Source: a virus. Taken from it: a stretch of 64,000 nucleotides of DNA. A model generated the notes under the pieces. The model saw only the letters and a list, made by a program, of their open reading frames with translations. It did not search any database and was not told the DNA's origin. The translations under genes and the position numbers were made by a program. How positions within the stretch are numbered: position 1 is the first letter of the stretch; the number at the start of each line of letters is the position of its first letter. Of this stretch, positions 1-64,000 are shown piece after piece. Location: positions 1 to 64,000 of the IMG/VR virus record IMGVR_UViG_3300036770_006627. One strand, written 5' to 3'.

Positions 1-1476
1 TATCTGGCGTTGGGTCGCGAAGCGACTGACCTACATAATTGCCTAATCGGCAACGAAACTGGCGCATTTGTTGTTTATGGCGGCGTGTTTGGCGGCACAT
101 CGACAGAGCGGCTCCGCATCTCCTCCAGCGGCACCGCCACGTTCGCGGGGCAGGTAGTCGTCACCGCAGGCAGCGTGTCAGCGTGCAGCGTGGCACAGAA
201 CGGCGACCCGAATACGGGGCTGTATTTCCCGGCGGCGAACGTCGCGGCGGTAGTGACGGATGGAGTTGAGCGGGTGCGAGTGACCGCGCTCGGCCGCGTC
301 GGCATAGGCACGACCAATCCGGCTCAAACACTGCATGTCAGTGGCGGAGAGTCTTATTTAACTAACACAAACTTTTCATTGGCAAACGGCACAGGAACGG
401 TTGTGACGACCTACACCGGCGCGTCGACGGGCAACACGTTTGGCGCTATAGGGGCACTGACCGGCGGCGGATCCGCGTGGGGCGACCTTGTGCTTCAGAG
501 TGGTGGCGGTCGCGTCGGCATCGGGACGACGACTCCTGGCTCTCGTCTGGAGGTCATTCACAATGGCGGGCAGGGAATCAATTGCCTCAACAATGGCGGC
601 GCTGGAACTGTCAACTATGCGGTAATGGGACAGGCGGCTGGCGCGGCGTTGGTGAACACAGGCGTTTACGTCAACACATACAACGCCACCAACAACTACG
701 GCATTCGCATAGTCAACCCGCCCGCTGGCGCTAACAACTACGCTATTTACTCTGACGCCGGTGCGCAATGCTACTTTGGTGGTAACATCGGCATCGGTAC
801 AACGACTATTAGCACAGGTTTCATGCTAGATGTGCGCGGCGCAGCACTGTTCTATCGCACCGCGGGCGATGGACTTGTGACGGCTCAGGGGCTTCAAACG
901 CAAAGTGGAGGAACGGGAAAGAGCGCAATCCAACTTGATGTGAATGGTCAAGGCGGATTTGCGTGGCAGTGCGACGCCACGAGTAGCAAGATTTTGCGGC
1001 TTATCAACAACAACGGATACGGGGCAGGCGAGTCGACGCTGATGACCGTGTCGTCGAGCGGAACAATCACCGCATCGCAGGTCTACAGCGACACTGTCGG
1101 TGCGACCAACCGCGACCTCTACGTCGACAGCACGGGCAAACTCGGCTACGTCTCTTCCATCCGCCAGTCGAAAACGGACATTGTCACGCTGGAAGACGTG
1201 TCATGGCTCTCGGCGCTTTCGCCCGTATCGTATCGCTACCGCAAGAAGAACGCCGACGGCACATACAGCGACGAAGCGGACGGTGTGACCGACTACGGGC
1301 TGATTGCCGAAGACGTGGAAACGGTGCGGCCGGAATTGTGTTTCTACGACGTGGTGGACGGCGAACCGCAACTGAGAGGCGTTACTTATTCAAAACTGAT
1401 CGCGCCAATGCTGAAATACATCCAGCAACTAGAGTCGCGCATCGCTGCACTAGAGGAGAGACTAAACCATGCCTGA
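1..1476 (+). CDS. Tail fibre with C-terminal S74 intramolecular chaperone domain (5' partial)
   Basis: The reading frame is open to base 1, so the start lies outside the window. At least 490 residues are Gly/Ser/Thr-rich with repeated 'GRVGIGTT' units, typical of trimeric beta-structured fibre shafts. The last ~115 residues match the peptidase S74 chaperone that trimerises and then self-cleaves from phage fibres: SSIRQSKTDI (the Ser-containing cleavage region), 'YGLIAEDV', 'GVTYSKLIAPMLKYIQQLE' and a C-terminal coiled coil. By family it is a host-binding fibre whose chaperone is released by autoproteolysis. The next gene overlaps its stop by 8 bases. The fibre class is sure; the receptor is unknown. 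Confidence 0.88.
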   Translation, partial: YLALGREATDLHNCLIGNETGAFVVYGGVFGGTSTERLRISSSGTATFAGQVVVTAGSVSACSVAQNGDPNTGLYFPAANVAAVVTDGVERVRVTALGRVGIGTTNPAQTLHVSGGESYLTNTNFSLANGTGTVVTTYTGASTGNTFGAIGALTGGGSAWGDLVLQSGGGRVGIGTTTPGSRLEVIHNGGQGINCLNNGGAGTVNYAVMGQAAGAALVNTGVYVNTYNATNNYGIRIVNPPAGANNYAIYSDAGAQCYFGGNIGIGTTTISTGFMLDVRGAALFYRTAGDGLVTAQGLQTQSGGTGKSAIQLDVNGQGGFAWQCDATSSKILRLINNNGYGAGESTLMTVSSSGTITASQVYSDTVGATNRDLYVDSTGKLGYVSSIRQSKTDIVTLEDVSWLSALSPVSYRYRKKNADGTYSDEADGVTDYGLIAEDVETVRPELCFYDVVDGEPQLRGVTYSKLIAPMLKYIQQLESRIAALEERLNHA

Positions 1477-1789
1477 AATTCCCACGCTGTTTGCGAGCGA
1501 GCCGCTGTCCATCTCAGCCACCTATGAGAAACTGTGGGTGCGAGAAATCGTAATTTCCGCGCAAACAGTGGGCGGCGACGCCGAAGCTCGAATAACTCTC
1601 GTTCGATTTAGGACGACCGACGACGGCGTGGAGGAAGCGCCCGCCGAGCCTATCCGGCTCCATGTTAGCGACCTGATCGCAGGCGCCAATTCCGATTCAG
1701 ACCTCGCGGCGGCGGTTGGAGCGTTGATGGCGTACATCAGTAAAATAGGTATTGAGCAGGGCGTGATTTCTGGCACAAACAACGATTAG
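1469..1789 (+). CDS. Small fibre-associated hypothetical protein
   Basis: A 106-residue acidic protein with no motif I recognise. Its ATG sits inside the end of the S74 fibre gene (ATGcctga overlap) and it ends 8 bases before the next fibre gene, so it is translated as part of the fibre operon. Composition suggests a mixed alpha/beta soluble fold, with no signal peptide or membrane segment. By position it could be a fibre accessory or capping protein. That role is inferred from context only. Confidence 0.7.
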   Translation: MPEIPTLFASEPLSISATYEKLWVREIVISAQTVGGDAEARITLVRFRTTDDGVEEAPAEPIRLHVSDLIAGANSDSDLAAAVGALMAYISKIGIEQGVISGTNND

Positions 1790-1797
1790 GTCTGCCA

Positions 1798-4281
1798 ATG
1801 CCTGAAAACCCTAAAGTTCGCACACGCATTTCAGCTGACGGCATCGCAGACGGCGCGATTGACATTACCAAATTGTCTGCGACCGCTGTTGCTGCAATAT
1901 CGTCGGCAAGCCATACGCACGGCAACATAACCAACGTGGGCGCGATTGGATCAACGGCTAATTTGCCATTGATCACGACAACGTCTGGCGTAATAACGGT
2001 TGGCAGTTTTGGAACAACAGCAAACACATTTTGTCAGGGCAATGACGGTCGGTTAAGTGACGCTCGCGCGCCTACAAGTCATACGCACGGTAACATAACC
2101 AACGCCGGAGCGATTGGTTCAACCAGCGGACAGATCGTTGTGACAACAACGTCTGGAGTTCTGACAACGGCCGCCACGATCAGCAACACGCAGGTGAGCG
2201 GACTGGGCGCGATGGCGACATCGAGCGGCATTACTCTTACAGGTGACGTCACTGGCAGCGGTACTGGTTCATTTGCGGCAACGCTTTCCAATAGCGGCGT
2301 CACTGCTGGTACTTATCGGTCAGTGACGGTCGACGCAAAAGGTCGCGTCACCGCGGGAACAAATCCCACGACCTTGGCGGGTTATGGAATCACAGACGCG
2401 GTTACGTCTGGCGGATCCGGCGCGACTGGTACGTGGGCGATATCAATTAGTGGCAGCGCCGCGCAACTAGGCGGCGTCGCTGCATCCAACTACTTTCGTG
2501 TCGACGGTTCGTACCCCAACGCCGACATGAACGCGCCGGTGGAAGGCTACTGGCACGTAGCACCCACTGCGTCGAACCTCCCTGACGGCGCGAGGTATGG
2601 GCACAGGTGGGATTATGACCACGCGGGTGATGGCAGTTGGGTCGCGCAGTTTTACACGCCCACCGACGGAGACGCCGGGCTCTGGTTTCGCCAGCGCAGA
2701 GGCGGGACGTGGCAAACGTGGCGCAAGTTTCTGGACAGCGCCACGTATAACTCCTATTCGCCAACTCTGACGGGCGGCGGCGCAAGCGGGACTTGGTCAA
2801 TCAACGTGACGGGGAGCGCTGGCAGCGCGACGACCTGCACGTACCAAGTCGGGTCCGGAACGGCCAACAACTTCAACACGAACTTCACCGAGACACCTGC
2901 GCACAACAGAGCATTTCGCGAAATGTCTGCCGGTGGTCCGCAAGGTGCGTGGTGGTTCGTCGAGAATATGCGGCACAGCAACGCCACCAACTACTGGGGC
3001 CGCCAGAATGCGTGGGGGTGGGAGGACAACGCGAACGAACTGTGGTCGCGCAATGTGCAGGGCGGCACATGGGGCTCATGGGTCCGATTCATTCACAGCG
3101 GCAACTACACCTCCTACGCGCCGACCCTGACCGGCGGCGGCGCCAGCGGTACGTGGGGGATCAACGTCACAGGAACCGCGAACAGCGAGACGCTGTCGAC
3201 CGTTTGCTCGCGTGGTGCGTCAACGTCGAGCAACATCACCACCACTGGCGCGGTCTACTCTAGCAATTGGTTTCGGAGCAACGGAGCGAGCGGGTGGTAC
3301 AGCGAGACGTACGGCGGCGGCATATGGATGAATGATTCCACCTACGTGCGCGTGTACGCGGACAAGCAATTTTACACAGGCGGCGCCATCTCGTCTGGCA
3401 CGGCCATGTATGCGCCGATATTCTACGACAGTCAAAACGCTGCGTACTACTGCGATCCGAACGGCACAAGCCGCATGGCGGGCATGGACATAGACTCGCT
3501 GCAAATCTTTGGGAACTATTTGTATGTGGGAAAGAGCGACACGGCAGAATTCTCGTACATAGCGATGCGCGACAGTAACGAGGGCGAAAGGCTCATTCAC
3601 TGCAACAGCAACCGAATCGGGTTTCTCAGTCAAGCGGGCGGGTGGTCTGCATGGTCTTATGACGATGGGACGTTTGGCTGCTACGGAGGAACGTCCCGCG
3701 CGATCGAAGCAATTGGCGGTTGGGGCTCTTACGGCGCCACGCTTGAATTACGGTGCGACAACTGGGCCGGAAACGGGCTACAGGACGGGCCGCGAATCTG
3801 GCACCACAAGGCAGGCGTGAAGTCGTGGACTATAGGCATACAGCACGCCGCCAGTAATGGTTTTTCCATCAACGAAGATGGCTCGTGGGGCGGATTCGGC
3901 ACCGAGCGTCTCGTCATCGCTCCGGGCGGCAACATCACGCACAACGGCGTGCCGGGATACTTTGTGCGGGCGTGGGCATACTTCTACAACGCCAACCGAT
4001 ATGGGTCCGGCAATGTCAGTTCGATCACCTCACGCAACGCGACGGGTAAGTACCGGATCAACTTTGAGACACCGCTGCCGTCCGGCAATCCGTGCTGTCT
4101 TGGTAATGTCGGCAACGAGTCGGACACAATTGCTAACACAACCATGCGAATGGGCGTGCGTTCGTTTGCGTCTGGCGCTAGACTAGCGACGCAGGACATC
4201 AACATCGTCATATCCGGCGGACAGGGTGTACCGGCCGCGTCCGATGCGATGATCGGATGCTCCTTCCTCGCCATCATCTAG
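1798..4281 (+). CDS. Large tail fibre / receptor-binding protein
   Basis: This 827-residue protein has classic tail-fibre sequence. Two SHTHGNITN-type repeats lie near residues 38-53 and 94-109, followed by 'VTAGTYRSVTVDAKGRVTAG' and 'LAGYGITDA' of the phage fibre repeat family. Two 'SYxPTLTGGGASGTW' repeats lie around residues 318-341 and 438-461, and the C-terminal half is rich in Trp, Tyr and Gly, as in receptor-binding heads. The ending 'AASDAMIGCSFLAII' is a hydrophobic tip. It has no S74 domain, unlike its upstream neighbour. Likely an adsorption fibre; the ligand is unknown. Confidence 0.85.
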   Translation: MPENPKVRTRISADGIADGAIDITKLSATAVAAISSASHTHGNITNVGAIGSTANLPLITTTSGVITVGSFGTTANTFCQGNDGRLSDARAPTSHTHGNITNAGAIGSTSGQIVVTTTSGVLTTAATISNTQVSGLGAMATSSGITLTGDVTGSGTGSFAATLSNSGVTAGTYRSVTVDAKGRVTAGTNPTTLAGYGITDAVTSGGSGATGTWAISISGSAAQLGGVAASNYFRVDGSYPNADMNAPVEGYWHVAPTASNLPDGARYGHRWDYDHAGDGSWVAQFYTPTDGDAGLWFRQRRGGTWQTWRKFLDSATYNSYSPTLTGGGASGTWSINVTGSAGSATTCTYQVGSGTANNFNTNFTETPAHNRAFREMSAGGPQGAWWFVENMRHSNATNYWGRQNAWGWEDNANELWSRNVQGGTWGSWVRFIHSGNYTSYAPTLTGGGASGTWGINVTGTANSETLSTVCSRGASTSSNITTTGAVYSSNWFRSNGASGWYSETYGGGIWMNDSTYVRVYADKQFYTGGAISSGTAMYAPIFYDSQNAAYYCDPNGTSRMAGMDIDSLQIFGNYLYVGKSDTAEFSYIAMRDSNEGERLIHCNSNRIGFLSQAGGWSAWSYDDGTFGCYGGTSRAIEAIGGWGSYGATLELRCDNWAGNGLQDGPRIWHHKAGVKSWTIGIQHAASNGFSINEDGSWGGFGTERLVIAPGGNITHNGVPGYFVRAWAYFYNANRYGSGNVSSITSRNATGKYRINFETPLPSGNPCCLGNVGNESDTIANTTMRMGVRSFASGARLATQDINIVISGGQGVPAASDAMIGCSFLAII
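1909..2124 (+). repeat. Direct repeat pair inside the tail fibre gene
   Basis: Two 48-base copies (1909-1956 and 2077-2124) encode SHTHGNITN[V/A]GAIGST and differ at only a few bases. A second pair, at 2749-2820 and 3109-3180, encodes the PTLTGGGASGTW unit. They reflect fibre-shaft repeat units and are possible recombination points for fibre exchange. Confidence 0.75.
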
Positions 4282-4289
4282 GTCGCAAT

Positions 4290-4637
4290 ATGGCTACAGT
4301 CATCGTCCACCCAGCGCCGCCGCCCGAAGCCGGAGTGTGGGTAGTGGTCCCCGCTTCCAACTGCACTCTGCCGCTGGAGGAAATCGCCCGCAAGGACGTT
4401 CCCGCTGGACTCCCATACGTCTACGTGGACGACTCAGAACTGCCAGACCGCGAGTACCGCGAAGCGTGGGATTGTGATTTCTCGGAGCCCGACGGCTACG
4501 GGATCGGCGCGGCAGCGTGGTTCGAGGAGCAGGAGGCGAAGAGAATTGCAGCCGAACTAGCGGCGCAAAGTCAAACAACGCAGGAGCAAAATAATGAGCA
4601 AATTGTTTCTGAATCCTCAACGAGCGGCGGAGATTGA
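4290..4637 (+). CDS. Tail fibre assembly-like small protein
   Basis: 115 residues from ATG 4290. The frame could open 33 bases earlier, but that start lies inside the fibre gene. The sequence 'SELPDREYREAWDCDFSEPDGYGIGAAAW' resembles the short proteins that follow fibre genes in many phages and are often labelled fibre assembly or attachment proteins. The tail of the protein is Gln/Glu-rich and probably disordered. It overlaps the next gene by 44 bases. The assembly role is inferred from position and weak similarity. Confidence 0.7.
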   Translation: MATVIVHPAPPPEAGVWVVVPASNCTLPLEEIARKDVPAGLPYVYVDDSELPDREYREAWDCDFSEPDGYGIGAAAWFEEQEAKRIAAELAAQSQTTQEQNNEQIVSESSTSGGD

Positions 4638-4944
4638 CAGGCAAAAACTGCTCACGGACATCGACGCGTGGTTTGATACCCAGCTTGCGGCTGGCTATAC
4701 AGTGCCTGGGCGTAATTTTCGTCTTGGATTGCGCCAAGAAGACGTAACTTTGCTCACAGGCGCATTCGTGCTTGCAAAAGAAGCGGCTGTATTGGGTTTA
4801 AACGTGCCGCCAATTATCGATATGGACGGCATTCCGCGCGAACTTGGCATTGAAGATTTGACGGCAGTCATGCTTGGTTATGGCCAATATCGCGCAACTT
4901 TGTCCGCCGAATACGCTGCACGCAAAGCTGCAATAGCGACGTAA
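4594..4944 (+). CDS. DUF4376-like fibre-associated protein
   Basis: 116 residues with the layout of the DUF4376 family found beside phage tail fibres: an N-terminal 'RAAEIDRQKLLTDIDAWFDTQLAAGY', a central 'FRLGLRQEDVTLLTGAFVLAK' and a C-terminal helical 'YAARKAAIAT'. Its ATG lies inside the end of the preceding gene in another frame. It is the last gene of the fibre operon and is followed by a 118-base gap. The function is probably fibre assembly or attachment. The family call is by eye. Confidence 0.6.
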   Translation: MSKLFLNPQRAAEIDRQKLLTDIDAWFDTQLAAGYTVPGRNFRLGLRQEDVTLLTGAFVLAKEAAVLGLNVPPIIDMDGIPRELGIEDLTAVMLGYGQYRATLSAEYAARKAAIAT

Positions 4945-4999
4945 AACCAGCAAATTGCGTTTATTGCCGCTATTTTTCCCCCTCAAATGGCGCGCATGT

Positions 5000-5020
5000 C
5001 TCTCAGGTATACTCTGAGCA
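5000..5020. promoter_or_regulatory. Possible operator or promoter element before the zincin gene
   Basis: CTCAGGTATACTCTGAG (5003-5019 approx.) is an inverted repeat (CTCAG/CTGAG) centred on TATACT, a good -10 hexamer. No convincing -35 is present. It lies 45-60 bases before the ATG at 5063 in the gap after the fibre operon. A regulatory site is plausible but unproven. Confidence 0.3.
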
Positions 5021-5062
5021 CCCGCGGCAGGGACGTCCGGGCGCCTTTGAGGGGCAGAGAGC

Positions 5063-5419
5063 ATGGCTGCTCAATTCTCGCGGTACCGGGCGCTTGTCCG
5101 GACGCTCAAGACCCACTGTTCTCCCGCGTTTCCAATTTTTGTCAAACGCGTCAAGCTTCCGTCGCATATCGAAGGGCGCTGTTGGAAAAACGGCAAGAAG
5201 TTCATCATTCAGCTCGACCACCGGCTTGACGAAAGCCGCGCCATCGACGTACTCATTCACGAGTGGGCGCACGCGCTGGCTTGGAATCACCGGCTCGACG
5301 CCTGCGCGACCGACGAGGCGTTCAACAAGCTTGCGCATGACGCGGCCTGGGGTGTTGCGTACGCCGAGGTGTACTGCGTCTACGAGCAGAAGTTCATTCC
5401 AGCCCAGGCGCGAATTTGA
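5063..5419 (+). CDS. Zincin-like putative metallopeptidase (HEWAH)
   Basis: 118 residues from ATG 5063, preceded by GGGGCAGAGAGC. The metalloprotease signature HEWAH is at residues 66-70 within 'IDVLIHEWAHALAW', fitting the minimal zincin HExxH zinc site. Preceding strands 'KKFIIQLDHRLDESRAIDVL' resemble SprT-like or small phage zincins. No signal peptide is seen, so it acts in the cytoplasm or virion. The substrate is unknown. It stands alone after the fibre genes, and its stop codon runs into a copy of the GATATC palindrome. Confidence 0.72.
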   Translation: MAAQFSRYRALVRTLKTHCSPAFPIFVKRVKLPSHIEGRCWKNGKKFIIQLDHRLDESRAIDVLIHEWAHALAWNHRLDACATDEAFNKLAHDAAWGVAYAEVYCVYEQKFIPAQARI

Positions 5420-5430
5420 TTGATATCTTT
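5419..5430. repeat. GATATC palindrome, variant copy 1 (ATTGATATCTTT)
   Basis: Variant of the dispersed AAAGATATCTWT element. It begins on the last base of the upstream stop codon and lies 61 bases before the ATG at 5491. Confidence 0.55.
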
Positions 5431-5490
5431 GGCGACTGTGTTACGCTGTCGGCGCGGTAATGGCGAGTCGTAATTTTTAAGGAGTAACGC

Positions 5491-5958
5491 ATGACCCGGG
5501 CTGAATTGCTCGAACTTCTCGCGAGCGATCTGCGAAACGAGCGCAAGCATCTGAATTTCTATCTTTATCACGCTAGCGCCGTGATTGGGCTGCACGGTCA
5601 GCGTGAATATCGGGAGTGGCTGCTGGAAGCCGCCGCGAGCGAGCTGGCGCACGTAACGGCGTTCCAAGACCGGCTTTGGGGCCTGGGCGCCGCGGCAGTG
5701 GATACCTCGGCCAGCGATTTTGAGTGTTTTACGCGCGTTGAAGACGTGCTGGACTACGCCCGCGAGATGGAAGAAGAGGTCGTGGCAAACTACACGCAGC
5801 GCCTGGCGCAGCTCGAGGGCGCAAATTTTCTGGAGTCGCGGTATATGGCCGTGTTTTACGAAGACCAGCTCCAGGACAGCTACGAAGACTGCGAGCGGAT
5901 CCGCCGTATCCTGGCGGACAGCCGCGCGACAAAAACGCCCCGTCTGCGGCCGCTATAA
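5491..5958 (+). CDS. Ferritin-like (bacterioferritin/Dps-type) protein
   Basis: 155 residues, ATG 5491 with AAGGAG upstream. The sequence reads as a four-helix ferritin-like bundle. Glu17 in helix A, and Glu51 plus His54 of an ExxH pair in helix B (SELAHV), have the spacing of bacterioferritin diiron ligands. A second pair of helices carries 'EMEEEVVANY' and 'FYEDQLQDSYEDCERI', where the usual final His is not obvious. It may bind iron or have lost ferroxidase activity. Such proteins could protect DNA or manage iron during infection; this is inference. Start and frame are secure. Confidence 0.7.
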   Translation: MTRAELLELLASDLRNERKHLNFYLYHASAVIGLHGQREYREWLLEAAASELAHVTAFQDRLWGLGAAAVDTSASDFECFTRVEDVLDYAREMEEEVVANYTQRLAQLEGANFLESRYMAVFYEDQLQDSYEDCERIRRILADSRATKTPRLRPL

Positions 5959-6055
5959 GCGTCTGGCGGTACTTTTCGCGTAGCGCTTGCGGCGCCGTGT
6001 TTGGTATTATGACCGGGTCGCCCAGAGTCCAGATTTAGAGTTGCAAGGAGCTGTC

Positions 6056-6715
6056 ATGAACGCTTTCGAATTCGGTTACGCTGTCGGCAGTCTTGAGAAG
6101 CAGGCCGTAAATTTCCGCCTGGCTGGTAACGCTTTGGCGACAATTCCGGGCAAGGGCGTGCAGAGCGCGCCGTTCCGCGACGCGGCGCGCCAGACGATTG
6201 AGGCCGGTAAGCGACTCGCAGGCATGGCTGGTCAGGGCGCTAAAACGCTCGGCGGCAACGTCTTGCAGGCGCTTCCACGCGGCAACGATCTGGTCGCAAA
6301 TCTTGGCATAGCGGGCGTTGGTGGCGCGCTCGCGGCCGGAGCGGGCAACCGAGTTGAAGGCGCCGGGCGCGGCATGGGTTACGGCGCTGGCGCGACGCTC
6401 GGCGGTAGCGTGGGCGCCGGTATTGGCAACACGGTTGCCAATGCGCTGCCCGCTAAATATCGCGTTCCGGCGCAGCTGATTGGCGGCGGCCTTGGCGCAG
6501 TCGGCGGCCTGATGGGCGCGGGCAAGATGATGGGTCCGGCGTCGTACGCGGGTAAGGAAGCGGGCATCGTGGGCGACATGGTCCAGAACGTCAAAGATAA
6601 GACCAAGCAGGTGGCCGACAAGGCCACGGCCACGGCGAAGACCGTGAGCAACAAGGCCGTCGACGCTGGTAAGAAGATGCAGACCAATTTTGAGAGCTGG
6701 CGCAAGAGCAAGTAG
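6056..6715 (+). CDS. Gly/Ala-rich membrane-interacting virion-type protein
   Basis: 219 residues from ATG 6056 with GCAAGGAG 7 bases upstream; a longer frame from 5987 lacks an RBS. The N-terminus 'FEFGYAVGSLEKQA' matches the next gene ('YEFGRHLGSLSKEA'), so the two are probably paralogues. Residues ~85-165 are glycine-zipper-like (GAxxGGxxGAGxG), a pattern of membrane-inserting or channel proteins. The C-terminus is a Lys-rich helix. The function is unknown; a virion or ejection protein is plausible. Confidence 0.72.
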   Translation: MNAFEFGYAVGSLEKQAVNFRLAGNALATIPGKGVQSAPFRDAARQTIEAGKRLAGMAGQGAKTLGGNVLQALPRGNDLVANLGIAGVGGALAAGAGNRVEGAGRGMGYGAGATLGGSVGAGIGNTVANALPAKYRVPAQLIGGGLGAVGGLMGAGKMMGPASYAGKEAGIVGDMVQNVKDKTKQVADKATATAKTVSNKAVDAGKKMQTNFESWRKSK

Positions 6716-6734
6716 TCTTCCCAGGAATGCCGAT

Positions 6735-7370
6735 ATGACCACGCCGTACGAGTTTGGTCGGCACCTCGGTTCGCTCTCCAAAGAGGCTGCTGAGAAAGAA
6801 GCGCGCGGGCTTCTTGCCGACGTGGCTCTTTACTCGAATCCTTGGACGGGCGTGCCGACGGGCATTTACGACACCTACAACTCGCTGCGCAGCGGGAACT
6901 ATCTTGGTGCGCTTGGCAACGCGGCGAACACAGGCCTGAGTTTGTTTGGCGGCGGGGCAATCACCAGCGGGTTGAAGGGCCTCGGGGGTGGTCTAATGCG
7001 CGCTGGCGCTCGCGTTGGCGCTAGCACCGTGTTACCGCAGGCAGCCAGGGGCGCGATCCAGACGGGCCTTCATGTGGCTGGCCGCGGTGCTGTGGGCGCA
7101 GGCCGCGCGCTGGGCGTTGCGGGTGGCAACCTGGCCGGGCGTGTGGGCGAACAGGCGTCGCAGGCTATTTCTCAGGGTATTCAGAAAGTTGTGCCAGTCC
7201 GTGCAGGCGCTACGTTCATGAAGAACCCAGTGCGCGCCACGATAAATGCCGCGGTGAAAAATCCGCTAGTCGCGGGTTCGTTTTTCCACAACAGCGGCAA
7301 TCCACAGCCTTCTGCGCCGATGCCGCCGACACCTGCGCCGTCTGCGCTTCCGGGCACACTGCCGCGCTAA
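6735..7370 (+). CDS. Gly/Ala-rich virion-type protein, paralogue of upstream gene
   Basis: 211 residues from ATG 6735 (CCAGGAATG upstream), 19 bases after the preceding stop. It shares the N-terminal motif '[FY]EFGxxxGSLxK[QE]A' with its neighbour, then has Gly/Ala-rich hydrophobic stretches (residues ~58-160) and a Pro-rich C-terminus. No enzyme motif is seen. Likely structural or membrane-active. The TAA stop is embedded in an exact AAAGATATCTAT element. Confidence 0.72.
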   Translation: MTTPYEFGRHLGSLSKEAAEKEARGLLADVALYSNPWTGVPTGIYDTYNSLRSGNYLGALGNAANTGLSLFGGGAITSGLKGLGGGLMRAGARVGASTVLPQAARGAIQTGLHVAGRGAVGAGRALGVAGGNLAGRVGEQASQAISQGIQKVVPVRAGATFMKNPVRATINAAVKNPLVAGSFFHNSGNPQPSAPMPPTPAPSALPGTLPR

Positions 7371-7380
7371 AGATATCTAT
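7369..7380. repeat. GATATC palindrome, exact copy (AAAGATATCTAT)
   Basis: Overlaps the TAA stop of the upstream gene and lies just before the RBS (AAGGAA) of the gene at 7396. Intergenic copy. Confidence 0.8.
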
Positions 7381-7395
7381 TCAAGGAATCGCGCC

Positions 7396-8055
7396 GTGTC
7401 ATCAGCTGCTTACAAGTTTGCGAACGAGTACATTCCGCAAATGCTCATGCAGCAAATGATGCAGCGCGATCCAGTCGCGCCACCCGCTCCGCCGCTGCCC
7501 GAGCCTGCGCCCGTGCCGCTGCCGCAGCAGGGCCCGACAAGCATGAATCAGATGTCGATTTCTTCGCCGCGCGCTCTCGCCGAGCACGAGGCTGTTCCGG
7601 CGCAAAAAGCCGCAAGTTTTGAAGCGCAGCTCGTGCGGCTAGTTGTCGAAAAAGAGGCCAGTTTTTTTAGCGGACTGGGCACTCTTGCGCGAGGGGCTAT
7701 GAAGGCAGCTCCTGCAGTTGCAAAAGGCGTAGGCAATATGGCGCGCGGCGCATACGCCGTCACCAAGCCCGTCACGGGCCTAGTCACTGGCGGACTGTCG
7801 GGCGCTGCTCGGGGCTTTGCAGGCGCCGGGCAATCTATTGCCAAGGGCGGCGCGCCTGCTGCGCTGGGCGCCGGGCTCGCGCTTTACGGTGGCTACAACA
7901 CGCTGCGCAATCCCATCGTCGTCGACAGTCAGGGCGTGAACTTCCGTTCGCCCGTGCGCATTCCAAACATGCGTTTCCGCTCGCCGATTGATACGACGGG
8001 TCTCGGCACCGGCGGCGGCATTCGGTTCCAGAAGCCGGTCAAGGTTCTCTGGTAA
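7396..8055 (+). CDS. Gly/Ala-rich hypothetical virion protein
   Basis: 219 residues starting at GTG 7396 with AAGGAA 9 bases upstream. Residues ~25-50 are Pro-rich and probably disordered, followed by 'LVRLVVEKEASFFSGLG' and a long Gly/Ala hydrophobic region (~85-165). The C-terminus is Arg/Phe-rich ('FRSPVRIPNMRFRSPI'). The architecture matches the two genes upstream, suggesting a family of related virion or membrane proteins. No catalytic motif. Its stop overlaps the next start (TAATG). Confidence 0.7.
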   Translation: MSSAAYKFANEYIPQMLMQQMMQRDPVAPPAPPLPEPAPVPLPQQGPTSMNQMSISSPRALAEHEAVPAQKAASFEAQLVRLVVEKEASFFSGLGTLARGAMKAAPAVAKGVGNMARGAYAVTKPVTGLVTGGLSGAARGFAGAGQSIAKGGAPAALGAGLALYGGYNTLRNPIVVDSQGVNFRSPVRIPNMRFRSPIDTTGLGTGGGIRFQKPVKVLW

Positions 8056-8273
8056 TGTCGCTGTGCCCCGCCTGCGAAAGCGAAACGACAGAACTGCGCG
8101 GCAAGCGCATCTGTCCGTTCTGCCATCTGATTATTGAGACGTGTTGCGAAGGCGGCCGTTGCGAATACAATCCTCCGAGTTCGATAACTCAGGAGGCTAA
8201 TTCGCATGACGTGGAACGAGCTGATCACGGCGGTAGAGCAGTGGGCGGAAGCGCGGAAGATCATTCCAAATAG
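8055..8273 (+). CDS. Small zinc-ribbon protein
   Basis: 72 residues. Two CxxC pairs, CPAC (residues 4-7) and CPFC (residues 20-23), form a zinc ribbon, followed by a further Cys-rich 'CCEGGRC'. It is translationally coupled to the upstream gene by TAATG. The last ~22 codons overlap the mazG-like gene in another frame, so the C-terminus may be a read-through tail with little constraint. Possible nucleic-acid or protein binder; the role is unknown. Confidence 0.6.
   Translation: MSLCPACESETTELRGKRICPFCHLIIETCCEGGRCEYNPPSSITQEANSHDVERADHGGRAVGGSAEDHSK
8144..8171 (+). promoter_or_regulatory. Possible internal sigma-70-type promoter before mazG
   Basis: TTGCGA (8144-8149), 16-base spacer, TACAAT (8166-8171). 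Predicted transcription start near 8178 would fall inside the left arm of the SD hairpin at 8172-8196 and so remove its anti-SD strand. Hand-called from hexamer match. Confidence 0.35.
8172..8196 (+). promoter_or_regulatory. Hairpin sequestering the mazG Shine-Dalgarno
   Basis: CCTCC-GAGTT (8172-8181) pairs with AACTC-(A)-GGAGG (8186-8196) around a CGAT loop: 10 pairs with one bulged A. GGAGG is the SD, 9 bases before ATG 8206. Read-through mRNA would hide this SD. Confidence 0.6.
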
Positions 8274-8520
8274 CACGCCCGAAGCGCAGCTGCTCAAGTG
8301 CATGAGCGAGCTGGGCGAGCTGGCCGACGCGCAGCTCAAACGCGACAGATTCGAGATTATCGACGGCATTGGCGACGTCCTTGTAACGCTGATTCTGTTC
8401 GCCAGGCTCAGCGGTCTGGATATCCGCGACTGCCTCGCGCACGCCTACGGCATGATCAAGGACCGCAAGGGCATCCTGATGCCCAACGGCGTCTTTGTGA
8501 AGGAGGACGACAATGCCTGA
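8206..8520 (+). CDS. MazG-like nucleotide pyrophosphohydrolase
   Basis: 104 residues with the all-alpha NTP-PPase (MazG) signature: 'SELGELADA' (ExxE) and 'EIIDGIGDVLVTL' (ExxD), which coordinate magnesium. The family hydrolyses nucleoside triphosphates to monophosphates and pyrophosphate. Phage versions have been proposed to lower (p)ppGpp or clean nucleotide pools. The strong SD GGAGG is hidden in a hairpin, so translation may be regulated. It overlaps genes on both sides. Single-domain short form. Confidence 0.85.
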   Translation: MTWNELITAVEQWAEARKIIPNSTPEAQLLKCMSELGELADAQLKRDRFEIIDGIGDVLVTLILFARLSGLDIRDCLAHAYGMIKDRKGILMPNGVFVKEDDNA

Positions 8521-8917
8521 TCCCGCCAAACGTTTCATTCTCAACGTTGAGCAGCGCGTCTACGTTGAGAAGTCCTGGGGGCACGAGGACTGGATCTACA
8601 ACGGCCGGTACTGCGGCAAGAAGCTGCACGTGAAAAAGGGCAAAATGTGCTCGTTTCATTACCACCGTGTGAAGGATGAGGTGATGTACCTGGAGTCTGG
8701 TAAAATCATTCTCACGTACGGCTGGGATGAAGATCAGGCACACGCGGCGCAGATCACGCTGACGCCCGATATGGCTTTTCATATTCCGCCGGGCATGTGG
8801 CACAGATTTGAGGGCGTAGAAGACTCTGTAATTACTGAATTCAGCACGCACCACTCCGACAAAGACGTCGTGAGAGCTGGGCAGCAAGAGCCTGAAGACA
8901 AGGATGAAGAAACATGA
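8513..8917 (+). CDS. Cupin-fold protein
   Basis: 134 residues. Cupin motif 1 appears as 'CSFHYHRVKDEVMYLESGK' (H-x-H..E metal ligands) and motif 2 as 'MAFHIPPGMWHRFEG' (His). The start 'VEKSWGHEDWIYN...YCGKKLHVKKGK' resembles mannose-6-phosphate isomerase-like and sugar-related cupins. It could act on a sugar or be a non-enzymatic binder, which would fit the glycan cluster downstream. The C-terminal ~15 residues are acidic. ATG overlaps the mazG stop; its own stop overlaps the next ATG (ATGA). Confidence 0.8.
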   Translation: MPDPAKRFILNVEQRVYVEKSWGHEDWIYNGRYCGKKLHVKKGKMCSFHYHRVKDEVMYLESGKIILTYGWDEDQAHAAQITLTPDMAFHIPPGMWHRFEGVEDSVITEFSTHHSDKDVVRAGQQEPEDKDEET

Positions 8918-10107
8918 CCGAGAAAGAAGCAGTCAACGTTGCTGACGTTCTCAAGACCGTGCGGGCCGTACCGGGCGCCGTGGGTCGCGCCGTGGCTGGC
9001 GTTCCTGGTGGCGTGGGCGGTTTTGCGCTGAACACGGCACGCCGCGGGCTGAACGCAGTTGGCGACCTCGGCGTTTCGCTGACGCGGCCTGGTATCAGTC
9101 CGGAGTTTGCGCCTGAAATAAACAAGGCGCTGTGGAACGCGTCGACTGCGGCAAAGGGACTTGGGACGAAAACAGTGGGCGCGTTACAAAAAGGCGTCGA
9201 GCGTCTGACTGGCATGCCGCACACGAGCAAGTTCAATCCGCTTAATGTGGCGACGGGCGCGGGCATTTTTGGTGCGGGTGCGGCTGCTCTTACAGGCCGT
9301 GGTTCTAAGCCCGCGGCGCCTGCAGCCTCGCCCGCAGTGTCAGTCTCGCCTGCCTCTGGCCTGGCCGGGCTCAGTCAGCGCGGCATGGACATGTGGAAGA
9401 ACTTGCCGGTAGAAGCTCGGTACGCGATTGGTGCTGGCGTCCCCCTGGCGCTGCTTGGCGGTTACCTCGGTCGTAAAGGCGGCCTCGGAGGCCTCGGTCT
9501 CGGTGCGCTCGGTCTTGGCGCCGCAGCGCTGGGGGGCGCCAGTGGCGGCGCGTTTGGCGACGGTGCGCGCCGGTTCTCGGGCAAAATGCTCTACAACCTC
9601 GGCTCGTTTTTTGGCGGCAAGAGCGACACGGCGAGCCAGATTAACCGGCTTTCTGGTTTGAGTCCCGGCATGGGCGCTACGGTGCTCATGGGGCGCGACC
9701 CGAGTCTCTCGAGTGCAGACGCGCTGCAGCAGTACGAGTTTCTTACCAAGAACAAAGACATGATCGCGCGGATGCTGCCCAACCTTGATGCGAAGAAAGC
9801 CAGCGCCAACGACCTGTTCAAGCTGGCGCGCTGCTGGAAGGGCTACGAACCAGTTCCGGGCAAAGCGCCTTACAGCGAAGACTCCTGCCGCCCGGTCGGC
9901 AGCAAGAAGAAAAAGAAAGAAGAGAAGAAGGCGGGCAGCCATGCGTTCAAGCTCACCAAGAAAGAGCACGAAGAGGTCGTCGAGGGCGGCAAGCCGTCGA
10001 TCGAATCTAAGCTGCACAAGGTGACGCCGCGCGACCCGTCTGAGGGCGAAAATCTCCGCCCGCATGGCGCGCTTGTATCGCCGGACGACAAACCCGTCGC
10101 CGATTGA
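8914..10107 (+). CDS. Large Gly/Ala-rich virion-type protein
   Basis: 397 residues beginning 'MTEKEAVNVADVLKTV', with Gly/Ala hydrophobic segments at ~108-125 and ~165-215 (repeated 'GLGGLGLGALGLGAAALGG') and a strongly basic/acidic C-terminus (KKKKKEEKK near residue 330). It is coupled to the cupin gene by ATGA. No enzyme motif is seen. The layout matches the membrane-active proteins at 6-8 kb. The TGA stop is inside a GATATC element variant. Confidence 0.7.
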   Translation: MTEKEAVNVADVLKTVRAVPGAVGRAVAGVPGGVGGFALNTARRGLNAVGDLGVSLTRPGISPEFAPEINKALWNASTAAKGLGTKTVGALQKGVERLTGMPHTSKFNPLNVATGAGIFGAGAAALTGRGSKPAAPAASPAVSVSPASGLAGLSQRGMDMWKNLPVEARYAIGAGVPLALLGGYLGRKGGLGGLGLGALGLGAAALGGASGGAFGDGARRFSGKMLYNLGSFFGGKSDTASQINRLSGLSPGMGATVLMGRDPSLSSADALQQYEFLTKNKDMIARMLPNLDAKKASANDLFKLARCWKGYEPVPGKAPYSEDSCRPVGSKKKKKEEKKAGSHAFKLTKKEHEEVVEGGKPSIESKLHKVTPRDPSEGENLRPHGALVSPDDKPVAD

Positions 10108-10114
10108 TATCTAT
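10103..10114. repeat. GATATC palindrome, variant copy (ATTGATATCTAT)
   Basis: Contains the TGA stop of the upstream gene and lies 32 bases before the phoH start. Confidence 0.6.
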
Positions 10115-10145
10115 CCCGCCCGCCACGGAAAGGAATCCTGGCACT

Positions 10146-10862
10146 ATGCGGAAAAAGCCTACGCAGTCTGCGGAAAAGAAAACTGCAGAAAAAGCGCGCC
10201 GCAGACAAGAGCGCCAGCAGATCCGCGAACAGCAGATTCGGCAGCCGCTTGAAATTACGTGGCGCACGCCAGTGCAAAAGCTGGCCTGGAACGCGCTGGA
10301 AGAAAACCTCATCACGTTTCTGCTTGGCTCGGCGGGTTCTGGCAAGACTTTTCTTGCGATGGCGTACGCGCTAAACGCCGTATTGACCAACCAGGCCGAA
10401 AAGATCGTGCTCACTCGGCCGATCGTCGAAGCAGGCGAAAAGTTGGGTTACCTGCCGGGCACGTTTGGCGAAAAAGTAAATCCGTACATGCAGCCGCTGT
10501 ACGACGCCATGGACACGCTGGTCGGCAAGCAATCCGCGAAGCGCGAAACGATCAACAAGGCCGTGGTCCTCGCGCCGCTTTGCTACATGCGCGGCCGTAC
10601 GTTCTCGAACGCAGTCTGCGTATTCGACGAGGCGCAAAACGCGACCTACACGCAGCTCAAGCTGTTTCTCTCGCGTTTTGGCGAGGGCAGCAAAATGATT
10701 GTGACTGGTGACCCCAAACAGAGCGACTTGCCTATTTCGCCTGCTCCGTTGACGGACGTTGTTGCACGACTTGAGAGCGCGCGCAACATTGCCACGGTGA
10801 AATTTGGAAACGCCGACGTCGTACGCCATCCGATCGTTACGACTGTCTTAGAGCGGCTGTAG
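10146..10862 (+). CDS. phoH: PhoH-like ATPase
   Basis: 238 residues from ATG 10146 (GGAAAGGAATC upstream); a TTG start 42 bases earlier is less likely. Walker A GSAGSGKT is at residues 61-68 and Walker B 'VFDEAQN' has the acidic pair at 161-162. 'TRPIVEAGEKLGYLPGTFGEKVNPYMQPLYDAM' and 'VTGDPKQSDLP' are diagnostic of the PhoH family, a P-loop ATPase related to superfamily 1 helicases and common in phages. The N-terminal 40 residues are highly basic. The role in phages is unsettled; RNA or DNA handling is likely. Confidence 0.95.
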   Translation: MRKKPTQSAEKKTAEKARRRQERQQIREQQIRQPLEITWRTPVQKLAWNALEENLITFLLGSAGSGKTFLAMAYALNAVLTNQAEKIVLTRPIVEAGEKLGYLPGTFGEKVNPYMQPLYDAMDTLVGKQSAKRETINKAVVLAPLCYMRGRTFSNAVCVFDEAQNATYTQLKLFLSRFGEGSKMIVTGDPKQSDLPISPAPLTDVVARLESARNIATVKFGNADVVRHPIVTTVLERL

Positions 10863-10867
10863 TTTTC

Positions 10868-10895
10868 TTGACTGACAGCTATGTGTCGCTAGACT
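10868..10895 (+). promoter_or_regulatory. Sigma-70-like promoter before the nuclease gene
   Basis: TTGACT (10868-10873), 16-base spacer, TAGACT (10890-10895). The start site would be ~30 bases upstream of ATG 10937. GCTAGACTCT (10888-10897) recurs in the gap at 27624-27633. Confidence 0.55.
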
Positions 10896-10936
10896 CTTTC
10901 GCACAGGAATTACCCCTGCTTACGAAGGAGTCGATT

Positions 10937-11605
10937 ATGTGCGGTATTCTTTGCGCGCACGACACAATTGCGATTGAATTTACGCAAGAAGAACGCGTAC
11001 TTGTTGCAAAATACGCCGGGAACGCAATTTTGCCTGTCGGTTTTCATTCTGATATTTGGGATATGACCAAAGAAGAAGAACGGGCACGTCGCGAGGCAGA
11101 GCGCCCTGAAAATCAATACACCGGCATGGCGGCTGAGGCTGCTTGGTACAAATGGTCTGAATTTGCAGGTAGTGGCGGGTTTAATGGGTTTGTTGCCAAC
11201 CGCAAACTGCGCGACAAGGATAAATTCAAGGGCGACAACGGCGTGGACTGCATTTTGGCCGGTGGGCGCGTTTTGATCGACGTAAAAGGGTCTGAACCTA
11301 TGCGCGGCATGCTGTTCGACGAAGACACGGCCATGAAGCTGCACTTGACGCACAAGCGCGCTGCGTCACTGGAAGCTATCCGCAATATTATTTACGTGTT
11401 TGCTTTGACCAAGCGCGCACTCGAAGAGGCGTGCATTGCGCCGTATGTGGTATTGCTTGTTGGTTGGCTCTACGGTCACGAACTTTACGGGCGCACAGAT
11501 AAAGCAACCTTAGAGGGTTGGTCAGCGCGCGGCGGCTCGCTGCGCAAGATGCACGAACTGGAACAGCTGCTGTTGAGCGTTGCGCCCTCCGAACAGGTTG
11601 CTTAA
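10937..11605 (+). CDS. PD-(D/E)XK nuclease-like protein
   Basis: 222 residues from ATG 10937, chosen for its perfect AAGGAG 7 bases upstream; a TTG at 10868 would read through the promoter. The core 'GVDCILAGGRVLIDVKGS' gives Asp104 and Asp115-x-Lys117, the catalytic pattern of the PD-(D/E)XK fold. Glu residues in 'GMAAEAAWYKW' could be the first helix ligand. Such proteins include Holliday-junction resolvases, restriction-like and repair nucleases. The specific activity is unknown. Confidence 0.7.
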   Translation: MCGILCAHDTIAIEFTQEERVLVAKYAGNAILPVGFHSDIWDMTKEEERARREAERPENQYTGMAAEAAWYKWSEFAGSGGFNGFVANRKLRDKDKFKGDNGVDCILAGGRVLIDVKGSEPMRGMLFDEDTAMKLHLTHKRAASLEAIRNIIYVFALTKRALEEACIAPYVVLLVGWLYGHELYGRTDKATLEGWSARGGSLRKMHELEQLLLSVAPSEQVA

Positions 11606-11608
11606 AAT
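11580..11608 (+). promoter_or_regulatory. Possible promoter at end of nuclease gene
   Basis: TTGCGC (11580-11585), 17-base spacer, TAAAAT (11603-11608). It overlaps the 3' end of the nuclease gene and could drive the Myb-like gene and tRNA. Confidence 0.35.
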
Positions 11609-11939
11609 ACCCCGCGCGTTCATTCACTCGTACACAGAGGGCACATGCGGGAAAGACGCAGGGAGGCGGTCCCGACCTGGCCGCGATTGCTATAAACGAT
11701 CGCGCCGCGACGGAAAAAGTACCTGCGGGAGCGGCCTGCCGACCCGGGCCGACTTTGCACCCTATCGGACAGCCGGGGCGCCGGGATGCTGCGGAAAGAT
11801 ATCTTTTCGCGCTTAACGCTGGTTGCTGGGTTCCTAACGCCGTCCGAGCGTGTCCTTCGCCCTTACGCAACACGAGCACAAGTGGGACACGAGCGGTCCT
11901 GCTGCCAGCGCCCAGCCCGCCTTTTTTAACTTGCGTCTA
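11606..11939. other. 334-base gap with no accepted gene
   Basis: It holds a possible promoter -10 at its start and a GATATC palindrome extended to a 20-bp near-perfect inverted repeat (11791-11810). The frame of the downstream gene stays open back to a GTG at 11850, but I see no SD there. The rest is GC-rich with no clear terminator. Confidence 0.5.
11795..11806. repeat. GATATC palindrome, exact copy (AAAGATATCTTT), intergenic
   Basis: Centre of a 20-bp inverted repeat, GCGGAAAGAT/ATCTTTTCGC, with one mismatch. It is 134 bases before ATG 11940. Confidence 0.8.
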
Positions 11940-12617
11940 ATGAAGGGCCACTACACTGCCGCCGAATTAGAAACGCTCCGACGCACTGGTATTATTCCAG
12001 GGCGCACACGGCGAAGTATTCAAAACGCCAGAACAAAACTTGCATTGCGCCAACCGCGTGCGTTGCGTTCTCGATGGGCCGAGGAAGAAAAACAGAAACT
12101 CGCCGAGTTGTTTGCTCAGGGTTTCTCTGCGCTGCTCATTGCGCGGCGGGCGCTTCTGCCTAGAAGTTTGATGTCAATTCAGAAGCAGCTCAGGCGCATG
12201 GGGCTGTCGAAACGTATGCCCATCAAACGGCTCAGCGTCGAAACGCGCGATTTGCTGAAGTCTTTTCTGCGCGCGCACTTTGCCAATCGCACGCCCCGGG
12301 AATTGACTGAAATTTGGAACGAGCAGTGTCCCGAGCACGCGTTAAATAAGCGCTCGATCGTGTCTTACCTAACACGCCTTGGGCTCAAAATGCCGTACGC
12401 GGAGGTGATCCGTTTAGAGCGCCTCAAAAAACGCGAGCGCGCGCTGCAGCTCGCAGCTGCGGAAACTCACGAAAACCTGCAGACGCTGCAAGAGAAAATT
12501 CGCCGTGAACGCGCGCGAGTGCTGCGCGCGCGCCTTGCTCGCGGTCGCGATCTGTGGACGGGACTGCAGTTGTCGCCTGAAGAATTAACAGACGGGCCCG
12601 CTGAAAACGACCCATGA
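11940..12617 (+). CDS. Myb/SANT-like DNA-binding protein with coiled-coil tail
   Basis: 225 residues from ATG 11940; a GTG at 11850 would add 30 residues of low-complexity sequence. Three helix-turn-helix-like units can be seen: residues ~4-38 ('YTAAELETLRR...GRTRRSIQNARTKL'), ~44-90 ('RWAEEEKQKLAELFAQG...SLMSIQKQLRRMGL') and ~97-150 ('LKSFLRAHFANRTPRELTEIWNEQ...SIVSYLTRLGL'). These resemble tandem Myb/homeodomain-like repeats, followed by an Arg/Glu-rich coiled coil. Likely a sequence-specific DNA binder or regulator. The stop abuts the tRNA with no gap. Confidence 0.65.
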   Translation: MKGHYTAAELETLRRTGIIPGRTRRSIQNARTKLALRQPRALRSRWAEEEKQKLAELFAQGFSALLIARRALLPRSLMSIQKQLRRMGLSKRMPIKRLSVETRDLLKSFLRAHFANRTPRELTEIWNEQCPEHALNKRSIVSYLTRLGLKMPYAEVIRLERLKKRERALQLAAAETHENLQTLQEKIRRERARVLRARLARGRDLWTGLQLSPEELTDGPAENDP

Positions 12618-12689
12618 TGCCCGATAGCACAACGGTAGTGCGCGCGACTGTTAATCGTGAGGTTCCAGGTTCGAATCCTGGTCGGGCAG
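12618..12689 (+). tRNA. tRNA-Asn (GTT)
   Basis: A full cloverleaf can be drawn: acceptor TGCCCGA/TCGGGCA, D-arm GCAC/GTGC, anticodon stem CGCGA/TCGTG (one G-T) with loop CTGTTAA giving anticodon GTT, T-arm CCAGG/CCTGG with TTCGAAT loop, discriminator G. No CCA is encoded (GCTTTT follows). It starts on the base after the Myb-like gene's stop, so processing from a shared transcript is likely. Confidence 0.94.
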
Positions 12690-12743
12690 CTTTTGTCTTA
12701 CGCCGCGCTTGACGGATCAGGCGCATTCGCTGGGGCTTGCGTC

Positions 12744-13202
12744 ATGGATGACTTCGAATTGCCGAAACGGACTGCTCAGATGGTTGGGCAGGCCGGAACG
12801 CATTATGCGGCCATGGAGCTTTTCAAAGTTGGTATTGCAACAGCGCACCCAACCGTCGATGTCGGATACGATCTGATTACTGACGCAAACGGGGTGTTGA
12901 AACGTTGTCAAATCAAATCTGAGCTTGAGGGTTTTGCTGACCGCCCGCAGCTGCATCAAATTCGTTTCAACATGCGTCGCCGAAGAGCACGCTTTTCAGG
13001 GCAAAACGTCGCCGAGAATCGAGACAAGCAGTACACAACGTCTATGATCGACGTTATGATTTGCGTCACGATGAAGCACAACACAATTTTTATTGTGCCC
13101 GCTGCGGAGATCGATTTCACAAAAGACTGGCTTTATTACCGCCAGCTTGTGCCTTGGGAAAAAGCTTGGCACGTGTTGTTAACAGCGCAATCATTGAAGT
13201 AG
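12744..13202 (+). CDS. PD-(D/E)XK-type nuclease (Holliday-resolvase-like fold)
   Basis: 152 residues from ATG 12744. The sequence 'VDVGYDLITDANGVLKRCQIKSE' matches the family in which an Asp (43) is followed by a strand ending Q-I-K (56-58), the variant PD-(D/E)XK core of small endonuclease or resolvase-like proteins. 'QMVGQAGTHYAAMELFKVGI' fits the N-terminal helix. It is the second nuclease of this fold within 2 kb. The substrate is unknown. Confidence 0.7.
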   Translation: MDDFELPKRTAQMVGQAGTHYAAMELFKVGIATAHPTVDVGYDLITDANGVLKRCQIKSELEGFADRPQLHQIRFNMRRRRARFSGQNVAENRDKQYTTSMIDVMICVTMKHNTIFIVPAAEIDFTKDWLYYRQLVPWEKAWHVLLTAQSLK

Positions 13203-13233
13203 CTCAAACGCCTACATATGTGAAGCTGTAATA

Positions 13234-14334
13234 ATGTACGACGTTCTAATCGTGGGCGGCGGCCTGTTTGGCGCAACCTTTGCCCGCGAGTGCCTCAATG
13301 CGAACAAACGGGTGCTCGTCATAGATAAGCGCGAGCACATCGCGGGTAATTGCTACACCGAGTCGCGGCACGGTATTGAGGCGCACGTCTATGGCCCGCA
13401 CATTTTCCACACCAACAGCGAAACTATCTGGAACTACGTGCGGCAGTTCGCTACCTTCAATACTTTTGTGAACCGGCCCAAGGTTCACTACGCCGGGCGG
13501 CTCTATTCGTTTCCAATCAATCTTTTTACGCTGTATCAGCTTTGGGGCGTGCAGACCCCTGAAGCGGCCCGCCAGAAGCTGGCCGAGGTGCGTGTGCCAA
13601 TTGCCCGACCGGACAATCTTGAAGAGTGGATCCTCTCCCAGGTAGGCGAGGAGATTTACCGCACGTTCATTTACGGCTATACCAAGAAGCAGTGGCGGCG
13701 CGAACCGCGTGACCTTCCGGCCGCCATTGTGCGGCGGTTGCCTATCCGGCTGAACTTTGACGACAACTACTTCAACGACGCCTATCAAGGCGTGCCAGCG
13801 GCGGGTTACACGGCAATGATTACGGAGATGCTTTCCGGCGCCGACGTTGTTTTGGGCGTCGACTACTTTGCGCAGCGCGACGTTTGGGACGCCCGCGCCC
13901 GCACCGTGGTCTTTACGGGTTGCTTAGATCAGTTTTACGAATACAAACACGGCGCGCTGGAGTACCGAACGCTCCGGTTTGAATCGGAGCTTTATGCCGT
14001 GCCTGACTACCAAGGCAACGCCATCATTAACTACACCGACGAAGCGGTGGCGTTTACGCGCAGTATCGAGCACCGGCATTTTGTCGGCGGGTCCGGCGAT
14101 TGCACCTACGTGACGCGCGAGTATCCCGAAACGTGGCGGCCGGATTCGGTGCCCTACTACCCGATTGATGACGCGCGCAACCGCGGAATTTACGCCGCCT
14201 ACGCGCAGGCAGCCAAAGCCGAGACAAAATACGTTTTTGGCGGTAGACTGGCCGAGTACCGGTATTACGACATGCACCAGGTCATTGGCAGCGCCCTGAC
14301 AACCGCAAAACAGTTTTTACACATAAAGATGTAA
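13234..14334 (+). CDS. glf: UDP-galactopyranose mutase
   Basis: 366 residues, the normal length for Glf. FAD-binding GGGLFG is at residues 8-13; 'REHIAGNCY', 'YGPHIFHTNSETIWNYV', 'SFPINLFTLYQLW', 'FIYGYTKKQW' and 'GSALTTAKQF' all match the bacterial enzyme. It converts UDP-galactopyranose to UDP-galactofuranose using reduced FAD in the cytoplasm. It heads the glycan cluster, so the phage may supply Galf to its own glycosyltransferases. Identification is secure. Confidence 0.96.
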   Translation: MYDVLIVGGGLFGATFARECLNANKRVLVIDKREHIAGNCYTESRHGIEAHVYGPHIFHTNSETIWNYVRQFATFNTFVNRPKVHYAGRLYSFPINLFTLYQLWGVQTPEAARQKLAEVRVPIARPDNLEEWILSQVGEEIYRTFIYGYTKKQWRREPRDLPAAIVRRLPIRLNFDDNYFNDAYQGVPAAGYTAMITEMLSGADVVLGVDYFAQRDVWDARARTVVFTGCLDQFYEYKHGALEYRTLRFESELYAVPDYQGNAIINYTDEAVAFTRSIEHRHFVGGSGDCTYVTREYPETWRPDSVPYYPIDDARNRGIYAAYAQAAKAETKYVFGGRLAEYRYYDMHQVIGSALTTAKQFLHIKM

Positions 14335-14340
14335 CACACA

Positions 14341-15114
14341 ATGCGCAGAATTATTGTTACGCCCGCCGGTCGCGCGCGCTATTTGCGGTTGTTGAGTCGG
14401 CATTTGGCAGCGCAAGCTAGTTCATTTGATGAGTGGCACTTGTGGCTTAACACCACGGACGCGGCCGACATTGCTTACTGCATGTCGCTACCGGCAAAGA
14501 TTATTATTGCGCCAGATTCGCGGCCCGAGTTGGGAATTCAAAATATTCATACCTTCTTTCCGATTGATAGCTGCGATGCGTCAGCGCTGTATTTGCGGTT
14601 GGACGACGACATTGTGTGGTGCGACGACAACTTTGTGGACATTATGTTTCAAGCGCGTGAACGAGAGCATCGCGCTTTTCTTGTCTCCGCAAACGTGATT
14701 AACAACGCGATCTGTTCGCATCTTCATTTTAGGTTCGGTATTTTGCCGCCGTGTAAGTACAACTCCTTCGATCCGGTTGGTTGGCAAAACCCAGAGTTCG
14801 CCCAGCTAGTACATCGCGAATTTTTATCGGGCGGCCGAGACAGGTACAAATTTGATCGATGGTTTCTTACGCCTGGTGAGCGTATCAGCATTAATGCCAT
14901 AAGTTGGCGCGGCGATGTGTTTCAGCAATTTGCTGGAAAGCTCCCAGTGTCTGACGAAGAGCTTTGGCTAACTGAAATTGCGCCGCACATGTATGGTCCT
15001 GTGATGATTTGCGGAGCTGCTTTGTGTTCGCATTTTGCATTTCACACGCAACGGGCTTTGCTGGATTCGGGGCCGCTACTCGCAGAGTACGAAAAACTTG
15101 CGCCGCAAATATAG
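14341..15114 (+). CDS. Putative glycosyltransferase (GT-A-like)
   Basis: 257 residues, starting 6 bases after glf. 'ALYLRLDDDIVWCDD' holds an Asp-rich DxD-type metal/nucleotide-sugar site near residue 85, typical of GT-A transferases. 'MRRIIVTPAGRARYLRLLSRHL' and a conserved Trp/His-rich C-terminal half support a sugar-transfer enzyme. No membrane segment is seen. A galactofuranosyl or other transferase acting with Glf is a reasonable inference; donor and acceptor are unknown. Confidence 0.7.
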   Translation: MRRIIVTPAGRARYLRLLSRHLAAQASSFDEWHLWLNTTDAADIAYCMSLPAKIIIAPDSRPELGIQNIHTFFPIDSCDASALYLRLDDDIVWCDDNFVDIMFQAREREHRAFLVSANVINNAICSHLHFRFGILPPCKYNSFDPVGWQNPEFAQLVHREFLSGGRDRYKFDRWFLTPGERISINAISWRGDVFQQFAGKLPVSDEELWLTEIAPHMYGPVMICGAALCSHFAFHTQRALLDSGPLLAEYEKLAPQI

Positions 15115-15145
15115 GCGTTGTCCGCCGTCGATTTAAGGGATGCAC

Positions 15146-15943
15146 ATGTACGATATTATTTATTTTGCGCCCGTTTCGTTCAACGGAAAATATTACGCGC
15201 GGCTTGCGGCGTTTCGCAAGTACGGTCTTTTAAATAGGGCCGGTGTGTCAATGAAGGTGTACTTCTTGTCCGGCAGCGAGCCGGTGCCAAACGAGTTTGC
15301 TCCGGCCACATGGCCGTTCGAGGTGGAATTTGTTTCGTCAGCGTTTCGGTTTGGCGGAATCAAGAACTACGACTTTGTGCGGCAACTTGCGCCAACGCAG
15401 GCTGCTTCGGCGCGGTGGTGGTACAAGATCGACGACGACTCGATCAATGACGTCGCCGGAACGGTGGCGCGATTGGATGCCGATTACAACTGGAAACACC
15501 CGTTGTACATTTGCGGCGATTATGGCGCCGGGCTCGAGCCGTTGTTCTTCAACGGTATTGCGCGTTCTGCGCACGCGTCGCGCATTTTGCACACGAATCA
15601 ACGCGACAAGGCAATTTTGCACCACGAACGCGAGTCCAGCTTTTTGTCTTCGCCTTGTTTGCAAATGATCGTTGAAGACGAAGAGTGCCGTAAGTTTTTG
15701 AATTTCATTTGTCAGCCGCACAACGATCAGGTGCGGTGCTACGGCGACCAGGCCCTAGCCGTTGCCGCGCGGTTCGTTCGTGTGCATCAGGTCGATTGTC
15801 ATTTCACGACGCAGTGGCCCAACATCGTGAACTTCAGTTTGTTTGGCGGCCGTTTTACGCACATTCACTTTATTCATCCAGAGCACCCCGATTGGTCGCT
15901 GTTTCTTGAATTTGTGGCGCGGCACAACGTCAGTGTGGATTAA
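15146..15943 (+). CDS. Putative glycosyltransferase (GT-A-like)
   Basis: 265 residues from ATG 15146, chosen because AAGGGA is 5 bases upstream; an ATG two codons earlier overlaps that SD. 'ARWWYKIDDDSINDVAGTVARL' carries the DxD-type site, preceded by the strand pattern of a GT-A fold ('MKVYFLSGSEPVP'). A C-terminal 'HFTTQWPNIVNFSLFGGRFTHIHF' is His-rich. It is a neighbour of the other sugar enzymes and probably adds one sugar in the same glycan. Specificity unknown. Confidence 0.68.
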   Translation: MYDIIYFAPVSFNGKYYARLAAFRKYGLLNRAGVSMKVYFLSGSEPVPNEFAPATWPFEVEFVSSAFRFGGIKNYDFVRQLAPTQAASARWWYKIDDDSINDVAGTVARLDADYNWKHPLYICGDYGAGLEPLFFNGIARSAHASRILHTNQRDKAILHHERESSFLSSPCLQMIVEDEECRKFLNFICQPHNDQVRCYGDQALAVAARFVRVHQVDCHFTTQWPNIVNFSLFGGRFTHIHFIHPEHPDWSLFLEFVARHNVSVD

Positions 15944-15948
15944 AGTGC

Positions 15949-17343
15949 ATGTTACCAGTCACTGCAATTCAACAAATCGTCAGTATTCCCGACGCTACGT
16001 TCACGCCGTACGACGTACCGGGGAATGACCGGCCTCACGTTTATCTGGATCTCTATCCAGAACGCGCGTACGACAGCGCCATCATCGTCGCGCCGCATCA
16101 TCACGAAGCGTGGCTGAACGTACATCTTTTCAAGCTGGCGCTGTTCTGCCGCGAGCACAAGATCAAGCTGATTTCGATCGGTCACGAAAACCAGTTGCCG
16201 TTTTTTGGCATGTTTTCAGACGCGGTGATTCTGCAAAAAGGCTCGCTGGACGCCATGTTCGGCTGGTTCTCGACGTTTTCGACGAGCACTAAAGGGTTTG
16301 ACCAGCTCGCCGGTTGGAAAGATATCTATAAGCACGACGACCTGCCCTGGGACGCCCTGCCAATCGCAGCGGACAAAATTCCAGACGCGCGCCGCCGGTA
16401 CAAATCGCCGTGGCGCGCGATTTACGGCCACTATTCTGCTGAGCACGTGATTGCGCAATTTAGCGACTGCCGCATATTCCTGCGGGAGTCGAGCCTCGAG
16501 ACTTTTCACGCCCTCAACGCTAAACACGAGCTGCCCCGCAACGCGTTTTGGTGCGAGGTCAAAGAGAAGTTCGGTAAATTCAATGCCCGCCTGCGTGTGT
16601 TGCAAGAGTCCGGCACGCCGCTCGCGGGTCTCGACAAAACAATGCAGCGCGATCTGGTGCGGAAGCACGGCACGCATTTCATGGCACTGCAAATTCTTAC
16701 GACGCTATTCAACAACTGCCGCCTGCTGACAGGCGCAGGTAGCTCGCACGTGTTCGCCGTCGCGCCCGGCGTGTTGGCGATGTGCATCGGCGCCGCCGAC
16801 CGGTTCTACACCGACGAGACGGAAATGATCGTGCGCAAGATGCATCAGCACAGGTACGGGATTGTGCCTTACACAGAGGAAGCCACGCTGACGTGGATGT
16901 GCGCAGATACGGCGCCGATGTTTTCCGCTGCGGAAGAGCACGCGGCAATTGCGCACTGGCAACTGGATTATTTTCTCGACGTTCCAACGATCAGGGCTCA
17001 TCTTCTGGCGGCACTGGCGCAGACGCCGAAAATGAATATTGTGCAGACGTCGTGGCTGGACTACTTGACCGAAAAGAAGTTCTTGGCGTTTACACAGGCG
17101 CCGACAGTGCGGTTTCTTCGCGGCGACGGCGCTCATTTGATGGACACTAAACTGACGCCAAGCGGCCGTTTAGCGCCCGCGAGCAGTAATGAGACGTTCT
17201 GGACGGTTATTGCTGAGCGGATGATTTTAAAGACGCATCTTGGGCAAACAGCGACAATCATGCTGCCAAGATCAGACGGCGTGCTTGCTGGGCCGTTTAT
17301 TTACAACGCCGACAAGATCGAACACCAATTCAGTCTCACGTGA
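15949..17343 (+). CDS. Putative glycosyltransferase-like protein of the glycan cluster
   Basis: 464 residues with no clear signature. 'DSAIIVAPHHHEAWLNVHLFKLALF' followed by 'KLISIGHENQ', and a later 'LLTGAGSSHVFAVAPGVLAMCIG', have the feel of a two-domain GT-B fold such as GT9 or GT-like proteins that lost key motifs. It sits between two transferases and overlaps no neighbour. The function is inferred only from position. It contains an in-frame copy of the GATATC element. Confidence 0.55.
   Translation: MLPVTAIQQIVSIPDATFTPYDVPGNDRPHVYLDLYPERAYDSAIIVAPHHHEAWLNVHLFKLALFCREHKIKLISIGHENQLPFFGMFSDAVILQKGSLDAMFGWFSTFSTSTKGFDQLAGWKDIYKHDDLPWDALPIAADKIPDARRRYKSPWRAIYGHYSAEHVIAQFSDCRIFLRESSLETFHALNAKHELPRNAFWCEVKEKFGKFNARLRVLQESGTPLAGLDKTMQRDLVRKHGTHFMALQILTTLFNNCRLLTGAGSSHVFAVAPGVLAMCIGAADRFYTDETEMIVRKMHQHRYGIVPYTEEATLTWMCADTAPMFSAAEEHAAIAHWQLDYFLDVPTIRAHLLAALAQTPKMNIVQTSWLDYLTEKKFLAFTQAPTVRFLRGDGAHLMDTKLTPSGRLAPASSNETFWTVIAERMILKTHLGQTATIMLPRSDGVLAGPFIYNADKIEHQFSLT
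16318..16329. repeat. GATATC palindrome, exact copy (AAAGATATCTAT), coding frame 0
   Basis: Encodes K-D-I-Y at codons 124-127 of the gene starting 15949. Confidence 0.75.
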
Positions 17344-17356
17344 ACGCAGGAGTACC

Positions 17357-18337
17357 ATGGCGCCGCTTAAAGTCGTGTTTCAGAATTTTCAAAGTCCGGG
17401 CGACTTGGTGATGCTGTTGCACGCTGTTACGAGTCTTCACGAGACGCATCCCGGCGCATTTCTTACCGACGTCGATTGCTCGGTCAAAGATATCTTTTAC
17501 GGCAATTCGCTGATCACGCCGCTCGACAAGAACGACCCCGAAGTGAAAAAGATTCGGGTCGAGTATCCCAGTATCCACCGCAGCAACACTCATCCGGTTC
17601 GCTTTGTCGAGTCGTTCAGCGAAGATCTCAGCCGAAAGCTGGGCGTTCCGATCCGCTCCAGTCGGTTTCAGGATTTCTTGCCAATCACTGAGCAAGAGGC
17701 TCAGTGGTATTCCGGCGTTCACGAGATTCTTAAACGTGACGTGCCATATTGGGTGATCAACGCCGGGCACAAGTTGGATTACACGGCCAAGGCCTGGAGT
17801 TTCAAGCGCTACCAAGAGCTGGTTGAGCGGTTTCCTAACCTATGGTTTGCGCAAGTCGGCTCTAAAGAGCACCGTCATCCTGTGCTTTCAGGGCCCAATG
17901 TGTTGAACTTCGTGGGGAAAACAAACGCGCGGCAGCTCATTCGGCTTGTGTACAACTCGTTCGGCGTAATCTCTGGTGTCAGCTTTCCCATGCACCTGGC
18001 GTACGCTGTTCCCGCGCATCCGCGTTTCAAGCGGGCCTATCGCGCCAACATTACGATTGCGGGCGGGCGCGAACCGGCGCATTGGGAGCAGGGCCCCAGT
18101 CACCAGTTTCTGCACACCTGCGGCATGCTCAACTGCTGCAGCCAGGGCGGGTGCTGGAAAAGCCGTGTCGTGACGCTGGGCGATAAAGACGGCAAAGACA
18201 AGAGTCTTTGCGAGATCCCGGTCGCGATGGAAGACGGGCAGTGGATCGCCTACTGCATGTCGTTAATCACCGTGGACGACGTGGCCCGGCAGATCGAGCG
18301 TTACATGGCGCATCTCGATTACGAGCCGAAAACGTAA
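17357..18337 (+). CDS. GT9-like (heptosyltransferase-type) glycosyltransferase
   Basis: 326 residues from ATG 17357 (GCAGGAGTACC upstream); an earlier in-frame start would lie inside the preceding gene. 'FQNFQSPGDLVMLLHAVTSLHETHPG' matches the N-terminal GxxGDxxxxxPxxxxL pattern of ADP-heptose:LPS transferases, and 'YWVINAGHKLDYTAKAWSFKRYQELVERF' the donor-binding C-terminal domain. A Cys-rich 'CGMLNCCSQGGCWKSRVV' near residues 253-270 is unusual and may bind metal. It probably transfers a sugar to a surface or virion glycan. Confidence 0.75.
   Translation: MAPLKVVFQNFQSPGDLVMLLHAVTSLHETHPGAFLTDVDCSVKDIFYGNSLITPLDKNDPEVKKIRVEYPSIHRSNTHPVRFVESFSEDLSRKLGVPIRSSRFQDFLPITEQEAQWYSGVHEILKRDVPYWVINAGHKLDYTAKAWSFKRYQELVERFPNLWFAQVGSKEHRHPVLSGPNVLNFVGKTNARQLIRLVYNSFGVISGVSFPMHLAYAVPAHPRFKRAYRANITIAGGREPAHWEQGPSHQFLHTCGMLNCCSQGGCWKSRVVTLGDKDGKDKSLCEIPVAMEDGQWIAYCMSLITVDDVARQIERYMAHLDYEPKT
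17486..17497. repeat. GATATC palindrome, exact copy (AAAGATATCTTT), coding frame 0
   Basis: Encodes K-D-I-F at codons 44-47 of the GT9-like gene. Confidence 0.75.
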
Positions 18338-18353
18338 GGGGCAGGGTAATACC

Positions 18354-18620
18354 ATGGACGCGGCAGGCGAGTTCAGCTGGTTTATGGCGGCGATCGTGTT
18401 CGTCGTCTACGTCGTGTTCGACATTCTGTACGCGCTGTACGTGCTCTGCGTGAGCCGCAAACAGGTGCTCGCAGCTAGTTTTATCAGCTCTGCGCTTTAC
18501 AGCCTGGGCGCGTATGGCGTGATGAGCTATCTTCACAATCCCTGGTACTTGATTCCGCTTGCCTGCGGCGCGTTTGCGGGCACCTACATCGCCGTGAAAC
18601 ACCTGAGTGACTGGCACTAA
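18354..18620 (+). CDS. Small integral membrane protein (three predicted TM segments)
   Basis: 88 residues, ATG 18354. Hydrophobic helices lie at about residues 9-31, 37-58 and 62-80. 'VVFDILYALYVLCVSRKQVLAASFISSALYSLGAYGVMSYLHNPWYLIPLACGAF' resembles small phage membrane proteins of unknown function. The stop overlaps the next start (TAATG). It could anchor or export a glycan intermediate, but nothing in the sequence shows that. Confidence 0.75.
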   Translation: MDAAGEFSWFMAAIVFVVYVVFDILYALYVLCVSRKQVLAASFISSALYSLGAYGVMSYLHNPWYLIPLACGAFAGTYIAVKHLSDWH

Positions 18621-19039
18621 TGACGCCGCGCCGCAACACGACGATCGCGCTGGATTTTGACTGCACGTTCACATCGGACATCGAGTTCTGGCGCTTGTTT
18701 GTGCAGCTCGCCGGTCGTCGCGGCCACGCTGTGTGCCTGGTTACGGCGCGGCACGATACGCCAGAGAACCGCGCCTTGGTCGCCGACGTGATCGGCGCGC
18801 CGACACTGCAGCTTTTGGCTGCGCTAGTTTTCACCAGTCACCGTCCGAAGCGGGCGGCTGCCGAAGCTCGGGGGTTGCTGGTCGACATTTGGATCGACGA
18901 CCTGCCGGAGTTGGTTGGCCGCGCCGATCTGGAGTGGCTCGACGCGTTTAGGGCGCGGCAATCGGTTACGGAAACTCTTCCCGTGGTTGAATTCGGCGCT
19001 GTCGATCCTGCCGCCGTGTGGCGCCCTGAGCCGCTCTAA
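18620..19039 (+). CDS. HAD-superfamily phosphatase-like protein
   Basis: 139 residues. Motif I 'IALDFDCTFTSD' (DxDxT, nucleophile Asp at residue ~12) and a later acidic 'DIWIDDLPE' fit HAD hydrolases, and 'LVTARHDTPENRALV' holds motif II Thr. Small HAD proteins of this type are common in phages. In this cluster it may dephosphorylate a sugar phosphate, which is inference. It is coupled by TAATG to the membrane protein upstream. Confidence 0.8.
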   Translation: MTPRRNTTIALDFDCTFTSDIEFWRLFVQLAGRRGHAVCLVTARHDTPENRALVADVIGAPTLQLLAALVFTSHRPKRAAAEARGLLVDIWIDDLPELVGRADLEWLDAFRARQSVTETLPVVEFGAVDPAAVWRPEPL

Positions 19040-19042
19040 ATC

Positions 19043-20071
19043 ATGCAGAACGCCGCTGCCGCCGAGATTGAACGTCGTCTCGTGGCGCTGCCTGCAACTG
19101 CGCCAGAGCAGGACGCGTTGCGGCTGGAACTTGCTGCGCACGCCGATAGTCTCGATCGGTTGGTGGGCAGCCATTACTACCCGATGAAGATTGTGTCGCG
19201 GCACCCGGGTTGGACCTACAAAAATCCCAGCATTTGCGCGCATCCGGCAGGCGGGTACCGCTGCGCGGTGCGGTACGCTTCCTGGCCGGTCGTAAAGGGA
19301 TTTCCCACGCACTCAGAGCTGGTGATCGTAACCGTCACTGATCGGCTGGAGCTGGCGGAAATCAAACATGTGCAGGCGCTCGAACGACCTACCGCCGCCT
19401 CTTTTTTCTCCAGTTTTGGCCCCGAAGATGCCAGACTGTTTCAGGTCGGCGGAAATTGGTTTGCCAGCGCGTCTTTTGCGGACGTGCCGGAGTGTTCGCA
19501 TAACGGCGAGTTGTTGGTGCGCATCGGTCTGATGTTTTTCGACGCTGCGTTCAATTGGACGCGATTGAGCATTTTGCCCGGCCGCGGCCCACAGAATGAG
19601 AAAAACTGGATGCCGATTGAGGGCGCGCTCGCCTGGCTGTACAGTCCCGCCGCTACAGTGCAATGCCGCGTTAGCGAAAGCGGCCGAGAATTTACTTACG
19701 ATGCCCCGACAGCCACGCCTGCGGTGTTAAACCGCGCGCGCGGCGGCACGCAAATCGTCAACATCGACCAAGAACACGCGATCGGGGTAGTGCACGAGAC
19801 GCTGCTTAACGTGCCGAACGCCAAAGAACGGCGGCACGGGTATCACCGCGCATATTTGCACCGTTTCGTGCTTTACCGCCGAGATCCGCTGGCCGCGGTT
19901 GCTGTTTCGCCGCCTTTTCACTTTTTGACGCCTTTGAGCGTGGAATTCGCTGCCGGACTGGCGCGTAAACAAGACAATTTGCTCATTTCTTTTGGCCACC
20001 ATGACACTGACTGCTGGCTCGCCGAGGTCCGACTGGCCGACGTGTGGCGTGTTTTACGACCAGTAGCGTAG
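19043..20071 (+). CDS. GH130-like beta-propeller (mannoside phosphorylase/hydrolase-type)
   Basis: 342 residues. 'NEKNWMPIEGALAWLYSPAATVQCR', 'RGGTQIVNIDQEHAIGVVHETLLN' and 'YLHRFVLYRRDPLAAVAVSPPFHFLTP' follow the five-bladed propeller signatures (KNW..., RGG/SQ, HE..., HRF) of GH130/GH43-like proteins that act on or bind mannose-containing glycans. The N-terminal ~45 residues are a helical extension. It is within the sugar cluster and could trim or read the glycan. Assignment is by motif only. Confidence 0.62.
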   Translation: MQNAAAAEIERRLVALPATAPEQDALRLELAAHADSLDRLVGSHYYPMKIVSRHPGWTYKNPSICAHPAGGYRCAVRYASWPVVKGFPTHSELVIVTVTDRLELAEIKHVQALERPTAASFFSSFGPEDARLFQVGGNWFASASFADVPECSHNGELLVRIGLMFFDAAFNWTRLSILPGRGPQNEKNWMPIEGALAWLYSPAATVQCRVSESGREFTYDAPTATPAVLNRARGGTQIVNIDQEHAIGVVHETLLNVPNAKERRHGYHRAYLHRFVLYRRDPLAAVAVSPPFHFLTPLSVEFAAGLARKQDNLLISFGHHDTDCWLAEVRLADVWRVLRPVA

Positions 20072-20126
20072 GCGCCGCGGGCGCTAAAATGAACCCGCAC
20101 ACGTAAATGCTGCAGGACCCCACGTC

Positions 20127-21428
20127 ATGCGAAGCTGGGATTTTTTCGACACGCTGCTTGGTCGTGCCTGCGGCGCGCCATATCGGGTCTTCGAGCTAAT
20201 CGGCGGCGAAGAATTTTCCCGGCTCCGACAACAGGCAGAGCAAAAGAGTGACAAGACTTTCGACGACATCTACCGGGCGTTGCGGCAAATGACGGGGTGG
20301 TCTAGCCACCGCATTAACGAGTTGCAAAACCAAGAGTGGCAATGGGAACAGCGGTTGGCGTTTCCGATTCTCGAAAACGTCTCCGGAGTTGCTGCGAACG
20401 ATCTTGTTGTAACGGACACGTATTTCAACGCGGCGGAAATTCGGCAGTTGGCGGATTGCATCGGCTTACCGCCGGTCGAGATCGTCGCGACTTACGGCGG
20501 CAAGCACCACGGAACGGTCTGGAAAGAGTTGAGGCGTAAAACGCGCAAAATACGAGCGCACACTGGCGACAACCGTTTTGCAGATTATGAGCAGGCTCGC
20601 CGCTATGGTTTTCCCGCCGTTATCTATAGGGGAGGTGAAGCTACCGGGTTTGACAAGATGCTGCATGCCGCGGGGCACTGGGACGTTGTGGGTATTTCCC
20701 GCTGTGTGCGGTTGCAGAATCCGTACTATCGCCCTGATCCGCGTTGGAGCGTGTGGAACAAACAAGCGCAATTCAACCTTCCGTTTCTGATGCTATGCGC
20801 CGCCCGGTTACACCAGTACGTAACCGAACATGGTTATCGTCATTTGTGGTTTTTATCGCGCGACACGTGTCTGCTTCAGCGGGTGTACAACGCCCTTTAC
20901 CCGAGCATTGACACGGCCACGTTCTACGCCAGCCGCCAAACGTACGAAGATCCTTCTCCGGCTTTTCGTGCTTACGCGCAAGCTGCGGCGCAAACGCCAA
21001 AATGTCTGTTTGTCGATTTGCAAGGCACAGGCAAAAGCGTTAACACTTTTGCCGCCGCAACGGGCGTTACTTTACCGTACATCTATTGCGCAATGCCGAC
21101 GCAACTTGAGCCATTTCGACCAACGCTTTATCCGTTGACGTACATCGGCACGGAATTGGAAGTGTTTAATTACGATGTTATGGGGCGCGTCGTGGACGTG
21201 TACCGTGGGCAACCCGTCTGCGCGCCAATAGAATATGACGTGCAGCTTGCCGCGGTCGGGCACGAAGTGACGGCGTGCGCGGTGAAATATTTGTTTCAAC
21301 CGCCGATGGCGCCAGAGGACAGCACGATGCAGTTCGTGTTTGCCCAAATGCGGCGGTACGCTCCGCGAGAATTGGTAAAGCAGCACCAGGCACATCACCC
21401 GGCCTTTTTTCCGCGCACAAAGACATGA
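20127..21428 (+). CDS. HAD-like protein of the cell-surface polysaccharide type (COG5610-like)
   Basis: 433 residues from ATG 20127. The N-terminal 'MRSWDFFDTLLGRACG' is the FDxFDTLL-R motif of predicted HAD hydrolases encoded in LPS/capsule loci. 'LVVTDTYFNAAEIRQLADCIGL' holds motif II. The C-terminal half ('LWFLSRDTCLLQRVYNAL...TATFYASR') follows the same family. It is probably a phosphatase or a structural domain in glycan synthesis. The stop overlaps the next start (ATGA). Confidence 0.72.
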   Translation: MRSWDFFDTLLGRACGAPYRVFELIGGEEFSRLRQQAEQKSDKTFDDIYRALRQMTGWSSHRINELQNQEWQWEQRLAFPILENVSGVAANDLVVTDTYFNAAEIRQLADCIGLPPVEIVATYGGKHHGTVWKELRRKTRKIRAHTGDNRFADYEQARRYGFPAVIYRGGEATGFDKMLHAAGHWDVVGISRCVRLQNPYYRPDPRWSVWNKQAQFNLPFLMLCAARLHQYVTEHGYRHLWFLSRDTCLLQRVYNALYPSIDTATFYASRQTYEDPSPAFRAYAQAAAQTPKCLFVDLQGTGKSVNTFAAATGVTLPYIYCAMPTQLEPFRPTLYPLTYIGTELEVFNYDVMGRVVDVYRGQPVCAPIEYDVQLAAVGHEVTACAVKYLFQPPMAPEDSTMQFVFAQMRRYAPRELVKQHQAHHPAFFPRTKT

Positions 21429-22048
21429 ACATCGGCGACCTGGCTGCGTTTTGCGTGAATCTCGATCGGCGAGTTGATCGTTGGACGCAGGCACAGGCCG
21501 AGTTTGCGCGCATTGCGTTGCCTGTTGTCCGCTGGCCCGCCGTGACGCATCAACGCTCGCCCTATCGGACGTTGCATCGCGCAGCGGCTGGTTGTTTGGA
21601 CAGTCACAGGCAGATCTGGCAGCACTGTATTGATGCACAGTTGCCCGCTGTCGCCGTTTTTGAAGATGACGTAGTGTTTGCGAGTGATTTCAGCGCCGTT
21701 TTTGCTGCTGCCGTAGCCGAGCTGCCCGCAGATTGGCACGTATGGCATCTGCACGCCACGCGCGCCCCGCACGTTGCGCTGGGCGAATACGTTGTGCGCA
21801 TTGTCGGCGCGATTTGGGGCACGCATGGCTACATAATTAACTTGCGGGGCTGTCAGCTGGCTCTCGAGCTACCAAACATCGAACCAGTCGACGTGCGCGT
21901 CAGCCAATTGGTGCGCCAGGTGGGCGGGCAGGTGTACGGCGTTCGACAAGCGCGCGCGTTGGTCTTTCAACGCGGAGACGATTCTGATATTCCGCGCACC
22001 GCAAAACTCGCTTTTTGGCGTGAGCAACGTGCGCGATTTGGACGATAG
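21425..22048 (+). CDS. Glycosyltransferase family 25-like protein
   Basis: 207 residues from ATG 21425, which overlaps the previous stop; longer frames lie inside the upstream gene. 'FCVNLDRRVDRWTQAQAEF', 'AAAGCLDSHRQIWQHCIDAQLPAVAVFEDDVVFASDF' and 'GTHGYIINLRGCQLAL' match GT25, the LPS beta-1,4-galactosyltransferase-type family, with the EDD metal/nucleotide site. It closes the sugar cluster and is followed by a ~400-base non-coding stretch. Confidence 0.85.
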   Translation: MNIGDLAAFCVNLDRRVDRWTQAQAEFARIALPVVRWPAVTHQRSPYRTLHRAAAGCLDSHRQIWQHCIDAQLPAVAVFEDDVVFASDFSAVFAAAVAELPADWHVWHLHATRAPHVALGEYVVRIVGAIWGTHGYIINLRGCQLALELPNIEPVDVRVSQLVRQVGGQVYGVRQARALVFQRGDDSDIPRTAKLAFWREQRARFGR

Positions 22049-22130
22049 CCCTCTTTTTGGGGCTGGTCGAATCTGCCGTTTCGCGCTATTTGTAATAAGT
22101 CAGCCGTTGTTTGCTCTTTGACATCCCGCT

Positions 22131-22158
22131 TTGCGCCCGCCTGTCGCGACGTGATAAA
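22131..22158 (+). promoter_or_regulatory. Possible promoter for the structured leader
   Basis: TTGCGC (22131-22136), 16-base spacer, GATAAA (22153-22158). A TTGACA lies further upstream at 22118-22123 but is too far from this -10. The start would fall at about 22165, at the first hairpin. Confidence 0.35.
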
Positions 22159-22162
22159 TTAG

Positions 22163-22364
22163 TATTTGCGCGCGAAAGTGCGCAAATATCGCAAGCTGGT
22201 CGTGGTGGCCGATCGGTTAGGCGCTATTTCGGCAACATGGAAGTTGCCGGGGTAGCTGGATCCGTGGTCAGAGCATGGCGTGAACACGGTTGGAGGCGCG
22301 GTGAATGCCACACGGGGCAAACATTTGCCTTTGTAAGTCACCGCTAAACCCTGGTTTTCCAGGG
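22163..22364 (+). ncRNA. Candidate structured leader RNA or small RNA
   Basis: Successive hairpins: 22163-22173/22178-22188 (11 pairs, GAAA tetraloop); 22196-22202/22210-22216 (7 pairs, two G-U); 22230-22236/22243-22249 (CGGCAAC/GTTGCCG); 22262-22266/22285-22289 (CCGTG/CACGG); 22298-22304/22338-22344 (GCGGTGA/TCACCGC) enclosing 22316-22320/22325-22329; 22349-22354/22359-22364 (CCCTGG/CCAGGG, TTTT loop). No known class is recognised. It may be a 5' leader controlling the lysis genes or an independent RNA. Drawn by hand, without energy calculation. Confidence 0.45.
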
Positions 22365-22445
22365 CCGGACCTGTGGGTAGGGGATCCCAGGAGCTTGCGG
22401 TATATCAGCAGCACAATTAGCGCGCCGGGGGCCAGTAGGATGTTT

Positions 22446-22784
22446 ATGGATTTGACTCATCCGTTCTGGGTGTTTTTGAGCGCGTTCGGAGTGTCGTCGT
22501 TTGCGGGGCTGGCCACATATCTCCGGTTTTCTCGTAAAATGACCCGGCTTGGGTTGTTTAGCGCAATGCTGAATGCGGGCTGCCTGGGTTTGGCTATTTC
22601 GCTGCTTTGGTACCAGCACTACCGAGAATCAGAGAACATTTATGGGCTGATTGGCATTTGCGTGTTCGCTGGTATGAGCGGCTCAGCGGTGACCGATGTC
22701 GTGTGGTCAGTTCTTTCCGGCGCGGGCATTAAGGTAAAAATCACGCACGAGCACGATAGGAGTAACGACAATGGCGGATCGTAA
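22446..22784 (+). CDS. Holin-like membrane protein
   Basis: 112 residues from ATG 22446 with AGGA just upstream (ATG 22440 is an alternative). Three hydrophobic segments (~residues 5-25, 32-53, 64-88) are followed by a charged tail 'KVKITHEHDRSNDNGGS', the usual layout of a phage holin or related pore former. It is the first gene of a run of small membrane proteins and overlaps the next gene. The holin role is inferred from topology and position. Confidence 0.6.
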   Translation: MDLTHPFWVFLSAFGVSSFAGLATYLRFSRKMTRLGLFSAMLNAGCLGLAISLLWYQHYRESENIYGLIGICVFAGMSGSAVTDVVWSVLSGAGIKVKITHEHDRSNDNGGS

Positions 22785-22923
22785 AGTGCGAAACACATTG
22801 GCTGCCGCGGCATGGGTGGCGACGCTGCTCTGTTCATTGGCGTTGCTGTCGACCGCGGCGGCAGTAGCCAGTCACGCTCGCGCCGTCGCGGGTGCGCAAT
22901 CCGGCACATCAACCAGGCCATGA
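22771..22923 (+). CDS. Small single-TM protein in the lysis region
   Basis: A 50-residue frame from ATG 22771 with AGGAG 9 bases upstream. A hydrophobic segment at residues ~10-34 ('LAAAAWVATLLCSLALLSTAAAVA') is followed by a short polar tail. It overlaps the holin-like gene's end and its TGA overlaps the next ATG (ATGA), so it sits in a translational coupling chain. It could be an Rz1-like or antiholin peptide; no lipobox is clear. Confidence 0.55.
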   Translation: MADRKVRNTLAAAAWVATLLCSLALLSTAAAVASHARAVAGAQSGTSTRP

Positions 22924-23483
22924 CTATGTTCGCCGCCATGATGGTTGAACCACGCGCTGGAAAACTGCGCAGCGCCGCCGCGTGGTGGGCTGTGGCTGCG
23001 TCGGCGTTGTGCGCCATTTTGCTTTGGCGTTACGCCGCTGCGCTGAACGCGCGCGAAAGCGAGCTGATCAAGATAATGAACTATTCGGCCGACGCCGTAA
23101 TTGTTTGTGACCGATCAGGCGACGTTTTGTTTGCCAACGACGCAGTCTGGGAGATTACTGGCTACACCGAGCGCGAATTGATTGATCACGGCCTGTCGCA
23201 GATTATTCCAGACTATTTGCGCGACAAGCATCTTCAGGGCCTCGACCGGGCCAGGACCAAAAGCGATCGCGGCATTGAAGGCATTCATTACCGCGCGGTC
23301 TATCCGGTGCTGCGCAAAGACAAGTTGCCGGTCATGTGCCTGGTGAGCGTCGGCAGCGTTCTCCACTTCGGCGCGCCACAGTTCTTCGCGTTCATTACGC
23401 CGGTGGCCGAGCTGCAGGATGCCGTCAAGAAACCCGCGCAGCCCGCTGATTTGTCCGTGTCTCCGCCCTCGCAGTTGAAATGA
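22920..23483 (+). CDS. Membrane-anchored PAS-domain protein
   Basis: 187 residues from ATG 22920 (ATGA overlap). One TM helix lies at ~20-42. It is followed from residue ~52 by a clear PAS domain: 'IMNYSADAVIVCDRSGDVLFANDAVWEITGYTERELIDHGLSQIIP', then 'HYRAVYPVLRKDKLPVMCLVSVGSV' and a final strand with Phe. PAS domains sense ligands, redox or light and drive dimerisation. No kinase, cyclase or HTH output domain follows, only a ~25-residue Pro-rich tail. In a lysis cluster it might sense membrane state; this is inference. Confidence 0.85.
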   Translation: MTMFAAMMVEPRAGKLRSAAAWWAVAASALCAILLWRYAAALNARESELIKIMNYSADAVIVCDRSGDVLFANDAVWEITGYTERELIDHGLSQIIPDYLRDKHLQGLDRARTKSDRGIEGIHYRAVYPVLRKDKLPVMCLVSVGSVLHFGAPQFFAFITPVAELQDAVKKPAQPADLSVSPPSQLK

Positions 23484-23493
23484 GGTAGCGGCC

Positions 23494-24627
23494 ATGGACG
23501 GGTTTTCCATTCTCGATCCTTTGGCGTGGGACGCGACCGGTTTCAAGCTTCATCCGGCCTATGCCGTTGGAAACGCGGCCGGTTGGCTTTCAAAGACCGG
23601 TGCCGCGGCGACGACCAATCACTATCTCGCCGGGCGGCTGTACGTCTCTAAAAGCGGCTGGCTGTTGCTGTCGGTCCCAAATGCCCTGGTGCGCGGCGTA
23701 TTCGACGCCATGACTGCTCCAGGCGCTGAATTACCACTTGCTGGTGCCCTTAACGTTCCAGACGTAAAGCCAGATTTGCTGAATGCGCACATTTCGGTGA
23801 TGACCGCTGACGAGGTCAGCAAAATTGGCGCGAACAAGATCAACGAGCGCGGGCACAATTTTCACTACGCCCTTGGTCCCGTTAAAGAACTCGCGCCTAA
23901 GAACATCGACGGCATCAGCCGCGTCTGGGCGATTCAAGTCGCCAGCCCAGAGTTGGCCGCTTTGCGTAAGAGCTACGGTTTGTCAGCTCTGCCCAATGGC
24001 GATCATCAGTTCCACATCACGGTGGCTGTCCGACGCGCGAAGGTGCTCGGTAACAACAACGTTAGCAAGTTTGACTCGGCCACCAGCCGGGGCGAGCTGA
24101 AGGCGGCGGCTGAAAAAGTCCTGGACGTCTTGCCCGGCGGCCAGGCGGATCATGTGCCCGATGAGCAGTTTCCACCGGAGGCCTTGGCAGAAGGCAAGAA
24201 GCATGAGCGCGAACACACGAACAATGCAGAAGTCGCCAAAGAAATTGCCAAGGATCACTTGTCCGAAGAACCGGCCTACTACAAAAAAATCCAGCAACTA
24301 GAGAAGGACGGCGGCAGCGTCTACCTCGATCAGGGGCGACAGATGCTTGACCCGCTCGCTATCCAGAAGCCGATTCCTTACGACCCCAGCAAGCCGGTTT
24401 TCGAGAACATCAAGAGCCAGCTCACCGAGGCCAAGCGTCGGGGCGACTTCATCCGCGACAGCGATCGAAATCACAAAATGTGGCGGGCGCAGCTTGACCC
24501 GCGCTATCGGCACCAGCTTGCACTGAAAGCCATTCGCGGCCAGACGGAGCGCCCCAACCTCATTGACCAGGTCATCGCTCGTTACGGCGACGACGTGCTG
24601 GCGCAGTTCTCCCCCGGAAGGAAATAA
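23494..24627 (+). CDS. 2H phosphoesterase-like domain fused to a DUF5661-like domain
   Basis: 377 residues, ATG 23494 with GAGGTAGC upstream. Two H-x-S/T motifs, HIS (99-101) and HIT (174-176), are spaced as in two-histidine (2H) phosphoesterases, which cut or ligate cyclic phosphates of RNA or nucleotide messengers. A DUF5661-like segment follows at ~230-268 ('EHTNNAEVAKEIAKDHLSEEPAYYKKI'), and then a charged helical tail. Phage 2H enzymes include the anti-CBASS nuclease Acb1, so a counter-defence role is possible but unproven. Confidence 0.6.
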   Translation: MDGFSILDPLAWDATGFKLHPAYAVGNAAGWLSKTGAAATTNHYLAGRLYVSKSGWLLLSVPNALVRGVFDAMTAPGAELPLAGALNVPDVKPDLLNAHISVMTADEVSKIGANKINERGHNFHYALGPVKELAPKNIDGISRVWAIQVASPELAALRKSYGLSALPNGDHQFHITVAVRRAKVLGNNNVSKFDSATSRGELKAAAEKVLDVLPGGQADHVPDEQFPPEALAEGKKHEREHTNNAEVAKEIAKDHLSEEPAYYKKIQQLEKDGGSVYLDQGRQMLDPLAIQKPIPYDPSKPVFENIKSQLTEAKRRGDFIRDSDRNHKMWRAQLDPRYRHQLALKAIRGQTERPNLIDQVIARYGDDVLAQFSPGRK

Positions 24628-24629
24628 AC

Positions 24630-24893
24630 ATGCCCTGGTTTCCCTGGAAGCCCAAAAAGCCCGACGAGCCGTCCCCGACGCCGCCAGTCCCAGCGCCCGA
24701 CGACGTGGCGAATCCAGCCCGCGCTGCCTGGCTCAAAGCGTTGTTTTTGCTGCGGCAGATCGACAAACAGAAACTGGGCGTGGCGGTCGTCACTATTCCT
24801 GTGATGGTGTTCTTGGCGTTATCCGGTGTGGTACTTTGGGTCTACGTTCTGTGCCGTAGCGCCTGGAAGTTCATTAAATCTGTTTTTGCGTGA
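24630..24893 (+). CDS. Small single-TM protein with Pro-rich N-terminus
   Basis: 87 residues, starting two bases after the previous stop. Residues 1-30 are Trp/Pro/Lys-rich; a TM helix spans ~50-74 ('LGVAVVTIPVMVFLALSGVVLWVYVL'); the C-terminus is basic. No family recognised. It lies among other small membrane proteins of the lysis/envelope region. Confidence 0.65.
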   Translation: MPWFPWKPKKPDEPSPTPPVPAPDDVANPARAAWLKALFLLRQIDKQKLGVAVVTIPVMVFLALSGVVLWVYVLCRSAWKFIKSVFA

Positions 24894-24899
24894 GCAGCC

Positions 24900-25934
24900 A
24901 TGACGGCAGCCAAAGATATCTATGCGTGGGAGGCGGTCCCTGCGCGGGTGGCCGAGCTGCTGCCTGCGGCGGCTCGGGCACGCGTTGCGCACGAGAAAGC
25001 GGCGCTGGCTGCCGATATTCTTCCGCTGGCCGTCGCGACATGGATGGCCGAGTGCAACACGATTACGCTCTGGACAAAGGCGCCGCTCCCTGAGAAAAAC
25101 GCCGCGATTTACCGAGAGCATCTGGGCGACTATGGTTTCGTGCGCAACTGCCAGGCGCCGAACCTGGAGCGCGAGATTCTTATCAAGCAGGCGGCGCTCC
25201 CTGGCGCAAAGCACGTCTTCGAGCTGGGCAACGCTGCGCTGGGCGGTCCGACACCGCTCTCAAACGGCATTGTTTCGGCGCTGATGCTGGGCGGCCTGGG
25301 TTACGGCACCGGCGCGCTTGCTGAGCGTCTGTTTCCAGAGCGAGCTAGGCGCCGCGGCCGGTTAAGTAAAACACTTGGCCTCCTGGGTGCCGGAACTGGC
25401 TTGGGAGTGGGCGCGCTGAACGCCTACGCCAATGCGCAAGCTCTGAAGCGCCCCTACTTGAAAAGTCTGATAACCAGTAACGACACACCTGTTGTGTATC
25501 CGTTCGAAAAGGAAAGCTACGTCGTCAACTACGGTTTTAATCCAGCTAATCCGATGGTTCCTGACGCCGTGGGCATAAATCAGCCGACAATCTCTGTGCC
25601 GCAGTTCAACACGGCGCTGTGGCGTGACGTGCACAAGGGCATGATTGATCCTTACGGGCCGTTTGGTCAGCACACGCCGCCCCCGCTCGCTGCTGCCGCG
25701 ACGGGATTGATGAGCGGCATTAGCACGGGGTTGCAGTCCCCCATGATTCGCCCGATCGACGTGGTCCGGGGCTTTGCCTCGGCCGGTGTCGGAATGGCGA
25801 CGGCTAACGTCGCCGGGCGGACGCTTTCAGCGCTGGCGGTGCTGCCTCCTGCAACACAACATAAGCTCCAGGATTTGGGTCTTTGGGGCGGGATGATGCA
25901 TGCGGCTATGCCGCCACTTTTCCGCGGGTATTAG
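24900..25934 (+). CDS. Hypothetical membrane-associated virion-type protein
   Basis: 344 residues, ATG 24900. The N-terminal ~100 residues are helical and charged; Gly/Leu-rich hydrophobic segments lie at ~122-145 and ~160-180 and a last one near 255-300. It contains 'IKQAALPG' and 'FEKESYVVNYG', similar to the EKxA-type motifs of other presumed virion proteins here. No enzyme motif. It carries a GATATC element at codons 5-8. Confidence 0.65.
   Translation: MTAAKDIYAWEAVPARVAELLPAAARARVAHEKAALAADILPLAVATWMAECNTITLWTKAPLPEKNAAIYREHLGDYGFVRNCQAPNLEREILIKQAALPGAKHVFELGNAALGGPTPLSNGIVSALMLGGLGYGTGALAERLFPERARRRGRLSKTLGLLGAGTGLGVGALNAYANAQALKRPYLKSLITSNDTPVVYPFEKESYVVNYGFNPANPMVPDAVGINQPTISVPQFNTALWRDVHKGMIDPYGPFGQHTPPPLAAAATGLMSGISTGLQSPMIRPIDVVRGFASAGVGMATANVAGRTLSALAVLPPATQHKLQDLGLWGGMMHAAMPPLFRGY
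24912..24923. repeat. GATATC palindrome, exact copy (AAAGATATCTAT), coding frame 0
   Basis: Codons 5-8 (K-D-I-Y) of the gene starting 24900, 12 bases after its start codon. Confidence 0.75.
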
Positions 25935-25997
25935 CCTTGCGCGACCCCCGGACCGATGGCAGAATAGCCCGGCCACGTAACTAGGAGAAAATTAAAC

Positions 25998-26363
25998 ATG
26001 GCGACAAAGAAGCCGATTGCGTCGATTCGCGAAGAGCTGCGCGAGTTGGGACAGGCTGCCGACGAGGTGGCGCCCGCTGGTTCCGATTGGTTCACCCCTG
26101 AGTTTTGGACGATGGTCGTCTCGGCCGTCACAAATCTCATCGCGGTGGGCGTGGTGCTGGGTTGGATTAGCGCCAGTGATGCCGAGACGGTTAGCCGAAG
26201 CCTTGCTGCGTTGATCGGCGCGGCGCAGGTGATCATTGTGAATGCGGCGCTCGTCTGGAAGTACATCTCGGCACGCGTTGCCGTGAAAGAAGCCATGATC
26301 GACGCGCGGTACCGGTATATGGAAGCGATCGCAGTTGAGCGCATTCGCGCCGAGAAAGAATGA
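25998..26363 (+). CDS. Holin-like protein (two TM segments)
   Basis: 121 residues from ATG 25998 with TAGGAG 13 bases upstream. Two hydrophobic helices (~35-57 and ~67-88) joined by a short polar turn 'SASDAETVSR', with a charged N-terminus and a basic C-terminal helix, are typical of class II-like phage holins. It is the second holin candidate in this region; one may act as antiholin. No signal peptide. Confidence 0.62.
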   Translation: MATKKPIASIREELRELGQAADEVAPAGSDWFTPEFWTMVVSAVTNLIAVGVVLGWISASDAETVSRSLAALIGAAQVIIVNAALVWKYISARVAVKEAMIDARYRYMEAIAVERIRAEKE

Positions 26364-26364
26364 A

Positions 26365-26778
26365 ATGACGCCCGAAGCTCTCCAGGAGCGGATCGAGAAC
26401 TCCCCGGCGCTCACGCGGCTTCGAAACCGACTTCAAGATGAAATCGCGTTTCGTGCTCCGCAGGGCTACGCGTTCAATCCGCTCCTGGTGATCTCGGTCA
26501 TTTCAATTATCGTGCAGGTCATAATCCACTGCCGCGAAAAGCGCCCGTCCAACGAAATTCGCTTGGACATGCGCGACTTGCGCAACATTGGCCCAATCCG
26601 CAGCGTACGGTTGCGGCGCAAGCTCAATGAGCTGTGGCGCAACAACTGCCCAATAGAACTGTTACAATCAGAGAATCCGCTCGTGGAGGCCGTTTACGAT
26701 CTCAGCGACGAAGCCGACGACGAAACCGTCGACGAGCTGTTGTGGCTGGGAGAAATGTATAAGCCGCCCGGCGACTAA
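26365..26778 (+). CDS. Membrane protein with acidic C-terminus
   Basis: 137 residues from ATG 26365, one base after the holin-like gene's stop. One TM helix at ~42-60 ('FNPLLVISVISIIVQVIIHC') is followed by a basic region and an acidic tail ('DLSDEADDETVDELLWLGEMY'). No family recognised. Tight coupling to the holin-like gene suggests a partner in envelope disruption. Confidence 0.62.
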   Translation: MTPEALQERIENSPALTRLRNRLQDEIAFRAPQGYAFNPLLVISVISIIVQVIIHCREKRPSNEIRLDMRDLRNIGPIRSVRLRRKLNELWRNNCPIELLQSENPLVEAVYDLSDEADDETVDELLWLGEMYKPPGD

Positions 26779-26807
26779 CCGCATTTCTCGCAGGGACGCG
26801 ACTTATC

Positions 26808-27617
26808 ATGGCAAGGATGCCATCAAATCACGTTCTGCCGACCGAAGAGATCCTTCGAAAACTATTCGCGTTCGGATACTTCGGTACTAAAACCTGGGCA
26901 AAGGTTCGGCAGATTAAAGGCGCGGAATTGACGCGCGCCATTCGCGAGTACCAGCGTTTTCACGGGCTGGATCCGGATGGCCGCGTCGACGAAACCACGG
27001 CGCATGTGCTTGAACGTCGTCGTTGCGGCCTGCCCGATTTCAACTTTTCGGCAGGCGACACGGAGTGCAAGTGGCCGCACAAGGCGATCACTTACCATCC
27101 CGACATTGTGCTGCCCGGCATCACGACGGCTCAGGCTAAGCAGGCGTTTGATATTGCGTTCAGCCAGTGGGCGCGCGTGTGCAACATCGAGCCCGAGCCC
27201 GTCGAGGATCCAACGAAAGCCAATATTTTGGCGCGATCGGGAAAAGGGCAGAAGCACGGCCTGGATAGCAAGGGCGGCACGCTTGCCTGGAGCGAGCTGC
27301 CCTGCGGCGTACATGAGGGCATTCAGCTTGACCAGATGTACGACGAAGCTGAGCACTGGAACTTCAATATGGCTGTGGCTGTGATTTGCCACGAGCTTGG
27401 TCATGCGTTGGGTCTGCCGCACCTGGCCAACGGCAACCTTATGGCCCCTTACTACGACCCGAACGTTACTGAACCACAGGACGGCGATGTCCGCGAGATT
27501 CAGGAGCTGTACGGCAAACGTAAGGTGCCGTATTCCAAGTTCAAAGACACTTCAGTTGAGCTGGGCGGCACCATTGTGATCAACGGAAAGCCGTACATCC
27601 TCGTACCCAAGAATTGA
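26808..27617 (+). CDS. Matrixin-type metalloprotease with peptidoglycan-binding domain
   Basis: 269 residues, ATG 26808. Residues ~10-65 form a PGBD-type fold ('LRKLFAFGYFG...LTRAIREYQRFHGLDPDGRVDETTA'). 'RRCGLPDF' (Cys73) matches the cysteine switch of matrix metalloprotease propeptides, and HELGHALGLPH (195-205) is the full HExxHxxGxxH zinc site, with a Met-turn 'NGNLMAP' after it. By family it is a zinc endopeptidase kept latent by Cys73 until cleavage or displacement. No signal peptide. Perhaps an endolysin-like or virion protease. The architecture is secure; the target is unknown. Confidence 0.88.
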   Translation: MARMPSNHVLPTEEILRKLFAFGYFGTKTWAKVRQIKGAELTRAIREYQRFHGLDPDGRVDETTAHVLERRRCGLPDFNFSAGDTECKWPHKAITYHPDIVLPGITTAQAKQAFDIAFSQWARVCNIEPEPVEDPTKANILARSGKGQKHGLDSKGGTLAWSELPCGVHEGIQLDQMYDEAEHWNFNMAVAVICHELGHALGLPHLANGNLMAPYYDPNVTEPQDGDVREIQELYGKRKVPYSKFKDTSVELGGTIVINGKPYILVPKN

Positions 27618-27667
27618 GTTTTTGCTAGACTCTGTCAGTTTCTGACAGTTTTGCGCATGGAGGTCCC
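27618..27667 (+). promoter_or_regulatory. Possible promoter/operator in the 50-base gap
   Basis: An extended -10 TGCTAGACT (27623-27631) overlaps the motif GCTAGACTCT also seen at 10888-10897. Directly after it lies the inverted repeat CTGTCAG-TTT-CTGACAG followed by TTTT, which may be an operator at the start site or a weak terminator for the metalloprotease gene. Confidence 0.35.
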
Positions 27668-27961
27668 ATGACTACGTTTCAGCTTCTTGCTTTGCTTCTC
27701 TTTGCCGGTGTAGTCCTCGCAGCTTACGGCAAAGATATCTATGCCCGGCTGAAGGCCAGGCTGCCCAAATTGCCGCGGCCGGTGGTCAATCCCGTCGCGC
27801 CTGACGCGCCGCCGGTCACGGGCGATCTGCTCGTCGACGACCTGCTCGATGTTTCCGAGCTTCGGGACCGGTTTGCCGCTGAGGGCTGTGAAGAGGGCGT
27901 CGAGGCGTGCTCGCTCTTGCTCAAAATCCTGATCGACCACAAACATCCGCACGCGGGGTGA
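27668..27961 (+). CDS. Small N-terminally anchored protein
   Basis: 97 residues, ATG 27668 with ATGGAGG upstream. A TM or signal segment spans residues ~4-20 ('FQLLALLLFAGVVLAAYG'), then a Pro-rich linker and an acidic C-terminal helix with two Cys. No family recognised. It contains a GATATC element at codons 22-25. Likely envelope-associated. Confidence 0.65.
   Translation: MTTFQLLALLLFAGVVLAAYGKDIYARLKARLPKLPRPVVNPVAPDAPPVTGDLLVDDLLDVSELRDRFAAEGCEEGVEACSLLLKILIDHKHPHAG
27731..27742. repeat. GATATC palindrome, exact copy (AAAGATATCTAT), coding frame 0
   Basis: Extended symmetry GGCAAAGATATCTATGCC with a single mismatched pair. Encodes G-K-D-I-Y-A. Confidence 0.75.
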
Positions 27962-27966
27962 GTACC

Positions 27967-28464
27967 ATGAAAAAGCTGATCTGGCCTGCTGGGCTGCTGC
28001 TTGCTTTTGCCCTGCTATTTCCTAACGGCATTTCTCTCAAACTGCCGACTGGTCCAGTTACGCCTGTCACTCCAGTTACTCCGGTACCGCCGGAACCAGC
28101 TGTAGTGACAGACGCGAAGATCGTCGAGCTGCTCGCCAATGCGTCGCCCGCGGACAAGGCGCGCGTTCGCGGCGTCTACACAGCTATGGTGGTCGTGCTC
28201 GAGCGCGACGCAAAGACGCGACTCATCAAGACGACTGAGCAGCTAGCGCTGTGGCAGGCCAACACGCTCAAGAATGCCATCGACCCTGAGATGCGTGGCA
28301 AGTATTCCGGACTCGACGCGGCGATCGAGGCCGTGTTTGACGCAAAACTTCGTGAACTAGATCCCGAAGGAAAGCGCGATCCGAAAGACGTACAGTCTGT
28401 CGACGACGCCGTACGCGCAAAGCTTGTCGAGGCCTGCACGCTGATCGCAAACTCGGCGCGCTGA
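27967..28464 (+). CDS. Membrane-anchored or secreted hypothetical protein
   Basis: 165 residues from ATG 27967. Residues 1-22 form a signal/anchor helix ('KKLIWPAGLLLAFALLF'), followed by a 'TPVTPVTPVPPEP' linker and a helical domain of ~125 residues rich in Lys, Asp and Ala. No motif recognised. It sits between the metalloprotease and the papain-like protease and could be a periplasmic partner. Confidence 0.65.
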   Translation: MKKLIWPAGLLLAFALLFPNGISLKLPTGPVTPVTPVTPVPPEPAVVTDAKIVELLANASPADKARVRGVYTAMVVVLERDAKTRLIKTTEQLALWQANTLKNAIDPEMRGKYSGLDAAIEAVFDAKLRELDPEGKRDPKDVQSVDDAVRAKLVEACTLIANSAR

Positions 28465-28498
28465 CATACGTCGTTCGCAATTCGGAAACGAGGTAGCC

Positions 28499-29524
28499 AT
28501 GGACGGCGAAGTATTTTTTGAATCGGTGTTTGACGTACAGAAAGCGTACGAAGACGGTTTTGTCGGCGCGATGTGCGATCCCGAGCGCGCCGACATGCTC
28601 AAGGCCGCTATTGCCGAAGCGGGCGGACTTCCCGAGGGCGCGATGGCCTGCTCGGCTTATGGGCTCGAGGAAACCGGCAAGGGAAAGCTCAGCGCGCCAT
28701 TTCTGGACGTGTTTTCGCTTTATCCAGATTGCCTCCCTGGCGGCGCTCAAGGACGCGGCGACTGTGTTTCATGGTCAACCCGGAACGCCGGGCTGATCAC
28801 GATGTGCACCGACATTACTAGCGGACTGGCCGACGAGGAGACTGGTAACGTCGAAGGCGCGCCGGAGATCTCCGACAAGGCCCGACTCAACGGCGTGCTC
28901 AGCACTGAAGCGATTTACAATTGGCGTCGTCATGGCGGAGACGGTTGGTTTTGCTCCGACGCTGCGCGAGTGGTGATGAAAGAATCGGGGCTCTGGCTGC
29001 GCAAAGCCTACCCTGAAATTAACGTCGACTTTGAGCAGTACTCATCGCGCGCCGCCGGTATTTACGGCAGCAAGACGCCGCCTAAATCGTGGCTCGAGAT
29101 CGGGCAGCAGCACCTGATTCGGTCGACTACAGTCCTGAATAGTTATGAAGAAGTTCGGGACATGCTCGCGAACGGTTACGGCATCAGCTCGTGCGGCGGC
29201 GAGTCTTTTTCGGCGGAGCGCGACGCGAACGGCGTATCGAAACGCACCGCCAAAGGCTGGGCGCACGCTATGGCCTATATTGCGGCAGATGATCGGCCAG
29301 AAATTATCGACGTTTACAAAGAACCCTTGATTTGCGTGGCCAACAGTTGGGGAAATTGGAATGACGGTTCGCGCAAGATCATGGACACGAACTTGCTTAT
29401 TCCGATTGGCGCTTTTTGGGCGCGCTGGAGCGACCTCAAGAACCGCGACGCGATCGCCTTCTCCAGCTTTAACGGCTGGAAGCGTAAAGCGCTTAAAAAT
29501 TGGGGCGCGCTAGGAAACATTTAA
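28499..29524 (+). CDS. Papain-like (C1-type) cysteine protease
   Basis: 341 residues, ATG 28499 with GAGGTAGCC upstream. 'GAQGRGDCVSWSTRNAG' places the catalytic Cys at 89 with the oxyanion Gln before it, 'GWAHAMAYIA' gives His256 and 'VANSWGNWNDG' gives Asn282: the complete C1A triad in the usual order. No signal peptide. Papain-fold enzymes are rare in phages; this may process virion proteins or attack host envelope proteins. It is the second protease in 2.7 kb. Family secure; target unknown. Confidence 0.85.
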   Translation: MDGEVFFESVFDVQKAYEDGFVGAMCDPERADMLKAAIAEAGGLPEGAMACSAYGLEETGKGKLSAPFLDVFSLYPDCLPGGAQGRGDCVSWSTRNAGLITMCTDITSGLADEETGNVEGAPEISDKARLNGVLSTEAIYNWRRHGGDGWFCSDAARVVMKESGLWLRKAYPEINVDFEQYSSRAAGIYGSKTPPKSWLEIGQQHLIRSTTVLNSYEEVRDMLANGYGISSCGGESFSAERDANGVSKRTAKGWAHAMAYIAADDRPEIIDVYKEPLICVANSWGNWNDGSRKIMDTNLLIPIGAFWARWSDLKNRDAIAFSSFNGWKRKALKNWGALGNI

Positions 29525-29547
29525 CTTGGCACGTGGGAGGCGTTAAC

Positions 29548-30018
29548 ATGAACGGCTGGCTTTACACACTGCTGTTTTTGCCGGTGTTGCCATATGCCGA
29601 ACCAGCGCCAGCTTCGGACTATATCGGCATGGTCGCTGCAGAGGCTGCTTATGCTGCTCTGCTTCCTGACACCGCCCGGCCCGACAAACCGCAGCCGCAA
29701 CCCGTCGACCCGAATTGCCCGACCTGCAAGGGTACCGGCAAAGTACGGTCAGGCGACGGGCACGAATGGACGAAATGCCCCACGTGCCAGCCGTTAACCG
29801 CGCCGGGCGAGTTGCCTAGAGCGAAAGTAACTTTGCCGCCGGGTCCGTTCGCTAAACCGCAGCAGACCTCTGCTGTTCCGGCGCCAGTTGCTGCGCCTCC
29901 GGCGCCTTGCGTAACTGGAACGTGCCCAGTAGAAAAAGCGGCGCCTGCGGCGCCGCTCTCTGGCTTTCCGGTTGTTCCGGTGCCGGTATCGCCGCGCCGC
30001 ATCTTTCGGAGGCGGTAA
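29548..30018 (+). CDS. Secreted/anchored protein with DnaJ-type CxxC zinc pair
   Basis: 156 residues from ATG 29548 (GGGAGG upstream). A signal-like N-terminus ('WLYTLLFLPVLPYAEPAPA') precedes 'CPTCKGTGKVRSGDGHEWTKCPTC', one CxxCxGxG unit plus CxxC as in DnaJ zinc fingers, followed by a long Pro/Ala-rich disordered tail. It could be a small redox or chaperone-like envelope protein. The function is unknown. Confidence 0.65.
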   Translation: MNGWLYTLLFLPVLPYAEPAPASDYIGMVAAEAAYAALLPDTARPDKPQPQPVDPNCPTCKGTGKVRSGDGHEWTKCPTCQPLTAPGELPRAKVTLPPGPFAKPQQTSAVPAPVAAPPAPCVTGTCPVEKAAPAAPLSGFPVVPVPVSPRRIFRRR

Positions 30019-30021
30019 TTC

Positions 30022-30510
30022 ATGCCCGGCGAAAACACGGTCGGCAAGTGCTACTCCTGGCGTGATTTGAAGTTTTACGCCAAAAACGGCTACATCTGCC
30101 TCCACGACGAGGAAGACGGGTCGTTCGTTGTGCTGACGCGCAAAGAGTTTCTCCAGCGCGCTTTAGCGCTTTCGGACGAAGCGAAACGCCTGCGGCAGCA
30201 GGCTGTTCAAAACCCAGGAAAAACTTGGATTTTGGCTGATCGTTTGGAGTTACAGCAGGCAATTGAGAACATGGTGGAATGTTGCAAGGAGGCGAAAGAG
30301 CAGGGCGACCGAAGTGATCCTGAAGTTGCTGAGTGGTTTGCCAGACACCGACCGCACAAGCGCGGGCGGGTGTCAATGGCAGGCGCGGCCAACTTTAACA
30401 CTGCGCTGCCGGGCGTTTTGCCGCTAGGCAAGGACACCGGCAAGCACGTCACGCCCGACTTCTCTCTCGGCGCCAAGCCCAAAAAACTGATTCTGCCAGG
30501 AGAGTTTTGA
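30022..30510 (+). CDS. Hypothetical soluble protein
   Basis: 162 residues, starting 3 bases after the previous stop, with GGAGG upstream. 'WRDLKFYAKNGYICLHDEEDGSFVVLTRKEFLQRALAL' opens it and a charged helix 'ADRLELQQAIENMVECCKEAKEQ' follows; the C-terminus is Gly/Pro-rich. No family recognised. The stop overlaps the next ATG. Confidence 0.65.
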   Translation: MPGENTVGKCYSWRDLKFYAKNGYICLHDEEDGSFVVLTRKEFLQRALALSDEAKRLRQQAVQNPGKTWILADRLELQQAIENMVECCKEAKEQGDRSDPEVAEWFARHRPHKRGRVSMAGAANFNTALPGVLPLGKDTGKHVTPDFSLGAKPKKLILPGEF

Positions 30511-30854
30511 TGGATGCCGCCCAGCTGTTCAAACTTGGTTTTCTTACTCGCTGCGCTGAAGAAGGCCTGACCGGCGAAGATCTGGCCGCGCGCCTGAGCC
30601 GTGTTGCCGAATTCAACGAGAAAACCGCAGGTGTCGTGGGCGACATCGCAACTGCCGCGGGCGGCATCGTCGGGCTGCCCGTAGCCGCCTCGCTTTTAGG
30701 CGGTGGCGCACTTGGTTATGGCGCCGCTAAACTAACCGCGCCCAAGCTCGATGAAGACGAGATGAAAAACGAGGAGCTGATCAACACCTACAAGGTGATG
30801 GCGGCCCGGGCGAAGGCGCGGCGGAAACTGCGGGAGTACCGTACTGCCCGCTAA
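30510..30854 (+). CDS. Small virion-type protein with glycine-rich hydrophobic core
   Basis: 114 residues from ATG 30510 (TGATG overlap; GGAGAG upstream). The N-terminal helix 'AAQLFKLGFLTRCAEEGLTGEDLAARL' is followed by 'FNEKTAGVVGDIATAAGGIVGLPVAASLLGGGALGYGAAKL', a Gly/Ala membrane-like stretch, and a basic C-terminal helix. The layout resembles the presumed virion proteins at 6-10 kb. Confidence 0.65.
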   Translation: MDAAQLFKLGFLTRCAEEGLTGEDLAARLSRVAEFNEKTAGVVGDIATAAGGIVGLPVAASLLGGGALGYGAAKLTAPKLDEDEMKNEELINTYKVMAARAKARRKLREYRTAR

Positions 30855-30872
30855 AACTGAAGGAGCAGTGCG

Positions 30873-31229
30873 ATGAGTTTGCGCAAGTTTCACGCAGAAA
30901 TGGGCGGCCCGCAGCACAGCGGAGAGCGCCTGAGCTGGCCGGGCACGCTGGACGGCTTTCCCGTCATCGGCCCGCAGAGCGCGACGGCCAATCTCAAACA
31001 GGATGAGCTGGAAAACCTCGAGCTGCGCTACGACTACCGCTCGAAGATGTTCCTACTCTGGGAACCCGAGGCAAAAGCCGAGTTTGACGACATAAATGAT
31101 AAGATAGTGAACGGTTGGTATCGCCTGCTGAAGCGGGCAGACGTCTATGACGAAGAAAACAAGCACTACCGCGTATGGCTGGAATGGGCCCAGGTTTACG
31201 GGATGATTCCGCCGAAGGCAACGTCATGA
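30873..31229 (+). CDS. Hypothetical protein upstream of the RNA polymerase block
   Basis: 118 residues, ATG 30873 with GAAGGAG upstream. Aromatic and charged, with 'LENLELRYDYRSKMFLLWEPEAKAEFDDINDKIVNGWYRLLKRADVYDEENKHYRVW'. No signal peptide, TM or known motif. The stop overlaps the next gene's ATG (ATGA). Confidence 0.65.
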   Translation: MSLRKFHAEMGGPQHSGERLSWPGTLDGFPVIGPQSATANLKQDELENLELRYDYRSKMFLLWEPEAKAEFDDINDKIVNGWYRLLKRADVYDEENKHYRVWLEWAQVYGMIPPKATS

Positions 31230-32434
31230 ACAACACTGAAAAGCTCGCTGGAATCTTTGGTGGCCCGTCTGCTGCTGAGCGCGAGCAGCTTTTGCAGCAG
31301 TTTTACGGCAAGCGGCTCCTGTCGAGCACGGGAGCCGGTGCCGGTATTGGTCTCGGCGCTGCGGCGCTGTACCACTTGCTTCGCGGTATGAAACCCGAAG
31401 GCAAAAAGGAAAAAAAGTACCCGAGCTATGGCTCGGGTACGCCGATGATCGCCAAGGAAGCCAATCTCAGATATGACCCCAGTCGCCCGCTCGACATGTC
31501 GCTTGTCGGTGGTTCCGGAATTATGCCGCAGAATCGACCCGCCCAAAATGGCCCGTTTGGCGGCTTTAATCCCGAAAGCATGCGGCAATATGTGCCTTTT
31601 ATGCAGTCTCTCACAAAAATTCCGTTCTCCTCTGGGAGTATGTACGCACGTGTCGGACAGGCCATGCAGGCCGCACGACCGTTCGAGACAACGAGCGCGG
31701 CTAATTCATTCGCCCCGCAGCAGCAGATGAACCCCGGCATTAACAAAAATATTGTTCCTGCCGCGCCGCAGCCGTTTGGTTTCGTAAATGGCATGCCGAA
31801 CAACAACCAGGGCCCGTTCTCGACCGCGAATAACCCGTTCGCGATTAAGAACAGTTTCGACCTGAACAGCCTTTCAGAATCGGTTGGCAAGGCGCTCCCC
31901 ACGACGATGGTGCCGTTCGGCGCCCCGAACGTACCAGGCCGCGGTCCGGCGCCGTCTGCTGACCCGCACCCGTGGCGAAAAAGCTGGAGCACGGCCGCCA
32001 ACATCGGTGGCGCGGCGTTGGGTACCTATGCAGGCGCGAAGCTCATTAATTCGCTCGTGAAGGCCAAGAAGAAACGCGATCGCGAATCCGCGCTCGAAGC
32101 CGCGCGTGCCGAGTATTACAACGCGCTGGGCGGGAAGTCCGCGAGCGCCCTCGACGTCGCTTTTGATCGCGTCAAGCAAGCCAACATGCTCTCGAGTACG
32201 GCCAGCGCTTTGTGGAACACGCCGCAAACTTTGCGGACTGCTTACTTGCTTACGCTGCTGGGCGCTGGCGGGCTTGGCGCCAAATACATGTACGACCGCA
32301 CCAAGAATCTCACCGAAGGCGAGAACCTGGCTAAGGCGCAGGCGTCCCGCGCGCGGACAAAGGGCTTGCCGCCCGTGTGGGTCGACCCGGAGTCGCTCGC
32401 GCATATCAAATCGACTGTTGAGTCCGATGAGTAA
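31226..32434 (+). CDS. Virion-type protein with Asn/Pro-rich centre
   Basis: 402 residues from ATG 31226 (ATGA coupling). An N-terminal helix and Gly-rich hydrophobic segment (~35-50) precede a long Asn/Pro/Gln-rich region (~75-250), a second Gly/Ala segment (~265-280), a basic helix and a last hydrophobic helix. At codons 62-64 the mRNA has A AAA AAG in frame, followed by a perfect stem-loop (see findings). It may be a structural protein; its function is unknown. Confidence 0.65.
   Translation: MNNTEKLAGIFGGPSAAEREQLLQQFYGKRLLSSTGAGAGIGLGAAALYHLLRGMKPEGKKEKKYPSYGSGTPMIAKEANLRYDPSRPLDMSLVGGSGIMPQNRPAQNGPFGGFNPESMRQYVPFMQSLTKIPFSSGSMYARVGQAMQAARPFETTSAANSFAPQQQMNPGINKNIVPAAPQPFGFVNGMPNNNQGPFSTANNPFAIKNSFDLNSLSESVGKALPTTMVPFGAPNVPGRGPAPSADPHPWRKSWSTAANIGGAALGTYAGAKLINSLVKAKKKRDRESALEAARAEYYNALGGKSASALDVAFDRVKQANMLSSTASALWNTPQTLRTAYLLTLLGAGGLGAKYMYDRTKNLTEGENLAKAQASRARTKGLPPVWVDPESLAHIKSTVESDE
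31411..31440 (-). terminator. Antisense intrinsic terminator-like hairpin / possible frameshift signal
   Basis: GTACCCGAGC (31417-31426) and GCTCGGGTAC (31431-31440) form a perfect 10-bp stem with a TATG loop, preceded by an A-tract on the + strand. On the - strand this reads as stem-loop plus T-tract, a textbook rho-independent terminator. On the + strand it follows A AAA AAG at 31411-31417. Confidence 0.5.
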
Positions 32435-32439
32435 GCGCA

Positions 32440-35400
32440 ATGCCAGACTCGATTCTCGGGCAAACGCCGCCGCAACACCGCGCATTTGGTGACATCCACG
32501 CGCTGCGTTCCGGCATTTTTGATCGCGCGCTCCAAAGCGCCAGCGCGATCGAGCCGATCAAAAACGATCTCTACACGCTCCAACTTTCGGACGTGAATTA
32601 CACGGGGCCGGAGCGCTACAACAAGCGCGATCAAAAACGGGCCGTTCTTACCGGAAACTCGTTGCACCGGCGGCTCACCGGCACTTGGAATTTAATCGAC
32701 AACGCCACCGGGCAGCCGATCGCCAAACGTCAGCAGACGATTGCGCACGTGCCGTACCTCACTGACTCGGGCACGTTTGTGAACCGGGGCGTCGAGTACA
32801 CCCTGGCCCACCAGATGCGGCTCAAGGCGGGCGTCTACACGCGCGAGAAAGACAACGGCGAGCTGGAGGCGCACGTTAACGTGCTGCCCGGCAAGGGACG
32901 CATGCACCGGTACTTCCTCGACCCGAAGACCGGCGTGATGAAAATTAACATTGGCCAGGCCCAGATTCCGCTGATGCCGCTGCTCAAAGCGCTCGGCGCC
33001 AAAGATGCCGATATCCGCGGCGCTTGGGGCAACGAGATCACCGCCGTCAACATGGAGAAGGGCGACGCGGGCACTCTCGACAAGCTCTACCAGCGACTTG
33101 TTTACAAGCAAACTCCGGGATTGGACGCGGCCGCTAAGCAGCAAGCTATTGCGACAGAGTTTGCCCGCATGGAACTCGACCCCGACGTTACGCGGCGCAC
33201 TCTTGGCAAGGAATACAAGAACCTTACCCCCGAAGCGATTCTCGACATTACGAAAAAGCTCATTGCCGTTAATCGCAAAGAGGCCGATCCAGACGACCGC
33301 GACGCAATGGCATATCAAAGCGTTGTCGGACCCGAGGACCTGATTGCTGAGCGCTTCAGTAAAGACAAGCAGGCGCTGCGCAAGTTGCTTTGGAAGGCCA
33401 CGGCGAAGAAAAATCTTGACCACGTGCCTACGGGGTTCTTCAACAAGGCGATCAATGCTGCGTTGATTGGCTCGGGCTTGGGCAGCTCGCTCGAAGAAAT
33501 TAACCCGGCCGAAATCTTCGACCACCAGAACCGCGTGACTCGTATGGGCGAGGGCGGCATCGGTTCGCTGGACGCAGTGCCGGTGGAATCCCGCGCCGTG
33601 CAGCCCAGCCACCTTGGCTACATCGATTTTCTGCGCACGCCGGAGTCGGGCAAAGCGGGCGTCGACATGCGCTTCGCGCGGGGCGCCGTCAAGGGTTCTG
33701 ACGGCAAGATCTATACGCCGGTGCGCAACATGCAGACCGGCGCGCAGGAATACAAGACGCCGGGCGAACTGGCCGACATGCCCGTGGCGTTTCCTGGCGA
33801 GGAGAAAACCGACCTGCCGATGGTCGCGGCTCTCGTGGGCGGCAAGATGAAGTACATGCCGCGGGAAGAGGTTCAATATTCTCTGCCGCACATGGACAGC
33901 ACCTTCTCGGCGCTCTCGAACATGCTGCCGCTCAAGAGCATGATTAAGGGCCAGCGCGCGATCATGGGCAGCCGCATGTTTACCCAAGCGCTGCCCTTGA
34001 ACGACGCAGAAGCGCCCTTCGTGCAGTCGGCTGTTGTCGACAAGGACGGCATCAGCCACGAAGACGAGATGGGCGAAAAGCTTGGCGCCGTGAAGGCCCA
34101 GTTCCACGGCCAGGTTGTTTCCGTGTCGCCCGACGAGATCGTGCTCCGCGATCGAGACGGTAACAAATCGACAGTCGATCTCTACAACGACATGCCGTTC
34201 AACCGCAAGACCTTTTGGCACCAGACGCCAGCTGTGCAGCCGGGCGACACGATTAAGCCCGGGCAGCTTTTGGCGCACTCGAACTTCACCGACAAGCAGG
34301 GCTCAGCTGCTTTGGGCAAGAACCTTCGCGTTGGCTACCTTCCTTTCAGGGGCAAGGTCTACGAAGATGCCGTGGTGATTTCGGAGTCGGCGGCCAAGAA
34401 GCTCACTAGCCAGCACATGTACCAGCACGAGGCTGAGTGGAGCGACAACACGCACGTTGGCAAGAAAGCTTTCGTGTCGCTCTTCCCCTCTGAGTACGAC
34501 AAGAAGACGCTGGCCCAGTTCGACGACAAGGGCGCTATTCAAAAGGGGACCGTAGTCAACTACGGCGACCCGCTGGTGCTGCAGGCTAAAGCCAAGGAAA
34601 CCACTTACGGCAAAGTTCACCGCGGACGCGCGGGCGCGTTCAGTAATGATACGATCACCTGGGATCATCACTCGCCGGGTATCGTCACTGACGTCGAGCA
34701 CACTGATAAGGGCGTGTCGGTCGTCGTGAAAAGCACCGCCGAGATGCAGGTGGGCGACAAGCTTACAGGGCGTTTTGGTGACAAAGGCGTTGTTGCCGAC
34801 ATCGTCCCGGACCACCAGATGCCGCACGACAAGGACGGCAGCCCGATGGAGGTTCTGGTTTCGCCGCTGGGGCTGATCTCTCGCGTAAATGCCTCTCAGG
34901 TTATCGAAGCTGCACTGGGTAAAGTCGCCGCGAAAACCGGACAGCCTTTCAAGATAAAGGACTTCGACAGCGAAAAAGACATCATTGCGTTTGCGCAGAA
35001 CGAGCTTGGGAAGCACGGCCTCTCCGACACTGAGGACGTCATTGATCCGGAGACCGGTCGTAAGATCAAAGGCGTGCTGACCGGCCACCGGTTCTTTATG
35101 AAACTTCACCACACGTCGGAGTCTAAGGGGCAGGGTCGCGCAATGGGCGCGTACACGGCAGAAGGAACTCCCGCTAAAGGCGGCTCGGAGGGCGCCAAGC
35201 GCGTTGGCATGCTGGACCTGGGCGCGCTTTTAAGCCACGGCGCCGGAAAGGTCATCCGTGACGCAAAGATGGTCCGCGGGCAGGCCAACCCCGAGTACTG
35301 GTCACAGTTCATGTCGGGCTATACGCCGCCGCTGCCCAAAGTGCCGCACGTTTATGAGAAATTTGTCAATCAATTGCGGGCCAGCGGCATTAACACTGTC

Positions 35401-36810
35401 CGCACCGGTACTAAAACGCACATCATGGCCATCGCCGACAAAGACGTCGATCAGCTGGCTGAAGATCGAGAAATCACCAGTTCTGAAACAGTGGACTGGA
35501 AAGGACGATTGAAGCCAGTTCCGGGCGGCCTATTCGACGAGAAATTAACCGGCGGACACGGCGGAAATCGTTGGGCAAAGATATCTTTGCACGAGCCGAT
35601 GCCCAATCCGGTTATGGAAGAGCCAATTCGTCGAGTTTTGGGACTTACCGAAAAGCAGTTTCGCTCTGTCTTGGCGGGCGAGACGCAGCTGTTCGACAAG
35701 TCGGGTCCTAGCGCGATTAAAGACGCGCTTGGCCGGATTAATCTTCCCAAGGCTATTGAACAGTGCCGAGAAGACATTAAGTCGGGCCGCAAAACGCTCC
35801 GCGACGCCGCCGTGCGCAAGCTCGGTTTTCTCAAGGCCGCCGAGAGCCAGGGAATTCATCCCCAGGAGTGGATGCTCACCAAGATGCCCGTCTTGCCGCC
35901 GTTGTTCCGGCCGGTCTCGACGATGGGCGCCAAGAAGCTCCCGCTCGTGGCTGACGCGAATTATCTGTACAAGGAGTTGATCGACTCAAACAGCGCGCTG
36001 AAGGACGCCTCCGGCGCCCTGGCGGAGTACGGCAACGAGCGCCTCGGCCTGTATGACGCGATGAAGGCGGTCTCTGGCCTGGGAGATCCGACGCAGCCCA
36101 AGAATCAGGAGCGGCAGGTCAAGGGATTCTTGAAGCACATTTTCGGCAGTTCGCCGAAGTACGGCACCGTTCAACGCAAACTTCTAGGCACCACGGTCGA
36201 CCTGGTGGGCCGCGCCGTAATCACGCCAAACCCGGACCTGGACATGGACGAGGTGGCGCTGCCCGAGGACAAAGCCTGGGAGGTCTACAAGCCGTTCGTG
36301 GTGCGCGGCTTGGTGCGGCGGGGGTTGCCGCGGATGCAGGCCCTCCAGCACGTCGAGGACCGCAACAAGGAGGCGCACGCGGAGCTGGAGCGGCAGATGT
36401 CGTCCCGGCCGATTGTAATCAACCGTGCGCCGGTGCTTCATCGATACGGTATGATGGCCTTCTACCCAAAGCTCACTAAGAACAAGGTGATGGAGGTCAA
36501 TCCGGTCATTACCAAGGGTTTTAACGCCGACTTCGACGGGGACGCGATGCAGTATCACGTTCCTAGCACGGACGACGCGGCAAAGGAAGCCGTCGAAAAG
36601 ATGCTTCCCTCAAAAAACTTGTTTGCGGCGGCTAACTTCAAAGCGCACTATATTCCGCAGGCTGAGTTTCAGTCCGGGATTTACCTGGCCAGCAGCCGGG
36701 TCGACAAACGCGCGAAGCCGCGGGTATATAAGTCACGGCAGGACGCCATTAAGGCCTATCGGCGAGGCGAGATTGAGGTCGATACCCCGGTGCATATAGT
36801 CGAGAGTTAA
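32440..36810 (+). CDS. RNA polymerase beta subunit fused to N-terminal part of beta-prime
   Basis: 1456 residues. The first ~960 follow bacterial RpoB: 'DSGTFVNRGVEYTL', 'RVTRMGEGGIG...VQPSHLGYIDFLRTPE' (fork-loop region), 'NLRVGYLPFRGKVYEDAVVISE', and GRFGDKGVV at 777-783 before 'LVSPLGLISRVNASQ'. From ~residue 1029 ('GGLFDEKLTGG') it is RpoC-like: 'MPVLPPLFRPV', 'KLLGTTVDLVGRAVI', 'NRAPVLHRYGMMAF' and the catalytic NADFDGD at 1362-1368 with all three Mg-binding Asp. It ends before the bridge helix, which is in the gene at 37789. Likely the catalytic core of a phage RNA polymerase. Confidence 0.93.
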   Translation: MPDSILGQTPPQHRAFGDIHALRSGIFDRALQSASAIEPIKNDLYTLQLSDVNYTGPERYNKRDQKRAVLTGNSLHRRLTGTWNLIDNATGQPIAKRQQTIAHVPYLTDSGTFVNRGVEYTLAHQMRLKAGVYTREKDNGELEAHVNVLPGKGRMHRYFLDPKTGVMKINIGQAQIPLMPLLKALGAKDADIRGAWGNEITAVNMEKGDAGTLDKLYQRLVYKQTPGLDAAAKQQAIATEFARMELDPDVTRRTLGKEYKNLTPEAILDITKKLIAVNRKEADPDDRDAMAYQSVVGPEDLIAERFSKDKQALRKLLWKATAKKNLDHVPTGFFNKAINAALIGSGLGSSLEEINPAEIFDHQNRVTRMGEGGIGSLDAVPVESRAVQPSHLGYIDFLRTPESGKAGVDMRFARGAVKGSDGKIYTPVRNMQTGAQEYKTPGELADMPVAFPGEEKTDLPMVAALVGGKMKYMPREEVQYSLPHMDSTFSALSNMLPLKSMIKGQRAIMGSRMFTQALPLNDAEAPFVQSAVVDKDGISHEDEMGEKLGAVKAQFHGQVVSVSPDEIVLRDRDGNKSTVDLYNDMPFNRKTFWHQTPAVQPGDTIKPGQLLAHSNFTDKQGSAALGKNLRVGYLPFRGKVYEDAVVISESAAKKLTSQHMYQHEAEWSDNTHVGKKAFVSLFPSEYDKKTLAQFDDKGAIQKGTVVNYGDPLVLQAKAKETTYGKVHRGRAGAFSNDTITWDHHSPGIVTDVEHTDKGVSVVVKSTAEMQVGDKLTGRFGDKGVVADIVPDHQMPHDKDGSPMEVLVSPLGLISRVNASQVIEAALGKVAAKTGQPFKIKDFDSEKDIIAFAQNELGKHGLSDTEDVIDPETGRKIKGVLTGHRFFMKLHHTSESKGQGRAMGAYTAEGTPAKGGSEGAKRVGMLDLGALLSHGAGKVIRDAKMVRGQANPEYWSQFMSGYTPPLPKVPHVYEKFVNQLRASGINTVRTGTKTHIMAIADKDVDQLAEDREITSSETVDWKGRLKPVPGGLFDEKLTGGHGGNRWAKISLHEPMPNPVMEEPIRRVLGLTEKQFRSVLAGETQLFDKSGPSAIKDALGRINLPKAIEQCREDIKSGRKTLRDAAVRKLGFLKAAESQGIHPQEWMLTKMPVLPPLFRPVSTMGAKKLPLVADANYLYKELIDSNSALKDASGALAEYGNERLGLYDAMKAVSGLGDPTQPKNQERQVKGFLKHIFGSSPKYGTVQRKLLGTTVDLVGRAVITPNPDLDMDEVALPEDKAWEVYKPFVVRGLVRRGLPRMQALQHVEDRNKEAHAELERQMSSRPIVINRAPVLHRYGMMAFYPKLTKNKVMEVNPVITKGFNADFDGDAMQYHVPSTDDAAKEAVEKMLPSKNLFAAANFKAHYIPQAEFQSGIYLASSRVDKRAKPRVYKSRQDAIKAYRRGEIEVDTPVHIVES
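35577..35588. repeat. GATATC palindrome, exact copy (AAAGATATCTTT), coding, other frame
   Basis: Part of the perfect 16-bp palindrome GCAAAGATATCTTTGC (35575-35590). It reads A-K-I-S-L, so not in the K-D-I-Y frame. Confidence 0.8.
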
Positions 36811-36823
36811 CACGGAGGTTCCC

Positions 36824-37558
36824 ATGAGTTTCACGGTCAATCCCGAGCTGCTAAAGATGGCTCGTCACGCGTTCGAGAAGTCCGCGGTCGTGCCGTCGGA
36901 TGCTGCCATGATGGCCGCTCAGGGCGCGCCTCCAATGGGCGGCGAAGCTCCCGACCCTTCGCAGCTGGGCGTTCAGGGCGCTGCGCAGCCCGTCGATCCT
37001 GCCACGGCCGCCATGGGCGCTGCGCCGATTGACCCCTCGCAGGATCCGACTGGCGCCGCAACAGCTGCCGCTCCTCCCGCGGCCGCTCCGGCCCCGATGC
37101 CGCCTGCCACGCCGCAGGGCGGAGTTCCTGGCCAGCAAAAACTCAAGCCCGAGCAGATGATGCAGATGCTTGACTATCGGCTCTATAACATGCAGCAGCA
37201 GCTAACGGCAATTATGAACGCGATGGGGGTCCAGGTTCCGCCCGAGTCGCTCGTTCTTCCGCCGGGCACAACCGGCGCGCCGCCTGCCGAGACGGCATTA
37301 CCTGGCGGCCCGATGGCCCCGCCGCCCCAGGACCCCAACGCGCCAGCTGGTCCGCAGCCCCCCGGCGGCCCGATGCCCCCGGGCGGGCCGATGGATCCGA
37401 GCCAGGCACCGATGGACCCGTCGGCCGGAAAAATGGCGCATTGGTGGGATAAACCGCTGGCCCAATTTGCCGAGCAGAACCCGGACGCGCCGACAGAGAC
37501 GCAGCTGAAGGCAGCGGCCGTGGCGGCGTTGTTCAGGAGCCTCGAGCGTGCGCGTTAA
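36824..37558 (+). CDS. Pro/Ala/Gly-rich protein inserted between the polymerase genes
   Basis: 244 residues, ATG 36824 with ACGGAGG upstream. 'HAFEKSAVVPSDAAMMA' opens a long Pro/Ala/Met/Gly low-complexity sequence; a short helix 'PEQMMQMLDYRLYNMQQQLTAIMNAMG' lies near residues 108-135 and a C-terminal helix 'ETQLKAAAVAALFRSLERAR' ends it. Probably disordered with short binding helices. Its place between two polymerase fragments suggests either a transcription accessory factor or a virion protein. Confidence 0.6.
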   Translation: MSFTVNPELLKMARHAFEKSAVVPSDAAMMAAQGAPPMGGEAPDPSQLGVQGAAQPVDPATAAMGAAPIDPSQDPTGAATAAAPPAAAPAPMPPATPQGGVPGQQKLKPEQMMQMLDYRLYNMQQQLTAIMNAMGVQVPPESLVLPPGTTGAPPAETALPGGPMAPPPQDPNAPAGPQPPGGPMPPGGPMDPSQAPMDPSAGKMAHWWDKPLAQFAEQNPDAPTETQLKAAAVAALFRSLERAR

Positions 37559-37787
37559 GCTGCAACACAACCTGCAGCCACACGAGCAGCGGGCGCACAG
37601 CGTCATCGTTGAAGATGACCTGGGAAACCCGATCTACGTGGCGCTGCAGCATGACGATCACATCATCTGCTCGCACGTTGGCGATGACGACTTTCATAAT
37701 CTTCTTCGCGTTCTCGGCGTTGATAAGACTGTAGTGGTCAACGACCTCACACCCAAGCCGATCGACAAGATGCTCTGGAAGCCGTGA
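37548..37787 (+). CDS. Small hypothetical protein inside the polymerase block
   Basis: 79 residues from GTG 37548 with CAGGAG upstream, overlapping the previous gene by 11 bases and ending one base before the next ATG. Mostly beta ('HSVIVEDDLGNPIYVALQHDDHIICSHVGDDDFHNLLRVLG'). No family recognised. Translational coupling to the beta-prime C-terminal gene suggests it may be a polymerase partner, for example in place of omega; this is speculation. Confidence 0.6.
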   Translation: MRVKLQHNLQPHEQRAHSVIVEDDLGNPIYVALQHDDHIICSHVGDDDFHNLLRVLGVDKTVVVNDLTPKPIDKMLWKP

Positions 37788-37788
37788 G

Positions 37789-39663
37789 ATGCTTAAAACC
37801 ACACTCGGCCAGATTCTCGTTAACGAAGCGCTGCCGGAAGATCTGCGCGACTACAACCGCGTCCTCACTAAGAAAGACATGGGTAATCTCGCGACGCAGC
37901 TCGCCGAAAAGCATCCCGACAAGTATCGGGAGGTCATGAAGAACCTTCACGACGTGGCCCGCGACACGTCTTATTCGGCGGGTGGTCTTTCGTTCGGGCT
38001 GAAGGACATCAAGCAGACCGTCGCCGCCAAGGAGGCGCAGCACAAAGTGCAGATGCAGCTCCGCGGCATTCTCGCCGACCGCGCGCTCGACGAGAAAACG
38101 CGTAACCTCAAGCTGCTCCAGCTCGCCTCGACCGCGCAAAAAGACCTCGTTGAAAAGGTCTACGAAGAAGCCAAGGCAACGGACAACCCGCTGGCTCACC
38201 AGGTCCACGGCGTTAGCCGCGGAAACAAGTTCAGCCTCAACTCACTTATCGGCGCAGACTTGCAGTACGTCGACCATAAAAACGAGCCTATTCCTATTCC
38301 CGTACTGCGCGGCTACGGCCAGGGTTTACGGCCCGTAGAGTATTTTGCGGGCGCCTTTGGCGCCCGCAAGGGCGTGCTCGACCTGAAGACGGCTACTGCG
38401 GACGCGGGTTTTTTCGGCAAGCAGCTCAGCCAAATGACGCATCGGCTGCTCGTCACCGCCGACGATGACGACGATCAGGAGCGCAATGCCACCGCGCACG
38501 ACCGCGGCTATCCCACTGACGTCGACGACATGGACAACGAAGGCGCGCTGCTCGCCCGACCCGTCGGACCATACAAGCGCAATACTGTTCTGACGCCGAA
38601 GATTTTGAAAGATATCAAAGGAATGGGCGTGCAGGATCTGCTGGTTCGCAGTCCGTTGGTCGGCGGCCCAGACGACGGCGGCGTGTACGCCAGAGACGTC
38701 GGCTATCGCGAGAAGGGCAAAATGCCGCCTATTGGCGACTACGTTGGCATCGCCGCAGCGCAAGCTCTGTCGGAACCAGTTACCCAAGCGCAGATCTCGT
38801 CTAAACATTCCGGCGGCGTCGGTGGCGCGAGCGCTATTGGCGGCTTCAAAGCGATCAACGCGTTGGTCCAGGTTCCCAAGAAATACCCCAATGGCGCCAC
38901 GCACGCCCAAGTTGACGGCCACGTCCAAGAGATCAAGGAGGCGCCCCAGGGCGGTTACTACGTCCAGGTCGGCGGCCAGGACCACTACATCCCGGTGGAC
39001 CGCGAGATCACCGTCAAAAAGGGCCAGGAGATCGAGGCAGGTGACTCGCTCACCGACGGCATGCCTAATCCGTCCGAAGTGGTGCGCCACAAGGGCATCG
39101 GCGAGGGCCGCCGGTATTTCGTTCAAGCCATGCGGCAGGTACTTCAAAACTCTAACGTCAACGGCCACCGCCGCAACATCGAGCTGCTCGCGCGCGGGCT
39201 GGTGAATCACGTCCGTATGACCGACGAGCATGGCGAATACAACCCAGACGACGTTGTGCCATATTCGATGATCGAGCGAAATTGGCAACCCCGCGCGGGC
39301 AGTGTGACAGGCGCGCCCAAGAGCCTGCAGGGCCATTATTTGGAGCGGCCCGTGTTGCACTATTCAATTGGCACGAAAATTGGCCGTAACGTCGTTAATA
39401 CGCTGCAAAAATACGGCATTAACAATATCGAGGCGCACAAGCAGCAGCCGCCTTTTCAGCCAGAAATGGTTCGCGGCATGGCGAATATTTCGAACGACCC
39501 GGACTGGATGACGCGTATGCTCGGCTCGTACCAAGAACGCGGCCTGCTTAGCAGCGTGCATCGGGGCGCAACTAGCGACACCGCGGGCAGCAGCTTTGTG
39601 CCAGGGCTGGCCCGCGGAGAAACCTTTGGAATGACTGGCGCAACGAGCGGATGGCGCCCATAA
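37789..39663 (+). CDS. RNA polymerase beta-prime, C-terminal part (bridge helix, trigger loop)
   Basis: 624 residues. The start 'TTLGQILVNEALPEDLRDYNRVLTKKDMGNL' matches RpoC just after the catalytic domain; 'RPVEYFAGAFGARKGVLDLKTATADAGFFGKQLSQMTHRLLV' is the bridge helix (~191-220) and 'VGIAAAQALSEPVTQAQISSKHSGG' the trigger loop (~319-343). The C-terminal third retains RpoC switch-like sequences ('KHKGIGEGRRYFVQAMRQVLQNSNVNGHRRNIELLARGLVNHVRMTD'). It completes the fused subunit upstream. I see no alpha, omega or sigma gene in the window. Confidence 0.92.
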   Translation: MLKTTLGQILVNEALPEDLRDYNRVLTKKDMGNLATQLAEKHPDKYREVMKNLHDVARDTSYSAGGLSFGLKDIKQTVAAKEAQHKVQMQLRGILADRALDEKTRNLKLLQLASTAQKDLVEKVYEEAKATDNPLAHQVHGVSRGNKFSLNSLIGADLQYVDHKNEPIPIPVLRGYGQGLRPVEYFAGAFGARKGVLDLKTATADAGFFGKQLSQMTHRLLVTADDDDDQERNATAHDRGYPTDVDDMDNEGALLARPVGPYKRNTVLTPKILKDIKGMGVQDLLVRSPLVGGPDDGGVYARDVGYREKGKMPPIGDYVGIAAAQALSEPVTQAQISSKHSGGVGGASAIGGFKAINALVQVPKKYPNGATHAQVDGHVQEIKEAPQGGYYVQVGGQDHYIPVDREITVKKGQEIEAGDSLTDGMPNPSEVVRHKGIGEGRRYFVQAMRQVLQNSNVNGHRRNIELLARGLVNHVRMTDEHGEYNPDDVVPYSMIERNWQPRAGSVTGAPKSLQGHYLERPVLHYSIGTKIGRNVVNTLQKYGINNIEAHKQQPPFQPEMVRGMANISNDPDWMTRMLGSYQERGLLSSVHRGATSDTAGSSFVPGLARGETFGMTGATSGWRP

Positions 39664-39746
39664 GCCCGATTCTGTAGGATGTAGAGGTCTCGGCGCGGTA
39701 AATCGCTATTTACACGCCCTGAAAATGCCGCACGGAGGTGGCCGCT
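39664..39746. other. Gap after the polymerase block
   Basis: 83 bases with GTAAAT-CGCT-ATTTAC (~39701-39716) as a small hairpin and then the SD-bearing hairpin at 39727-39742. No clear promoter. Confidence 0.4.
39727..39742 (+). promoter_or_regulatory. SD displayed in hairpin loop (gene at 39747)
   Basis: GCCGC/GTGGC stem (one G-U) around loop ACGGAG; GGAGG lies 8 bases before GTG 39747. One of four similar structures. Confidence 0.5.
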
Positions 39747-42122
39747 GTGTACAACCGCAAGAAGACTGAATCGTCCCAGGCGCACTGGCTGAACGTAGTA
39801 CGTTTGCACGACCGGACGCAAACGAAAGCCGCCGATTTTGGCGGCAAAGGCGACTCCACGTCGTTTGAGCAGGCGTTCAGTAACCTGGCGCACGCCTATC
39901 TGCGTGATTCAGCTCCGCGGCTGCTGGACCACGAAATCGGTTTTCAGCTGCTAGACCGCAATCGCGAAAACACCAAAGCTATTGGCGTTTTTGCGTTCAA
40001 AGTTGGCTCGAATTGGCTTTATGCTCCAGTCTTTTTTCTTAACGGCGACCTTAAAGGTCACGAACTCCTGTACATCAAAAACCAGGACATGTTCGTGCCG
40101 CTTAAAGAAAACTGGATTAACTACTTGGTGAACCGCAAGCCCAACATTTTGGGCAGCGCGGTGGACCGCAATCGGTCGTCAATGGGCCAGCGGCAGCCCG
40201 ATTTCACGCAGCTCTCTCGCAGTCCGGCGAAGTTTGGCTCGGCCAAGCCAACGCTGCGCGAGATGATGACGGCCGCGATGCCGACTTTTGCTAAGTGCGC
40301 CACGATGAACACGGCGCTGGTGTTTCAGGAAATCGGCCGGGCGTTAGATCTGCCGCGGTTTCTTAAAGAAGCCCGCGTCACGACGATCGACATGCTCGTC
40401 AAGACGTTCCAAGACGCCCCGGCGCTGGCCAAGGCATTTGATGAGTTTCACGGCCTGGGCGTGATCAAGGAAGCCATCGCGGCGGCCAAGGAACGCGAAA
40501 ATCGCCCGAAGATCGCCAGTGTGCTGTCGGAGGCACCTGAAAAGAGCCCGGCCGTCGCAGGGCTCAAGATCATCACGATGAACGTCACAATGCAGACCAA
40601 GCTTCCGCCGGAGACTACCGAGGAAGACCAGGAAAAGCTGCTCCGCGACGGCGTGCTGATTCTCGATCAGCGCGAGCGGGACAACGTGTCGATTCCCTAT
40701 CACATTCAGGTTGAAAAGAAACTTTGGAACCCGACCAGCTCGGGTCTTTACGACATCCTCGTCAAGCCGGGCAACATTGAGCGGGTTTACATCGCCATGT
40801 TCCCGATGGGGCCCGCGAAGCGTTCGGACTTTGTCACCGTCGTCCGTACCGAGGGCAAGCCTGAGTGGATTAACACGCGCGCAGACCAGGTGTTTTGTGT
40901 CGCCTGCCCGACCGACAAGGAAGAAGAAGAGTGGTTTAACGGCTTACCAGACGCAAACAGCCTTCCGTCGAGCGGGCGCTACATGTTGGTGCACAAGAAC
41001 GGCGACGCCACCGTTCCGGTTCGCGTGATCCGCGAGTACGGCGAGAGCGAATTCGGCGTGACGAGTTACGAGGTCCACATGGAGGACCATTCGAAGTTTC
41101 CGCCAAAGGGTCACATCTCCAGCTGCTGCTATACCGACCCGCTGAACTACGACAAGTGGCGCGACGGCGTCCGGATCCATCTCAACGGCAAGAAAGGTTC
41201 CAGTTTGCGCAGCTCGATGGGCGACATTTTTGTCCCCGAGGGCTACAAGCTGCTCAAGTGCGCTCCCGGCGAAGATGACGATGAGACGGCCGAGGACCAG
41301 GGCGCGTGCGGATGCGGCCAGAGCGAGATGCCGCCGCTGATGCCCGGCAACCTGGCTGACGCGCAGCTTGAACTGCTAGGCAAGACCGCCGCGCTCGAGG
41401 TCTACCACAACGGCACAGAAGTCACGATCAACAAAGAAGCCGCGCGCAGCCCGATTGCCGCGCTGGTGACGCTTGTTGAGCATCATGGTCTGCGTGAGGA
41501 CGCTGCTCGCGCGATCCTCAAGACAGCGGCGGCAAAAAAGAAGTTCGCTTGCCGCGTGAAGTATGCCAATCCGTACGGCGCGCCGATGATGGTCAATCAG
41601 GGCCCAACGGCGCCGACCGATCCGGGTCCGGTGATGGGCGGCGAAACAATCATGGGCGCCGACGTCCCAACTCAAATGGGCATAGATATTGGTATGCCGG
41701 TGTCGGACATGGCGGCCGCCAACACCGATCGGCAGATCTATAACCCGAACACGCGACTGGACAAAAAAGATATCCGCAGCGTGATGCAGGCCGCCGAGAC
41801 AGGCCAGAAAGAAGTGTTCGACACGGCGATGATCGGCTCGATGCTGCGCGCTGTCCGGGACGATTCGTTGGTCGATCGTTATATGGGCGAGCTGACCAAT
41901 GGCCTCGACAAGCTGGGCCGCATTTTGTTCATGTTCTATTGGCACGGTGATCGGTTCGCTGATCGTTATGGCAAATCTGATATGCCAGAGCTGGAAGATT
42001 CGTTGCGTAACGCCTTTGAAATGCTGGGCGACGTAATTCTCTTCCTCAAGCAAAAGACGATTGAGCCGTATCCAGAAGAAGGCGGCTCAGACACCGACCT
42101 CTCCAATGTCGCAAGCGCTTAA
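39747..42122 (+). CDS. Large hypothetical head-region protein
   Basis: 791 residues from GTG 39747, chosen because GGAGG is 8 bases upstream; the GTG at 39738 overlaps that SD. No domain recognised. Features: an N-terminal mixed region with 'HELLYIKNQDMFVPLKENWINYLVNRKPNILGSAVDRN', a Cys-rich 'ACGCGQSEMPP' near residue 524, 'LELLGKTAALEVY' and an aromatic C-terminus ('FMFYWHGDRFADRYGKSDMPELEDSLRNAFEMLGD'). It lies at the start of the head block, where portal or packaging proteins are often found, but the sequence shows no portal signature. Confidence 0.7.
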   Translation: MYNRKKTESSQAHWLNVVRLHDRTQTKAADFGGKGDSTSFEQAFSNLAHAYLRDSAPRLLDHEIGFQLLDRNRENTKAIGVFAFKVGSNWLYAPVFFLNGDLKGHELLYIKNQDMFVPLKENWINYLVNRKPNILGSAVDRNRSSMGQRQPDFTQLSRSPAKFGSAKPTLREMMTAAMPTFAKCATMNTALVFQEIGRALDLPRFLKEARVTTIDMLVKTFQDAPALAKAFDEFHGLGVIKEAIAAAKERENRPKIASVLSEAPEKSPAVAGLKIITMNVTMQTKLPPETTEEDQEKLLRDGVLILDQRERDNVSIPYHIQVEKKLWNPTSSGLYDILVKPGNIERVYIAMFPMGPAKRSDFVTVVRTEGKPEWINTRADQVFCVACPTDKEEEEWFNGLPDANSLPSSGRYMLVHKNGDATVPVRVIREYGESEFGVTSYEVHMEDHSKFPPKGHISSCCYTDPLNYDKWRDGVRIHLNGKKGSSLRSSMGDIFVPEGYKLLKCAPGEDDDETAEDQGACGCGQSEMPPLMPGNLADAQLELLGKTAALEVYHNGTEVTINKEAARSPIAALVTLVEHHGLREDAARAILKTAAAKKKFACRVKYANPYGAPMMVNQGPTAPTDPGPVMGGETIMGADVPTQMGIDIGMPVSDMAAANTDRQIYNPNTRLDKKDIRSVMQAAETGQKEVFDTAMIGSMLRAVRDDSLVDRYMGELTNGLDKLGRILFMFYWHGDRFADRYGKSDMPELEDSLRNAFEMLGDVILFLKQKTIEPYPEEGGSDTDLSNVASA

Positions 42123-42131
42123 AGGTGAAAC

Positions 42132-42527
42132 ATGGCAAGTACGATTTGGTCAGGCGAAACGACGTTTGAAGCTGCGAGCGGCACGCAGACGGTGGTTCCA
42201 ATTCGCGTGCCGCACCGCGGCATTATTCGCGGCTACAGCCTGACACAGACTAGCGGCGCCAATGCCGGTGCCGCTGCGGCGCTCTACACCAGCAAACAGG
42301 ACACTGCGCCAAACAGCACGTTGCCCGCTGAGGCGTTTCACATTCTCGACATCACGCTGCCCACGGCGGCCAAGGTCGACGACCACAGCGCTGAAGTGGC
42401 CTATATCAACCGAGACGGCACGCCGACAAATCCACAAAGATATCTTTACCTGAAGATCACCCCGGCGGGCTCGGGCGCCAAGAACTTTGTGTTCTCGGTG
42501 ACGATTGAAGTCCCGAAGATGGGCTAA
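42132..42527 (+). CDS. Small beta-rich structural protein
   Basis: 131 residues, ATG 42132 with AAAGGTGAAAC upstream. Thr/Ala/Pro-rich beta sequence ('GTQTVVPIRVPHRGIIRGYSLTQTSGA', 'RYLYLKITPAGSGAKNFVFSVTIEVPKMG') suggests an Ig- or jelly-roll-like virion decoration protein. The TAA overlaps the next ATG. A GATATC element lies near its 3' end. No motif-level identification. Confidence 0.65.
   Translation: MASTIWSGETTFEAASGTQTVVPIRVPHRGIIRGYSLTQTSGANAGAAAALYTSKQDTAPNSTLPAEAFHILDITLPTAAKVDDHSAEVAYINRDGTPTNPQRYLYLKITPAGSGAKNFVFSVTIEVPKMG
42436..42447. repeat. GATATC palindrome, exact copy (AAAGATATCTTT), coding, third frame
   Basis: Reads Q-R-Y-L-Y. This frame differs from both the K-D-I-Y and the A-K-I-S copies. 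Confidence 0.75.
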
Positions 42528-43456
42528 TGCTTCAAGCACTTCGCGATAACCCGCGCCGCGCGCCGAATTGGCGTTGGCTGCGGGCTGTTCAGATCGACAC
42601 TGGCGGTCCGCGGGCGACCAGGGCCGCGGACGGCGAAACCGGTTTTGCGTGGATCCGCCGGGCGTCGCGGATGAAGCGGCGTTACGAAAAGGCTGGCAAC
42701 CGACCTGACGCGCTGTACCGCCTGATCCAGTACGACCGGGATTTGTTTTGGGCGCATTCAATGTGGCTCGACGAACGAAGCCCGATGCGCTGGGCCATAG
42801 AGGCTTGCGTCCTGGCGGGAATGACCAGTCAGCAGATTGCCGCAAAGATCGGCACCAACTCCGAGATCATTGAGGCGTACGAGAACGTGTTCTTCGACGT
42901 CCGGGACCGGCTCAACGACAAACTTTACGTTGTAAACGTAGTTATGGCCGACGCTGTAACTCGCGGCGTGTCTGAGCGACAGTACGACCTGCTCTGGAAG
43001 CTTTTTGGCTACCAAGGCGGCCCCTATGTGCTGGAGTCGGTTATTTCGAAGTGCAGCCCTATTTCCAAGCCTGAACGACCCGAGGACGTCGGCCAGTTCT
43101 TCCAGGACTTTGCCGTGAACACCGTGAAGCACAAAGCGGCTATCGCCACGCTTACGGTGCCTATTAACACGCACACGCAGCTGGCGATTATTGACAGTTT
43201 TGTACAGTACGTGCAGATCGAAAAAACCAGCGAAAACGCCGGGAAAGCACAAAGCACAATCGTTGAGAACATAGGCGCCATGCTGGGCGCCTTGCCGTTC
43301 CGAATTGGGACAAAACTGGAATCCGCAGCCGAGAAAATGTTACCTTACGATGACAGAGCGGCAGAGTTGCGCAACGACGAGCTGATGATTGTCGCCGCTG
43401 GCGGTAAACTAACCGACCAAAAATTGATCCAGGACCTACGGTTCCCGGGAGAATAA
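42527..43456 (+). CDS. HTH-containing head-region protein
   Basis: 309 residues, coupled by TAATG. The basic N-terminus is followed by a helix-turn-helix-like segment 'ACVLAGMTSQQIAAKIGTNSEIIEAYENVFFDV' (~residues 89-122), then 'GVSERQYDLLWKLFGYQGGPYVLESVI'. The HTH and position between head genes are compatible with a packaging or DNA-recognition protein, but I cannot call it a small terminase from sequence alone. Confidence 0.62.
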   Translation: MLQALRDNPRRAPNWRWLRAVQIDTGGPRATRAADGETGFAWIRRASRMKRRYEKAGNRPDALYRLIQYDRDLFWAHSMWLDERSPMRWAIEACVLAGMTSQQIAAKIGTNSEIIEAYENVFFDVRDRLNDKLYVVNVVMADAVTRGVSERQYDLLWKLFGYQGGPYVLESVISKCSPISKPERPEDVGQFFQDFAVNTVKHKAAIATLTVPINTHTQLAIIDSFVQYVQIEKTSENAGKAQSTIVENIGAMLGALPFRIGTKLESAAEKMLPYDDRAAELRNDELMIVAAGGKLTDQKLIQDLRFPGE

Positions 43457-45312
43457 TGATGCAGCCCCTTTCGAAACAGGCTGAAGCACAGCTGATCAGC
43501 GCGATTGAGCGCGCGGCCAGCTACGTGAACGCCGGTCTTACTCCGAACGCCGCGATCATCAAGAGCGCCAGCGAGTCGGACGTTCCCGCGGGCCATATCA
43601 ATCTTATGGTCCACGCCTACAACACGGGCCGCACGACCAAACAACGCGAGCAGGGCGAAAGCACGCTGGAAAAGGCAGCCGACTTCCCTCTGGCCGACGC
43701 CGACACCGTGATGGACGCGTTGTTTCCCAAAGCGGTGAAAACTTCTGCTGAACTTTCAAGCGCGCATGCGGTTTCGGCCGACTACGCCGTTAGTCCTGCC
43801 GGAATGCTGGCGCGCCGCAAGGCCGCGCAGTCCAAGGAGGCCGCTGCAAAGATATCTTTGCCCGAGAAGACGTGGGTCCCTCCGCCTCGCGACGAAGAAG
43901 CGGCCGTTCGACGGGCTGCCTCTGAGAAGCGGGCTGCAGAGTTGGCCCAGGAAGAGCTTCGTCGTCAGGCCACGGCGGCTTACAGCAAAGCCGCGGCGGC
44001 GATGGAAGAGCTTCACGAGTATTTCCGCCGTCCGGGCAATTTGAGTTTTCAAGACGCCGTGCGCGAGACCGAATTGCGCTACGGCGAGGACGGCGTGACC
44101 GTGCTTAACAAGCTAGCCGCCGTTTACCCGCACCTGACCAAGCAGGCCGCCACAAAGGACGTCATCATCGGCGATTGCCAGCCCTGCAAGCTGGCCGCCG
44201 CGGTGCTCAGCGCCCTTGAAGCTTACAACGAGGCGCAGGCGCGGGTGCCCGCGGCGAAGCAGGCCGCAGCAAAAAAAGCTGAGCCAGCGGTCGTCACCGG
44301 AAGCATTCTGCACAACCCGGCCGATGAACCGCTGGTGTTAAAGGGCGCCATGGCGGCTGGCGATCGCTGGGGCCTAGTCGATCCGCCGCGCGCTGGGCAA
44401 GAAGGCGCGCCGCGGCTTGGCAACAAGGGAACTGAGGTCGACCCGGCAGCGCATGCAGACTTTGTCAATCGGCGACCATCGCCGGGCGACAATTTCCGAC
44501 TTGTTATGCCTGACAATAAGCTCGGCAACCCTGTTTGGGTGCATCAGGACGAAACAATGCCCGAAGATGAATACGACCGGATGCGGTCCGAGCAACTGGC
44601 GCACGAGGCTGCTAATCGAGCTGCGCGCCAGCAGCAACAGCGAAACTCCGGCTCGCCGCTAATTCCAGAAGACGACGAACTCGATTACTCAGACGAGGGC
44701 GCGGAACCCGACAGCTTTGAAGACGCGGGGCCAGTAGGCGGCGGTCCTGGCGGTGGCGGTCCTGGCGGTGGCGGTTCTGGCGGTGGCGGTTCTGGCGGCG
44801 GTGGCCGCCCTTCTCAACCATCACGTTCTGGTCGGCAGCGGCGACAAGGTAGCCGCGGCGGCGAGCGCGAAAGCGGCGGCTTTAGCCTTGCTCCGGTGCG
44901 CAGCGGTTTCCTCAGCGCGGCCAAGGCCATCGCCAGCCGAATGGCGCAGGGCGCGGCTGAAGGCGAGAAAAAGATGAAGACCAAGGCCTACCAGAGCCTT
45001 ACCGATCCGGAGCACGAGACGGCCCTGCGCAACATCCGGGCACAGAGCATGCTCCACGATATGGTGCTTAACGACCCGGTGATCTCCGGCCACGATCCAA
45101 CCGAGGTGGCGCAGGCTTTCAACGAGCTGGCAGACGTGGCGCCGCAGTTTGTTGACTCCCCGGCCGCTATGCAAGCGCTGCTGCGCAAACGGCTTGAGTC
45201 CGGGCAGATGGCCGACTTCGATGTGAAGCAGCTCATCGACATGGAGAAGGCCAGGGCCGAAACTGCAAAAGCTCAGATGGACACAAAAAATCTCGAACGG
45301 CAGATGATTTGA
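43456..45312 (+). CDS. Long charged, linker-containing virion/scaffold-type protein
   Basis: 618 residues, coupled by TAATG (ATG 43456 or 43459). It begins 'PLSKQAEAQLISAIERAASYVNAG', has Ala/Glu/Lys-rich helices (~130-200), an acidic region and a natural glycine-rich linker of GGGGP/GGGGS units (~residues 428-450), then a basic segment and a helical C-terminal domain (~510-618). Probably a multi-domain structural or scaffold protein. No enzyme motif. Confidence 0.65.
   Translation: MMQPLSKQAEAQLISAIERAASYVNAGLTPNAAIIKSASESDVPAGHINLMVHAYNTGRTTKQREQGESTLEKAADFPLADADTVMDALFPKAVKTSAELSSAHAVSADYAVSPAGMLARRKAAQSKEAAAKISLPEKTWVPPPRDEEAAVRRAASEKRAAELAQEELRRQATAAYSKAAAAMEELHEYFRRPGNLSFQDAVRETELRYGEDGVTVLNKLAAVYPHLTKQAATKDVIIGDCQPCKLAAAVLSALEAYNEAQARVPAAKQAAAKKAEPAVVTGSILHNPADEPLVLKGAMAAGDRWGLVDPPRAGQEGAPRLGNKGTEVDPAAHADFVNRRPSPGDNFRLVMPDNKLGNPVWVHQDETMPEDEYDRMRSEQLAHEAANRAARQQQQRNSGSPLIPEDDELDYSDEGAEPDSFEDAGPVGGGPGGGGPGGGGSGGGGSGGGGRPSQPSRSGRQRRQGSRGGERESGGFSLAPVRSGFLSAAKAIASRMAQGAAEGEKKMKTKAYQSLTDPEHETALRNIRAQSMLHDMVLNDPVISGHDPTEVAQAFNELADVAPQFVDSPAAMQALLRKRLESGQMADFDVKQLIDMEKARAETAKAQMDTKNLERQMI
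43848..43859. repeat. GATATC palindrome, exact copy (AAAGATATCTTT), coding, other frame
   Basis: Centre of a second perfect 16-bp palindrome GCAAAGATATCTTTGC (43846-43861), identical to the one at 35575-35590. It reads A-A-K-I-S-L-P. Confidence 0.8.
44737..44805 (+). repeat. 15-bp tandem repeats encoding a Gly4Pro/Gly4Ser linker
   Basis: About 4.5 copies of GGCGGTGGCGGTyCT within the gene at 43456. They probably vary in copy number by slippage. Confidence 0.8.
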
Positions 45313-45319
45313 GGAAGTC

Positions 45320-45946
45320 ATGGAAGACACCACACTTCAAGCCCTTGCCGAAAACCTGGCGCACCAAGCGGTGTACGGCGAGCCAGATCCAATGGTGAAG
45401 GCGGCGCTGAATATGGGCGACATCCAGTCGCATCTTTCGGGAGCGCTGGAAAATCCTGCGCTGCGTAATGCGTTGCTAGGCGCTGGCGCAGGCGGGCTGC
45501 TCGGCCTTGCAACCGGCGGCGAAGACAAAAAACGGAAAGCGCTTCACTACGCGCTGCTTGGCGGTTTGGGCGCAGGTGGTTTGACGCTCGGCGCAAAAAT
45601 GCTTGGCGACGCGACTGCGCCGCCTCCAAAGAGTCTTCAGGCGCCGGTAAAAAGCAAACTCAGCCCAGTAGCCAAGGGCGTCGGCGTCGGCCTGGGCGCT
45701 GCTGGTGCCGCTGCCGCTGCAGGCTATGCGCCGATCGCGGCCAAACAGATTAATCGCGCGGCGGTGCGCGGCGCGTTGCAGGCTGGCAAGGCAGTACCAG
45801 CTGCCGCGCCCTACATCAAAAGTACGCTCCGAGGGAGCGGCGAACTGGCCAAAAATTTCAGCAAACTTCCGCGAGCGGGAAAGCTCGGCATTCCAGCTGC
45901 TGGCGCCCTTTTGATGTATTCGCTCTTGAACCGCGGCAACAACTAG
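45320..45946 (+). CDS. Gly/Ala-rich membrane-interacting protein
   Basis: 208 residues, ATG 45320 with GAGGAAG upstream. After a short helical N-terminus, Gly/Leu/Ala-rich hydrophobic segments lie at ~45-62, ~72-92 and ~113-135, with a last helix near the C-terminus ('GIPAAGALLMYSLL'). Similar in style to the genes at 6-10 kb. Probably a virion or ejection protein. Confidence 0.65.
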   Translation: MEDTTLQALAENLAHQAVYGEPDPMVKAALNMGDIQSHLSGALENPALRNALLGAGAGGLLGLATGGEDKKRKALHYALLGGLGAGGLTLGAKMLGDATAPPPKSLQAPVKSKLSPVAKGVGVGLGAAGAAAAAGYAPIAAKQINRAAVRGALQAGKAVPAAAPYIKSTLRGSGELAKNFSKLPRAGKLGIPAAGALLMYSLLNRGNN

Positions 45947-45955
45947 GGCACTCCT

Positions 45956-47413
45956 ATGAGCATGATCAAGATCATCCAGCCGAACTCGCAGGATTTCAGC
46001 GAGCCGGTAGCGTCGCTAATTAAAATTTCCAGCCGCGGCCTACTGGGAGCCGACAAGGACGCTTTTGTGAAACGCGCGGGCGTGGATTTCGCCGAGCGCC
46101 TCAGCCGCATCAAGTTCGCGGCGGACGAGATCCCGGTCCACATGATCGCGATCGGCGCCACCGAAGATTACGGCCCAAACCGCAATGCCGACGGTTTCAC
46201 TCGCGACTGCTGCCGCAAGCACCACCACACGTTCGAGAAGTTTGCGCGTTTCTACCGCGACCATCTCAACAAGAACCCGGCCAAAAGCTACGGCGTTGTG
46301 AAGCTCGCTGCCTACAACGAGCCAATGCACCGGATCGAGCTGATCTGCGCGCTAAATGCCAGCAAGGAGGCTGCCGAGCGCAACGGCGGCCTGCTCGCCG
46401 ACAAAGAAACGGAGAAATTGGCTCGCGGCGACGATATCGGTGTTTCGATGGCCTGCAAGATTCCTTTCGACGTTTGCTCTGGCTGCGGAAACAAAGCTCG
46501 CACGCGCGCAGAGTATTGCGACTCTGTCGAGAATGGCGGCATGTGCAAGGCGGGCGGGCTGAAACACAACCTGGGGCGGGTTCTCGCTGACGGCCACATC
46601 CTTCACGCCGACAACCCCGATCCGACGTTCTTCGACATCAGCCACGTTTTCCGCCCCGCTGATCGCATTGCCTACATCTCTGGCACTCTGCAAAAGGCAG
46701 CCAGCGCTGGTGTGCTCTCAGGGGCCGAGTTGGCCGAACAGCTGGGCGTTACAGCGCCGCTGGGTTTCGATCGTGTTGCCACCAGCCTGCAGCTGCAAAG
46801 CCAACTCGCGGCACTTGAAAAACTGGCCGCGGCCGAGCGCGCGGTAATCCACGACCCCCGCGCCTGGACACAAGTTGCGCTGGCGTCGACGGCTAACGCG
46901 CAGCCGCCGGTCGACTTTGCGCCTTGCGAGAACGTGAAATTCGGGCAGGTCCTGCGCGCGCTAGCCGATGCGGGAGTGGTGCTCCCCGTCCGCGATTTCT
47001 TAACGCTTACTGTAAAAGCCGCGAGCGATAACCTGGTGCGCGCTGTGACTAGCGCGCTAGATAGCATTTTCAGTAAACTTGCAAACGACCCGGACACCGC
47101 GGGCGAGCTTGAAAACAACGCATTTCTTCCGGCTCCGGCCGCGGCAATGCCTGTCCAGGTCTGGGCTGAAAAGGTAGCTATGACGCACAGTGTACGACCG
47201 CAAGCCGTGGAAAAGCGCGCTTACCATAGCGCGCTTCGCGACGTGCAGGTTGCAGCTCTTGCCAAGGAGGCGGGCGATAATAAACCCGCGGCTTCGGCAC
47301 TTGCGCGGCAGTACGCTTTCTATAAGATTGCGGCTTACGCGACCCTCAGCGAGAAATATGGAAATTGCTGGTTGACAGCAAACCATTGTGTTCTGCAAAA
47401 TTACATCACTTGA
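45956..47413 (+). CDS. Putative prohead (head maturation) protease
   Basis: 485 residues. 'GATEDYGPNRNADGFTRDCCRKHHHTFEKFARFYRDHLNKNPAKSYGVVKLAAYNEPMHRIELICAL' and 'LARGDDIGVSMACKIPFDVCSGCG' match a phage prohead-protease-like family with conserved His and a Ser (GxSM). Cys pairs 'CSGCG...YC...MC' suggest an added zinc site. The C-terminal ~230 residues are helical. It lies upstream of scaffold-like and capsid genes, as expected. The catalytic assignment is by family resemblance. Confidence 0.65.
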   Translation: MSMIKIIQPNSQDFSEPVASLIKISSRGLLGADKDAFVKRAGVDFAERLSRIKFAADEIPVHMIAIGATEDYGPNRNADGFTRDCCRKHHHTFEKFARFYRDHLNKNPAKSYGVVKLAAYNEPMHRIELICALNASKEAAERNGGLLADKETEKLARGDDIGVSMACKIPFDVCSGCGNKARTRAEYCDSVENGGMCKAGGLKHNLGRVLADGHILHADNPDPTFFDISHVFRPADRIAYISGTLQKAASAGVLSGAELAEQLGVTAPLGFDRVATSLQLQSQLAALEKLAAAERAVIHDPRAWTQVALASTANAQPPVDFAPCENVKFGQVLRALADAGVVLPVRDFLTLTVKAASDNLVRAVTSALDSIFSKLANDPDTAGELENNAFLPAPAAAMPVQVWAEKVAMTHSVRPQAVEKRAYHSALRDVQVAALAKEAGDNKPAASALARQYAFYKIAAYATLSEKYGNCWLTANHCVLQNYIT

Positions 47414-47458
47414 ATGGAGTCCGCGCGTTAGAGCGTGTGGAGCCTAAAGGAGAAGAAC

Positions 47459-48748
47459 ATGGCACGGATGCAACGATCGCTTTTCGCGCAGCTTAACGCC
47501 CTGGCCGAAGAGATTTCACACACTGCTGTGAAAACAGCCGCCGAGAAAAAGGCGGAGGGCGGCCCCACCCCGGCGGACCCCGGCACTTACATGGGCGCGT
47601 CTACGCACCCCACCGCGCACGTCGACAACAACGTGCAGAAGGCGGAGACTGGTTCGCGCGCGTCGGAATACGAAGCCGACATCAAGAAGCAGCAGGGCGC
47701 GCTCGCAGTGGACAACACTCCCGAGCTTCCCTATGAGGGCCGTCAGGACGAAGTCCAGCAGAACATCGGCACAAACGTTGCCGCCACTGGCGAAGATCCG
47801 GCCGCCGAGCACGACTACAAGGGCGACAAGGACGACCCGGGCACCTCGCACCCCGCGAAGGCAAACGACGGCGAAAAGTATTCGTCGGTTTCTTTCAAAG
47901 AAGCGATGACCCGAGCCGCGGCGCTTGGTAACGACATTCTCGCGACGCTGCTCAACGCCAGCGCAGAGAAGTCCGCCGAGATGCCTGCCTTCCTCAAGGA
48001 AAAGAAGAAGGACGCGCCGAAGGGGGAGCTGAAGGGTGATCAGCACAAACTTGACGTTGACAACGACGGCAAGATCGAGGGTTCTGATCTCGCAGCTCTT
48101 CGCGAGGGCAAGGAAGCCGCTTTCAAAGCTGGTTACGAGCTGGCCGCGGCGCTCGGCATGAGCAAAGAGGCGGCTGAAGCGTCCGTGCGCGAAGTTGCGG
48201 CAAACACGCTCCGCGAGGCCGACGAGATGGCGGACCTGTTCATTGGCTTCCTCGCTTCAAAGGCCGCGGCTGCGGACATGGGCGATGAGGCTGCGGAAGG
48301 CGAGGATCACTCGGCTCCCGGTGACGACGAGTCCGGCGCAAGCCCGGCCGGAGAGATGGGCGCTGAATCCGCCGGTCTCGAGGGCATGATGGGCGGCGAA
48401 GACGCCGGTGCAATGCCGATGGGTGCCGAGGGCGCTGGCGCCCCGTCAGAAGACGAGGCGGTTCAGGAGCTGGCCATGGCGCTTGAAGAGCTGGGCATTC
48501 CGCCCGAGGCTCTGATTGGTGCCCTGCAGGGCGGTGGCGGCGCAGGCGACATGCCGCCCGCTGGCCCCGAGGCTGGCGCCGAGATGGCGCCCAAGATGGC
48601 TTCAGTGAACGACCTGAACGCGATCGGCGCGGCCGTGATCAACTTCAAGCGGAGCGGCAAGTTCCAGGTCAAGGAAGCACGCACCAAGCGGTCGCGTCAG
48701 CTGCGCGACATCATGAAGCAGCACGTTCTGGAACTCGTCAACCGGTAA
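47459..48748 (+). CDS. Acidic scaffold-like protein with one EF-hand
   Basis: 429 residues from ATG 47459 with AAAGGAG upstream. Highly acidic and Ala/Gly/Met-rich, with little predicted globular structure, as in head scaffolds. Residues 199-210 form a canonical EF-hand loop (DVDNDGKIEGSD), so calcium could bind. The C-terminus is basic ('KRSGKFQVKEARTKRSRQLRDIMKQHVLEL'), typical of scaffold-capsid contact. It sits between the protease and the capsid. Confidence 0.68.
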   Translation: MARMQRSLFAQLNALAEEISHTAVKTAAEKKAEGGPTPADPGTYMGASTHPTAHVDNNVQKAETGSRASEYEADIKKQQGALAVDNTPELPYEGRQDEVQQNIGTNVAATGEDPAAEHDYKGDKDDPGTSHPAKANDGEKYSSVSFKEAMTRAAALGNDILATLLNASAEKSAEMPAFLKEKKKDAPKGELKGDQHKLDVDNDGKIEGSDLAALREGKEAAFKAGYELAAALGMSKEAAEASVREVAANTLREADEMADLFIGFLASKAAAADMGDEAAEGEDHSAPGDDESGASPAGEMGAESAGLEGMMGGEDAGAMPMGAEGAGAPSEDEAVQELAMALEELGIPPEALIGALQGGGGAGDMPPAGPEAGAEMAPKMASVNDLNAIGAAVINFKRSGKFQVKEARTKRSRQLRDIMKQHVLELVNR

Positions 48749-48769
48749 ATCACACGGAGGTTTGAAACC

Positions 48770-49195
48770 ATGTCCAACTGCAATAACCCGCTGGTCCAAA
48801 ACATCGTCGACTACATCGGTTTTTCCGATGCGGCGATGACCAAGGCCGCCGCGGTGATCAAGGAGCGCGAAGAGCAGAACGAGAAGCTGGCGCGCCTGAT
48901 CCCTGAAGCTGTGAAGGCCTGTCTCGAAAACGAACGGGTCGAGCCGCACCAGAAAGAGGCCCTTGCAGCGGCTCTCGCTAATCCGGTGCGCGCCATGGAA
49001 CTCGTGATCAAGCTCGCAGCGCACAAAAACGCTGCCGAGATGGCACGCCTGGGCACGCCGGTGGCTACCAAAACCGCCGGTTACGACCCGTCGAACAGCC
49101 TGACGAGCGGGTATGTGGGCGCTCGTGACGGCAAGCTCAAGGCCTCGGACATCAAGTTGTTCCAGGGTCTTGGTCTGAACCCGCCCACTGCCTGA
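48770..49195 (+). CDS. Small helical head protein
   Basis: 141 residues, ATG 48770 with ACGGAGG upstream. N-terminal helices ('LVQNIVDYIGFSDAAMTKAAAVIKEREEQNEKLARLIPEAVKACLENERV'), then a Gly/Ser-rich C-terminal part. No family recognised. Located among highly translated head genes; perhaps a capsid accessory protein. Confidence 0.65.
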   Translation: MSNCNNPLVQNIVDYIGFSDAAMTKAAAVIKEREEQNEKLARLIPEAVKACLENERVEPHQKEALAAALANPVRAMELVIKLAAHKNAAEMARLGTPVATKTAGYDPSNSLTSGYVGARDGKLKASDIKLFQGLGLNPPTA

Positions 49196-49224
49196 TTTCA
49201 CATGGATCTGTGATTTTCACCAAA

Positions 49225-49240
49225 AAGACATGGAGGTCTT
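49225..49240 (+). promoter_or_regulatory. SD displayed in hairpin loop (gene at 49244)
   Basis: AAGAC/GTCTT stem with loop ATGGAG; GGAGG (49232-49236) lies 7 bases before ATG 49244. Confidence 0.55.
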
Positions 49241-49243
49241 AAC

Positions 49244-49792
49244 ATGGCAACTGCTCCCAATCTGATCACTGAGAAGGGGCTCGACGTCAAAAAGGGCTGG
49301 TTCCAGATGGCCGCCCTTGACTACGACGCCAAGCTCGCTTCGGTCGTTTCTTTCGACGTCCCGCGCGGTCGCGTGGTTCACGTTGATACGGACGGCAATT
49401 TCCGGCCGGGTGCGCACAACACCGGCGTTGCGGTCTTTCTGCTCAACGGCTCGGCCGAAGCGGACGTCAGTAACCCCGGCACCACGGCGTCTGGCAATTT
49501 CATGCACCGGGCCATCGCCCCGACCGGCAAGATGTCCGGCCTTGTGGCGACGGGTGGTTATGAGATCGCGTCGACGGAGTTCGACTCGTCTCGCACTTAC
49601 ACTCCCGGCGATCTTCTCACCGCGGTGGCTTCGAATTCCGACGCCACGACCGGTGGTCGGATCACCAACGAGTCGGTCGAGCAGTTTGTGACGCCGGTGG
49701 TCGGTGTCGTGTCGTCCGGTAAGGCCAAAAACCACAACGGGGTCTTCGCACTGTCCTTCTGGACCGTGTGGCTCCCGGGCGAGGCCGCCTGA
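49244..49792 (+). CDS. Capsid decoration/stabilisation-type protein
   Basis: 182 residues of beta-rich sequence ('LASVVSFDVPRGRVVHVDTDGNFRPG', 'GVAVFLLNGSAEADVSNPGTT', 'TPVVGVVSSGKAKNHNGVFALSFWTVWLPG') directly upstream of the major capsid gene. Size, composition and position fit a head decoration protein or D-like stabiliser. Its SD is presented in a hairpin loop, as for the capsid gene. Confidence 0.65.
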   Translation: MATAPNLITEKGLDVKKGWFQMAALDYDAKLASVVSFDVPRGRVVHVDTDGNFRPGAHNTGVAVFLLNGSAEADVSNPGTTASGNFMHRAIAPTGKMSGLVATGGYEIASTEFDSSRTYTPGDLLTAVASNSDATTGGRITNESVEQFVTPVVGVVSSGKAKNHNGVFALSFWTVWLPGEAA

Positions 49793-49812
49793 GTCCATCC
49801 CTAGTTACACCC

Positions 49813-49828
49813 GGAACATGGAGGTTCC
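49813..49828 (+). promoter_or_regulatory. SD displayed in hairpin loop (major capsid gene)
   Basis: GGAAC/GTTCC stem with loop ATGGAG; ATG 49833 follows. Same loop sequence as at 49225 and 55925. Confidence 0.6.
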
Positions 49829-49832
49829 TTAA

Positions 49833-50759
49833 ATGCCCACTCCGCAAGAAATCCAGCTGCTCAACGAGACGCTCTTCGAGCAGCTTGACACCCCCGGCAT
49901 GCAGAAGCAGGCCGTTGACGCTGTTAACGACTTCACGCGCACCAAGATGCGTGAAGACGGGTTCTACCGGCGGATTATGCCGCCGCTGACCATCACCAAC
50001 GACGAGCTTGACCGTCAGGTTGACACTGACAAGCCCGTCAAGGTGGTCGACAAGGAACCCGACTCCCCGGCGGCTGTGTCGCTCCCGTTCGCGACGCTCC
50101 CGATCAACTTCTACATCCGTGGCCCGCGATACCGCGTCATGTTTGACCGGATCGTGTCGCCCCGCGCTGTGAAGGACGTCGACGAGCTGCGTACCTACGT
50201 GATCGACATCCGTCAGGTCCTTTCCGACAACATGATCAAGGACATGCTGGCGGAAGAGGATTCCAAGTTCATCGCCGCGTTCAACGCCGTCCTCCCGACC
50301 CCGGGCGTGGCGAACGTTGCGTCCGGTGTCGTGCAGTACGAGGAAATCCACGGCGGCATCACGCGTGAGACGATTGTCGACGCGCTGAAGGTTATGCCGC
50401 GGACGCCCTCGCACTTCGAGGTCGAGACCTGCCTGGTGAACAACATCACCATCAAAGAGCTGCTGAAGTTCGGCCGCGACGAGATGGGCGGTGATTTCTC
50501 GCAGGACATCATCAAGAACGGTTGGGCGGAGACCAACTTCCTCAACTGCCGCTGGATCGTCACGATCAAGCGCGACCTTGTGCCGGACGACTCGATGTTC
50601 ATGTTCGCGTCGCCCAAGTTCATTGGCAAGAATTACGAGCTGGAGCCCACCACGATGTACATCCGTCGTGAGGCGTACATGCTCGAGTACTTCGCCTACA
50701 ACACGCAGGGCGGCTCGTTCGGTCACACGAACGGTCTCGCTCGCGTCGATTTCAAGTGA
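49833..50759 (+). CDS. Major capsid protein (HK97-fold type)
   Basis: 308 residues. The sequence follows phage major capsid proteins: an N-terminal helix ('EIQLLNETLFEQLDTPGMQKQAVDAVNDFTRTKMRED'), a long middle with 'RYRVMFDRIVSPRAVKDVDELRTYVIDIRQVLSDNMIKDMLAEED', and a C-terminal beta region ('MFMFASPKFIGKNYELEPTTMYIRREAYMLEYFAYN'). It is flanked by decoration and scaffold-like genes, preceded by a strong SD hairpin and followed by a terminator hairpin. The fold assignment is by overall pattern. Confidence 0.82.
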   Translation: MPTPQEIQLLNETLFEQLDTPGMQKQAVDAVNDFTRTKMREDGFYRRIMPPLTITNDELDRQVDTDKPVKVVDKEPDSPAAVSLPFATLPINFYIRGPRYRVMFDRIVSPRAVKDVDELRTYVIDIRQVLSDNMIKDMLAEEDSKFIAAFNAVLPTPGVANVASGVVQYEEIHGGITRETIVDALKVMPRTPSHFEVETCLVNNITIKELLKFGRDEMGGDFSQDIIKNGWAETNFLNCRWIVTIKRDLVPDDSMFMFASPKFIGKNYELEPTTMYIRREAYMLEYFAYNTQGGSFGHTNGLARVDFK

Positions 50760-50781
50760 TGCCGTGATATAGCGATCTTCG

Positions 50782-50811
50782 GGCAGCGGGCGCTTAAAAA
50801 CGCCCGCTGCC
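50782..50811 (+). terminator. Strong hairpin after the major capsid gene
   Basis: GGCAGCGGGCG (50782-50792) pairs perfectly with CGCCCGCTGCC (50801-50811) around CTTAAAAA. There is no T-tract, so it may stabilise the mRNA 3' end or pause rather than fully terminate. Confidence 0.65.
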
Positions 50812-50839
50812 CCGGATCAAAACAAGGAGAGCACTACTC

Positions 50840-51238
50840 ATGGATGATGTAAAAGTCGCGGCCGAGCAGGCCTACAACACGATTGTGTCGGAGCTTGCTG
50901 CGCCGTATTTCTTTGAGAAGCTGTCTGCTCACGGCATCGCGCCGCGGTCTGAGCAGGAAGCCGCCGACATGTGGTCGGCTGCGCAGAAGCTTCATGTGCT
51001 CTACACGGCTGAGCAGGAGAAGGCCGCCGCGGCGAGCGCTTCGGGCCTGGTCGCTGTGAACCAGGAGCTGGATGCCATGCTTGCTGCTGCTGGCATGGGC
51101 GGTGCGGACGCTGCGGCGACCGAGAAGTCGGCGGCGTTTAACGGGGCTGCGGATGTGGTGGTCGGCCAGCCTGAGATCGCCAACGCGATTCTCACGCTGC
51201 AGGCTGCTGCCGCCGCGGCGATGCAGAACGCCGAGTGA
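50840..51238 (+). CDS. Ala-rich helical hypothetical protein
   Basis: 132 residues, ATG 50840 with AAGGAGAG upstream. Ala/Glu-rich helices throughout; 'GGADAAATEKSAAFNGAADVVV' echoes the EKxA motif of other presumed virion proteins. No family recognised. Follows the capsid terminator. Confidence 0.62.
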   Translation: MDDVKVAAEQAYNTIVSELAAPYFFEKLSAHGIAPRSEQEAADMWSAAQKLHVLYTAEQEKAAAASASGLVAVNQELDAMLAAAGMGGADAAATEKSAAFNGAADVVVGQPEIANAILTLQAAAAAAMQNAE

Positions 51239-51256
51239 ACAGAAAGAGAGTGAATC

Positions 51257-51622
51257 ATGCCCTACACCCCTGTGACTACTGGCCTGTATACGACGGTTGA
51301 GAACACTTCTGGCGCCGCCAAGGTGTTCGGCTTCCTCGGTACGCACGGCAAGCGACTCGAGGCGAACGAGACCTATACGGTTCCGGGCGACCTCGTCAGC
51401 AAGCTGGGCGGACAGAGGAGCCAGCGGAAGTTCAAGGCGCTCGAGACCGCGCTGCAGGCGGGCGATCTGAAGATCGTCAGCTCGCCAGCTACGTATCTCT
51501 ACAGCGCTGAGGCTGAGGTGACTCGCGAGCTTGCACTCGACGGCCTTGTGCTCGGCACGGTCGACCCCCAGTGGGATCCGACCGGTACCGGCACGAGCGA
51601 CTGGGTCGACAACGACGACTGA
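51257..51622 (+). CDS. Small beta-rich structural protein
   Basis: 121 residues, ATG 51257 with AGAGAGTG upstream. Sequence 'TTVENTSGAAKVFGFLGTHGKRLEANETYTVPGDLVSKLGG' is beta-rich, and 'VLGTVDPQWDPTGTGTSDWVDNDD' ends it. A head- or neck-associated structural protein is likely. A terminator hairpin follows. Confidence 0.65.
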   Translation: MPYTPVTTGLYTTVENTSGAAKVFGFLGTHGKRLEANETYTVPGDLVSKLGGQRSQRKFKALETALQAGDLKIVSSPATYLYSAEAEVTRELALDGLVLGTVDPQWDPTGTGTSDWVDNDD

Positions 51623-51650
51623 GTCGCGCAAACCGATCGTCACGCGTAAG

Positions 51651-51682
51651 AGAAGGCTGGCTGCGCATGCGGCCAGCCTTCT
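51651..51682 (+). terminator. Hairpin terminator
   Basis: AGAAGGCTGGC (51651-51661) pairs with GCCAGCCTTCT (51672-51682); inner TGC/GCG extends it. Followed by TCGC, so the T-tract is weak. Confidence 0.6.
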
Positions 51683-51701
51683 TCGCTATGAGGACCGCAC
51701 G

Positions 51702-51806
51702 ATGCGTCGTTTTTTTGTAATGCTCCTTGCGACTGCGTTTGTCCTATGGCCCGAGGTCGCGCTGGGCGCGCCCGGTTTGTGGGTTATCCACTGTTTTATG
51801 GAGTAA
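51702..51806 (+). CDS. Short hydrophobic peptide (signal-like)
   Basis: 34 residues from ATG 51702, reading M-R-R-F-F then a hydrophobic core 'VMLLATAFVLWPEVALGAPG', like a signal peptide or single-TM peptide. It ends four bases before ATG 51811, and its last codons contain the SD of the next gene (GGAG). It may serve only as a leader coupling translation. Short, so uncertain. Confidence 0.35.
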   Translation: MRRFFVMLLATAFVLWPEVALGAPGLWVIHCFME

Positions 51807-51810
51807 ACCA

Positions 51811-52824
51811 ATGGTTGTCGTCGCCACGCCCAATCCGTATCCACAAGTTCCGTATCCAGAACCACAACTGTCTAACGGCCAGTTAAATCCAGTACCTTGC
51901 GCCACACAGAACGTCATCAGCGCGCCGGTTTCTACGGTAAATGGCGCGCCGGTCTACGGCCGGATGCGCGCCGTAAACTTTACGCAAGGGCAGTGCGGAT
52001 TTCTCGACTGGCAGCTGCACGACCAGCACGGCCATCCGGTAAACCTGGAGCCTTGTGGCCTTACAGACGGTTCTCAGAGCGTCGCAGACGCCGATTTCAG
52101 AGTCGTCCTGCGCCTCAAGGAGCAACTTAGCCTGGGCAACCAACGGCCGCCGCTGGAGGTCGAGGCAGCCGTTGTCGACGCGTCAGAAGGGCGCGTGCGA
52201 GCTGAGCTGACTAAAGGCATGACCGACCTGCCTGGCGTCTATTACGGCGAGATGGCCCTGGTGAGCGTCCAGGCCGAAGCAGCCGGGCAGCCTTGCGTTG
52301 TTTTCTCAAACACCTTCTCGGTGGTCATCAACCGCGGCACCTTCGGCCCCCAAGGACAGGAAGGCGGCCCGCCGTCAATTTCTGAGATTCGGCTTCATCT
52401 TCGCGACAGCTCGCCCGGCGAAAGCTACCTGCTCGATAATCTGATGTTTGACGACGCCGAAATCGCGCTGGCCGTCTCGCGCCCAGTTATGTACTGGAAC
52501 GAGACGCCACCGCCGATTGATACGTACACGACCCAAAGTTTCCCATTTCGATACCACTGGCTCGAGGGGATCTGCGCCAACTTGTTTTTCATGGTCGCCG
52601 AGCAGTTCCGCCGCAACGATTTCCAGTACGCCGCCGCCGGGCTTCAGATCAACGATCAAAACAAGTCCCAGGCGTATGACCAGGCCGGACAGGCCCGCTG
52701 GCAGGCCTATCGAGATTGGGTCCGGGTCACAAAGGCCGCGATTAATCTCGAGAGTTGCTACGGCGAAGTTACTAGCACTTACAAGTATTCGGCTTACACC
52801 AGCGGCGCCCGGATGCGCTACTAA
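51811..52824 (+). CDS. Virion structural protein (BppU-like N-terminus)
   Basis: 337 residues from ATG 51811 with GGAG 8 bases upstream. 'NFTQGQCGFLDWQLHDQHGHPVNLEPCGLTDGSQSVADADFRVVLRLKEQ' resembles the N-terminal domain of baseplate/fibre-type proteins (BppU-like). The C-terminal half is helical and aromatic ('LFFMVAEQFRRNDFQYAAAGLQINDQNKSQ'). A neck or baseplate attachment protein is plausible; the exact role is unknown. Confidence 0.6.
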   Translation: MVVVATPNPYPQVPYPEPQLSNGQLNPVPCATQNVISAPVSTVNGAPVYGRMRAVNFTQGQCGFLDWQLHDQHGHPVNLEPCGLTDGSQSVADADFRVVLRLKEQLSLGNQRPPLEVEAAVVDASEGRVRAELTKGMTDLPGVYYGEMALVSVQAEAAGQPCVVFSNTFSVVINRGTFGPQGQEGGPPSISEIRLHLRDSSPGESYLLDNLMFDDAEIALAVSRPVMYWNETPPPIDTYTTQSFPFRYHWLEGICANLFFMVAEQFRRNDFQYAAAGLQINDQNKSQAYDQAGQARWQAYRDWVRVTKAAINLESCYGEVTSTYKYSAYTSGARMRY

Positions 52825-52840
52825 AAAAGTCCGGAAACGC

Positions 52841-52989
52841 GGGCATATTAATTGCCCAGGGTTTTGCACCGGAGCGCATTCCCTGCGGTGTTTCGGCGCG
52901 GTAGTATCACGCTACCGTGTGAAACGCGCGGAATAGATATCTATTGGCGGCTGTATCGGAAAGCCGCTGCGCGCTGGGCGCTACCCAGT
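52841..52989 (+). ncRNA. Candidate structured intergenic RNA
   Basis: The 187-base gap (52825-53011) holds successive hairpins: GGGCA/TGCCC (52841-52857), CAGGG/CCCTG (52857-52885), a ~13-pair stem with one bulge (52891-52924, core CGGTAG/CTACCG), GCGGCT/AGCCGC (52947-52967) and CTGGG/CCCAG (52974-52988). A GATATC palindrome lies between the third and fourth. It could be a 3' end structure, a leader for the gene at 53012, or a small RNA. Hand-drawn. Confidence 0.4.
52933..52944. repeat. GATATC palindrome, symmetrical variant (ATAGATATCTAT), intergenic
   Basis: Perfect 12-bp palindrome, 68 bases before ATG 53012, flanked by hairpins on both sides. Confidence 0.65.
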
Positions 52990-53011
52990 AGCCCGCTGAG
53001 GAGGCTACGTC

Positions 53012-53296
53012 ATGCCACTGGCAGTGGCTAACAAAGAAACGCTGCTCGCGTTGCGGAGCTTGCGTGAGCTCGACAAGCGAACGGGCGGCGCACTTGTGGA
53101 AAAGGCAGTGGCGCGCGCCAAAGAAGACGACGTGGCGAGCATAGGAGAGGCGCTGGCCAACGCAATTCGTGTCGCCTACGTCCCGTTTGTCGCATTGGCC
53201 CCGCCCCCGACGGTGGCGCTGCTCAACAACTTTATGGCTAAAGTCGACTGGACTTATGTCATCGACAACCTTCTCGTTCGTCCGGAGCTGAACTAA
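53012..53296 (+). CDS. Small hypothetical protein, tandem paralogue 1
   Basis: 94 residues, ATG 53012 with TGAGGAGG upstream. 'SLRELDKRTGGALVEKAV' and 'SIGEALANAIRVAYVPFVALAPPPTVALLNNFMAKVDWTYVIDNLL' align with the next gene (IR-A-[YF], PF, LAP, [VI]DW). All-helical, no known motif. Coupled by TAATG to its copy. Confidence 0.65.
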   Translation: MPLAVANKETLLALRSLRELDKRTGGALVEKAVARAKEDDVASIGEALANAIRVAYVPFVALAPPPTVALLNNFMAKVDWTYVIDNLLVRPELN

Positions 53297-53580
53297 TGAG
53301 CACCGCAGAGCTGAATGAGCTGAGCACCATAATTCTTAATTGGATTCGCGAGATGGACCAAGAAGAGGGCCCAACGCTCCGCGAGGTAACGGAAAACCAC
53401 GGCGACGCAGGCGACGCTGAGAAAATTGGCGTCGCGATCCGCGCGGCGTTCATGAGCTTGAACGCCCCGTTCTTGCTGGTTGCGCCGACGTTCCTGAAAA
53501 ACGTGTTCAAGGACTGCGTTCAAAGTATCGACTGGCCCGGAATAGTCCGACAACGGCTGGCCGAGACGAAAGACGAGTGA
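53296..53580 (+). CDS. Small hypothetical protein, tandem paralogue 2
   Basis: 94 residues, same length as its neighbour, with 'IREMDQEEGPTLREV' and 'KIGVAIRAAFMSLNAPFLLVAPTFLKNVFKDCVQSIDWPGIVRQRL' matching it in pattern. Probably a tandem duplication that has diverged; the pair may form a heterodimer. A strong terminator follows directly. Confidence 0.65.
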   Translation: MSTAELNELSTIILNWIREMDQEEGPTLREVTENHGDAGDAEKIGVAIRAAFMSLNAPFLLVAPTFLKNVFKDCVQSIDWPGIVRQRLAETKDE

Positions 53581-53595
53581 TCGTGATTCAGAAAA

Positions 53596-53636
53596 GCGTT
53601 CGCGCGCCGCCCTTCGGGGCGGGCGCAGCGTTTTTC
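53596..53636 (+). terminator. Rho-independent terminator
   Basis: GC-rich stem with a C(TTCG)G tetraloop (CCGCCC-TTCG-GGGCGG core at ~53606-53622, extended by GCGC/GCGC with one bulge) followed by GTTTTTCTT. The clearest intrinsic terminator in the window. Confidence 0.85.
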
Positions 53637-53657
53637 TTAGCTATCAGCGCGGCCAGC

Positions 53658-53671
53658 TACAATAACGTCTA
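53658..53671 (+). promoter_or_regulatory. Possible promoter giving a leaderless transcript
   Basis: TACAAT (53658-53663) lies 7 bases before ATG 53671, after the terminator, and no SD is present. The start site would be at or next to the ATG. The -35 region (TTCTTA) is weak. Confidence 0.35.
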
Positions 53672-54981
53672 TGTCCAGTTTTAAACGCTTATTTCCGTTC
53701 CGCCAGGTGGCCGTGGATCACATGGTCCGCGGCGTCACCCGGGTCTGGTGGCAGCTAGAGCGGACCTTTAACGACCCCGGTCCGTACGTCTTTCAGCTCC
53801 AGTATGGCAACACCCCGTTAAACGACGCGGCGGACTGGCGCAACGTCGGCGGCCCGGTCACAGACGGGTACGTCGCCTACGACGACGTCTGGCGCGCTGC
53901 CGGTAGCGACCTGGTAACGCATTACCGCGTGACGCTAACTACGCCGAAAGATATCTATGTCAGCCAGCCTGTTTCTTGTTTCGGCGAGCTGGCCGAGCGA
54001 GATTGGAACATTGCCCGCGAAATCATCCGCAAGGAGCAGCTTCGTCACAAGTACGTCTCTGTTTCCGGCTTCCTGATCAAGCCCTTCCGATTTGGACGGC
54101 CCTGCACCCGCTGCCGCGACCAGCTCACCGGCGAAGTTTTAGACTCCAACTGCCCGGTCTGCTCGGGCACAGGTTTTGAAGTGGGCTACCACCCGGCCCT
54201 GCCGCTGCAGTGCTGGGACGTGGCGCCGTACACGATCACCGAGGACCAGGACACCAACGCCCTGGGCACGACCCGCAAAGACCACATGACCCGCGCGCGC
54301 GTCATCGGTTTTCCGACCCTGAACACCAATGACATCTGGGTGAATGGCGCAAGCGATGAGCGCTGGATCATTCACTCCATCAAGGTAGCCGCCGCCATCC
54401 GGGGCGTACCGTTGATTTACGACGTCGAAATGGGCCTCGTGCCGCTGACCAACGCTATTTATGCGATAGAAATAGGCGGCGAACCAGCTGAACGGCCTGG
54501 CCCGACCTTGCCGATTTTGGGCTGCGGTTCCGTGCTGGTCGATCACAATTACGGCGGTGTCGACAACCTGGCCTACCGGGATGCGACCGGCTACAGCGTG
54601 GTGGGCGCAAACGTTTACATTTTTCCGAAAGATGTTTTTGACGCCGCTTACCCGGCGCTGCCTAGCCGCAATTTGGCCGTCGCTGGAACCACGACACGCG
54701 TAAACGGTCGCTGGACAGAATCTCTGCGGGTCGAGCCGGGTGATTACGCCGTGCTTTACGAAAAACCGGGCGAATGGGGGCCTGATTACGATTACATTGC
54801 CGCCGTGCCAGCAGACGCTGAAAGCTCATTCGTGTGGACTGTTGCGGCGCTGGGTGTTGAAACAAGCGACGCCCTGCCAGCCGACTTGGCAACCGAGGTC
54901 AGCGAATCTGTTATTACCGAGACTGAAGAACGACTACCCGCGCCGTCGCCGGAAGAAGAGGACGATTTCTGGCGCTTCTAG
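53671..54981 (+). CDS. Neck/head-tail structural protein with CxxC zinc motif
   Basis: 436 residues, ATG 53671 without SD. 'GRPCTRCRDQLTGEVLDSNCPVCSGTGF' (~residues 142-169) contains two CxxC pairs of a zinc ribbon; the rest is beta-rich ('AYDDVWRAAGSDLVTHYRVTLTTPKDIYVSQPV'). The acidic tail 'EEEDDFWRF' ends it. Position between head and tail genes suggests a connector or neck protein. It contains an in-frame GATATC element. Confidence 0.65.
   Translation: MSSFKRLFPFRQVAVDHMVRGVTRVWWQLERTFNDPGPYVFQLQYGNTPLNDAADWRNVGGPVTDGYVAYDDVWRAAGSDLVTHYRVTLTTPKDIYVSQPVSCFGELAERDWNIAREIIRKEQLRHKYVSVSGFLIKPFRFGRPCTRCRDQLTGEVLDSNCPVCSGTGFEVGYHPALPLQCWDVAPYTITEDQDTNALGTTRKDHMTRARVIGFPTLNTNDIWVNGASDERWIIHSIKVAAAIRGVPLIYDVEMGLVPLTNAIYAIEIGGEPAERPGPTLPILGCGSVLVDHNYGGVDNLAYRDATGYSVVGANVYIFPKDVFDAAYPALPSRNLAVAGTTTRVNGRWTESLRVEPGDYAVLYEKPGEWGPDYDYIAAVPADAESSFVWTVAALGVETSDALPADLATEVSESVITETEERLPAPSPEEEDDFWRF
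53947..53958. repeat. GATATC palindrome, exact copy (AAAGATATCTAT), coding frame 0
   Basis: Codons 93-96 (K-D-I-Y) of the gene starting 53671. Confidence 0.75.
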
Positions 54982-55007
54982 CGTGCTCTTGTGTAATTAG
55001 GTATTGT

Positions 55008-55211
55008 ATGAGTAACGCAAAAAAGATTTCGGTAGGGCTGCCAAAAATTAGGCTGTACGACCCGCCAAAGCGTATGCTGGCAATAATCCGCATGACGGGC
55101 GAAAACGCAGCAAAGGACGGTTTTCTTGAGCGACTGCAACAACTCGCCGAATCCGCCGGAGGTCGAAGAGCAGTTTCCCGCGGGAAGCCAGCCGGAAAAC
55201 CGCGTCGATAA
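55008..55211 (+). CDS. Small basic hypothetical protein (overlapping)
   Basis: 67 residues, ATG 55008, no strong SD. Lys/Arg-rich ('MSNAKKISVGLPKIRLYDPPKRMLAIIRMTGENAAKDGF'). The last 86 bases overlap the next gene in another frame. It may be a real tail-completion-like protein or simply the upstream reading through to the TTG-started gene. Low confidence. Confidence 0.4.
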   Translation: MSNAKKISVGLPKIRLYDPPKRMLAIIRMTGENAAKDGFLERLQQLAESAGGRRAVSRGKPAGKPRR

Positions 55212-55839
55212 GGTTTCTTCGCTTTGCTCGTATGGCATGCGGCCGCATGTTATGACGGGGCTGTTGCGGCAGCTTTTGCTGGCCCATTTCTCCGATCCGA
55301 ACAATATTGAAGAACCGCGCGTCCGGCGGCAGCTTGCAGAAATCGGCATGTGGCGGCCGAGCGACAACGGTTTAAACGCGGGCGGTATTTTGATAGAAAG
55401 TATCACACGCTGGCAGCCAGCAACGGCCGACAAGCGCCCGGCTATTTTGATAAAAAGAAATGGTTGGCGCTGGATGCGGCAGGGAATTGGCGACAAGTTG
55501 TTCACAAACGTATACGAGGGGGCGACTTCATACGTGGGTTTTTGGGAAGGCAGCCACACGCTGTTTTGCCTGGCTCCCGCGGGCGCTGAAACAGAGTTTC
55601 TCGCAACGGAGACCGTTAAATTTTTGCACAACTTCGGACCCTGGATTCGCGAACAAATGAACCTTCACCAGTTTTTTGTCAGCGAAGTTGGCGGGGTTGG
55701 CGAAGTTCAAGAAGCGTTGCAGGGCTACGCCGTACCTGTAACAGTGGCATACATGGCCGAGGAAGCCTGGACGCTCCAGCCGTATGCGCCGCGCCTCAAG
55801 CGGATTGTCTTTAAGGCGACCGACCTGTTGTCGTATTAA
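55126..55839 (+). CDS. Tail-completion/connector-type protein
   Basis: 237 residues if it starts at TTG 55126 (AAAGGACGG upstream); no earlier ATG is available. 'MTGLLRQLLLAHFSDPNNIEEPRVRRQLAEIGMWRPSDNGLNAGGILIESITRWQPATADKRPAILIKRNGW' followed by a beta-rich domain and 'FLHNFGPWIREQMNLHQFFVSEVGGVGEVQEAL' fits tail-completion or connector proteins located just before the sheath. Family not named with certainty. Confidence 0.65.
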   Translation: MSDCNNSPNPPEVEEQFPAGSQPENRVDKVSSLCSYGMRPHVMTGLLRQLLLAHFSDPNNIEEPRVRRQLAEIGMWRPSDNGLNAGGILIESITRWQPATADKRPAILIKRNGWRWMRQGIGDKLFTNVYEGATSYVGFWEGSHTLFCLAPAGAETEFLATETVKFLHNFGPWIREQMNLHQFFVSEVGGVGEVQEALQGYAVPVTVAYMAEEAWTLQPYAPRLKRIVFKATDLLSY

Positions 55840-55845
55840 GGGACT

Positions 55846-55874
55846 TTTCACATCGTCGTGAAACGGATTTTTTT
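55846..55874 (+). terminator. Weak intrinsic terminator before the sheath gene
   Basis: TTTCAC-ATCGTC-GTGAAA (55846-55863) hairpin followed by CGGATTTTTTT. A -10-like TATACT follows at 55892-55897, so a new transcription unit may begin here. Confidence 0.5.
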
Positions 55875-55891
55875 GTTGCGCTGGGGTGCGC

Positions 55892-55897
55892 TATACT
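55892..55897 (+). promoter_or_regulatory. Possible -10 element for the sheath operon
   Basis: GCGCTATACTAAC with TATACT; the best -35 at 16 bases is TTTTTG (55870-55875). It precedes the sheath SD hairpin by ~30 bases. Confidence 0.3.
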
Positions 55898-55924
55898 AAC
55901 TCGCAGCCACGTCCATCACGACAT

Positions 55925-55942
55925 TTAGGCATGGAGGCCTGA
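55925..55942 (+). promoter_or_regulatory. SD displayed in hairpin loop (sheath gene)
   Basis: TTAGGC/GCCTGA stem (one G-U) with loop ATGGAG; ATG 55946 follows. Same architecture as before the capsid gene. Confidence 0.6.
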
Positions 55943-55945
55943 CGC

Positions 55946-58780
55946 ATGTCGAGCTACGTTAAACCACAAGTTCTCGTTTTCCAGGAATTCCAGATCATCC
56001 CGACGGAGATCACGGAGCCGCTGCGCGCTCATATCTCCGGCCCGCACGCGATGCTCCATCGCTACAACGACGCGGACGAAAAACGAGATTGCCGTCTGGG
56101 CGCGTACGACTATCTGAACGACGCCTGCTACGCATGGCCGCGTCGTTTGCCGGGTTCGAACGTCGACGAGTCGTACACCAAGCTGTACATCGACGACGCG
56201 TTGCTGCTCTTCTACGAGCACATGCTCGGCGACACGTCGACCACGATCACCGCGGTCAGCGGTCGCACGAACTGGATTCAGTCGAGCGACTTGGCGTTCA
56301 AGAGCAATGGCGTGGCCTATCCGCGCAGCTCGGTCTTCAACGATCGCGATGTTCAGCGCGGCGACGTGGTTTATCTTCGCGCAGTCGACAGCGAGAGCTG
56401 CGAGGAAAAGGAACTGTGGACAACTGTCACCGGTTTCGCCAGCGAGCTGGTCGCGTCGCAGATCGAAGAGGCCGCGGCTGATCAGGACAATCAGGATGCC
56501 GTTGGGTCGACGAGCGCTACGCTCACGAAGATCGCGGGGCCCGATAACTGCATCGTGGCCTCGGTCGACGCTTCTGAGTACGACGGCCTCGTCGATGGCG
56601 ACATCGAAGAAGAGTACACAATCGAGGTTATCAAGAGCTCAGTCGTTGGTTGCGCGGCTGCTCGGCTGCGCGTCCGCTCGGCGAGTGGCAACGACGACGT
56701 GGCTGAGGTTACGCCCGAAGACTGGGGCACGCCGACGGCGATCGGTACCCGCGGGCTTACGGTGACATTCGATTACGATCCGTCGAGCGCTTGCTCAGTG
56801 GCGGCGGACGACGATAACGTCGCGCCGGACGCGCTAGTGACCGGCCAGAAGTGGCGCGTAGTCGTGGAGCAGGAGTTCACCAAGGTCGAAGCGACCTCGG
56901 GCGGCGACGGCTACGACGGCGACAAGAACGACGTCTACATCGTCGAGTGCACCAAGGGCGGCCTGTTCGACGAGAGCAGCCCGACCGGTTTTCCCGAGAT
57001 CACCGTTCGCACTGTGAAGGGTCTCGACTATTCGGGCCCGACCGAAGTCGTTGATCACAACGTGGCGGTGGCTATCGGTTCGCACGGTGTGACGATCACT
57101 TTCCACGGTGCAGATGCCGGTGATCCGGTTCCTGGGCTGCGTAAGGGCGACAAGTGGTACATCAATGCGGAATCGAGCCAGGCCGGACCTGTTCGGCGGC
57201 TGATCCTTCGCGACGATCTTCCGCTTGAAATTGCGTCGGCTTCTGACATCGAGCTGCGGCTGTTCATCAAAGACAACATTCAGGTGTCTGAGAACCGCAT
57301 CGGTTTTGCGCCGTTGAAGAACTACGCGCAGGAAGCAACGCAGATCTGTGTGCACGAGGGCATCGTCGCCTACCATCCCGAATGGACCGATAACGGCGTT
57401 GAACAGCCGCTCGACGTTCGTGGCGGTACGCTTTACGTCGAGTACCGCGAGTGGCTTAGCGATCTGACCGACGAGGTCAACAGCGTGCAGAGCGTGGCCG
57501 AGCTGGACAAGATTGCGGGTCAGCTTCACCCGGACAACCCGCTGAAGTGGGGCGTCTACAAGGCGCTTTCCAACAGCAACGGAACCGTGGTGAAGTACAC
57601 AGCGGTTCTTGAGCCGACGGATCTTGATAGCTGGGTTCAGGTTCTTGAGCGCATCAAGGGCCGGGACGACATGTATAACCTCGTCCCGATGACGTTTGAC
57701 GTTCGCGTTCACAACCTGTACGCCGCGCATATCAACGGTGAGTCGAACGAGTACGCCAACAACTGGAAGGCTGGTTTCTTCGCCTTGCAGGCGGTGACCA
57801 GCAAGCTCCTGGTTGGCGAAGGCGCGGCAATCACCGGCGTGGCCGGACTCACAATGCCCGAGCCGGTGCTGGCGACCTTGAGCGACGATCCGAACGCCAC
57901 CAATACGCAGTACACGCTGCTGCAGGTGTCCGAGGGAAGCGGCTACTTCGTTACGAACGAAGTGCAGCCGGGCGACCTCGTACGTTACCTGTACACGGTG
58001 GACGGTTTCGGCGAGGAACAGTATCAGGAGTTCGTTGTAGACGCGGTGCTTTCTGAAAATTCGCTGCTGCTTTACTCGGGCGCCGACGCTCCTGTGTCTA
58101 TCGCGCAGCGGGTCGAGGTGCATCACAATCTCAACCGCAACGAGATCGCTGATGACATCGCAACGCGGGCCGGTGCGTTTTCGAACCGCCGCGTCGCCGC
58201 AGTGTGGCCGGACCAGGTGGGCGAAGCAGGCACGCTTATGGCGGGTTATTACCTCGCCGCGGCGCTCGCGGGTCTTGCGTCGGGCGTGGTCCCGCAGCAG
58301 GGACTCACGAACGTCGAGGTTGCCGGTTTCGACGATTTCACGCGTAGTTACAAGTACTTCAACGAAACGCAGCTGAATCGGATGGCCGAGGCAGGAGTGT
58401 GGATCGTGACGGAGGACCGTGACGGCACGCCGCACACGCGGCACGCGTTGACGACGGACAATCTCGACCTGAATCGTCGGGAAGAGATGATCCGCCGCAA
58501 CGTGGACTCGATTTCCTACCTGTTCCTCCGTCGGCTCCGTCCGTACATCGGCCGGACCAATGCGACTCCGTCGATGGTGCGCCAGCTGGATTACGAGGTC
58601 ACGAAGATCATCGACTTCTTCAAAACCAACGGTAATACCATTGAGCTGGGCTCGCAGCTGATCGACGGCACGATCCGCATTTTGCGGATTCATCCGCTGC
58701 TGCGCGATCGGATCGAGATCGTTCTCGACCTGGTTGTTCCGGCCCCGCTCAATAACATTGAGCTTCATTTGGTCGTCTGA
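55946..58780 (+). CDS. Contractile tail sheath protein with duplicated insert domain
   Basis: 944 residues, long for a sheath. The C-terminal half is diagnostic: 'RRVAAVWPDQVGEAGTLMAGYYLAAALAGLASGVVPQQGLTNVEVAGF', 'LNRMAEAGVWIVTEDRDGTPHTRHALTTDNLDLNRREEMIRRNVDSISYLFLRRLRPYIGR'. The N-terminal half carries two related beta domains (~224-330 and ~331-415; 'YTIEVIKSS...TRGLTVTFDYD...GQKWRV' and 'YIVECTKGG...SHGVTITFHGAD...GDKWYI'), probably exposed on the sheath surface. Sheath proteins contract to drive the tube through the envelope. Confidence 0.9.
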   Translation: MSSYVKPQVLVFQEFQIIPTEITEPLRAHISGPHAMLHRYNDADEKRDCRLGAYDYLNDACYAWPRRLPGSNVDESYTKLYIDDALLLFYEHMLGDTSTTITAVSGRTNWIQSSDLAFKSNGVAYPRSSVFNDRDVQRGDVVYLRAVDSESCEEKELWTTVTGFASELVASQIEEAAADQDNQDAVGSTSATLTKIAGPDNCIVASVDASEYDGLVDGDIEEEYTIEVIKSSVVGCAAARLRVRSASGNDDVAEVTPEDWGTPTAIGTRGLTVTFDYDPSSACSVAADDDNVAPDALVTGQKWRVVVEQEFTKVEATSGGDGYDGDKNDVYIVECTKGGLFDESSPTGFPEITVRTVKGLDYSGPTEVVDHNVAVAIGSHGVTITFHGADAGDPVPGLRKGDKWYINAESSQAGPVRRLILRDDLPLEIASASDIELRLFIKDNIQVSENRIGFAPLKNYAQEATQICVHEGIVAYHPEWTDNGVEQPLDVRGGTLYVEYREWLSDLTDEVNSVQSVAELDKIAGQLHPDNPLKWGVYKALSNSNGTVVKYTAVLEPTDLDSWVQVLERIKGRDDMYNLVPMTFDVRVHNLYAAHINGESNEYANNWKAGFFALQAVTSKLLVGEGAAITGVAGLTMPEPVLATLSDDPNATNTQYTLLQVSEGSGYFVTNEVQPGDLVRYLYTVDGFGEEQYQEFVVDAVLSENSLLLYSGADAPVSIAQRVEVHHNLNRNEIADDIATRAGAFSNRRVAAVWPDQVGEAGTLMAGYYLAAALAGLASGVVPQQGLTNVEVAGFDDFTRSYKYFNETQLNRMAEAGVWIVTEDRDGTPHTRHALTTDNLDLNRREEMIRRNVDSISYLFLRRLRPYIGRTNATPSMVRQLDYEVTKIIDFFKTNGNTIELGSQLIDGTIRILRIHPLLRDRIEIVLDLVVPAPLNNIELHLVV

Positions 58781-58798
58781 GCTTAGGAGAAATCACAC

Positions 58799-59269
58799 AT
58801 GGCAGGTAGCGTTTTCACGCCCATTGGCGGCGCGGATCAGTATCACGCCGGTACTTTTCGCGCCGAGGACGTGGTTCTTTCGTGGACCGGCAATAGAAAC
58901 CTTGAGGGTCTTCTGGTACAGGAAGCTCAGTGGCGCTGCGCGCGTCAGGTGAGCATTCTGTACGAAATCGGCTCTCCAGCCGTTTACTACGTCGGTAACC
59001 GGCGCTCGGGCACGGCCCAGTTCCGCCGCGTCGTGGGCGGTAGAGAGTCTTTCAAGGATATGGCCCAGGCTTTCGGCAACATCTGCAACCCGCGTAACTT
59101 GGAGATTGACGCCCGCCAGAAGCCGTGCGGGCAGAATGTCATCGGCGGCGGCGTTAACTACACGTGCGTTGACGCCACGCTCAACGAGCTTGGCGGATCC
59201 GTCACCGCTGAAGGCGTTGTGATCAGTGAAAACATGAGTTTTGTGTTCATCGATCTCTACTACAAGTGA
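58799..59269 (+). CDS. Tail tube protein
   Basis: 156 residues, ATG 58799 with TTAGGAG upstream, right after the sheath as in most myoviruses. 'LSWTGNRNLEGLLVQEAQWRCARQVSILYEIGSPAVYYVGNRRSGTAQFRRVVG' and 'NYTCVDATLNELGGSVTAEGVVISENMSFVFIDLYYK' follow the beta-barrel pattern of tube proteins. A strong terminator follows, so sheath and tube form one unit. Confidence 0.82.
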   Translation: MAGSVFTPIGGADQYHAGTFRAEDVVLSWTGNRNLEGLLVQEAQWRCARQVSILYEIGSPAVYYVGNRRSGTAQFRRVVGGRESFKDMAQAFGNICNPRNLEIDARQKPCGQNVIGGGVNYTCVDATLNELGGSVTAEGVVISENMSFVFIDLYYK

Positions 59270-59300
59270 TCGGCGCGCGCGAGACAATCTGATGCCGAAT

Positions 59301-59333
59301 AAACGGCGGTTGCGCTAAGCGCAGCCGCCGTTT
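59301..59333 (+). terminator. Strong hairpin terminator after the tube gene
   Basis: A 15-pair stem (59301-59315 with 59319-59333; one G-U) around a TAA loop. The right arm ends in TTT, then ACGG. Confidence 0.75.
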
Positions 59334-59341
59334 ACGGTAAT

Positions 59342-59366
59342 AGGCGAAAGCCTGGGGCTTCGGCCC
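59342..59366 (+). promoter_or_regulatory. Tandem tetraloop hairpins before the spike gene
   Basis: AGGC-GAAA-GCCT (59342-59353) then GGGC-TTCG-GCCC (59355-59366): two short stems capped by GNRA and UUCG tetraloops in the leader of the gene at 59392. Possible 5' protection or translation control. Confidence 0.4.
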
Positions 59367-59391
59367 GCAACCTCACCGTGACTGGTGGACA

Positions 59392-62280
59392 ATGACCGCG
59401 CAGCCTCCCGGAAAGCCGGTTGGGGTTACTCCCCAGTCTGGCACGAACAACACGTACGACCCGACGCAGGCCGCCCGGCGGCTGCAAAACGCCACACAGT
59501 TTGGCAGCCGCACGGGAACGGCAGCTTACGGCGGGCAGCTCACGCCGGTAGCGGATCCAAATATAAACCTGGTCGGCTTCAAGACCGGGTTTCAGGACAC
59601 CGGGCGTGTTTGTGTTGGCTGGATCGTCGACGGCACGGCGATTGCCAATTGCTATCGGGTGCAGGTTGAAAAAGGCCGCGCTCCGATTATTGCCGCCTCG
59701 GTGACCAACACCAGCGCAGTCTGCTTCGGGGCGGCAGAGCTTAACACTTTTTCGCCCGGCACTCCCGTGGTCCTAATGGTCCACGACAAACTTTCTACCG
59801 GCTACATTCTTGGCGCTGTTCCTGGCGTGCTCGATGTCGGCAAGCGCGCTTACCACGACTACATTACACAAGCGTCGCGCAAGCGCGTTGACGACTGCCA
59901 CAAAAAGTACATTAAGCAGCCGCTCTCGGGCCAGGTAGTTGACTGGAGCGCCTGGCGCCCATTCGACGCAACGCTAGCCAGCGAATGGGGCGCGATTTCA
60001 ACCACGGGCCTTAAAGTCACGCTTGACGACTTTATGGTCCAAATGGCCGTGAATGAGTTCACGGGCGTGTTTGGGTTTTACCACGACTCGTTGTTGCGCA
60101 TCAGCGGTTACAACTTTCAAACGTGGACCGCAGGCCACGAACGCGACGCGTTTATGGACCAGGGTGAGTACAACGACTACCAGGGCTACTCGCCGTATCC
60201 GTGGGAACATTTTGGCCTGATCCAACCGGGCGGCCAGATGATTCAGGAGTACCCGCCTAACTGTTATCAGTGCTATGACGGCAAACCGTATTACGCGCAC
60301 TGGGAAAACAAACACGAATATCAGCAGCCATACCACCGCGCGCAAGAATTCTACGGCTATTTGGGGCAAGGCCGCCGATTTGTCGTGCAAGCGCCGCCGG
60401 AGGGCGTACAGCGGTGGATGTACAAAAAGGGCGCTACGGGCAGCCCGGGCAGCGTTTACGATTCCAATATCCAGAGCCGCGATGGCGCTGCGCCGAATTG
60501 CGACAGCGGCCCGGATAAAGACACCGCGTACGAAATCGAGGGCAAGCCGCCAATTGGTTTGCACGAAGATAATGTAGCGCTGGACGGGCGCCGATTTATC
60601 GCCAGCGCTAAGGGAATCACGATCAGCAAAAGAATGTTGTTGCCCACGCAGGTGCGCCTCAAACGGATCGAGGCGGGCGACGGCGATGACGCTGAAAAGA
60701 ATTACAAGGCCGCGTCACAGTTCGGCGCAGGGCCAGACCACGATATTACCGGCGACATCAAAACCAGCGGCGACCACCCGAATTTGCAGCGCGCCACCGC
60801 CGTACTAGATCTGCACGGTTACCTCTTTAACTACGCCGGACTGCATCCGTTCCACTGGCATTACAAGGACTACAAGACTTACGAACAAGACGAGTTGCCG
60901 TACGCTGAGTACAACCTCAAGGTGCCAGACTACACGAGCCTCAAAGGGTCGATGTACCTCGAACAACCCGAGCCAAAAAAGATTAAGGTCGATCACCGGT
61001 ACAACACGCAAGACTTCTACGAAACTGAGGCGTTCCTCTCAATCCTGGAAGACGGCAGCGTGGTTATCGGCGACGGTTATGGCGCTGAAATCAAAATGAG
61101 CGGCGGCATACTTACGCTCTCAGCGCCGGGCGACGTGTGGATCAAAAGCGGCCGCCATTCTCAAATCTGGTCCGGCGGCGACGCCATTATTCGCTCGAAC
61201 GGCACTGTGGACATCTCCACGACCGAAAAGAGCGTGCGCATCAAAAGCGAGAAAGACGTGCTCGTGCTGGCTGGCAATAAAGGCGGCCCGGGCGGCGTGC
61301 TTATTGAGAGTCGTTCCGAAGTGCAGGATTACGACTTCGAAGAGGTCGGCGACGATATTCGTTTTGGCGGCGTAGTGCTGCGCGCACCAGACTCGAATGT
61401 GGTGAGCCTGGCGCATCAAATCTATCTGCGCACCGGCGGCGGTGGTTCAACAATTGAACCGGGCAACATCACGATCGACGCCGGAAAAGGCGAGGCAGAC
61501 CTAGTCACGAAGAGCGACCAGCTTTTTCATTACATTGGCCAAAACGGCCAGATCGCGCATTTTTTCCGCGCCAGCGCCGACGACGATACGCAAAAAGCGA
61601 ATTATTTCAGCAAAGATTTCACGCTGGTTTGCGGGCCGCTCGGCTGCAACAAAGATTTGGTGGTCGACGGTAACGTACTGGCGCGCGGCAACTTGCTCGC
61701 CAGCGAAGGGCACGTTTTCACGCAAGAAGCAGCCAACGGTTTCATTTTCGTGGGGCCGTGCGACGGAAAGTGCCAGGCGCAGGTCGACGAGGGCGTTGAC
61801 AAAATACGCGCGTACATTGAAGACGTACTGCCAAACCTCGGCGACGCAGTTGACGAAACATACCTCGAAGGGTTGTGGTATGAAGACAAACAACCGGGCA
61901 ACGCGCGCGTGATCGACATCATGGAATTTTCTTTCCGTAACGACGAGCAATATCGCGTTCCAGATTTCATGCTTTACGAAGATCGTTGGCAGCAGTTGGC
62001 CCGGTTGGCTGGCAAAATCCCTGAACGTTGGACAGAAAAGTCTGTTGAAACAAAGGTTGCCGGAGAGACGTTTCCATTTCCAGGCAGGAAATGGCTGAAC
62101 GAAGAGCCAGCCTTCGCTGAGCAGGATTTCGAAATTGTCGAAATAATTGGCGACGGGTTGCGCGATAAACGGCGCAACAGCGGTTCCGGCGATTTGGCAG
62201 GCGAATACCGGCAACCGGAATTCAAAGAACCCGAACCACAGATCATCAACGGTACGTATCCGATTGTTGGCGTGGTTTAA
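59392..62280 (+). CDS. Baseplate hub/spike protein (gp5/VgrG-like beta-helix)
   Basis: 962 residues. N-terminal ~170 residues include an OB-like region ('FKTGFQDTGRVCVGWIVDGTAIANCYRVQVEKGRAPIIAASVTN', 'TPVVLMVHDKLSTGYILGAVPG'). From ~545-680 repeated short strands ('SVVIGDGYGAEIKMSGGILTLSAPGDVWIKSGRHSQIWSGGDAIIRSNGTVDISTTEKSVRIKSEKDVLVLAGN') form a triple beta-helix as in phage spikes and VgrG. A ~180-residue C-terminal domain follows. It probably pierces the outer envelope. No lysozyme motif seen. Confidence 0.75.
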   Translation: MTAQPPGKPVGVTPQSGTNNTYDPTQAARRLQNATQFGSRTGTAAYGGQLTPVADPNINLVGFKTGFQDTGRVCVGWIVDGTAIANCYRVQVEKGRAPIIAASVTNTSAVCFGAAELNTFSPGTPVVLMVHDKLSTGYILGAVPGVLDVGKRAYHDYITQASRKRVDDCHKKYIKQPLSGQVVDWSAWRPFDATLASEWGAISTTGLKVTLDDFMVQMAVNEFTGVFGFYHDSLLRISGYNFQTWTAGHERDAFMDQGEYNDYQGYSPYPWEHFGLIQPGGQMIQEYPPNCYQCYDGKPYYAHWENKHEYQQPYHRAQEFYGYLGQGRRFVVQAPPEGVQRWMYKKGATGSPGSVYDSNIQSRDGAAPNCDSGPDKDTAYEIEGKPPIGLHEDNVALDGRRFIASAKGITISKRMLLPTQVRLKRIEAGDGDDAEKNYKAASQFGAGPDHDITGDIKTSGDHPNLQRATAVLDLHGYLFNYAGLHPFHWHYKDYKTYEQDELPYAEYNLKVPDYTSLKGSMYLEQPEPKKIKVDHRYNTQDFYETEAFLSILEDGSVVIGDGYGAEIKMSGGILTLSAPGDVWIKSGRHSQIWSGGDAIIRSNGTVDISTTEKSVRIKSEKDVLVLAGNKGGPGGVLIESRSEVQDYDFEEVGDDIRFGGVVLRAPDSNVVSLAHQIYLRTGGGGSTIEPGNITIDAGKGEADLVTKSDQLFHYIGQNGQIAHFFRASADDDTQKANYFSKDFTLVCGPLGCNKDLVVDGNVLARGNLLASEGHVFTQEAANGFIFVGPCDGKCQAQVDEGVDKIRAYIEDVLPNLGDAVDETYLEGLWYEDKQPGNARVIDIMEFSFRNDEQYRVPDFMLYEDRWQQLARLAGKIPERWTEKSVETKVAGETFPFPGRKWLNEEPAFAEQDFEIVEIIGDGLRDKRRNSGSGDLAGEYRQPEFKEPEPQIINGTYPIVGVV

Positions 62281-62292
62281 AAGGAGTGCCCC

Positions 62293-63273
62293 ATGGACCT
62301 GGTCGATACACCGCACGTATCTGAATTCACCAAGAAAACACTTGGCCAATTCGGCTGGAAAGACGGCGACGCAATTCCCGCCGAACTGGGCCCGATGCTC
62401 GTTAAGTTGCGCGAGACGTTACCGCCGTCTCCGCGAACGGACGTGCTAGTTGACGTCGCCGCACTGCCACCCGCCACTGTCGAAGAAATCAAGCAAATGT
62501 TGGCGGCTGCGCGAGTCGCCGCCGCTGCTGCCGCAAAACAGCGGGCGGCTGACGCCGCGATGGAGCACTTAAATCCGGCGGCGCAGCAATTACTGCGTAC
62601 GCTCAAGGACGACGACGCGACCCCGCAGATCATCGACGATCGCGCCACAGTCACGGACGCGGCAACAGAACCGCGACCAGAAGAACGCGCCACGCCGCCC
62701 GAGGTGCCCGCAACATCGGCAGACACCACAGGCACGACGCCGATGGCAGTGTTGCCTTTTTGCCCGCGGTGCGGCTGGGACATGCGGCAACGGTTTGAAA
62801 TCGTACCCACCGATTTGGACAAGGAAGACTTCTTGGCAGCCGCGCTGGGAGGCACGAAATTCAAGCGGGACTATCCGATGTTTGGCGGCAAGATGGTGGT
62901 AATGTTTAACACCATTTTGGCAGATGAAAACAAGATGATTCACCGCCAGCTGGTTTTAGACCAGGAATCCAAGCGCATCGTGACGGAAGCAGAATGGTTT
63001 GTACAGATGCTCGAATACCGCATGGCGTTAAGCCTTGTGGCAATTGTTGACGCCAACGGTAAACCGACGGCGGTTGTTCCTGCGCTGGGCGAGCTTCCTG
63101 CGGTTGACGGAGAAAGCCCGATAGTCACTTTGACGAATTACGTGAACACCAAAGTTCTCGCTCACGAGGTTACCAGGCGACTTGTCGGACAGCACCTCCG
63201 ACAGTTTCAGCGTCTGGTAGAAGCCCTCGAAGCGATGGCGCTCGAACCGTCTTTTTGGAACGGGATCGCCTAG
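62293..63273 (+). CDS. Tail assembly chaperone/baseplate-type protein with CxxC
   Basis: 326 residues, ATG 62293 with AAGGAGTG upstream. Ala-rich helices (~55-110), a Pro/Thr-rich linker, then 'LPFCPRCGWDMRQRFEIVPTDLDKEDFLAAALGG' with one CxxC, and a helical C-terminus. It lies between the spike and the presumed tape-measure start. Its end overlaps a -1 frame that continues into the next gene, as in tail chaperone pairs, though I see no canonical slippery heptamer. Confidence 0.55.
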   Translation: MDLVDTPHVSEFTKKTLGQFGWKDGDAIPAELGPMLVKLRETLPPSPRTDVLVDVAALPPATVEEIKQMLAAARVAAAAAAKQRAADAAMEHLNPAAQQLLRTLKDDDATPQIIDDRATVTDAATEPRPEERATPPEVPATSADTTGTTPMAVLPFCPRCGWDMRQRFEIVPTDLDKEDFLAAALGGTKFKRDYPMFGGKMVVMFNTILADENKMIHRQLVLDQESKRIVTEAEWFVQMLEYRMALSLVAIVDANGKPTAVVPALGELPAVDGESPIVTLTNYVNTKVLAHEVTRRLVGQHLRQFQRLVEALEAMALEPSFWNGIA

Positions 63274-63281
63274 CGGCCTTA

Positions 63282-63662
63282 ATGGTGCGGGCCGCCGCAT
63301 CGGGAGCGATCGATTACTCCCGAGCCGATCCCAAAGATATCTATTGGAGAATTCGCCACCGCCTTGTCATCAAAGAAATGCAGCGGAGGAATGACGAAGA
63401 GCTGTTTGAGGCTGTACAGCGGCACTGGCTCGCATTTATTGCGCACGGCCGTTTGACGGAAGAAAGCTACGAGGACGTCAAAAAACGCGTGGAAACCGCG
63501 CTTATTGACCTGCAAAAAGTGATTTACCCGTGGGTCGCAATTGATCAATCGCGACCCGAAGCTGAAGGACAAAAAGATACAATAAAGCCTGAAATACGAA
63601 ACTTGATTGACCGCTATAAGCGCGCACAAGAACGGTGGCGACAGGAAACGCTTGAAAAATAG
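63282..63662 (+). CDS. Second tail assembly chaperone-like protein
   Basis: 126 residues if started at ATG 63282; the frame opens at TTG 63255 inside the previous gene, and neither start has a good SD. Helical and charged ('DPKDIYWRIRHRLVIKEMQRRNDEELFEAVQRHWLAFIAHGRLTEESYEDVKKRVETALIDLQKVIYPWVA'). It may be made by -1 frameshift from the upstream gene or by coupling. It contains a GATATC element at codons 18-21. Confidence 0.58.
   Translation: MVRAAASGAIDYSRADPKDIYWRIRHRLVIKEMQRRNDEELFEAVQRHWLAFIAHGRLTEESYEDVKKRVETALIDLQKVIYPWVAIDQSRPEAEGQKDTIKPEIRNLIDRYKRAQERWRQETLEK
63333..63344. repeat. GATATC palindrome, exact copy (AAAGATATCTAT), coding frame 0
   Basis: Codons 18-21 (K-D-I-Y) of the gene starting 63282, 51 bases after the ATG. 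Confidence 0.75.
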
Positions 63663-63670
63663 GTACGCGC

Positions 63671-64000
63671 ATGAACAGTTTCCGGCCGCCCAATTACTCT
63701 CCTGGCATGAATCAGGCGCTCATGGACGACCCCATGGCGCTGACCTTTATGATGTTTGGGTCGCCGCTTTTGCAACAAGCGGCTGGCCCGCAAAACTTCA
63801 TTCCGCATCTGGTCCCGTCGCAGGCGCTTTCGGACCAGTTTCTTGCCAGTCGCTACCAGCGCGACCAGCTCGCCGCGGCCGGAGCGAGCAATGAGCAGGG
63901 AAATGCCGCCGTAGCCTCGCGGTTTCTCGGGTTGCGGGCGCTGGTAACCGACTCCCCAGCGACAGATCTCAATCGCGAGCAGGCGGCCATGTTCGCCCAG
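63671..64000 (+). CDS. Start of a tail gene, possibly tape measure (3' partial)
   Basis: At least 110 residues from ATG 63671, open to the window end. 'MNSFRPPNYSPGMNQALMDDPMALTFMMFGSPLLQQAAGPQNF' then Gln/Ala-rich helical sequence ('YQRDQLAAAGASNEQGNAAVASRFLGLRAL'). Its position after tube, spike and chaperone-like genes fits a tape-measure protein, but the visible part has no diagnostic motif. Confidence 0.5.
   Translation, partial: MNSFRPPNYSPGMNQALMDDPMALTFMMFGSPLLQQAAGPQNFIPHLVPSQALSDQFLASRYQRDQLAAAGASNEQGNAAVASRFLGLRALVTDSPATDLNREQAAMFAQ

Follow-up and report, generated by a model that had tools for sequence, protein, structure and literature searches.

The window analysed here is the first 64,000 nucleotides (bases 1-64000) of an uncultivated virus record that is 86,687 bases long, and the genes of the window include those for two RNA polymerase proteins (Table 1). 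When reversed, a second record of 203,910 bases (G001, locus L003) has the same gene and site coordinates as the window, and because of this match the array of palindromic sites described below was studied over G001, which is a near-complete jumbo phage genome of ~204 kb with its own multisubunit RNA polymerase. The genes called in G001 run one way in 223 of 227 cases. Relatives, among them G003 and G021, were retrieved by means of the beta'C subunit, and the annotated phages nearest to the window phage are Salmonella phage Arash and three Vibrio phages, at ~25% protein identity. The Pfam scan of G001 covered most of its proteins, all but a few split between loci, with up to 25 families listed in some batches, and among the matches listed we see no integrase, ParA/ParB or CI-like repressor, nor any immunity repressor, prophage maintenance or lysogeny genes.

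Several other features were seen in passing. Rfam places a tRNA gene in a short gap between ORFs of the window (12618-12689), and further on lies a UDP-galactopyranose mutase-type gene (13234-14334) with glycosyltransferase matches nearby. G001 also encodes a 69-aa CsrA-like protein (98808-99017, one CsrA Pfam match), which is unusual for a phage, and two neighbouring small proteins (133450-133731 and 133760-134122) with a near-identical 40-aa stretch, PFPKVSPERLLETLRMNYESGDILCGDAADEIERL, representing a local duplication.

Table 1. Palindromic sites, RNA polymerase genes and promoter-like elements (window coordinates unless G001 is named).
Feature	Position	Strand	Context
site ATTGATATCTTT	5419..5430		directly after stop of ORF 5063-5419; position common to G021 and G003
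site AAAGATATCTAT	7369..7380		overlaps stop codon of ORF 6735-7370
site ATTGATATCTAT	10103..10114		end of ORF 8914-10107; position common to G021
site AAAGATATCTTT	11795..11806		intergenic; same base in G003 carries TTTGATATCAAA, flanks conserved
site AAAGATATCTAT	16318..16329		ORF 15949-17343, frame 0
site AAAGATATCTTT	17486..17497		ORF 17357-18337, frame 0
site AAAGATATCTAT	24912..24923		ORF 24900-25934, frame 0; position common to G021
site AAAGATATCTAT	27731..27742		ORF 27668-27961, frame 0; position common to G021
RNA polymerase beta-beta'N fusion, 1456 aa	32440..36810	+	window context
16-bp palindrome GCAAAGATATCTTTGC	35575..35590		within RNA polymerase beta-beta'N gene, frame 2
RNA polymerase beta' C-terminal subunit, 624 aa	37789..39663	+	window context
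weaker site AAAGATATCAAA	38608..38619		within RNA polymerase beta'C gene, weight-matrix match
site AAAGATATCTTT	42436..42447		ORF 42132-42527, frame 1; position common to G021; same letters in G013
16-bp palindrome GCAAAGATATCTTTGC	43846..43861		ORF 43456-45312, frame 2; position common to G021
promoter-like GCTAAAT-N15-GGCATAT	52820	forward	
site ATAGATATCTAT	52933..52944		intergenic; position common to G021
site AAAGATATCTAT	53947..53958		ORF 53671-54981, frame 0; position common to G021
site AAAGATATCTAT	63333..63344		conserved ORF 63282-63662, frame 0
promoter-like GCTAAAT-N15-GGCATAT	G001 96348, 165204, 185415, 186067, 186928, 187339 (window orientation)	forward	

An initial annotation of the window had listed 11 exact copies of a palindrome, three close variants (ATTGATATCTTT, ATTGATATCTAT and ATAGATATCTAT) and two perfect 16-bp palindromes (GCAAAGATATCTTTGC), and all of these are present where it placed them. 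It is also correct that five of the 14 sites (5419, 7369, 10103, 11795 and 52933) are intergenic or overlap a stop codon, and that the frame 0 copies comprise five TAT-form sequences and one TTT-form sequence, encoding KDIY or KDIF, the other three coding copies, of TTT form, being in frames 1 and 2. The scatter across the window that it described is real but larger in extent, as the array spans the entire ~204-kb genome. A symmetric weight matrix assigns 51 sites to G001, 46 to G003 and 40 to the 154 kb of G021. The tolerated motif, WWGATATCWW, is wider than that first described, its best intergenic form being ATAGATATCTAT. Information is confined to approximately 6 bp on either side of the centre in G001 and 9 bp in G003, and there is no consistent conservation beyond the palindrome within 60 bp of the sites.

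The abundance of the motif is far above what Markov and codon-preserving nulls predict. There are 39 copies of AWAGATATCTWT in G001 as compared with ~0.01 from a third-order expectation, and 0 copies of the same pattern read backwards. Among palindromic 8-mers, AGATATCT is the most over-represented both in the window's own record (16 copies vs 0.25-0.44 expected) and in G001 (42 vs 1.1). With one mismatch allowed the window contains 25 strand-matches, vs a mean of 0.14 and a maximum of 3 in dinucleotide shuffles. Codon bias as the cause is ruled out by codon-preserving shuffles, in which the 9 copies within window genes compare with 0.34 on average and at most 3 (500 shuffles), and the 27 within G001 genes with 0.86 on average and at most 4. 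The motif also recurs outside the window in G001, and close relatives have it too, so that neither of the two outcomes named initially as refuting the observation was obtained. Two further 12-mers are repeated in the G000 record, TTCTGACCATTACACC with 5 copies and GTGGTCAGTGTATTTTC with 4.

The coding copies provide further insight into the level at which selection operates. Every one of the 14 KDI[YF] peptides that G001 encodes has the coding sequence AAAGATATCTWT, that is, AAAGATATCTAT or AAAGATATCTTT, and therefore selection acts on the DNA; GAT and TAT are minority codons in this genome (1083 GAT vs 2555 GAC; 585 TAT vs 1273 TAC). A conserved peptide motif is ruled out as the cause by this single codon string, together with the location of the other sites off-frame or in intergenic DNA. 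A mobile repeat is likewise ruled out, as flanks are not shared among the sites, and so is an RNA element, since there is no Rfam match at the window sites and the two arms of a perfect palindrome adjoin, with scarcely any space for the loop of a hairpin. We regard it as established that the array is real, that it is a DNA-level feature, and that it is under selection in both coding and non-coding DNA.

About two thirds of the sites (~60-70%) lie fully within coding sequences, in all three frames, and across the ~204 kb these in-gene copies show no dependence on gene starts. Sites that are not fully within genes nevertheless constitute 30-39% of the total vs 9-11% expected, a 3-4.5-fold over-representation. 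Intergenic copies in G001 favour ATAGATATCTAT, and in-gene copies carry AAA on the left, which had been taken as an asymmetry co-directional with transcription. This is largely a codon constraint, because ATA is rare in frame 0 (165 of the 2736 Ile codons in G001) and ATAG introduces a stop in frame 2; the few asymmetric copies in intergenic DNA are unbiased (1 vs 2 in G001).

The ~50 copies in G001, about one per 4 kb, are also more evenly spaced than chance would predict. The comparison was with random placement in which the numbers of in-gene and outside-gene sites were held constant (10,000 draws). The coefficient of variation of the gaps is 0.59 in G001, 0.60 in G021 and 0.67 in G003, vs about 1.0 for random placement (1.01 for G001), with evenness at least as great in 0 of the 10,000 draws for G001 and at P = 0.0003 and 0.0007 for G021 and G003 respectively. 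Gaps shorter than 1 kb number only 3, 2 and 3 in G001, G021 and G003, vs 10-12 at random; the median gap is 3.5-3.6 kb, and the largest is 9.7-11.9 kb across the three genomes (~11 kb in G001). Evenness is absent in the looser relatives G013 and G009. Such spacing is not expected of an ordinary promoter set or of restriction sites, and the sites, being spread evenly over ~200 kb, are ill-fitting for a single packaging or partition locus, packaging and partition having been among the initial suggestions. It also bears on whether the sites serve a phage nuclease, nickase or modification enzyme in self-recognition, DNA ejection or recombination-dependent replication. The palindrome has an EcoRV-like GATATC core, there is a PD-(D/E)XK-type family match among the window proteins, and SbcC/SMC-type families occur among the large phage proteins; but the recognised word is 12-18 bp long with variants tolerated, and we found no enzyme whose presence tracks the array, so that we consider an enzymatic role improbable.

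Comparison with relatives shows that site positions are retained well beyond chance. By local alignment, a site is also present in G021 at 25 of 33 alignable G001 positions and in G003 at 10 of 30, most of the latter in a switched form, vs 0 of 90 for random control positions. At coding sites all 12 of the 12 letters are identical in 10 of 21 cases, vs 5.8% of control windows. The word used by G003 (L006) is TGATATCA in place of AGATATCT (31 copies vs 1.1 expected); its site reads (C)ATTGATATCAAT(G), with an extended 18-bp form CTCATTGATATCAATGAG. At most of the positions shared with G003 the flanks align and both arms of the palindrome have changed, as at 11795, where CTGCGGAAAGATATCTTTTCGCGC becomes CTGCGGTTTGATATCAAATCGCGC. 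Between G001 and G021 there is a suggestion, but no more, that lost sites are replaced by others nearby (P of 0.06 and 0.003); towards G003 such replacement is absent.

The distribution of the array follows the RNA polymerase tree. Strict arrays fall in one clade (L003-L008 and L043, support 98/91); in a second clade each near-complete genome has 16-28 copies of WWGATATCWW, among which the two arm types occur together with hybrids of them, and the remaining relatives are near zero (0-6 copies). From this pattern we infer an ancestral relaxed specificity, WWGATATCWW, that narrowed to WAGATATCTW in one lineage and to WTGATATCAW in its sister. Other over-represented words in G009 and G018 do not form arrays; they proved to be repeats within the coding sequence of tail-fibre or collagen-like genes. 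One ORF of G009 (oriented 112850-116231) carries a coding repeat, with CCGCCAGCGG recurring at multiples of ~45 bases.

A separate element, the bipartite GCTAAAT-N15-GGCATAT, is present in each of the six genomes tested, the array-less G018 among them, on the forward strand and with nearly all copies intergenic. There are 2-14 copies per genome, with a spacer of 15 in 24 of 25 strong cases, and the element is likely to represent a class of promoter; it opens up the transcription programme of an unstudied phage group. The palindrome lies directly upstream of the first box of this element in 1 of 9 cases in G001, 3 of 5 in G003 and 6 of 14 in G009, the last count taking in every GATATC. A few sites probably act as operators as well, the great majority being without a promoter-like element. 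The initial suggestion of a phage RNA polymerase element, with the palindromes themselves as promoters or enhancers, would accord with their intergenic enrichment and with the many that lie 20-140 bp upstream of a start codon. However, the palindromes have neither the fixed flank nor the upstream-of-gene position of phage promoters; no flank is conserved within 60 bp, most sites are in genes, the symmetry is strict, and it is the GCTAAAT-N15-GGCATAT element that occupies the promoter-like role in all six genomes, so that we disfavour this explanation and consider it very unlikely indeed.

Among phage systems already described, the nearest to the array is the network of stoperators in cluster A mycobacteriophages. 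Stoperators are asymmetric, oriented with transcription, and situated in promoters and short intergenic spaces (PMC9283540). The resemblance is that in L5 and Bxb1, as here, tens of copies of one short word are distributed genome-wide and the word varies among related phages, in the stoperator case together with the repressor. By analogy, a phage repressor or roadblock protein might bind operators at a few promoters and block or terminate elongation at the many sites within transcription units. The one-way arrangement of the genes means that a transcribing polymerase would encounter sites at intervals of a few kb, the adjacency of some palindromes to the promoter-like element is as this model would have it, and the cluster A network has lineage-specific words (PMC6550527). 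On the other hand, stoperators are 13-bp asymmetric sites in one orientation, bound by a monomeric repressor in temperate phages that have an immunity repressor and prophage genes, whereas the sites here are symmetric, 12-18 bp long and evenly spaced, with a residual asymmetry that is largely codon constraint; most are within genes and not in promoters or short intergenic spaces, and the Pfam listings, which cover most G001 proteins, show no genes for lysogeny. We therefore judge this mode of control to be a doubtful second choice.

In geometry, the nearest counterparts are the dispersed palindromes bound by nucleoid proteins of bacteria. Noc has about 70 sites with a 14-bp palindrome, and SlmA sites are likewise dispersed palindromes (PMC4726725). 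As in the array, the Noc sites of B. subtilis and the SlmA sites of E. coli are present in tens of copies, and each docks a DNA-binding protein that acts at the scale of the nucleoid, which is what we propose here. They differ in belonging to megabase host chromosomes, where they are uneven with few near Ter, whereas the phage array is even with about one site per 4 kb. In the Pfam listings for most G001 proteins we see no homologue of Noc, ParB or SlmA and no ParB-type family, and hence no sign that the phage encodes the ParB-fold CTPase that is characteristic of ParB-parS and Noc. The array does share with the sites of Noc, SlmA and MatP a dispersed palindromic word that is independent of gene boundaries. 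The matS sites of MatP are palindromic and define genome organisation, but they are limited to the Ter macrodomain and involve a different word and protein.

Overall, the palindromes are probably read by some protein through which the phage genome as a whole is organised or controlled. The explanation that we rank first, with a probability of roughly 0.45, is that a dimeric DNA-binding protein with sequence specificity, probably encoded by the phage, docks at the sites and organises the genome. Binding as a dimer is suggested because the sites have strict two-fold symmetry and change arm by arm. A dimeric phage protein of the helix-turn-helix (HTH) type would bind each site and bridge or tether the DNA, and the 200-kb genome would thereby be split into loops or kept from host DNA during replication, the model for bridging being nucleoid-organising proteins on dispersed palindromes of bacterial chromosomes; the small promoter-adjacent subset would double as operators. 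The intergenic excess and the few sites abutting promoter-like elements would also fit a transcription regulator. Of the functions put forward initially, a selected protein site with a genome-organising or an operator role survives and the RNA polymerase element is not supported. Tentatively, a jumbo lineage of lytic type may punctuate its genome, within genes as well, with evenly spaced docking palindromes for its own architectural protein, a sister lineage having rewritten ~forty sites to suit an altered specificity of the protein while approximately a third of the alignable sites stayed in place to the base. Literature searches found no published description of this array. If it is architectural, it would provide a first handle on how a large lytic phage genome is organised in the cell, and one that is testable by a simple word, and the switch of word between G001 and G003 with retained positions is a natural experiment on how a set of sites and the specificity of a protein change together.

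The search for the binding protein compared G001 protein profiles with Pfam and considered presence and absence among genomes, with two HTH candidates modelled and compared with the PDB; the HTH family profile was too divergent for a genome scan. The first candidate, a 239-aa protein (G001 112879-113598), is predicted with confidence to have a three-helix domain (pLDDT ~90) followed by a C-terminal helical hairpin. The recognition helix of this protein is conserved among G001, G004 and G021, with changes in G003. The protein was nevertheless rejected, as array-less phages carry a near-identical recognition helix. The second, a 158-aa tandem-HTH protein (176356-176832), is full-length only in G001, G002 and G003, all of the strict-array clade, and was rejected as its helices differ between G001 and G002 despite their shared word. 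PDB comparison of both models gave weak matches only (all E>0.2). The 239-aa protein lies next to a paralogous HTH protein (112446-112835), both having the C-terminal hairpin, and the longer of the two occurs in many relatives.

As neither HTH candidate was accepted, a host nucleoid or division protein might instead bind the sites, different words then reflecting different hosts; Noc and SlmA show that host proteins do bind dispersed palindromes (PMC4726725). Against this, the word follows the phage tree, and among ~85,000 species the 18-bp G003 form gave no dispersed array in a plausible host, occurring mostly as an Anaerococcus repeat. We accordingly give a host protein little credence, and favour a phage-encoded architectural protein. 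The 18-bp sequence CTCATTGATATCAATGAG is found in many Anaerococcus contigs (L293, L294, L324, L336, L339 and others), often near their ends, and resembles a mobile repeat.

Follow-up and report, generated by a model that had tools for sequence, protein, structure and literature searches.

Two genes of a giant bacterial virus together probably encode the full catalytic core of a single RNA polymerase (RNAP) of bacterial type, as judged from comparing each chain singly: β is joined to the N-terminal part of β′, and the rest of β′ forms a chain of its own. To the extent that homologous genes report it, this two-chain arrangement is a lineage-wide trait of a group of such viruses, and we know of no cell that uses a fused-plus-split RNAP of this kind. 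The explanation we consider probable is a virion-packaged, α-free, bacterial-type holoenzyme whose transcription of phage genes would not depend on the host core. This analysis itself established gene structure, conservation, residues, gene order, and the co-occurrence of sigma. Virion content was measured only for the cultured relative Arash, and is read from the genes for the phage of the window (the whole 64,000-nucleotide stretch analyzed).

Composition of the two chains

The fused chain corresponds to RpoB followed by the N-terminal ~553 residues of RpoC, through and beyond NADFDGD, and the second chain to the remainder of RpoC. Pfam matches were Rpb2_6 (4.6e-49), Rpb1_2 (5.6e-26), Rpb1_1, Rpb2_3, and Rpb2_2 for the 1456-aa chain, and Rpb1_5 (3.5e-23) for the 624-aa chain. 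Sequence searches of the PDB matched the fused chain to bacterial β (1.7e-67) and its residues 1061–1453 to bacterial β′ (4.2e-51); the 624-aa chain matched β′ from Streptomyces RpoC 659 onward (5e-38). NCBIfam and Foldseek also related the fused chain to both RpoB and RpoC, and β′-C matched TIGR02386 rpoC (3e-57) and, by Foldseek, Thermus thermophilus β′ (2e-20). RpoB and RpoC models matched the phage chains at 1e-50 to 1e-107, and the bacterial proteins were alignable end to end with both chains. AlphaFold models of the single chains were of moderate confidence (pLDDT 62 and 70). The initial annotation had proposed a 1456-residue RpoB/RpoC-N fusion up to NADFDGD, with bridge helix and trigger loop in a separate 624-residue gene beyond two small genes. 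The coordinates, lengths, and order of the ORFs agree exactly (Table 1), and the strong PDB matches to bacterial β and β′ bear out its view that the enzyme is closer to bacterial than to phiKZ-type RNAPs.

Table 1. Features of the polymerase locus and of neighboring virion genes (positions in the window)
Feature	Position	Strand	Details or basis
Fused RNAP chain	32440..36810	+	1456 aa; β ~residues 1-991, β′ N-terminal part ~992-1456
β double-psi barrel GDKLTGRFGDKG, catalytic K774 and K782	34753..34788	+	Alignment to E. coli β K1065/K1073
β′ catalytic NADFDGD, D1364/D1366/D1368	36523..36543	+	Alignment to E. coli β′ D460/D462/D464
244-aa Pro/Met/Gly-rich protein between RNAP genes	36824..37558	+	ORFs in gap of related loci
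79-aa protein, ends 1 bp before β′-C	37548..37787	+	
β′-C chain with bridge helix and trigger loop	37789..39663	+	624 aa
Bridge helix, β′-C residues 193-217	38365..38439	+	AlphaFold2 helix and alignment to E. coli bridge helix
Trigger loop/helices, β′-C residues 317-361; conserved Q333, H340	38737..38871	+	
794-aa homologue of Arash gp218 (virion protein)	39738..42122	+	phmmer 7e-11
Homologue of Arash gp222 (virion protein)	45956..47413	+	phmmer 2e-31
Major capsid protein, by homology to Arash gp226	49833..50759	+	phmmer 9e-35
Tail sheath protein, Arash gp236 homologue	55946..58780	+	PHROG tail sheath 5e-8; phmmer 2.5e-42; Pfam Phage_sheath_1 weak

Alignment revealed that all catalytic residues checked are kept: β K1065, K1073, and R1106, and β′ R425, D460/462/464, T790, Q929, and H936 (E. 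coli numbering). Both double-psi barrels are present, and the two β lysines and three NADFDGD aspartates are invariant in all phages aligned. The break in β′ drops only ~E. coli β′ residues 554–567, a linker, and β′-C carries both the bridge helix and the trigger loop with its catalytic His (H340).

Other elements are lost or altered. Both β′ zinc sites are gone in the window phage enzyme, and the β′ N-terminal zinc ribbon is deleted in all lineage phages aligned, including Arash and D69. The bacterial C-terminal β′ segment is replaced in all phages aligned. The flap-tip helix (E. coli β 897–909), which in E. coli binds sigma region 4, is shortened in the window clade; therefore, sigma docking in this clade cannot be canonical. 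Rif-contact positions also differ (E. coli Q513 to S, D516 to E, and S531 to T), from which we predict that the phage enzyme is rifampicin-insensitive.

By gene order and homology to Arash, the RNAP genes sit within a virion gene block, and they are among the genes common to the window phage and Arash, which are mostly virion genes. The position of the 244-aa gene is conserved across the window clade, and its product had no match in Pfam or PHROGs. The fast-evolving 79-aa gene has a counterpart at this position in most clade members. An ω-linked identity for it was rejected given the lack of any family match found, its rapid divergence, and its absence from Arash and D69. The sole strong upstream motif, AWAGATATCTWT, was likewise rejected as a phage promoter: it is a palindrome that is frequent inside genes too, and therefore not an ordinary promoter.

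Distribution and relatives of the arrangement

IMG/VR yielded 70 distinct full-length fused chains and 71 distinct β′-C chains, and no single ORF among the recovered homologues contained both parts. An identical fused chain was found in a 203.9-kb contig, and each of 14 genomes carried exactly one β′-C ORF. Salmonella phage Arash, a cultured relative, has the same layout, as do Vibrio phages D69, D181, and D148, in each case unremarked; the layout is conserved down to ~32% identity, the level between Arash gp206 and the window fused chain (phmmer 1e-231). The β/β′-N join and the break inside β′, for which artificial joining had been named as a danger, therefore stand as genuine. The arrangement is unusual as first described, but it is a lineage-wide trait common to cultured phages and not a one-off. 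A reading of the two genes as functionless pieces of a gene that has decayed or been misassembled could appeal to a break within a normally single gene and to frameshifts at a few loci (L182, L112). It is exceedingly improbable, being already refuted by 70+ distinct homologous chains from other contigs with identical architecture and invariant catalytic residues, and by virion peptides showing that both Arash chains are translated.

In cells, Helicobacter and Wolbachia have an RpoBC fusion, and cyanobacteria and plastids an RpoC1–RpoC2 split, one change each. Neither group is known to have both changes, and the cells keep α and ω. A cyanobacterial origin through a shared split was rejected: the RpoC1–RpoC2 break projects ~20–40 residues from the phage break, near but not identical, and β′-C matches actinobacterial RpoC (134 bits) better than cyanobacterial RpoC2 (72 bits). 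Recent capture from a host was also rejected, as the best cellular matches listed were only 24–28% identical and spread across many phyla, and trees set the phages apart. In a tree without archaea and without named mReC sequences, the phage chains stood apart from all sampled bacteria with support of 1.0.

The closest arrangement is that of Arash (gp206, gp216, and gp10), D69, D181, and D148, which share the fused chain (1525–1527 aa), the separate β′-C (606–609 aa), the sigma family, and the virion gene block. Unlike the window phage, Arash and D69 keep the second β′ zinc site and have neither the 244-aa nor the 79-aa gene; in Arash, nine small genes separate the gene of the fused chain from that of β′-C. 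RNAPs of Cobetia phage Carin-5, Vibrio phage Va2, and Rhizobium phage RHph_Y65 group with the fused lineage in the β′ tree. Their bacterial-like β′ is uninterrupted and retains its zinc sites, and Carin-5 encodes β as a separate chain. The mReC phage RNAPs, likewise bacterial-like and from metagenomes, are reported to branch apart from all cells, but were described as β and β′ subunits with fusion or split unreported (Weinheimer and Aylward 2020, PMC7481178). A profile of the unsplit phage β′, used to search for mReC-type relatives, recovered only 4 loci. The mReC capsid family PF07068 was found in 0/8 window-lineage genomes, but PF07068 controls were equally silent; the mReC terminase family PF03237 matched 1/8, below cut-off only. 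Most mReC contigs are likewise without a detected capsid gene.

Like phiKZ/AR9-type RNAPs, the window enzyme has β′ broken after the catalytic barrel, no α or ω, an accompanying SNF2-type helicase, and, as we infer here, virion packaging (PMC7598289, PMC7824862). However, phiKZ/AR9-type phages have two RNAP sets, each built from four to five chains of very divergent sequence, with β split and no sigma (PMC7598289, PMC7824862), whereas the window lineage has one set of two chains, with β unsplit and fused, and a sigma in every genome tested. The crAss-like phage RNAP is also phage-encoded with β and β′ parts on one chain (PMC7481178). It is too divergent for the RpoB and RpoC models that match the window chains. 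In crAss-like and YonO RNAPs all catalytic parts lie on one chain, whereas in the window phage a second chain carries the bridge helix and trigger loop.

Absent subunits and a sigma factor

That α and ω are missing, as noted initially, was upheld by profile searches: α (PF01193) was found in 0/14 genomes and in neither of two cultured phages (Arash and D69), and ω (PF01192) in 0/10 genomes, with controls positive in 13/14 and 14/14. The accompanying claim that sigma is absent holds within the window only; a divergent sigma70-family gene is encoded 6.8 kb past its end (G000:C1:70829-71638). This family was present in 15/15 genomes tested; of 50,697 phage records, four contained it, the same four that have the fused RNAP. 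Its profile aligns to SigA over regions 2–4 in order (E 1.6e-15). Pfam Sigma70_r3 was above cut-off in the window phage's own sigma and matched 10/10 members at E<=0.1; the region 4 match was weak, and region 2 was matched singly in only 1/10 members. These data suggest that the factor pairs with the fused core. It could work with the host core instead, which counts against the holoenzyme explanation.

Proposed role

Gp206, the fused chain, is the most detected Arash virion protein with 128 unique peptides, and Gp216 (β′-C), Gp217 (SNF2-type helicase), Gp218, and Gp10 (sigma) gave 40, 38, 36, and 24, respectively, in a preparation with 116 proteins listed; primase, ligase, and two other helicases gave 2 each (PMC10585845). 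Per residue, the unique-peptide density of both RNAP chains, sigma, and helicase matches or comes close to the capsid protein's, and is 15–50 times lower for primase and other likely carry-over enzymes. A homologue of the helicase was not found in D69 or in lineage genome G015. Because both chains and sigma are abundant in the Arash particle, these phages probably arrive in the host with a transcription machine of their own. Packaging would extend to the window phage by its shared genes. This role was absent from the initial annotation.

Structurally, β would run directly into the N-terminal half of β′ (clamp, lid/rudder, and Mg-binding barrel), and the second chain (secondary-channel rim, bridge helix, and trigger loop) would have to dock on the fused chain, completing the active site. 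The cellular α dimer holds β and β′ together; here, the covalent joint may take over part of its task, which fits the absence of α and ω and suggests a core that assembles without α. Promoter specificity would come from the sigma70-family factor, whose gene lies in another part of the virion gene block. The particle would contain core and sigma, and probably the SNF2-type helicase, and deliver them into the cell along with the DNA; there the enzyme may transcribe at least the early phage genes with no need for the host core. We lean only slightly towards the fully self-contained form, in which the two-chain core with its own sigma, and probably the remodeller, would start transcription without any host RNAP subunit.

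An alternative we regard as unlikely is that the enzyme is non-virion, becomes abundant late, transcribes the late (virion) genes together with its sigma, and reaches virion preparations only by carry-over. The Arash authors themselves raised co-purification of abundant non-virion proteins (PMC10585845), and the location of RNAP and sigma genes in the virion gene block is as expected for late co-expression. Each genome also has only one RNAP set, which may therefore have to serve late genes too. However, Gp206 tops the Arash detection, and the dense coverage extends equally to sigma and helicase, whereas primase, ligase, and the two other helicases are barely represented. Still less credible is a hybrid in which the phage chains recruit host α, ω, or sigma as a modified host-type polymerase. 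The end-to-end alignment with bacterial sequences and the lack of phage-encoded α or ω speak for it; the replaced C-terminal β′ segment, the fused joint that lessens the need for an α scaffold, and the constant presence of a dedicated sigma speak against it, and phiKZ-type cores are active without α (PMC7598289).

Were the enzyme packaged together with its sigma, no virion RNAP known to us would precede it in having a sigma70-type factor. An α scaffold underlies the assembly of cellular RNAPs, and phiKZ-type enzymes have raised the question of how a multisubunit core manages without one. As the present enzyme is alignable residue by residue with bacterial RNAP, yet consists of two chains, lacks the zinc ribbon, α, and ω, and comes with a sigma, it offers a simple test of the scaffold's purpose, and the cultured member Arash makes the virion-RNAP idea directly testable. 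In the Arash publication the two chains are called simply 'beta' and 'beta prime', and their fused and split layout goes unremarked (PMC10585845). That such phage polymerases carry annotations of 'beta' or 'hypothetical' is accounted for in part by subunit rearrangement.

Subunit layout and its recurrence

The initial annotation had proposed that RpoB (beta) is fused to the N-terminal part of RpoC (beta'-N), with a break inside beta'. This layout was borne out by two ORFs of 1456 and 624 aa, the second encoding the remainder of RpoC (beta'-C). As only ~14 linker residues are absent between them in E. coli beta' numbering, the two chains constitute a complete core. The C-terminus of the fused chain is ordinary and carries no intein half. 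The beta/beta' joint is placed within some tens of residues, since concatenated E. coli subunits served as the alignment reference.

Coordinates of the features discussed (positions in the window unless a genome or locus is named)
Feature	Location	Length	Remark
Fused chain	32440-36810	1456 aa	RpoB, then RpoC to ~E. coli beta' residue 553
Small gene	36824-37558
Small gene	37548-37787
beta'-C chain	37789-39663	624 aa	begins ~E. coli beta' residue 568
Sigma70-family protein	G000:C1:70829-71638	270 aa	6.8 kb beyond the window, in the same virus record
In-frame inteins, fused chain	L023, L024, L025, L029, L038, L109, L134		loci of relatives
In-frame inteins, beta'-C	L009/L124, L122, L134, L138		loci of relatives
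Palindrome sites	5419, 7369, 10103, 11795, 16318, 17486, 24912, 27731, 35577, 42436, 43848, 52933, 53947, 63333	12 bp

The window covers the beginning of a virus record of 86.7 kb in IMG/VR, and one end of a 203.9-kb contig (sister genome G001, L033) is identical to it wherever sampled. Contigs of ~200-230 kb were common among loci with this RNAP, and these phages are therefore jumbo-sized. A search of viral contigs revealed 45 loci with the fused chain, and profile searches added more. Among the distinct full-length sequences (70 fused chains and 71 beta'-C chains), no ORF held both parts together. Recurrence of the same arrangement across these chains ruled out an assembly artefact, and neither misassembly nor a frameshift accounts for the joined genes. 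The fused chain with a separate beta'-C is close to certain.

At three loci the fused chain was spread over two ORFs. In L121 (L121:341-7161) these lie 1.9 kb apart, the first ending with a 98-aa intein N-part and the second beginning with a 41-aa C-part, which looks like a natural split intein. The divided chain of L112 adjoins an intein, and that of L182 is due to a frameshift. In-frame inteins occupied several RNAP sites, including the trigger loop interior; in L134, the fused chain contained three inserts and beta'-C contained two. In most of the clade the two small genes are likewise located between the RNAP genes; Arash and D69 lack both.

Cultured relatives, conserved residues and phylogeny

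The fused chain was present at >80% coverage in 4 of 50,697 phage records (Salmonella phage Arash and Vibrio phages D69, D181, and D148; ~32% identity). Fusion and break in Arash gp206 (1525 aa) and gp216 (606 aa) are identical in kind to those of the window phage, as are those of the D69 homologues. These proteins are labeled 'subunit beta' or 'hypothetical', and the consulted text of the Arash description mentions neither fusion nor split (PMC10585845). Unannotated 'Staphylococcus/Enterococcus/Listeria phage' entries of this collection (OR844998, OR846602, OR848788, and others) contain rpoBC of the ordinary bacterial type and appear to be host contaminants.

Alignment of the phage chains with E. 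coli revealed invariant catalytic residues. Every aligned member of the lineage has a deletion of the beta' N-terminal zinc ribbon. Arash and D69 retain the second beta' zinc site, whereas the window clade has lost all four of its Cys. The trigger loop retains its His, with M932, R933, and F935 replaced, and the C-terminal segment of bacterial beta' is likewise replaced. The beta flap-tip helix, which binds sigma region 4 in E. coli, is eight residues shorter in the window clade and less shortened in Arash. AlphaFold models were made of single chains. By Foldseek, the fused-chain model (residues 285-1456; pLDDT 62) matched bacterial beta (3e-44), the best beta-side matches covering ~700 columns, and the beta'-C model (pLDDT 70) matched bacterial beta' (2e-20).

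FastTree phylogenies for beta and beta', covering phages and sampled bacteria, separated the lineage from all of these bacteria (support 1.0), with Arash and D69 forming the sister group of the window clade. The phage enzymes of Carin-5, Va2, and RHph_Y65, which have an unbroken beta', grouped nearby; as they sit on long branches, long-branch attraction is possible. These data fit a scenario in which the fusion, break, and zinc-ribbon loss arose no later than the ancestor shared by Arash and the window clade, with the second zinc site lost later.

Sigma factor and probable virion packaging

The initial annotation had seen no alpha, omega, or sigma in the window; for sigma, this holds within the window only. 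Neither alpha nor omega was found in the genomes searched, where positive controls were detected in 13/14 and 14/14 genomes, but a sigma is encoded past the window. With the region-2 Pfam model, the metagenomic phages gave no sigma match; a weak but consistent region-4 match pointed to the 270-aa candidate. Its Sigma70_r3 match is above cut-off, the family profile aligns with SigA over regions 2-4 (1.6e-15), and NCBIfam and PHROGs agree with the assignment. The family occurred in 15/15 genomes with this RNAP and, within the phage collection, only in the four fused-RNAP records, including Arash gp10. Arash gp196 (L203:2657-3694) is a second sigma70-family gene, with region 2 above the Pfam cut-off.

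In the published Arash virion LC-MS data (PMC10585845), Gp206 ranked first (3516 spectra, 128 unique peptides), and Gp216 (1210, 40), Gp10 (467, 24), and the SNF2-type helicase Gp217 (1148, 38) were also detected. The virion protein list there includes gp10 but not gp196. Because spectrum counts were noisy, with two-unique-peptide proteins still reaching about one spectrum per residue, only unique-peptide density was relied on. Computed per 100 aa, this was 8.4 (Gp206), 6.6 (Gp216), 10.3 (Gp10), and 8.1 (Gp217). The capsid protein reached 9.8, and likely carry-over enzymes 0.2-0.7. A virion holoenzyme is likely for Arash.

Homologues of 17 G001 genes were present in Arash or D69, and most of these genes encode virion functions (portal, capsid, sheath, terminase, and other virion proteins); the remainder include RNAP, sigma, the SNF2-type helicase, and a possible DNA polymerase. 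The RNAP genes also lie among virion genes in the window. From Arash virion content, the shared virion genes, and this placement, we infer that the window phage packages its RNAP; homology and gene order make a virion holoenzyme plausible here. In one relative (G014:C1:134705-136141), the SNF2-type helicase is part of an open frame of 2984 aa that may encode a large multidomain protein.

phiKZ-type RNAPs have a break after the catalytic barrel, lack alpha and omega, and are virion-packaged (PMC7598289, PMC7824862). The present lineage shares these features, packaging being the inferred one for the window phage, but differs in chain number, divergence, and its sigma, which phiKZ-type enzymes lack. 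The nearest described group is the mReC enzymes (PMC7481178), for which a deep tree position has been claimed. A search limited to the open literature returned no published description of this subunit layout.

A palindromic repeat

The 12-bp palindromic repeat A[AT]A-GATATC-T[AT]T occurred at 14 sites in the window versus 0.31 expected, and at about 46-50 sites in the 203.9-kb sister genome. Sites lie ~4 kb apart, both within and between genes, and repeated occurrence of the motif was seen only in the closest relatives. The motif is perhaps a binding site of a phage DNA-organising or segregation protein.
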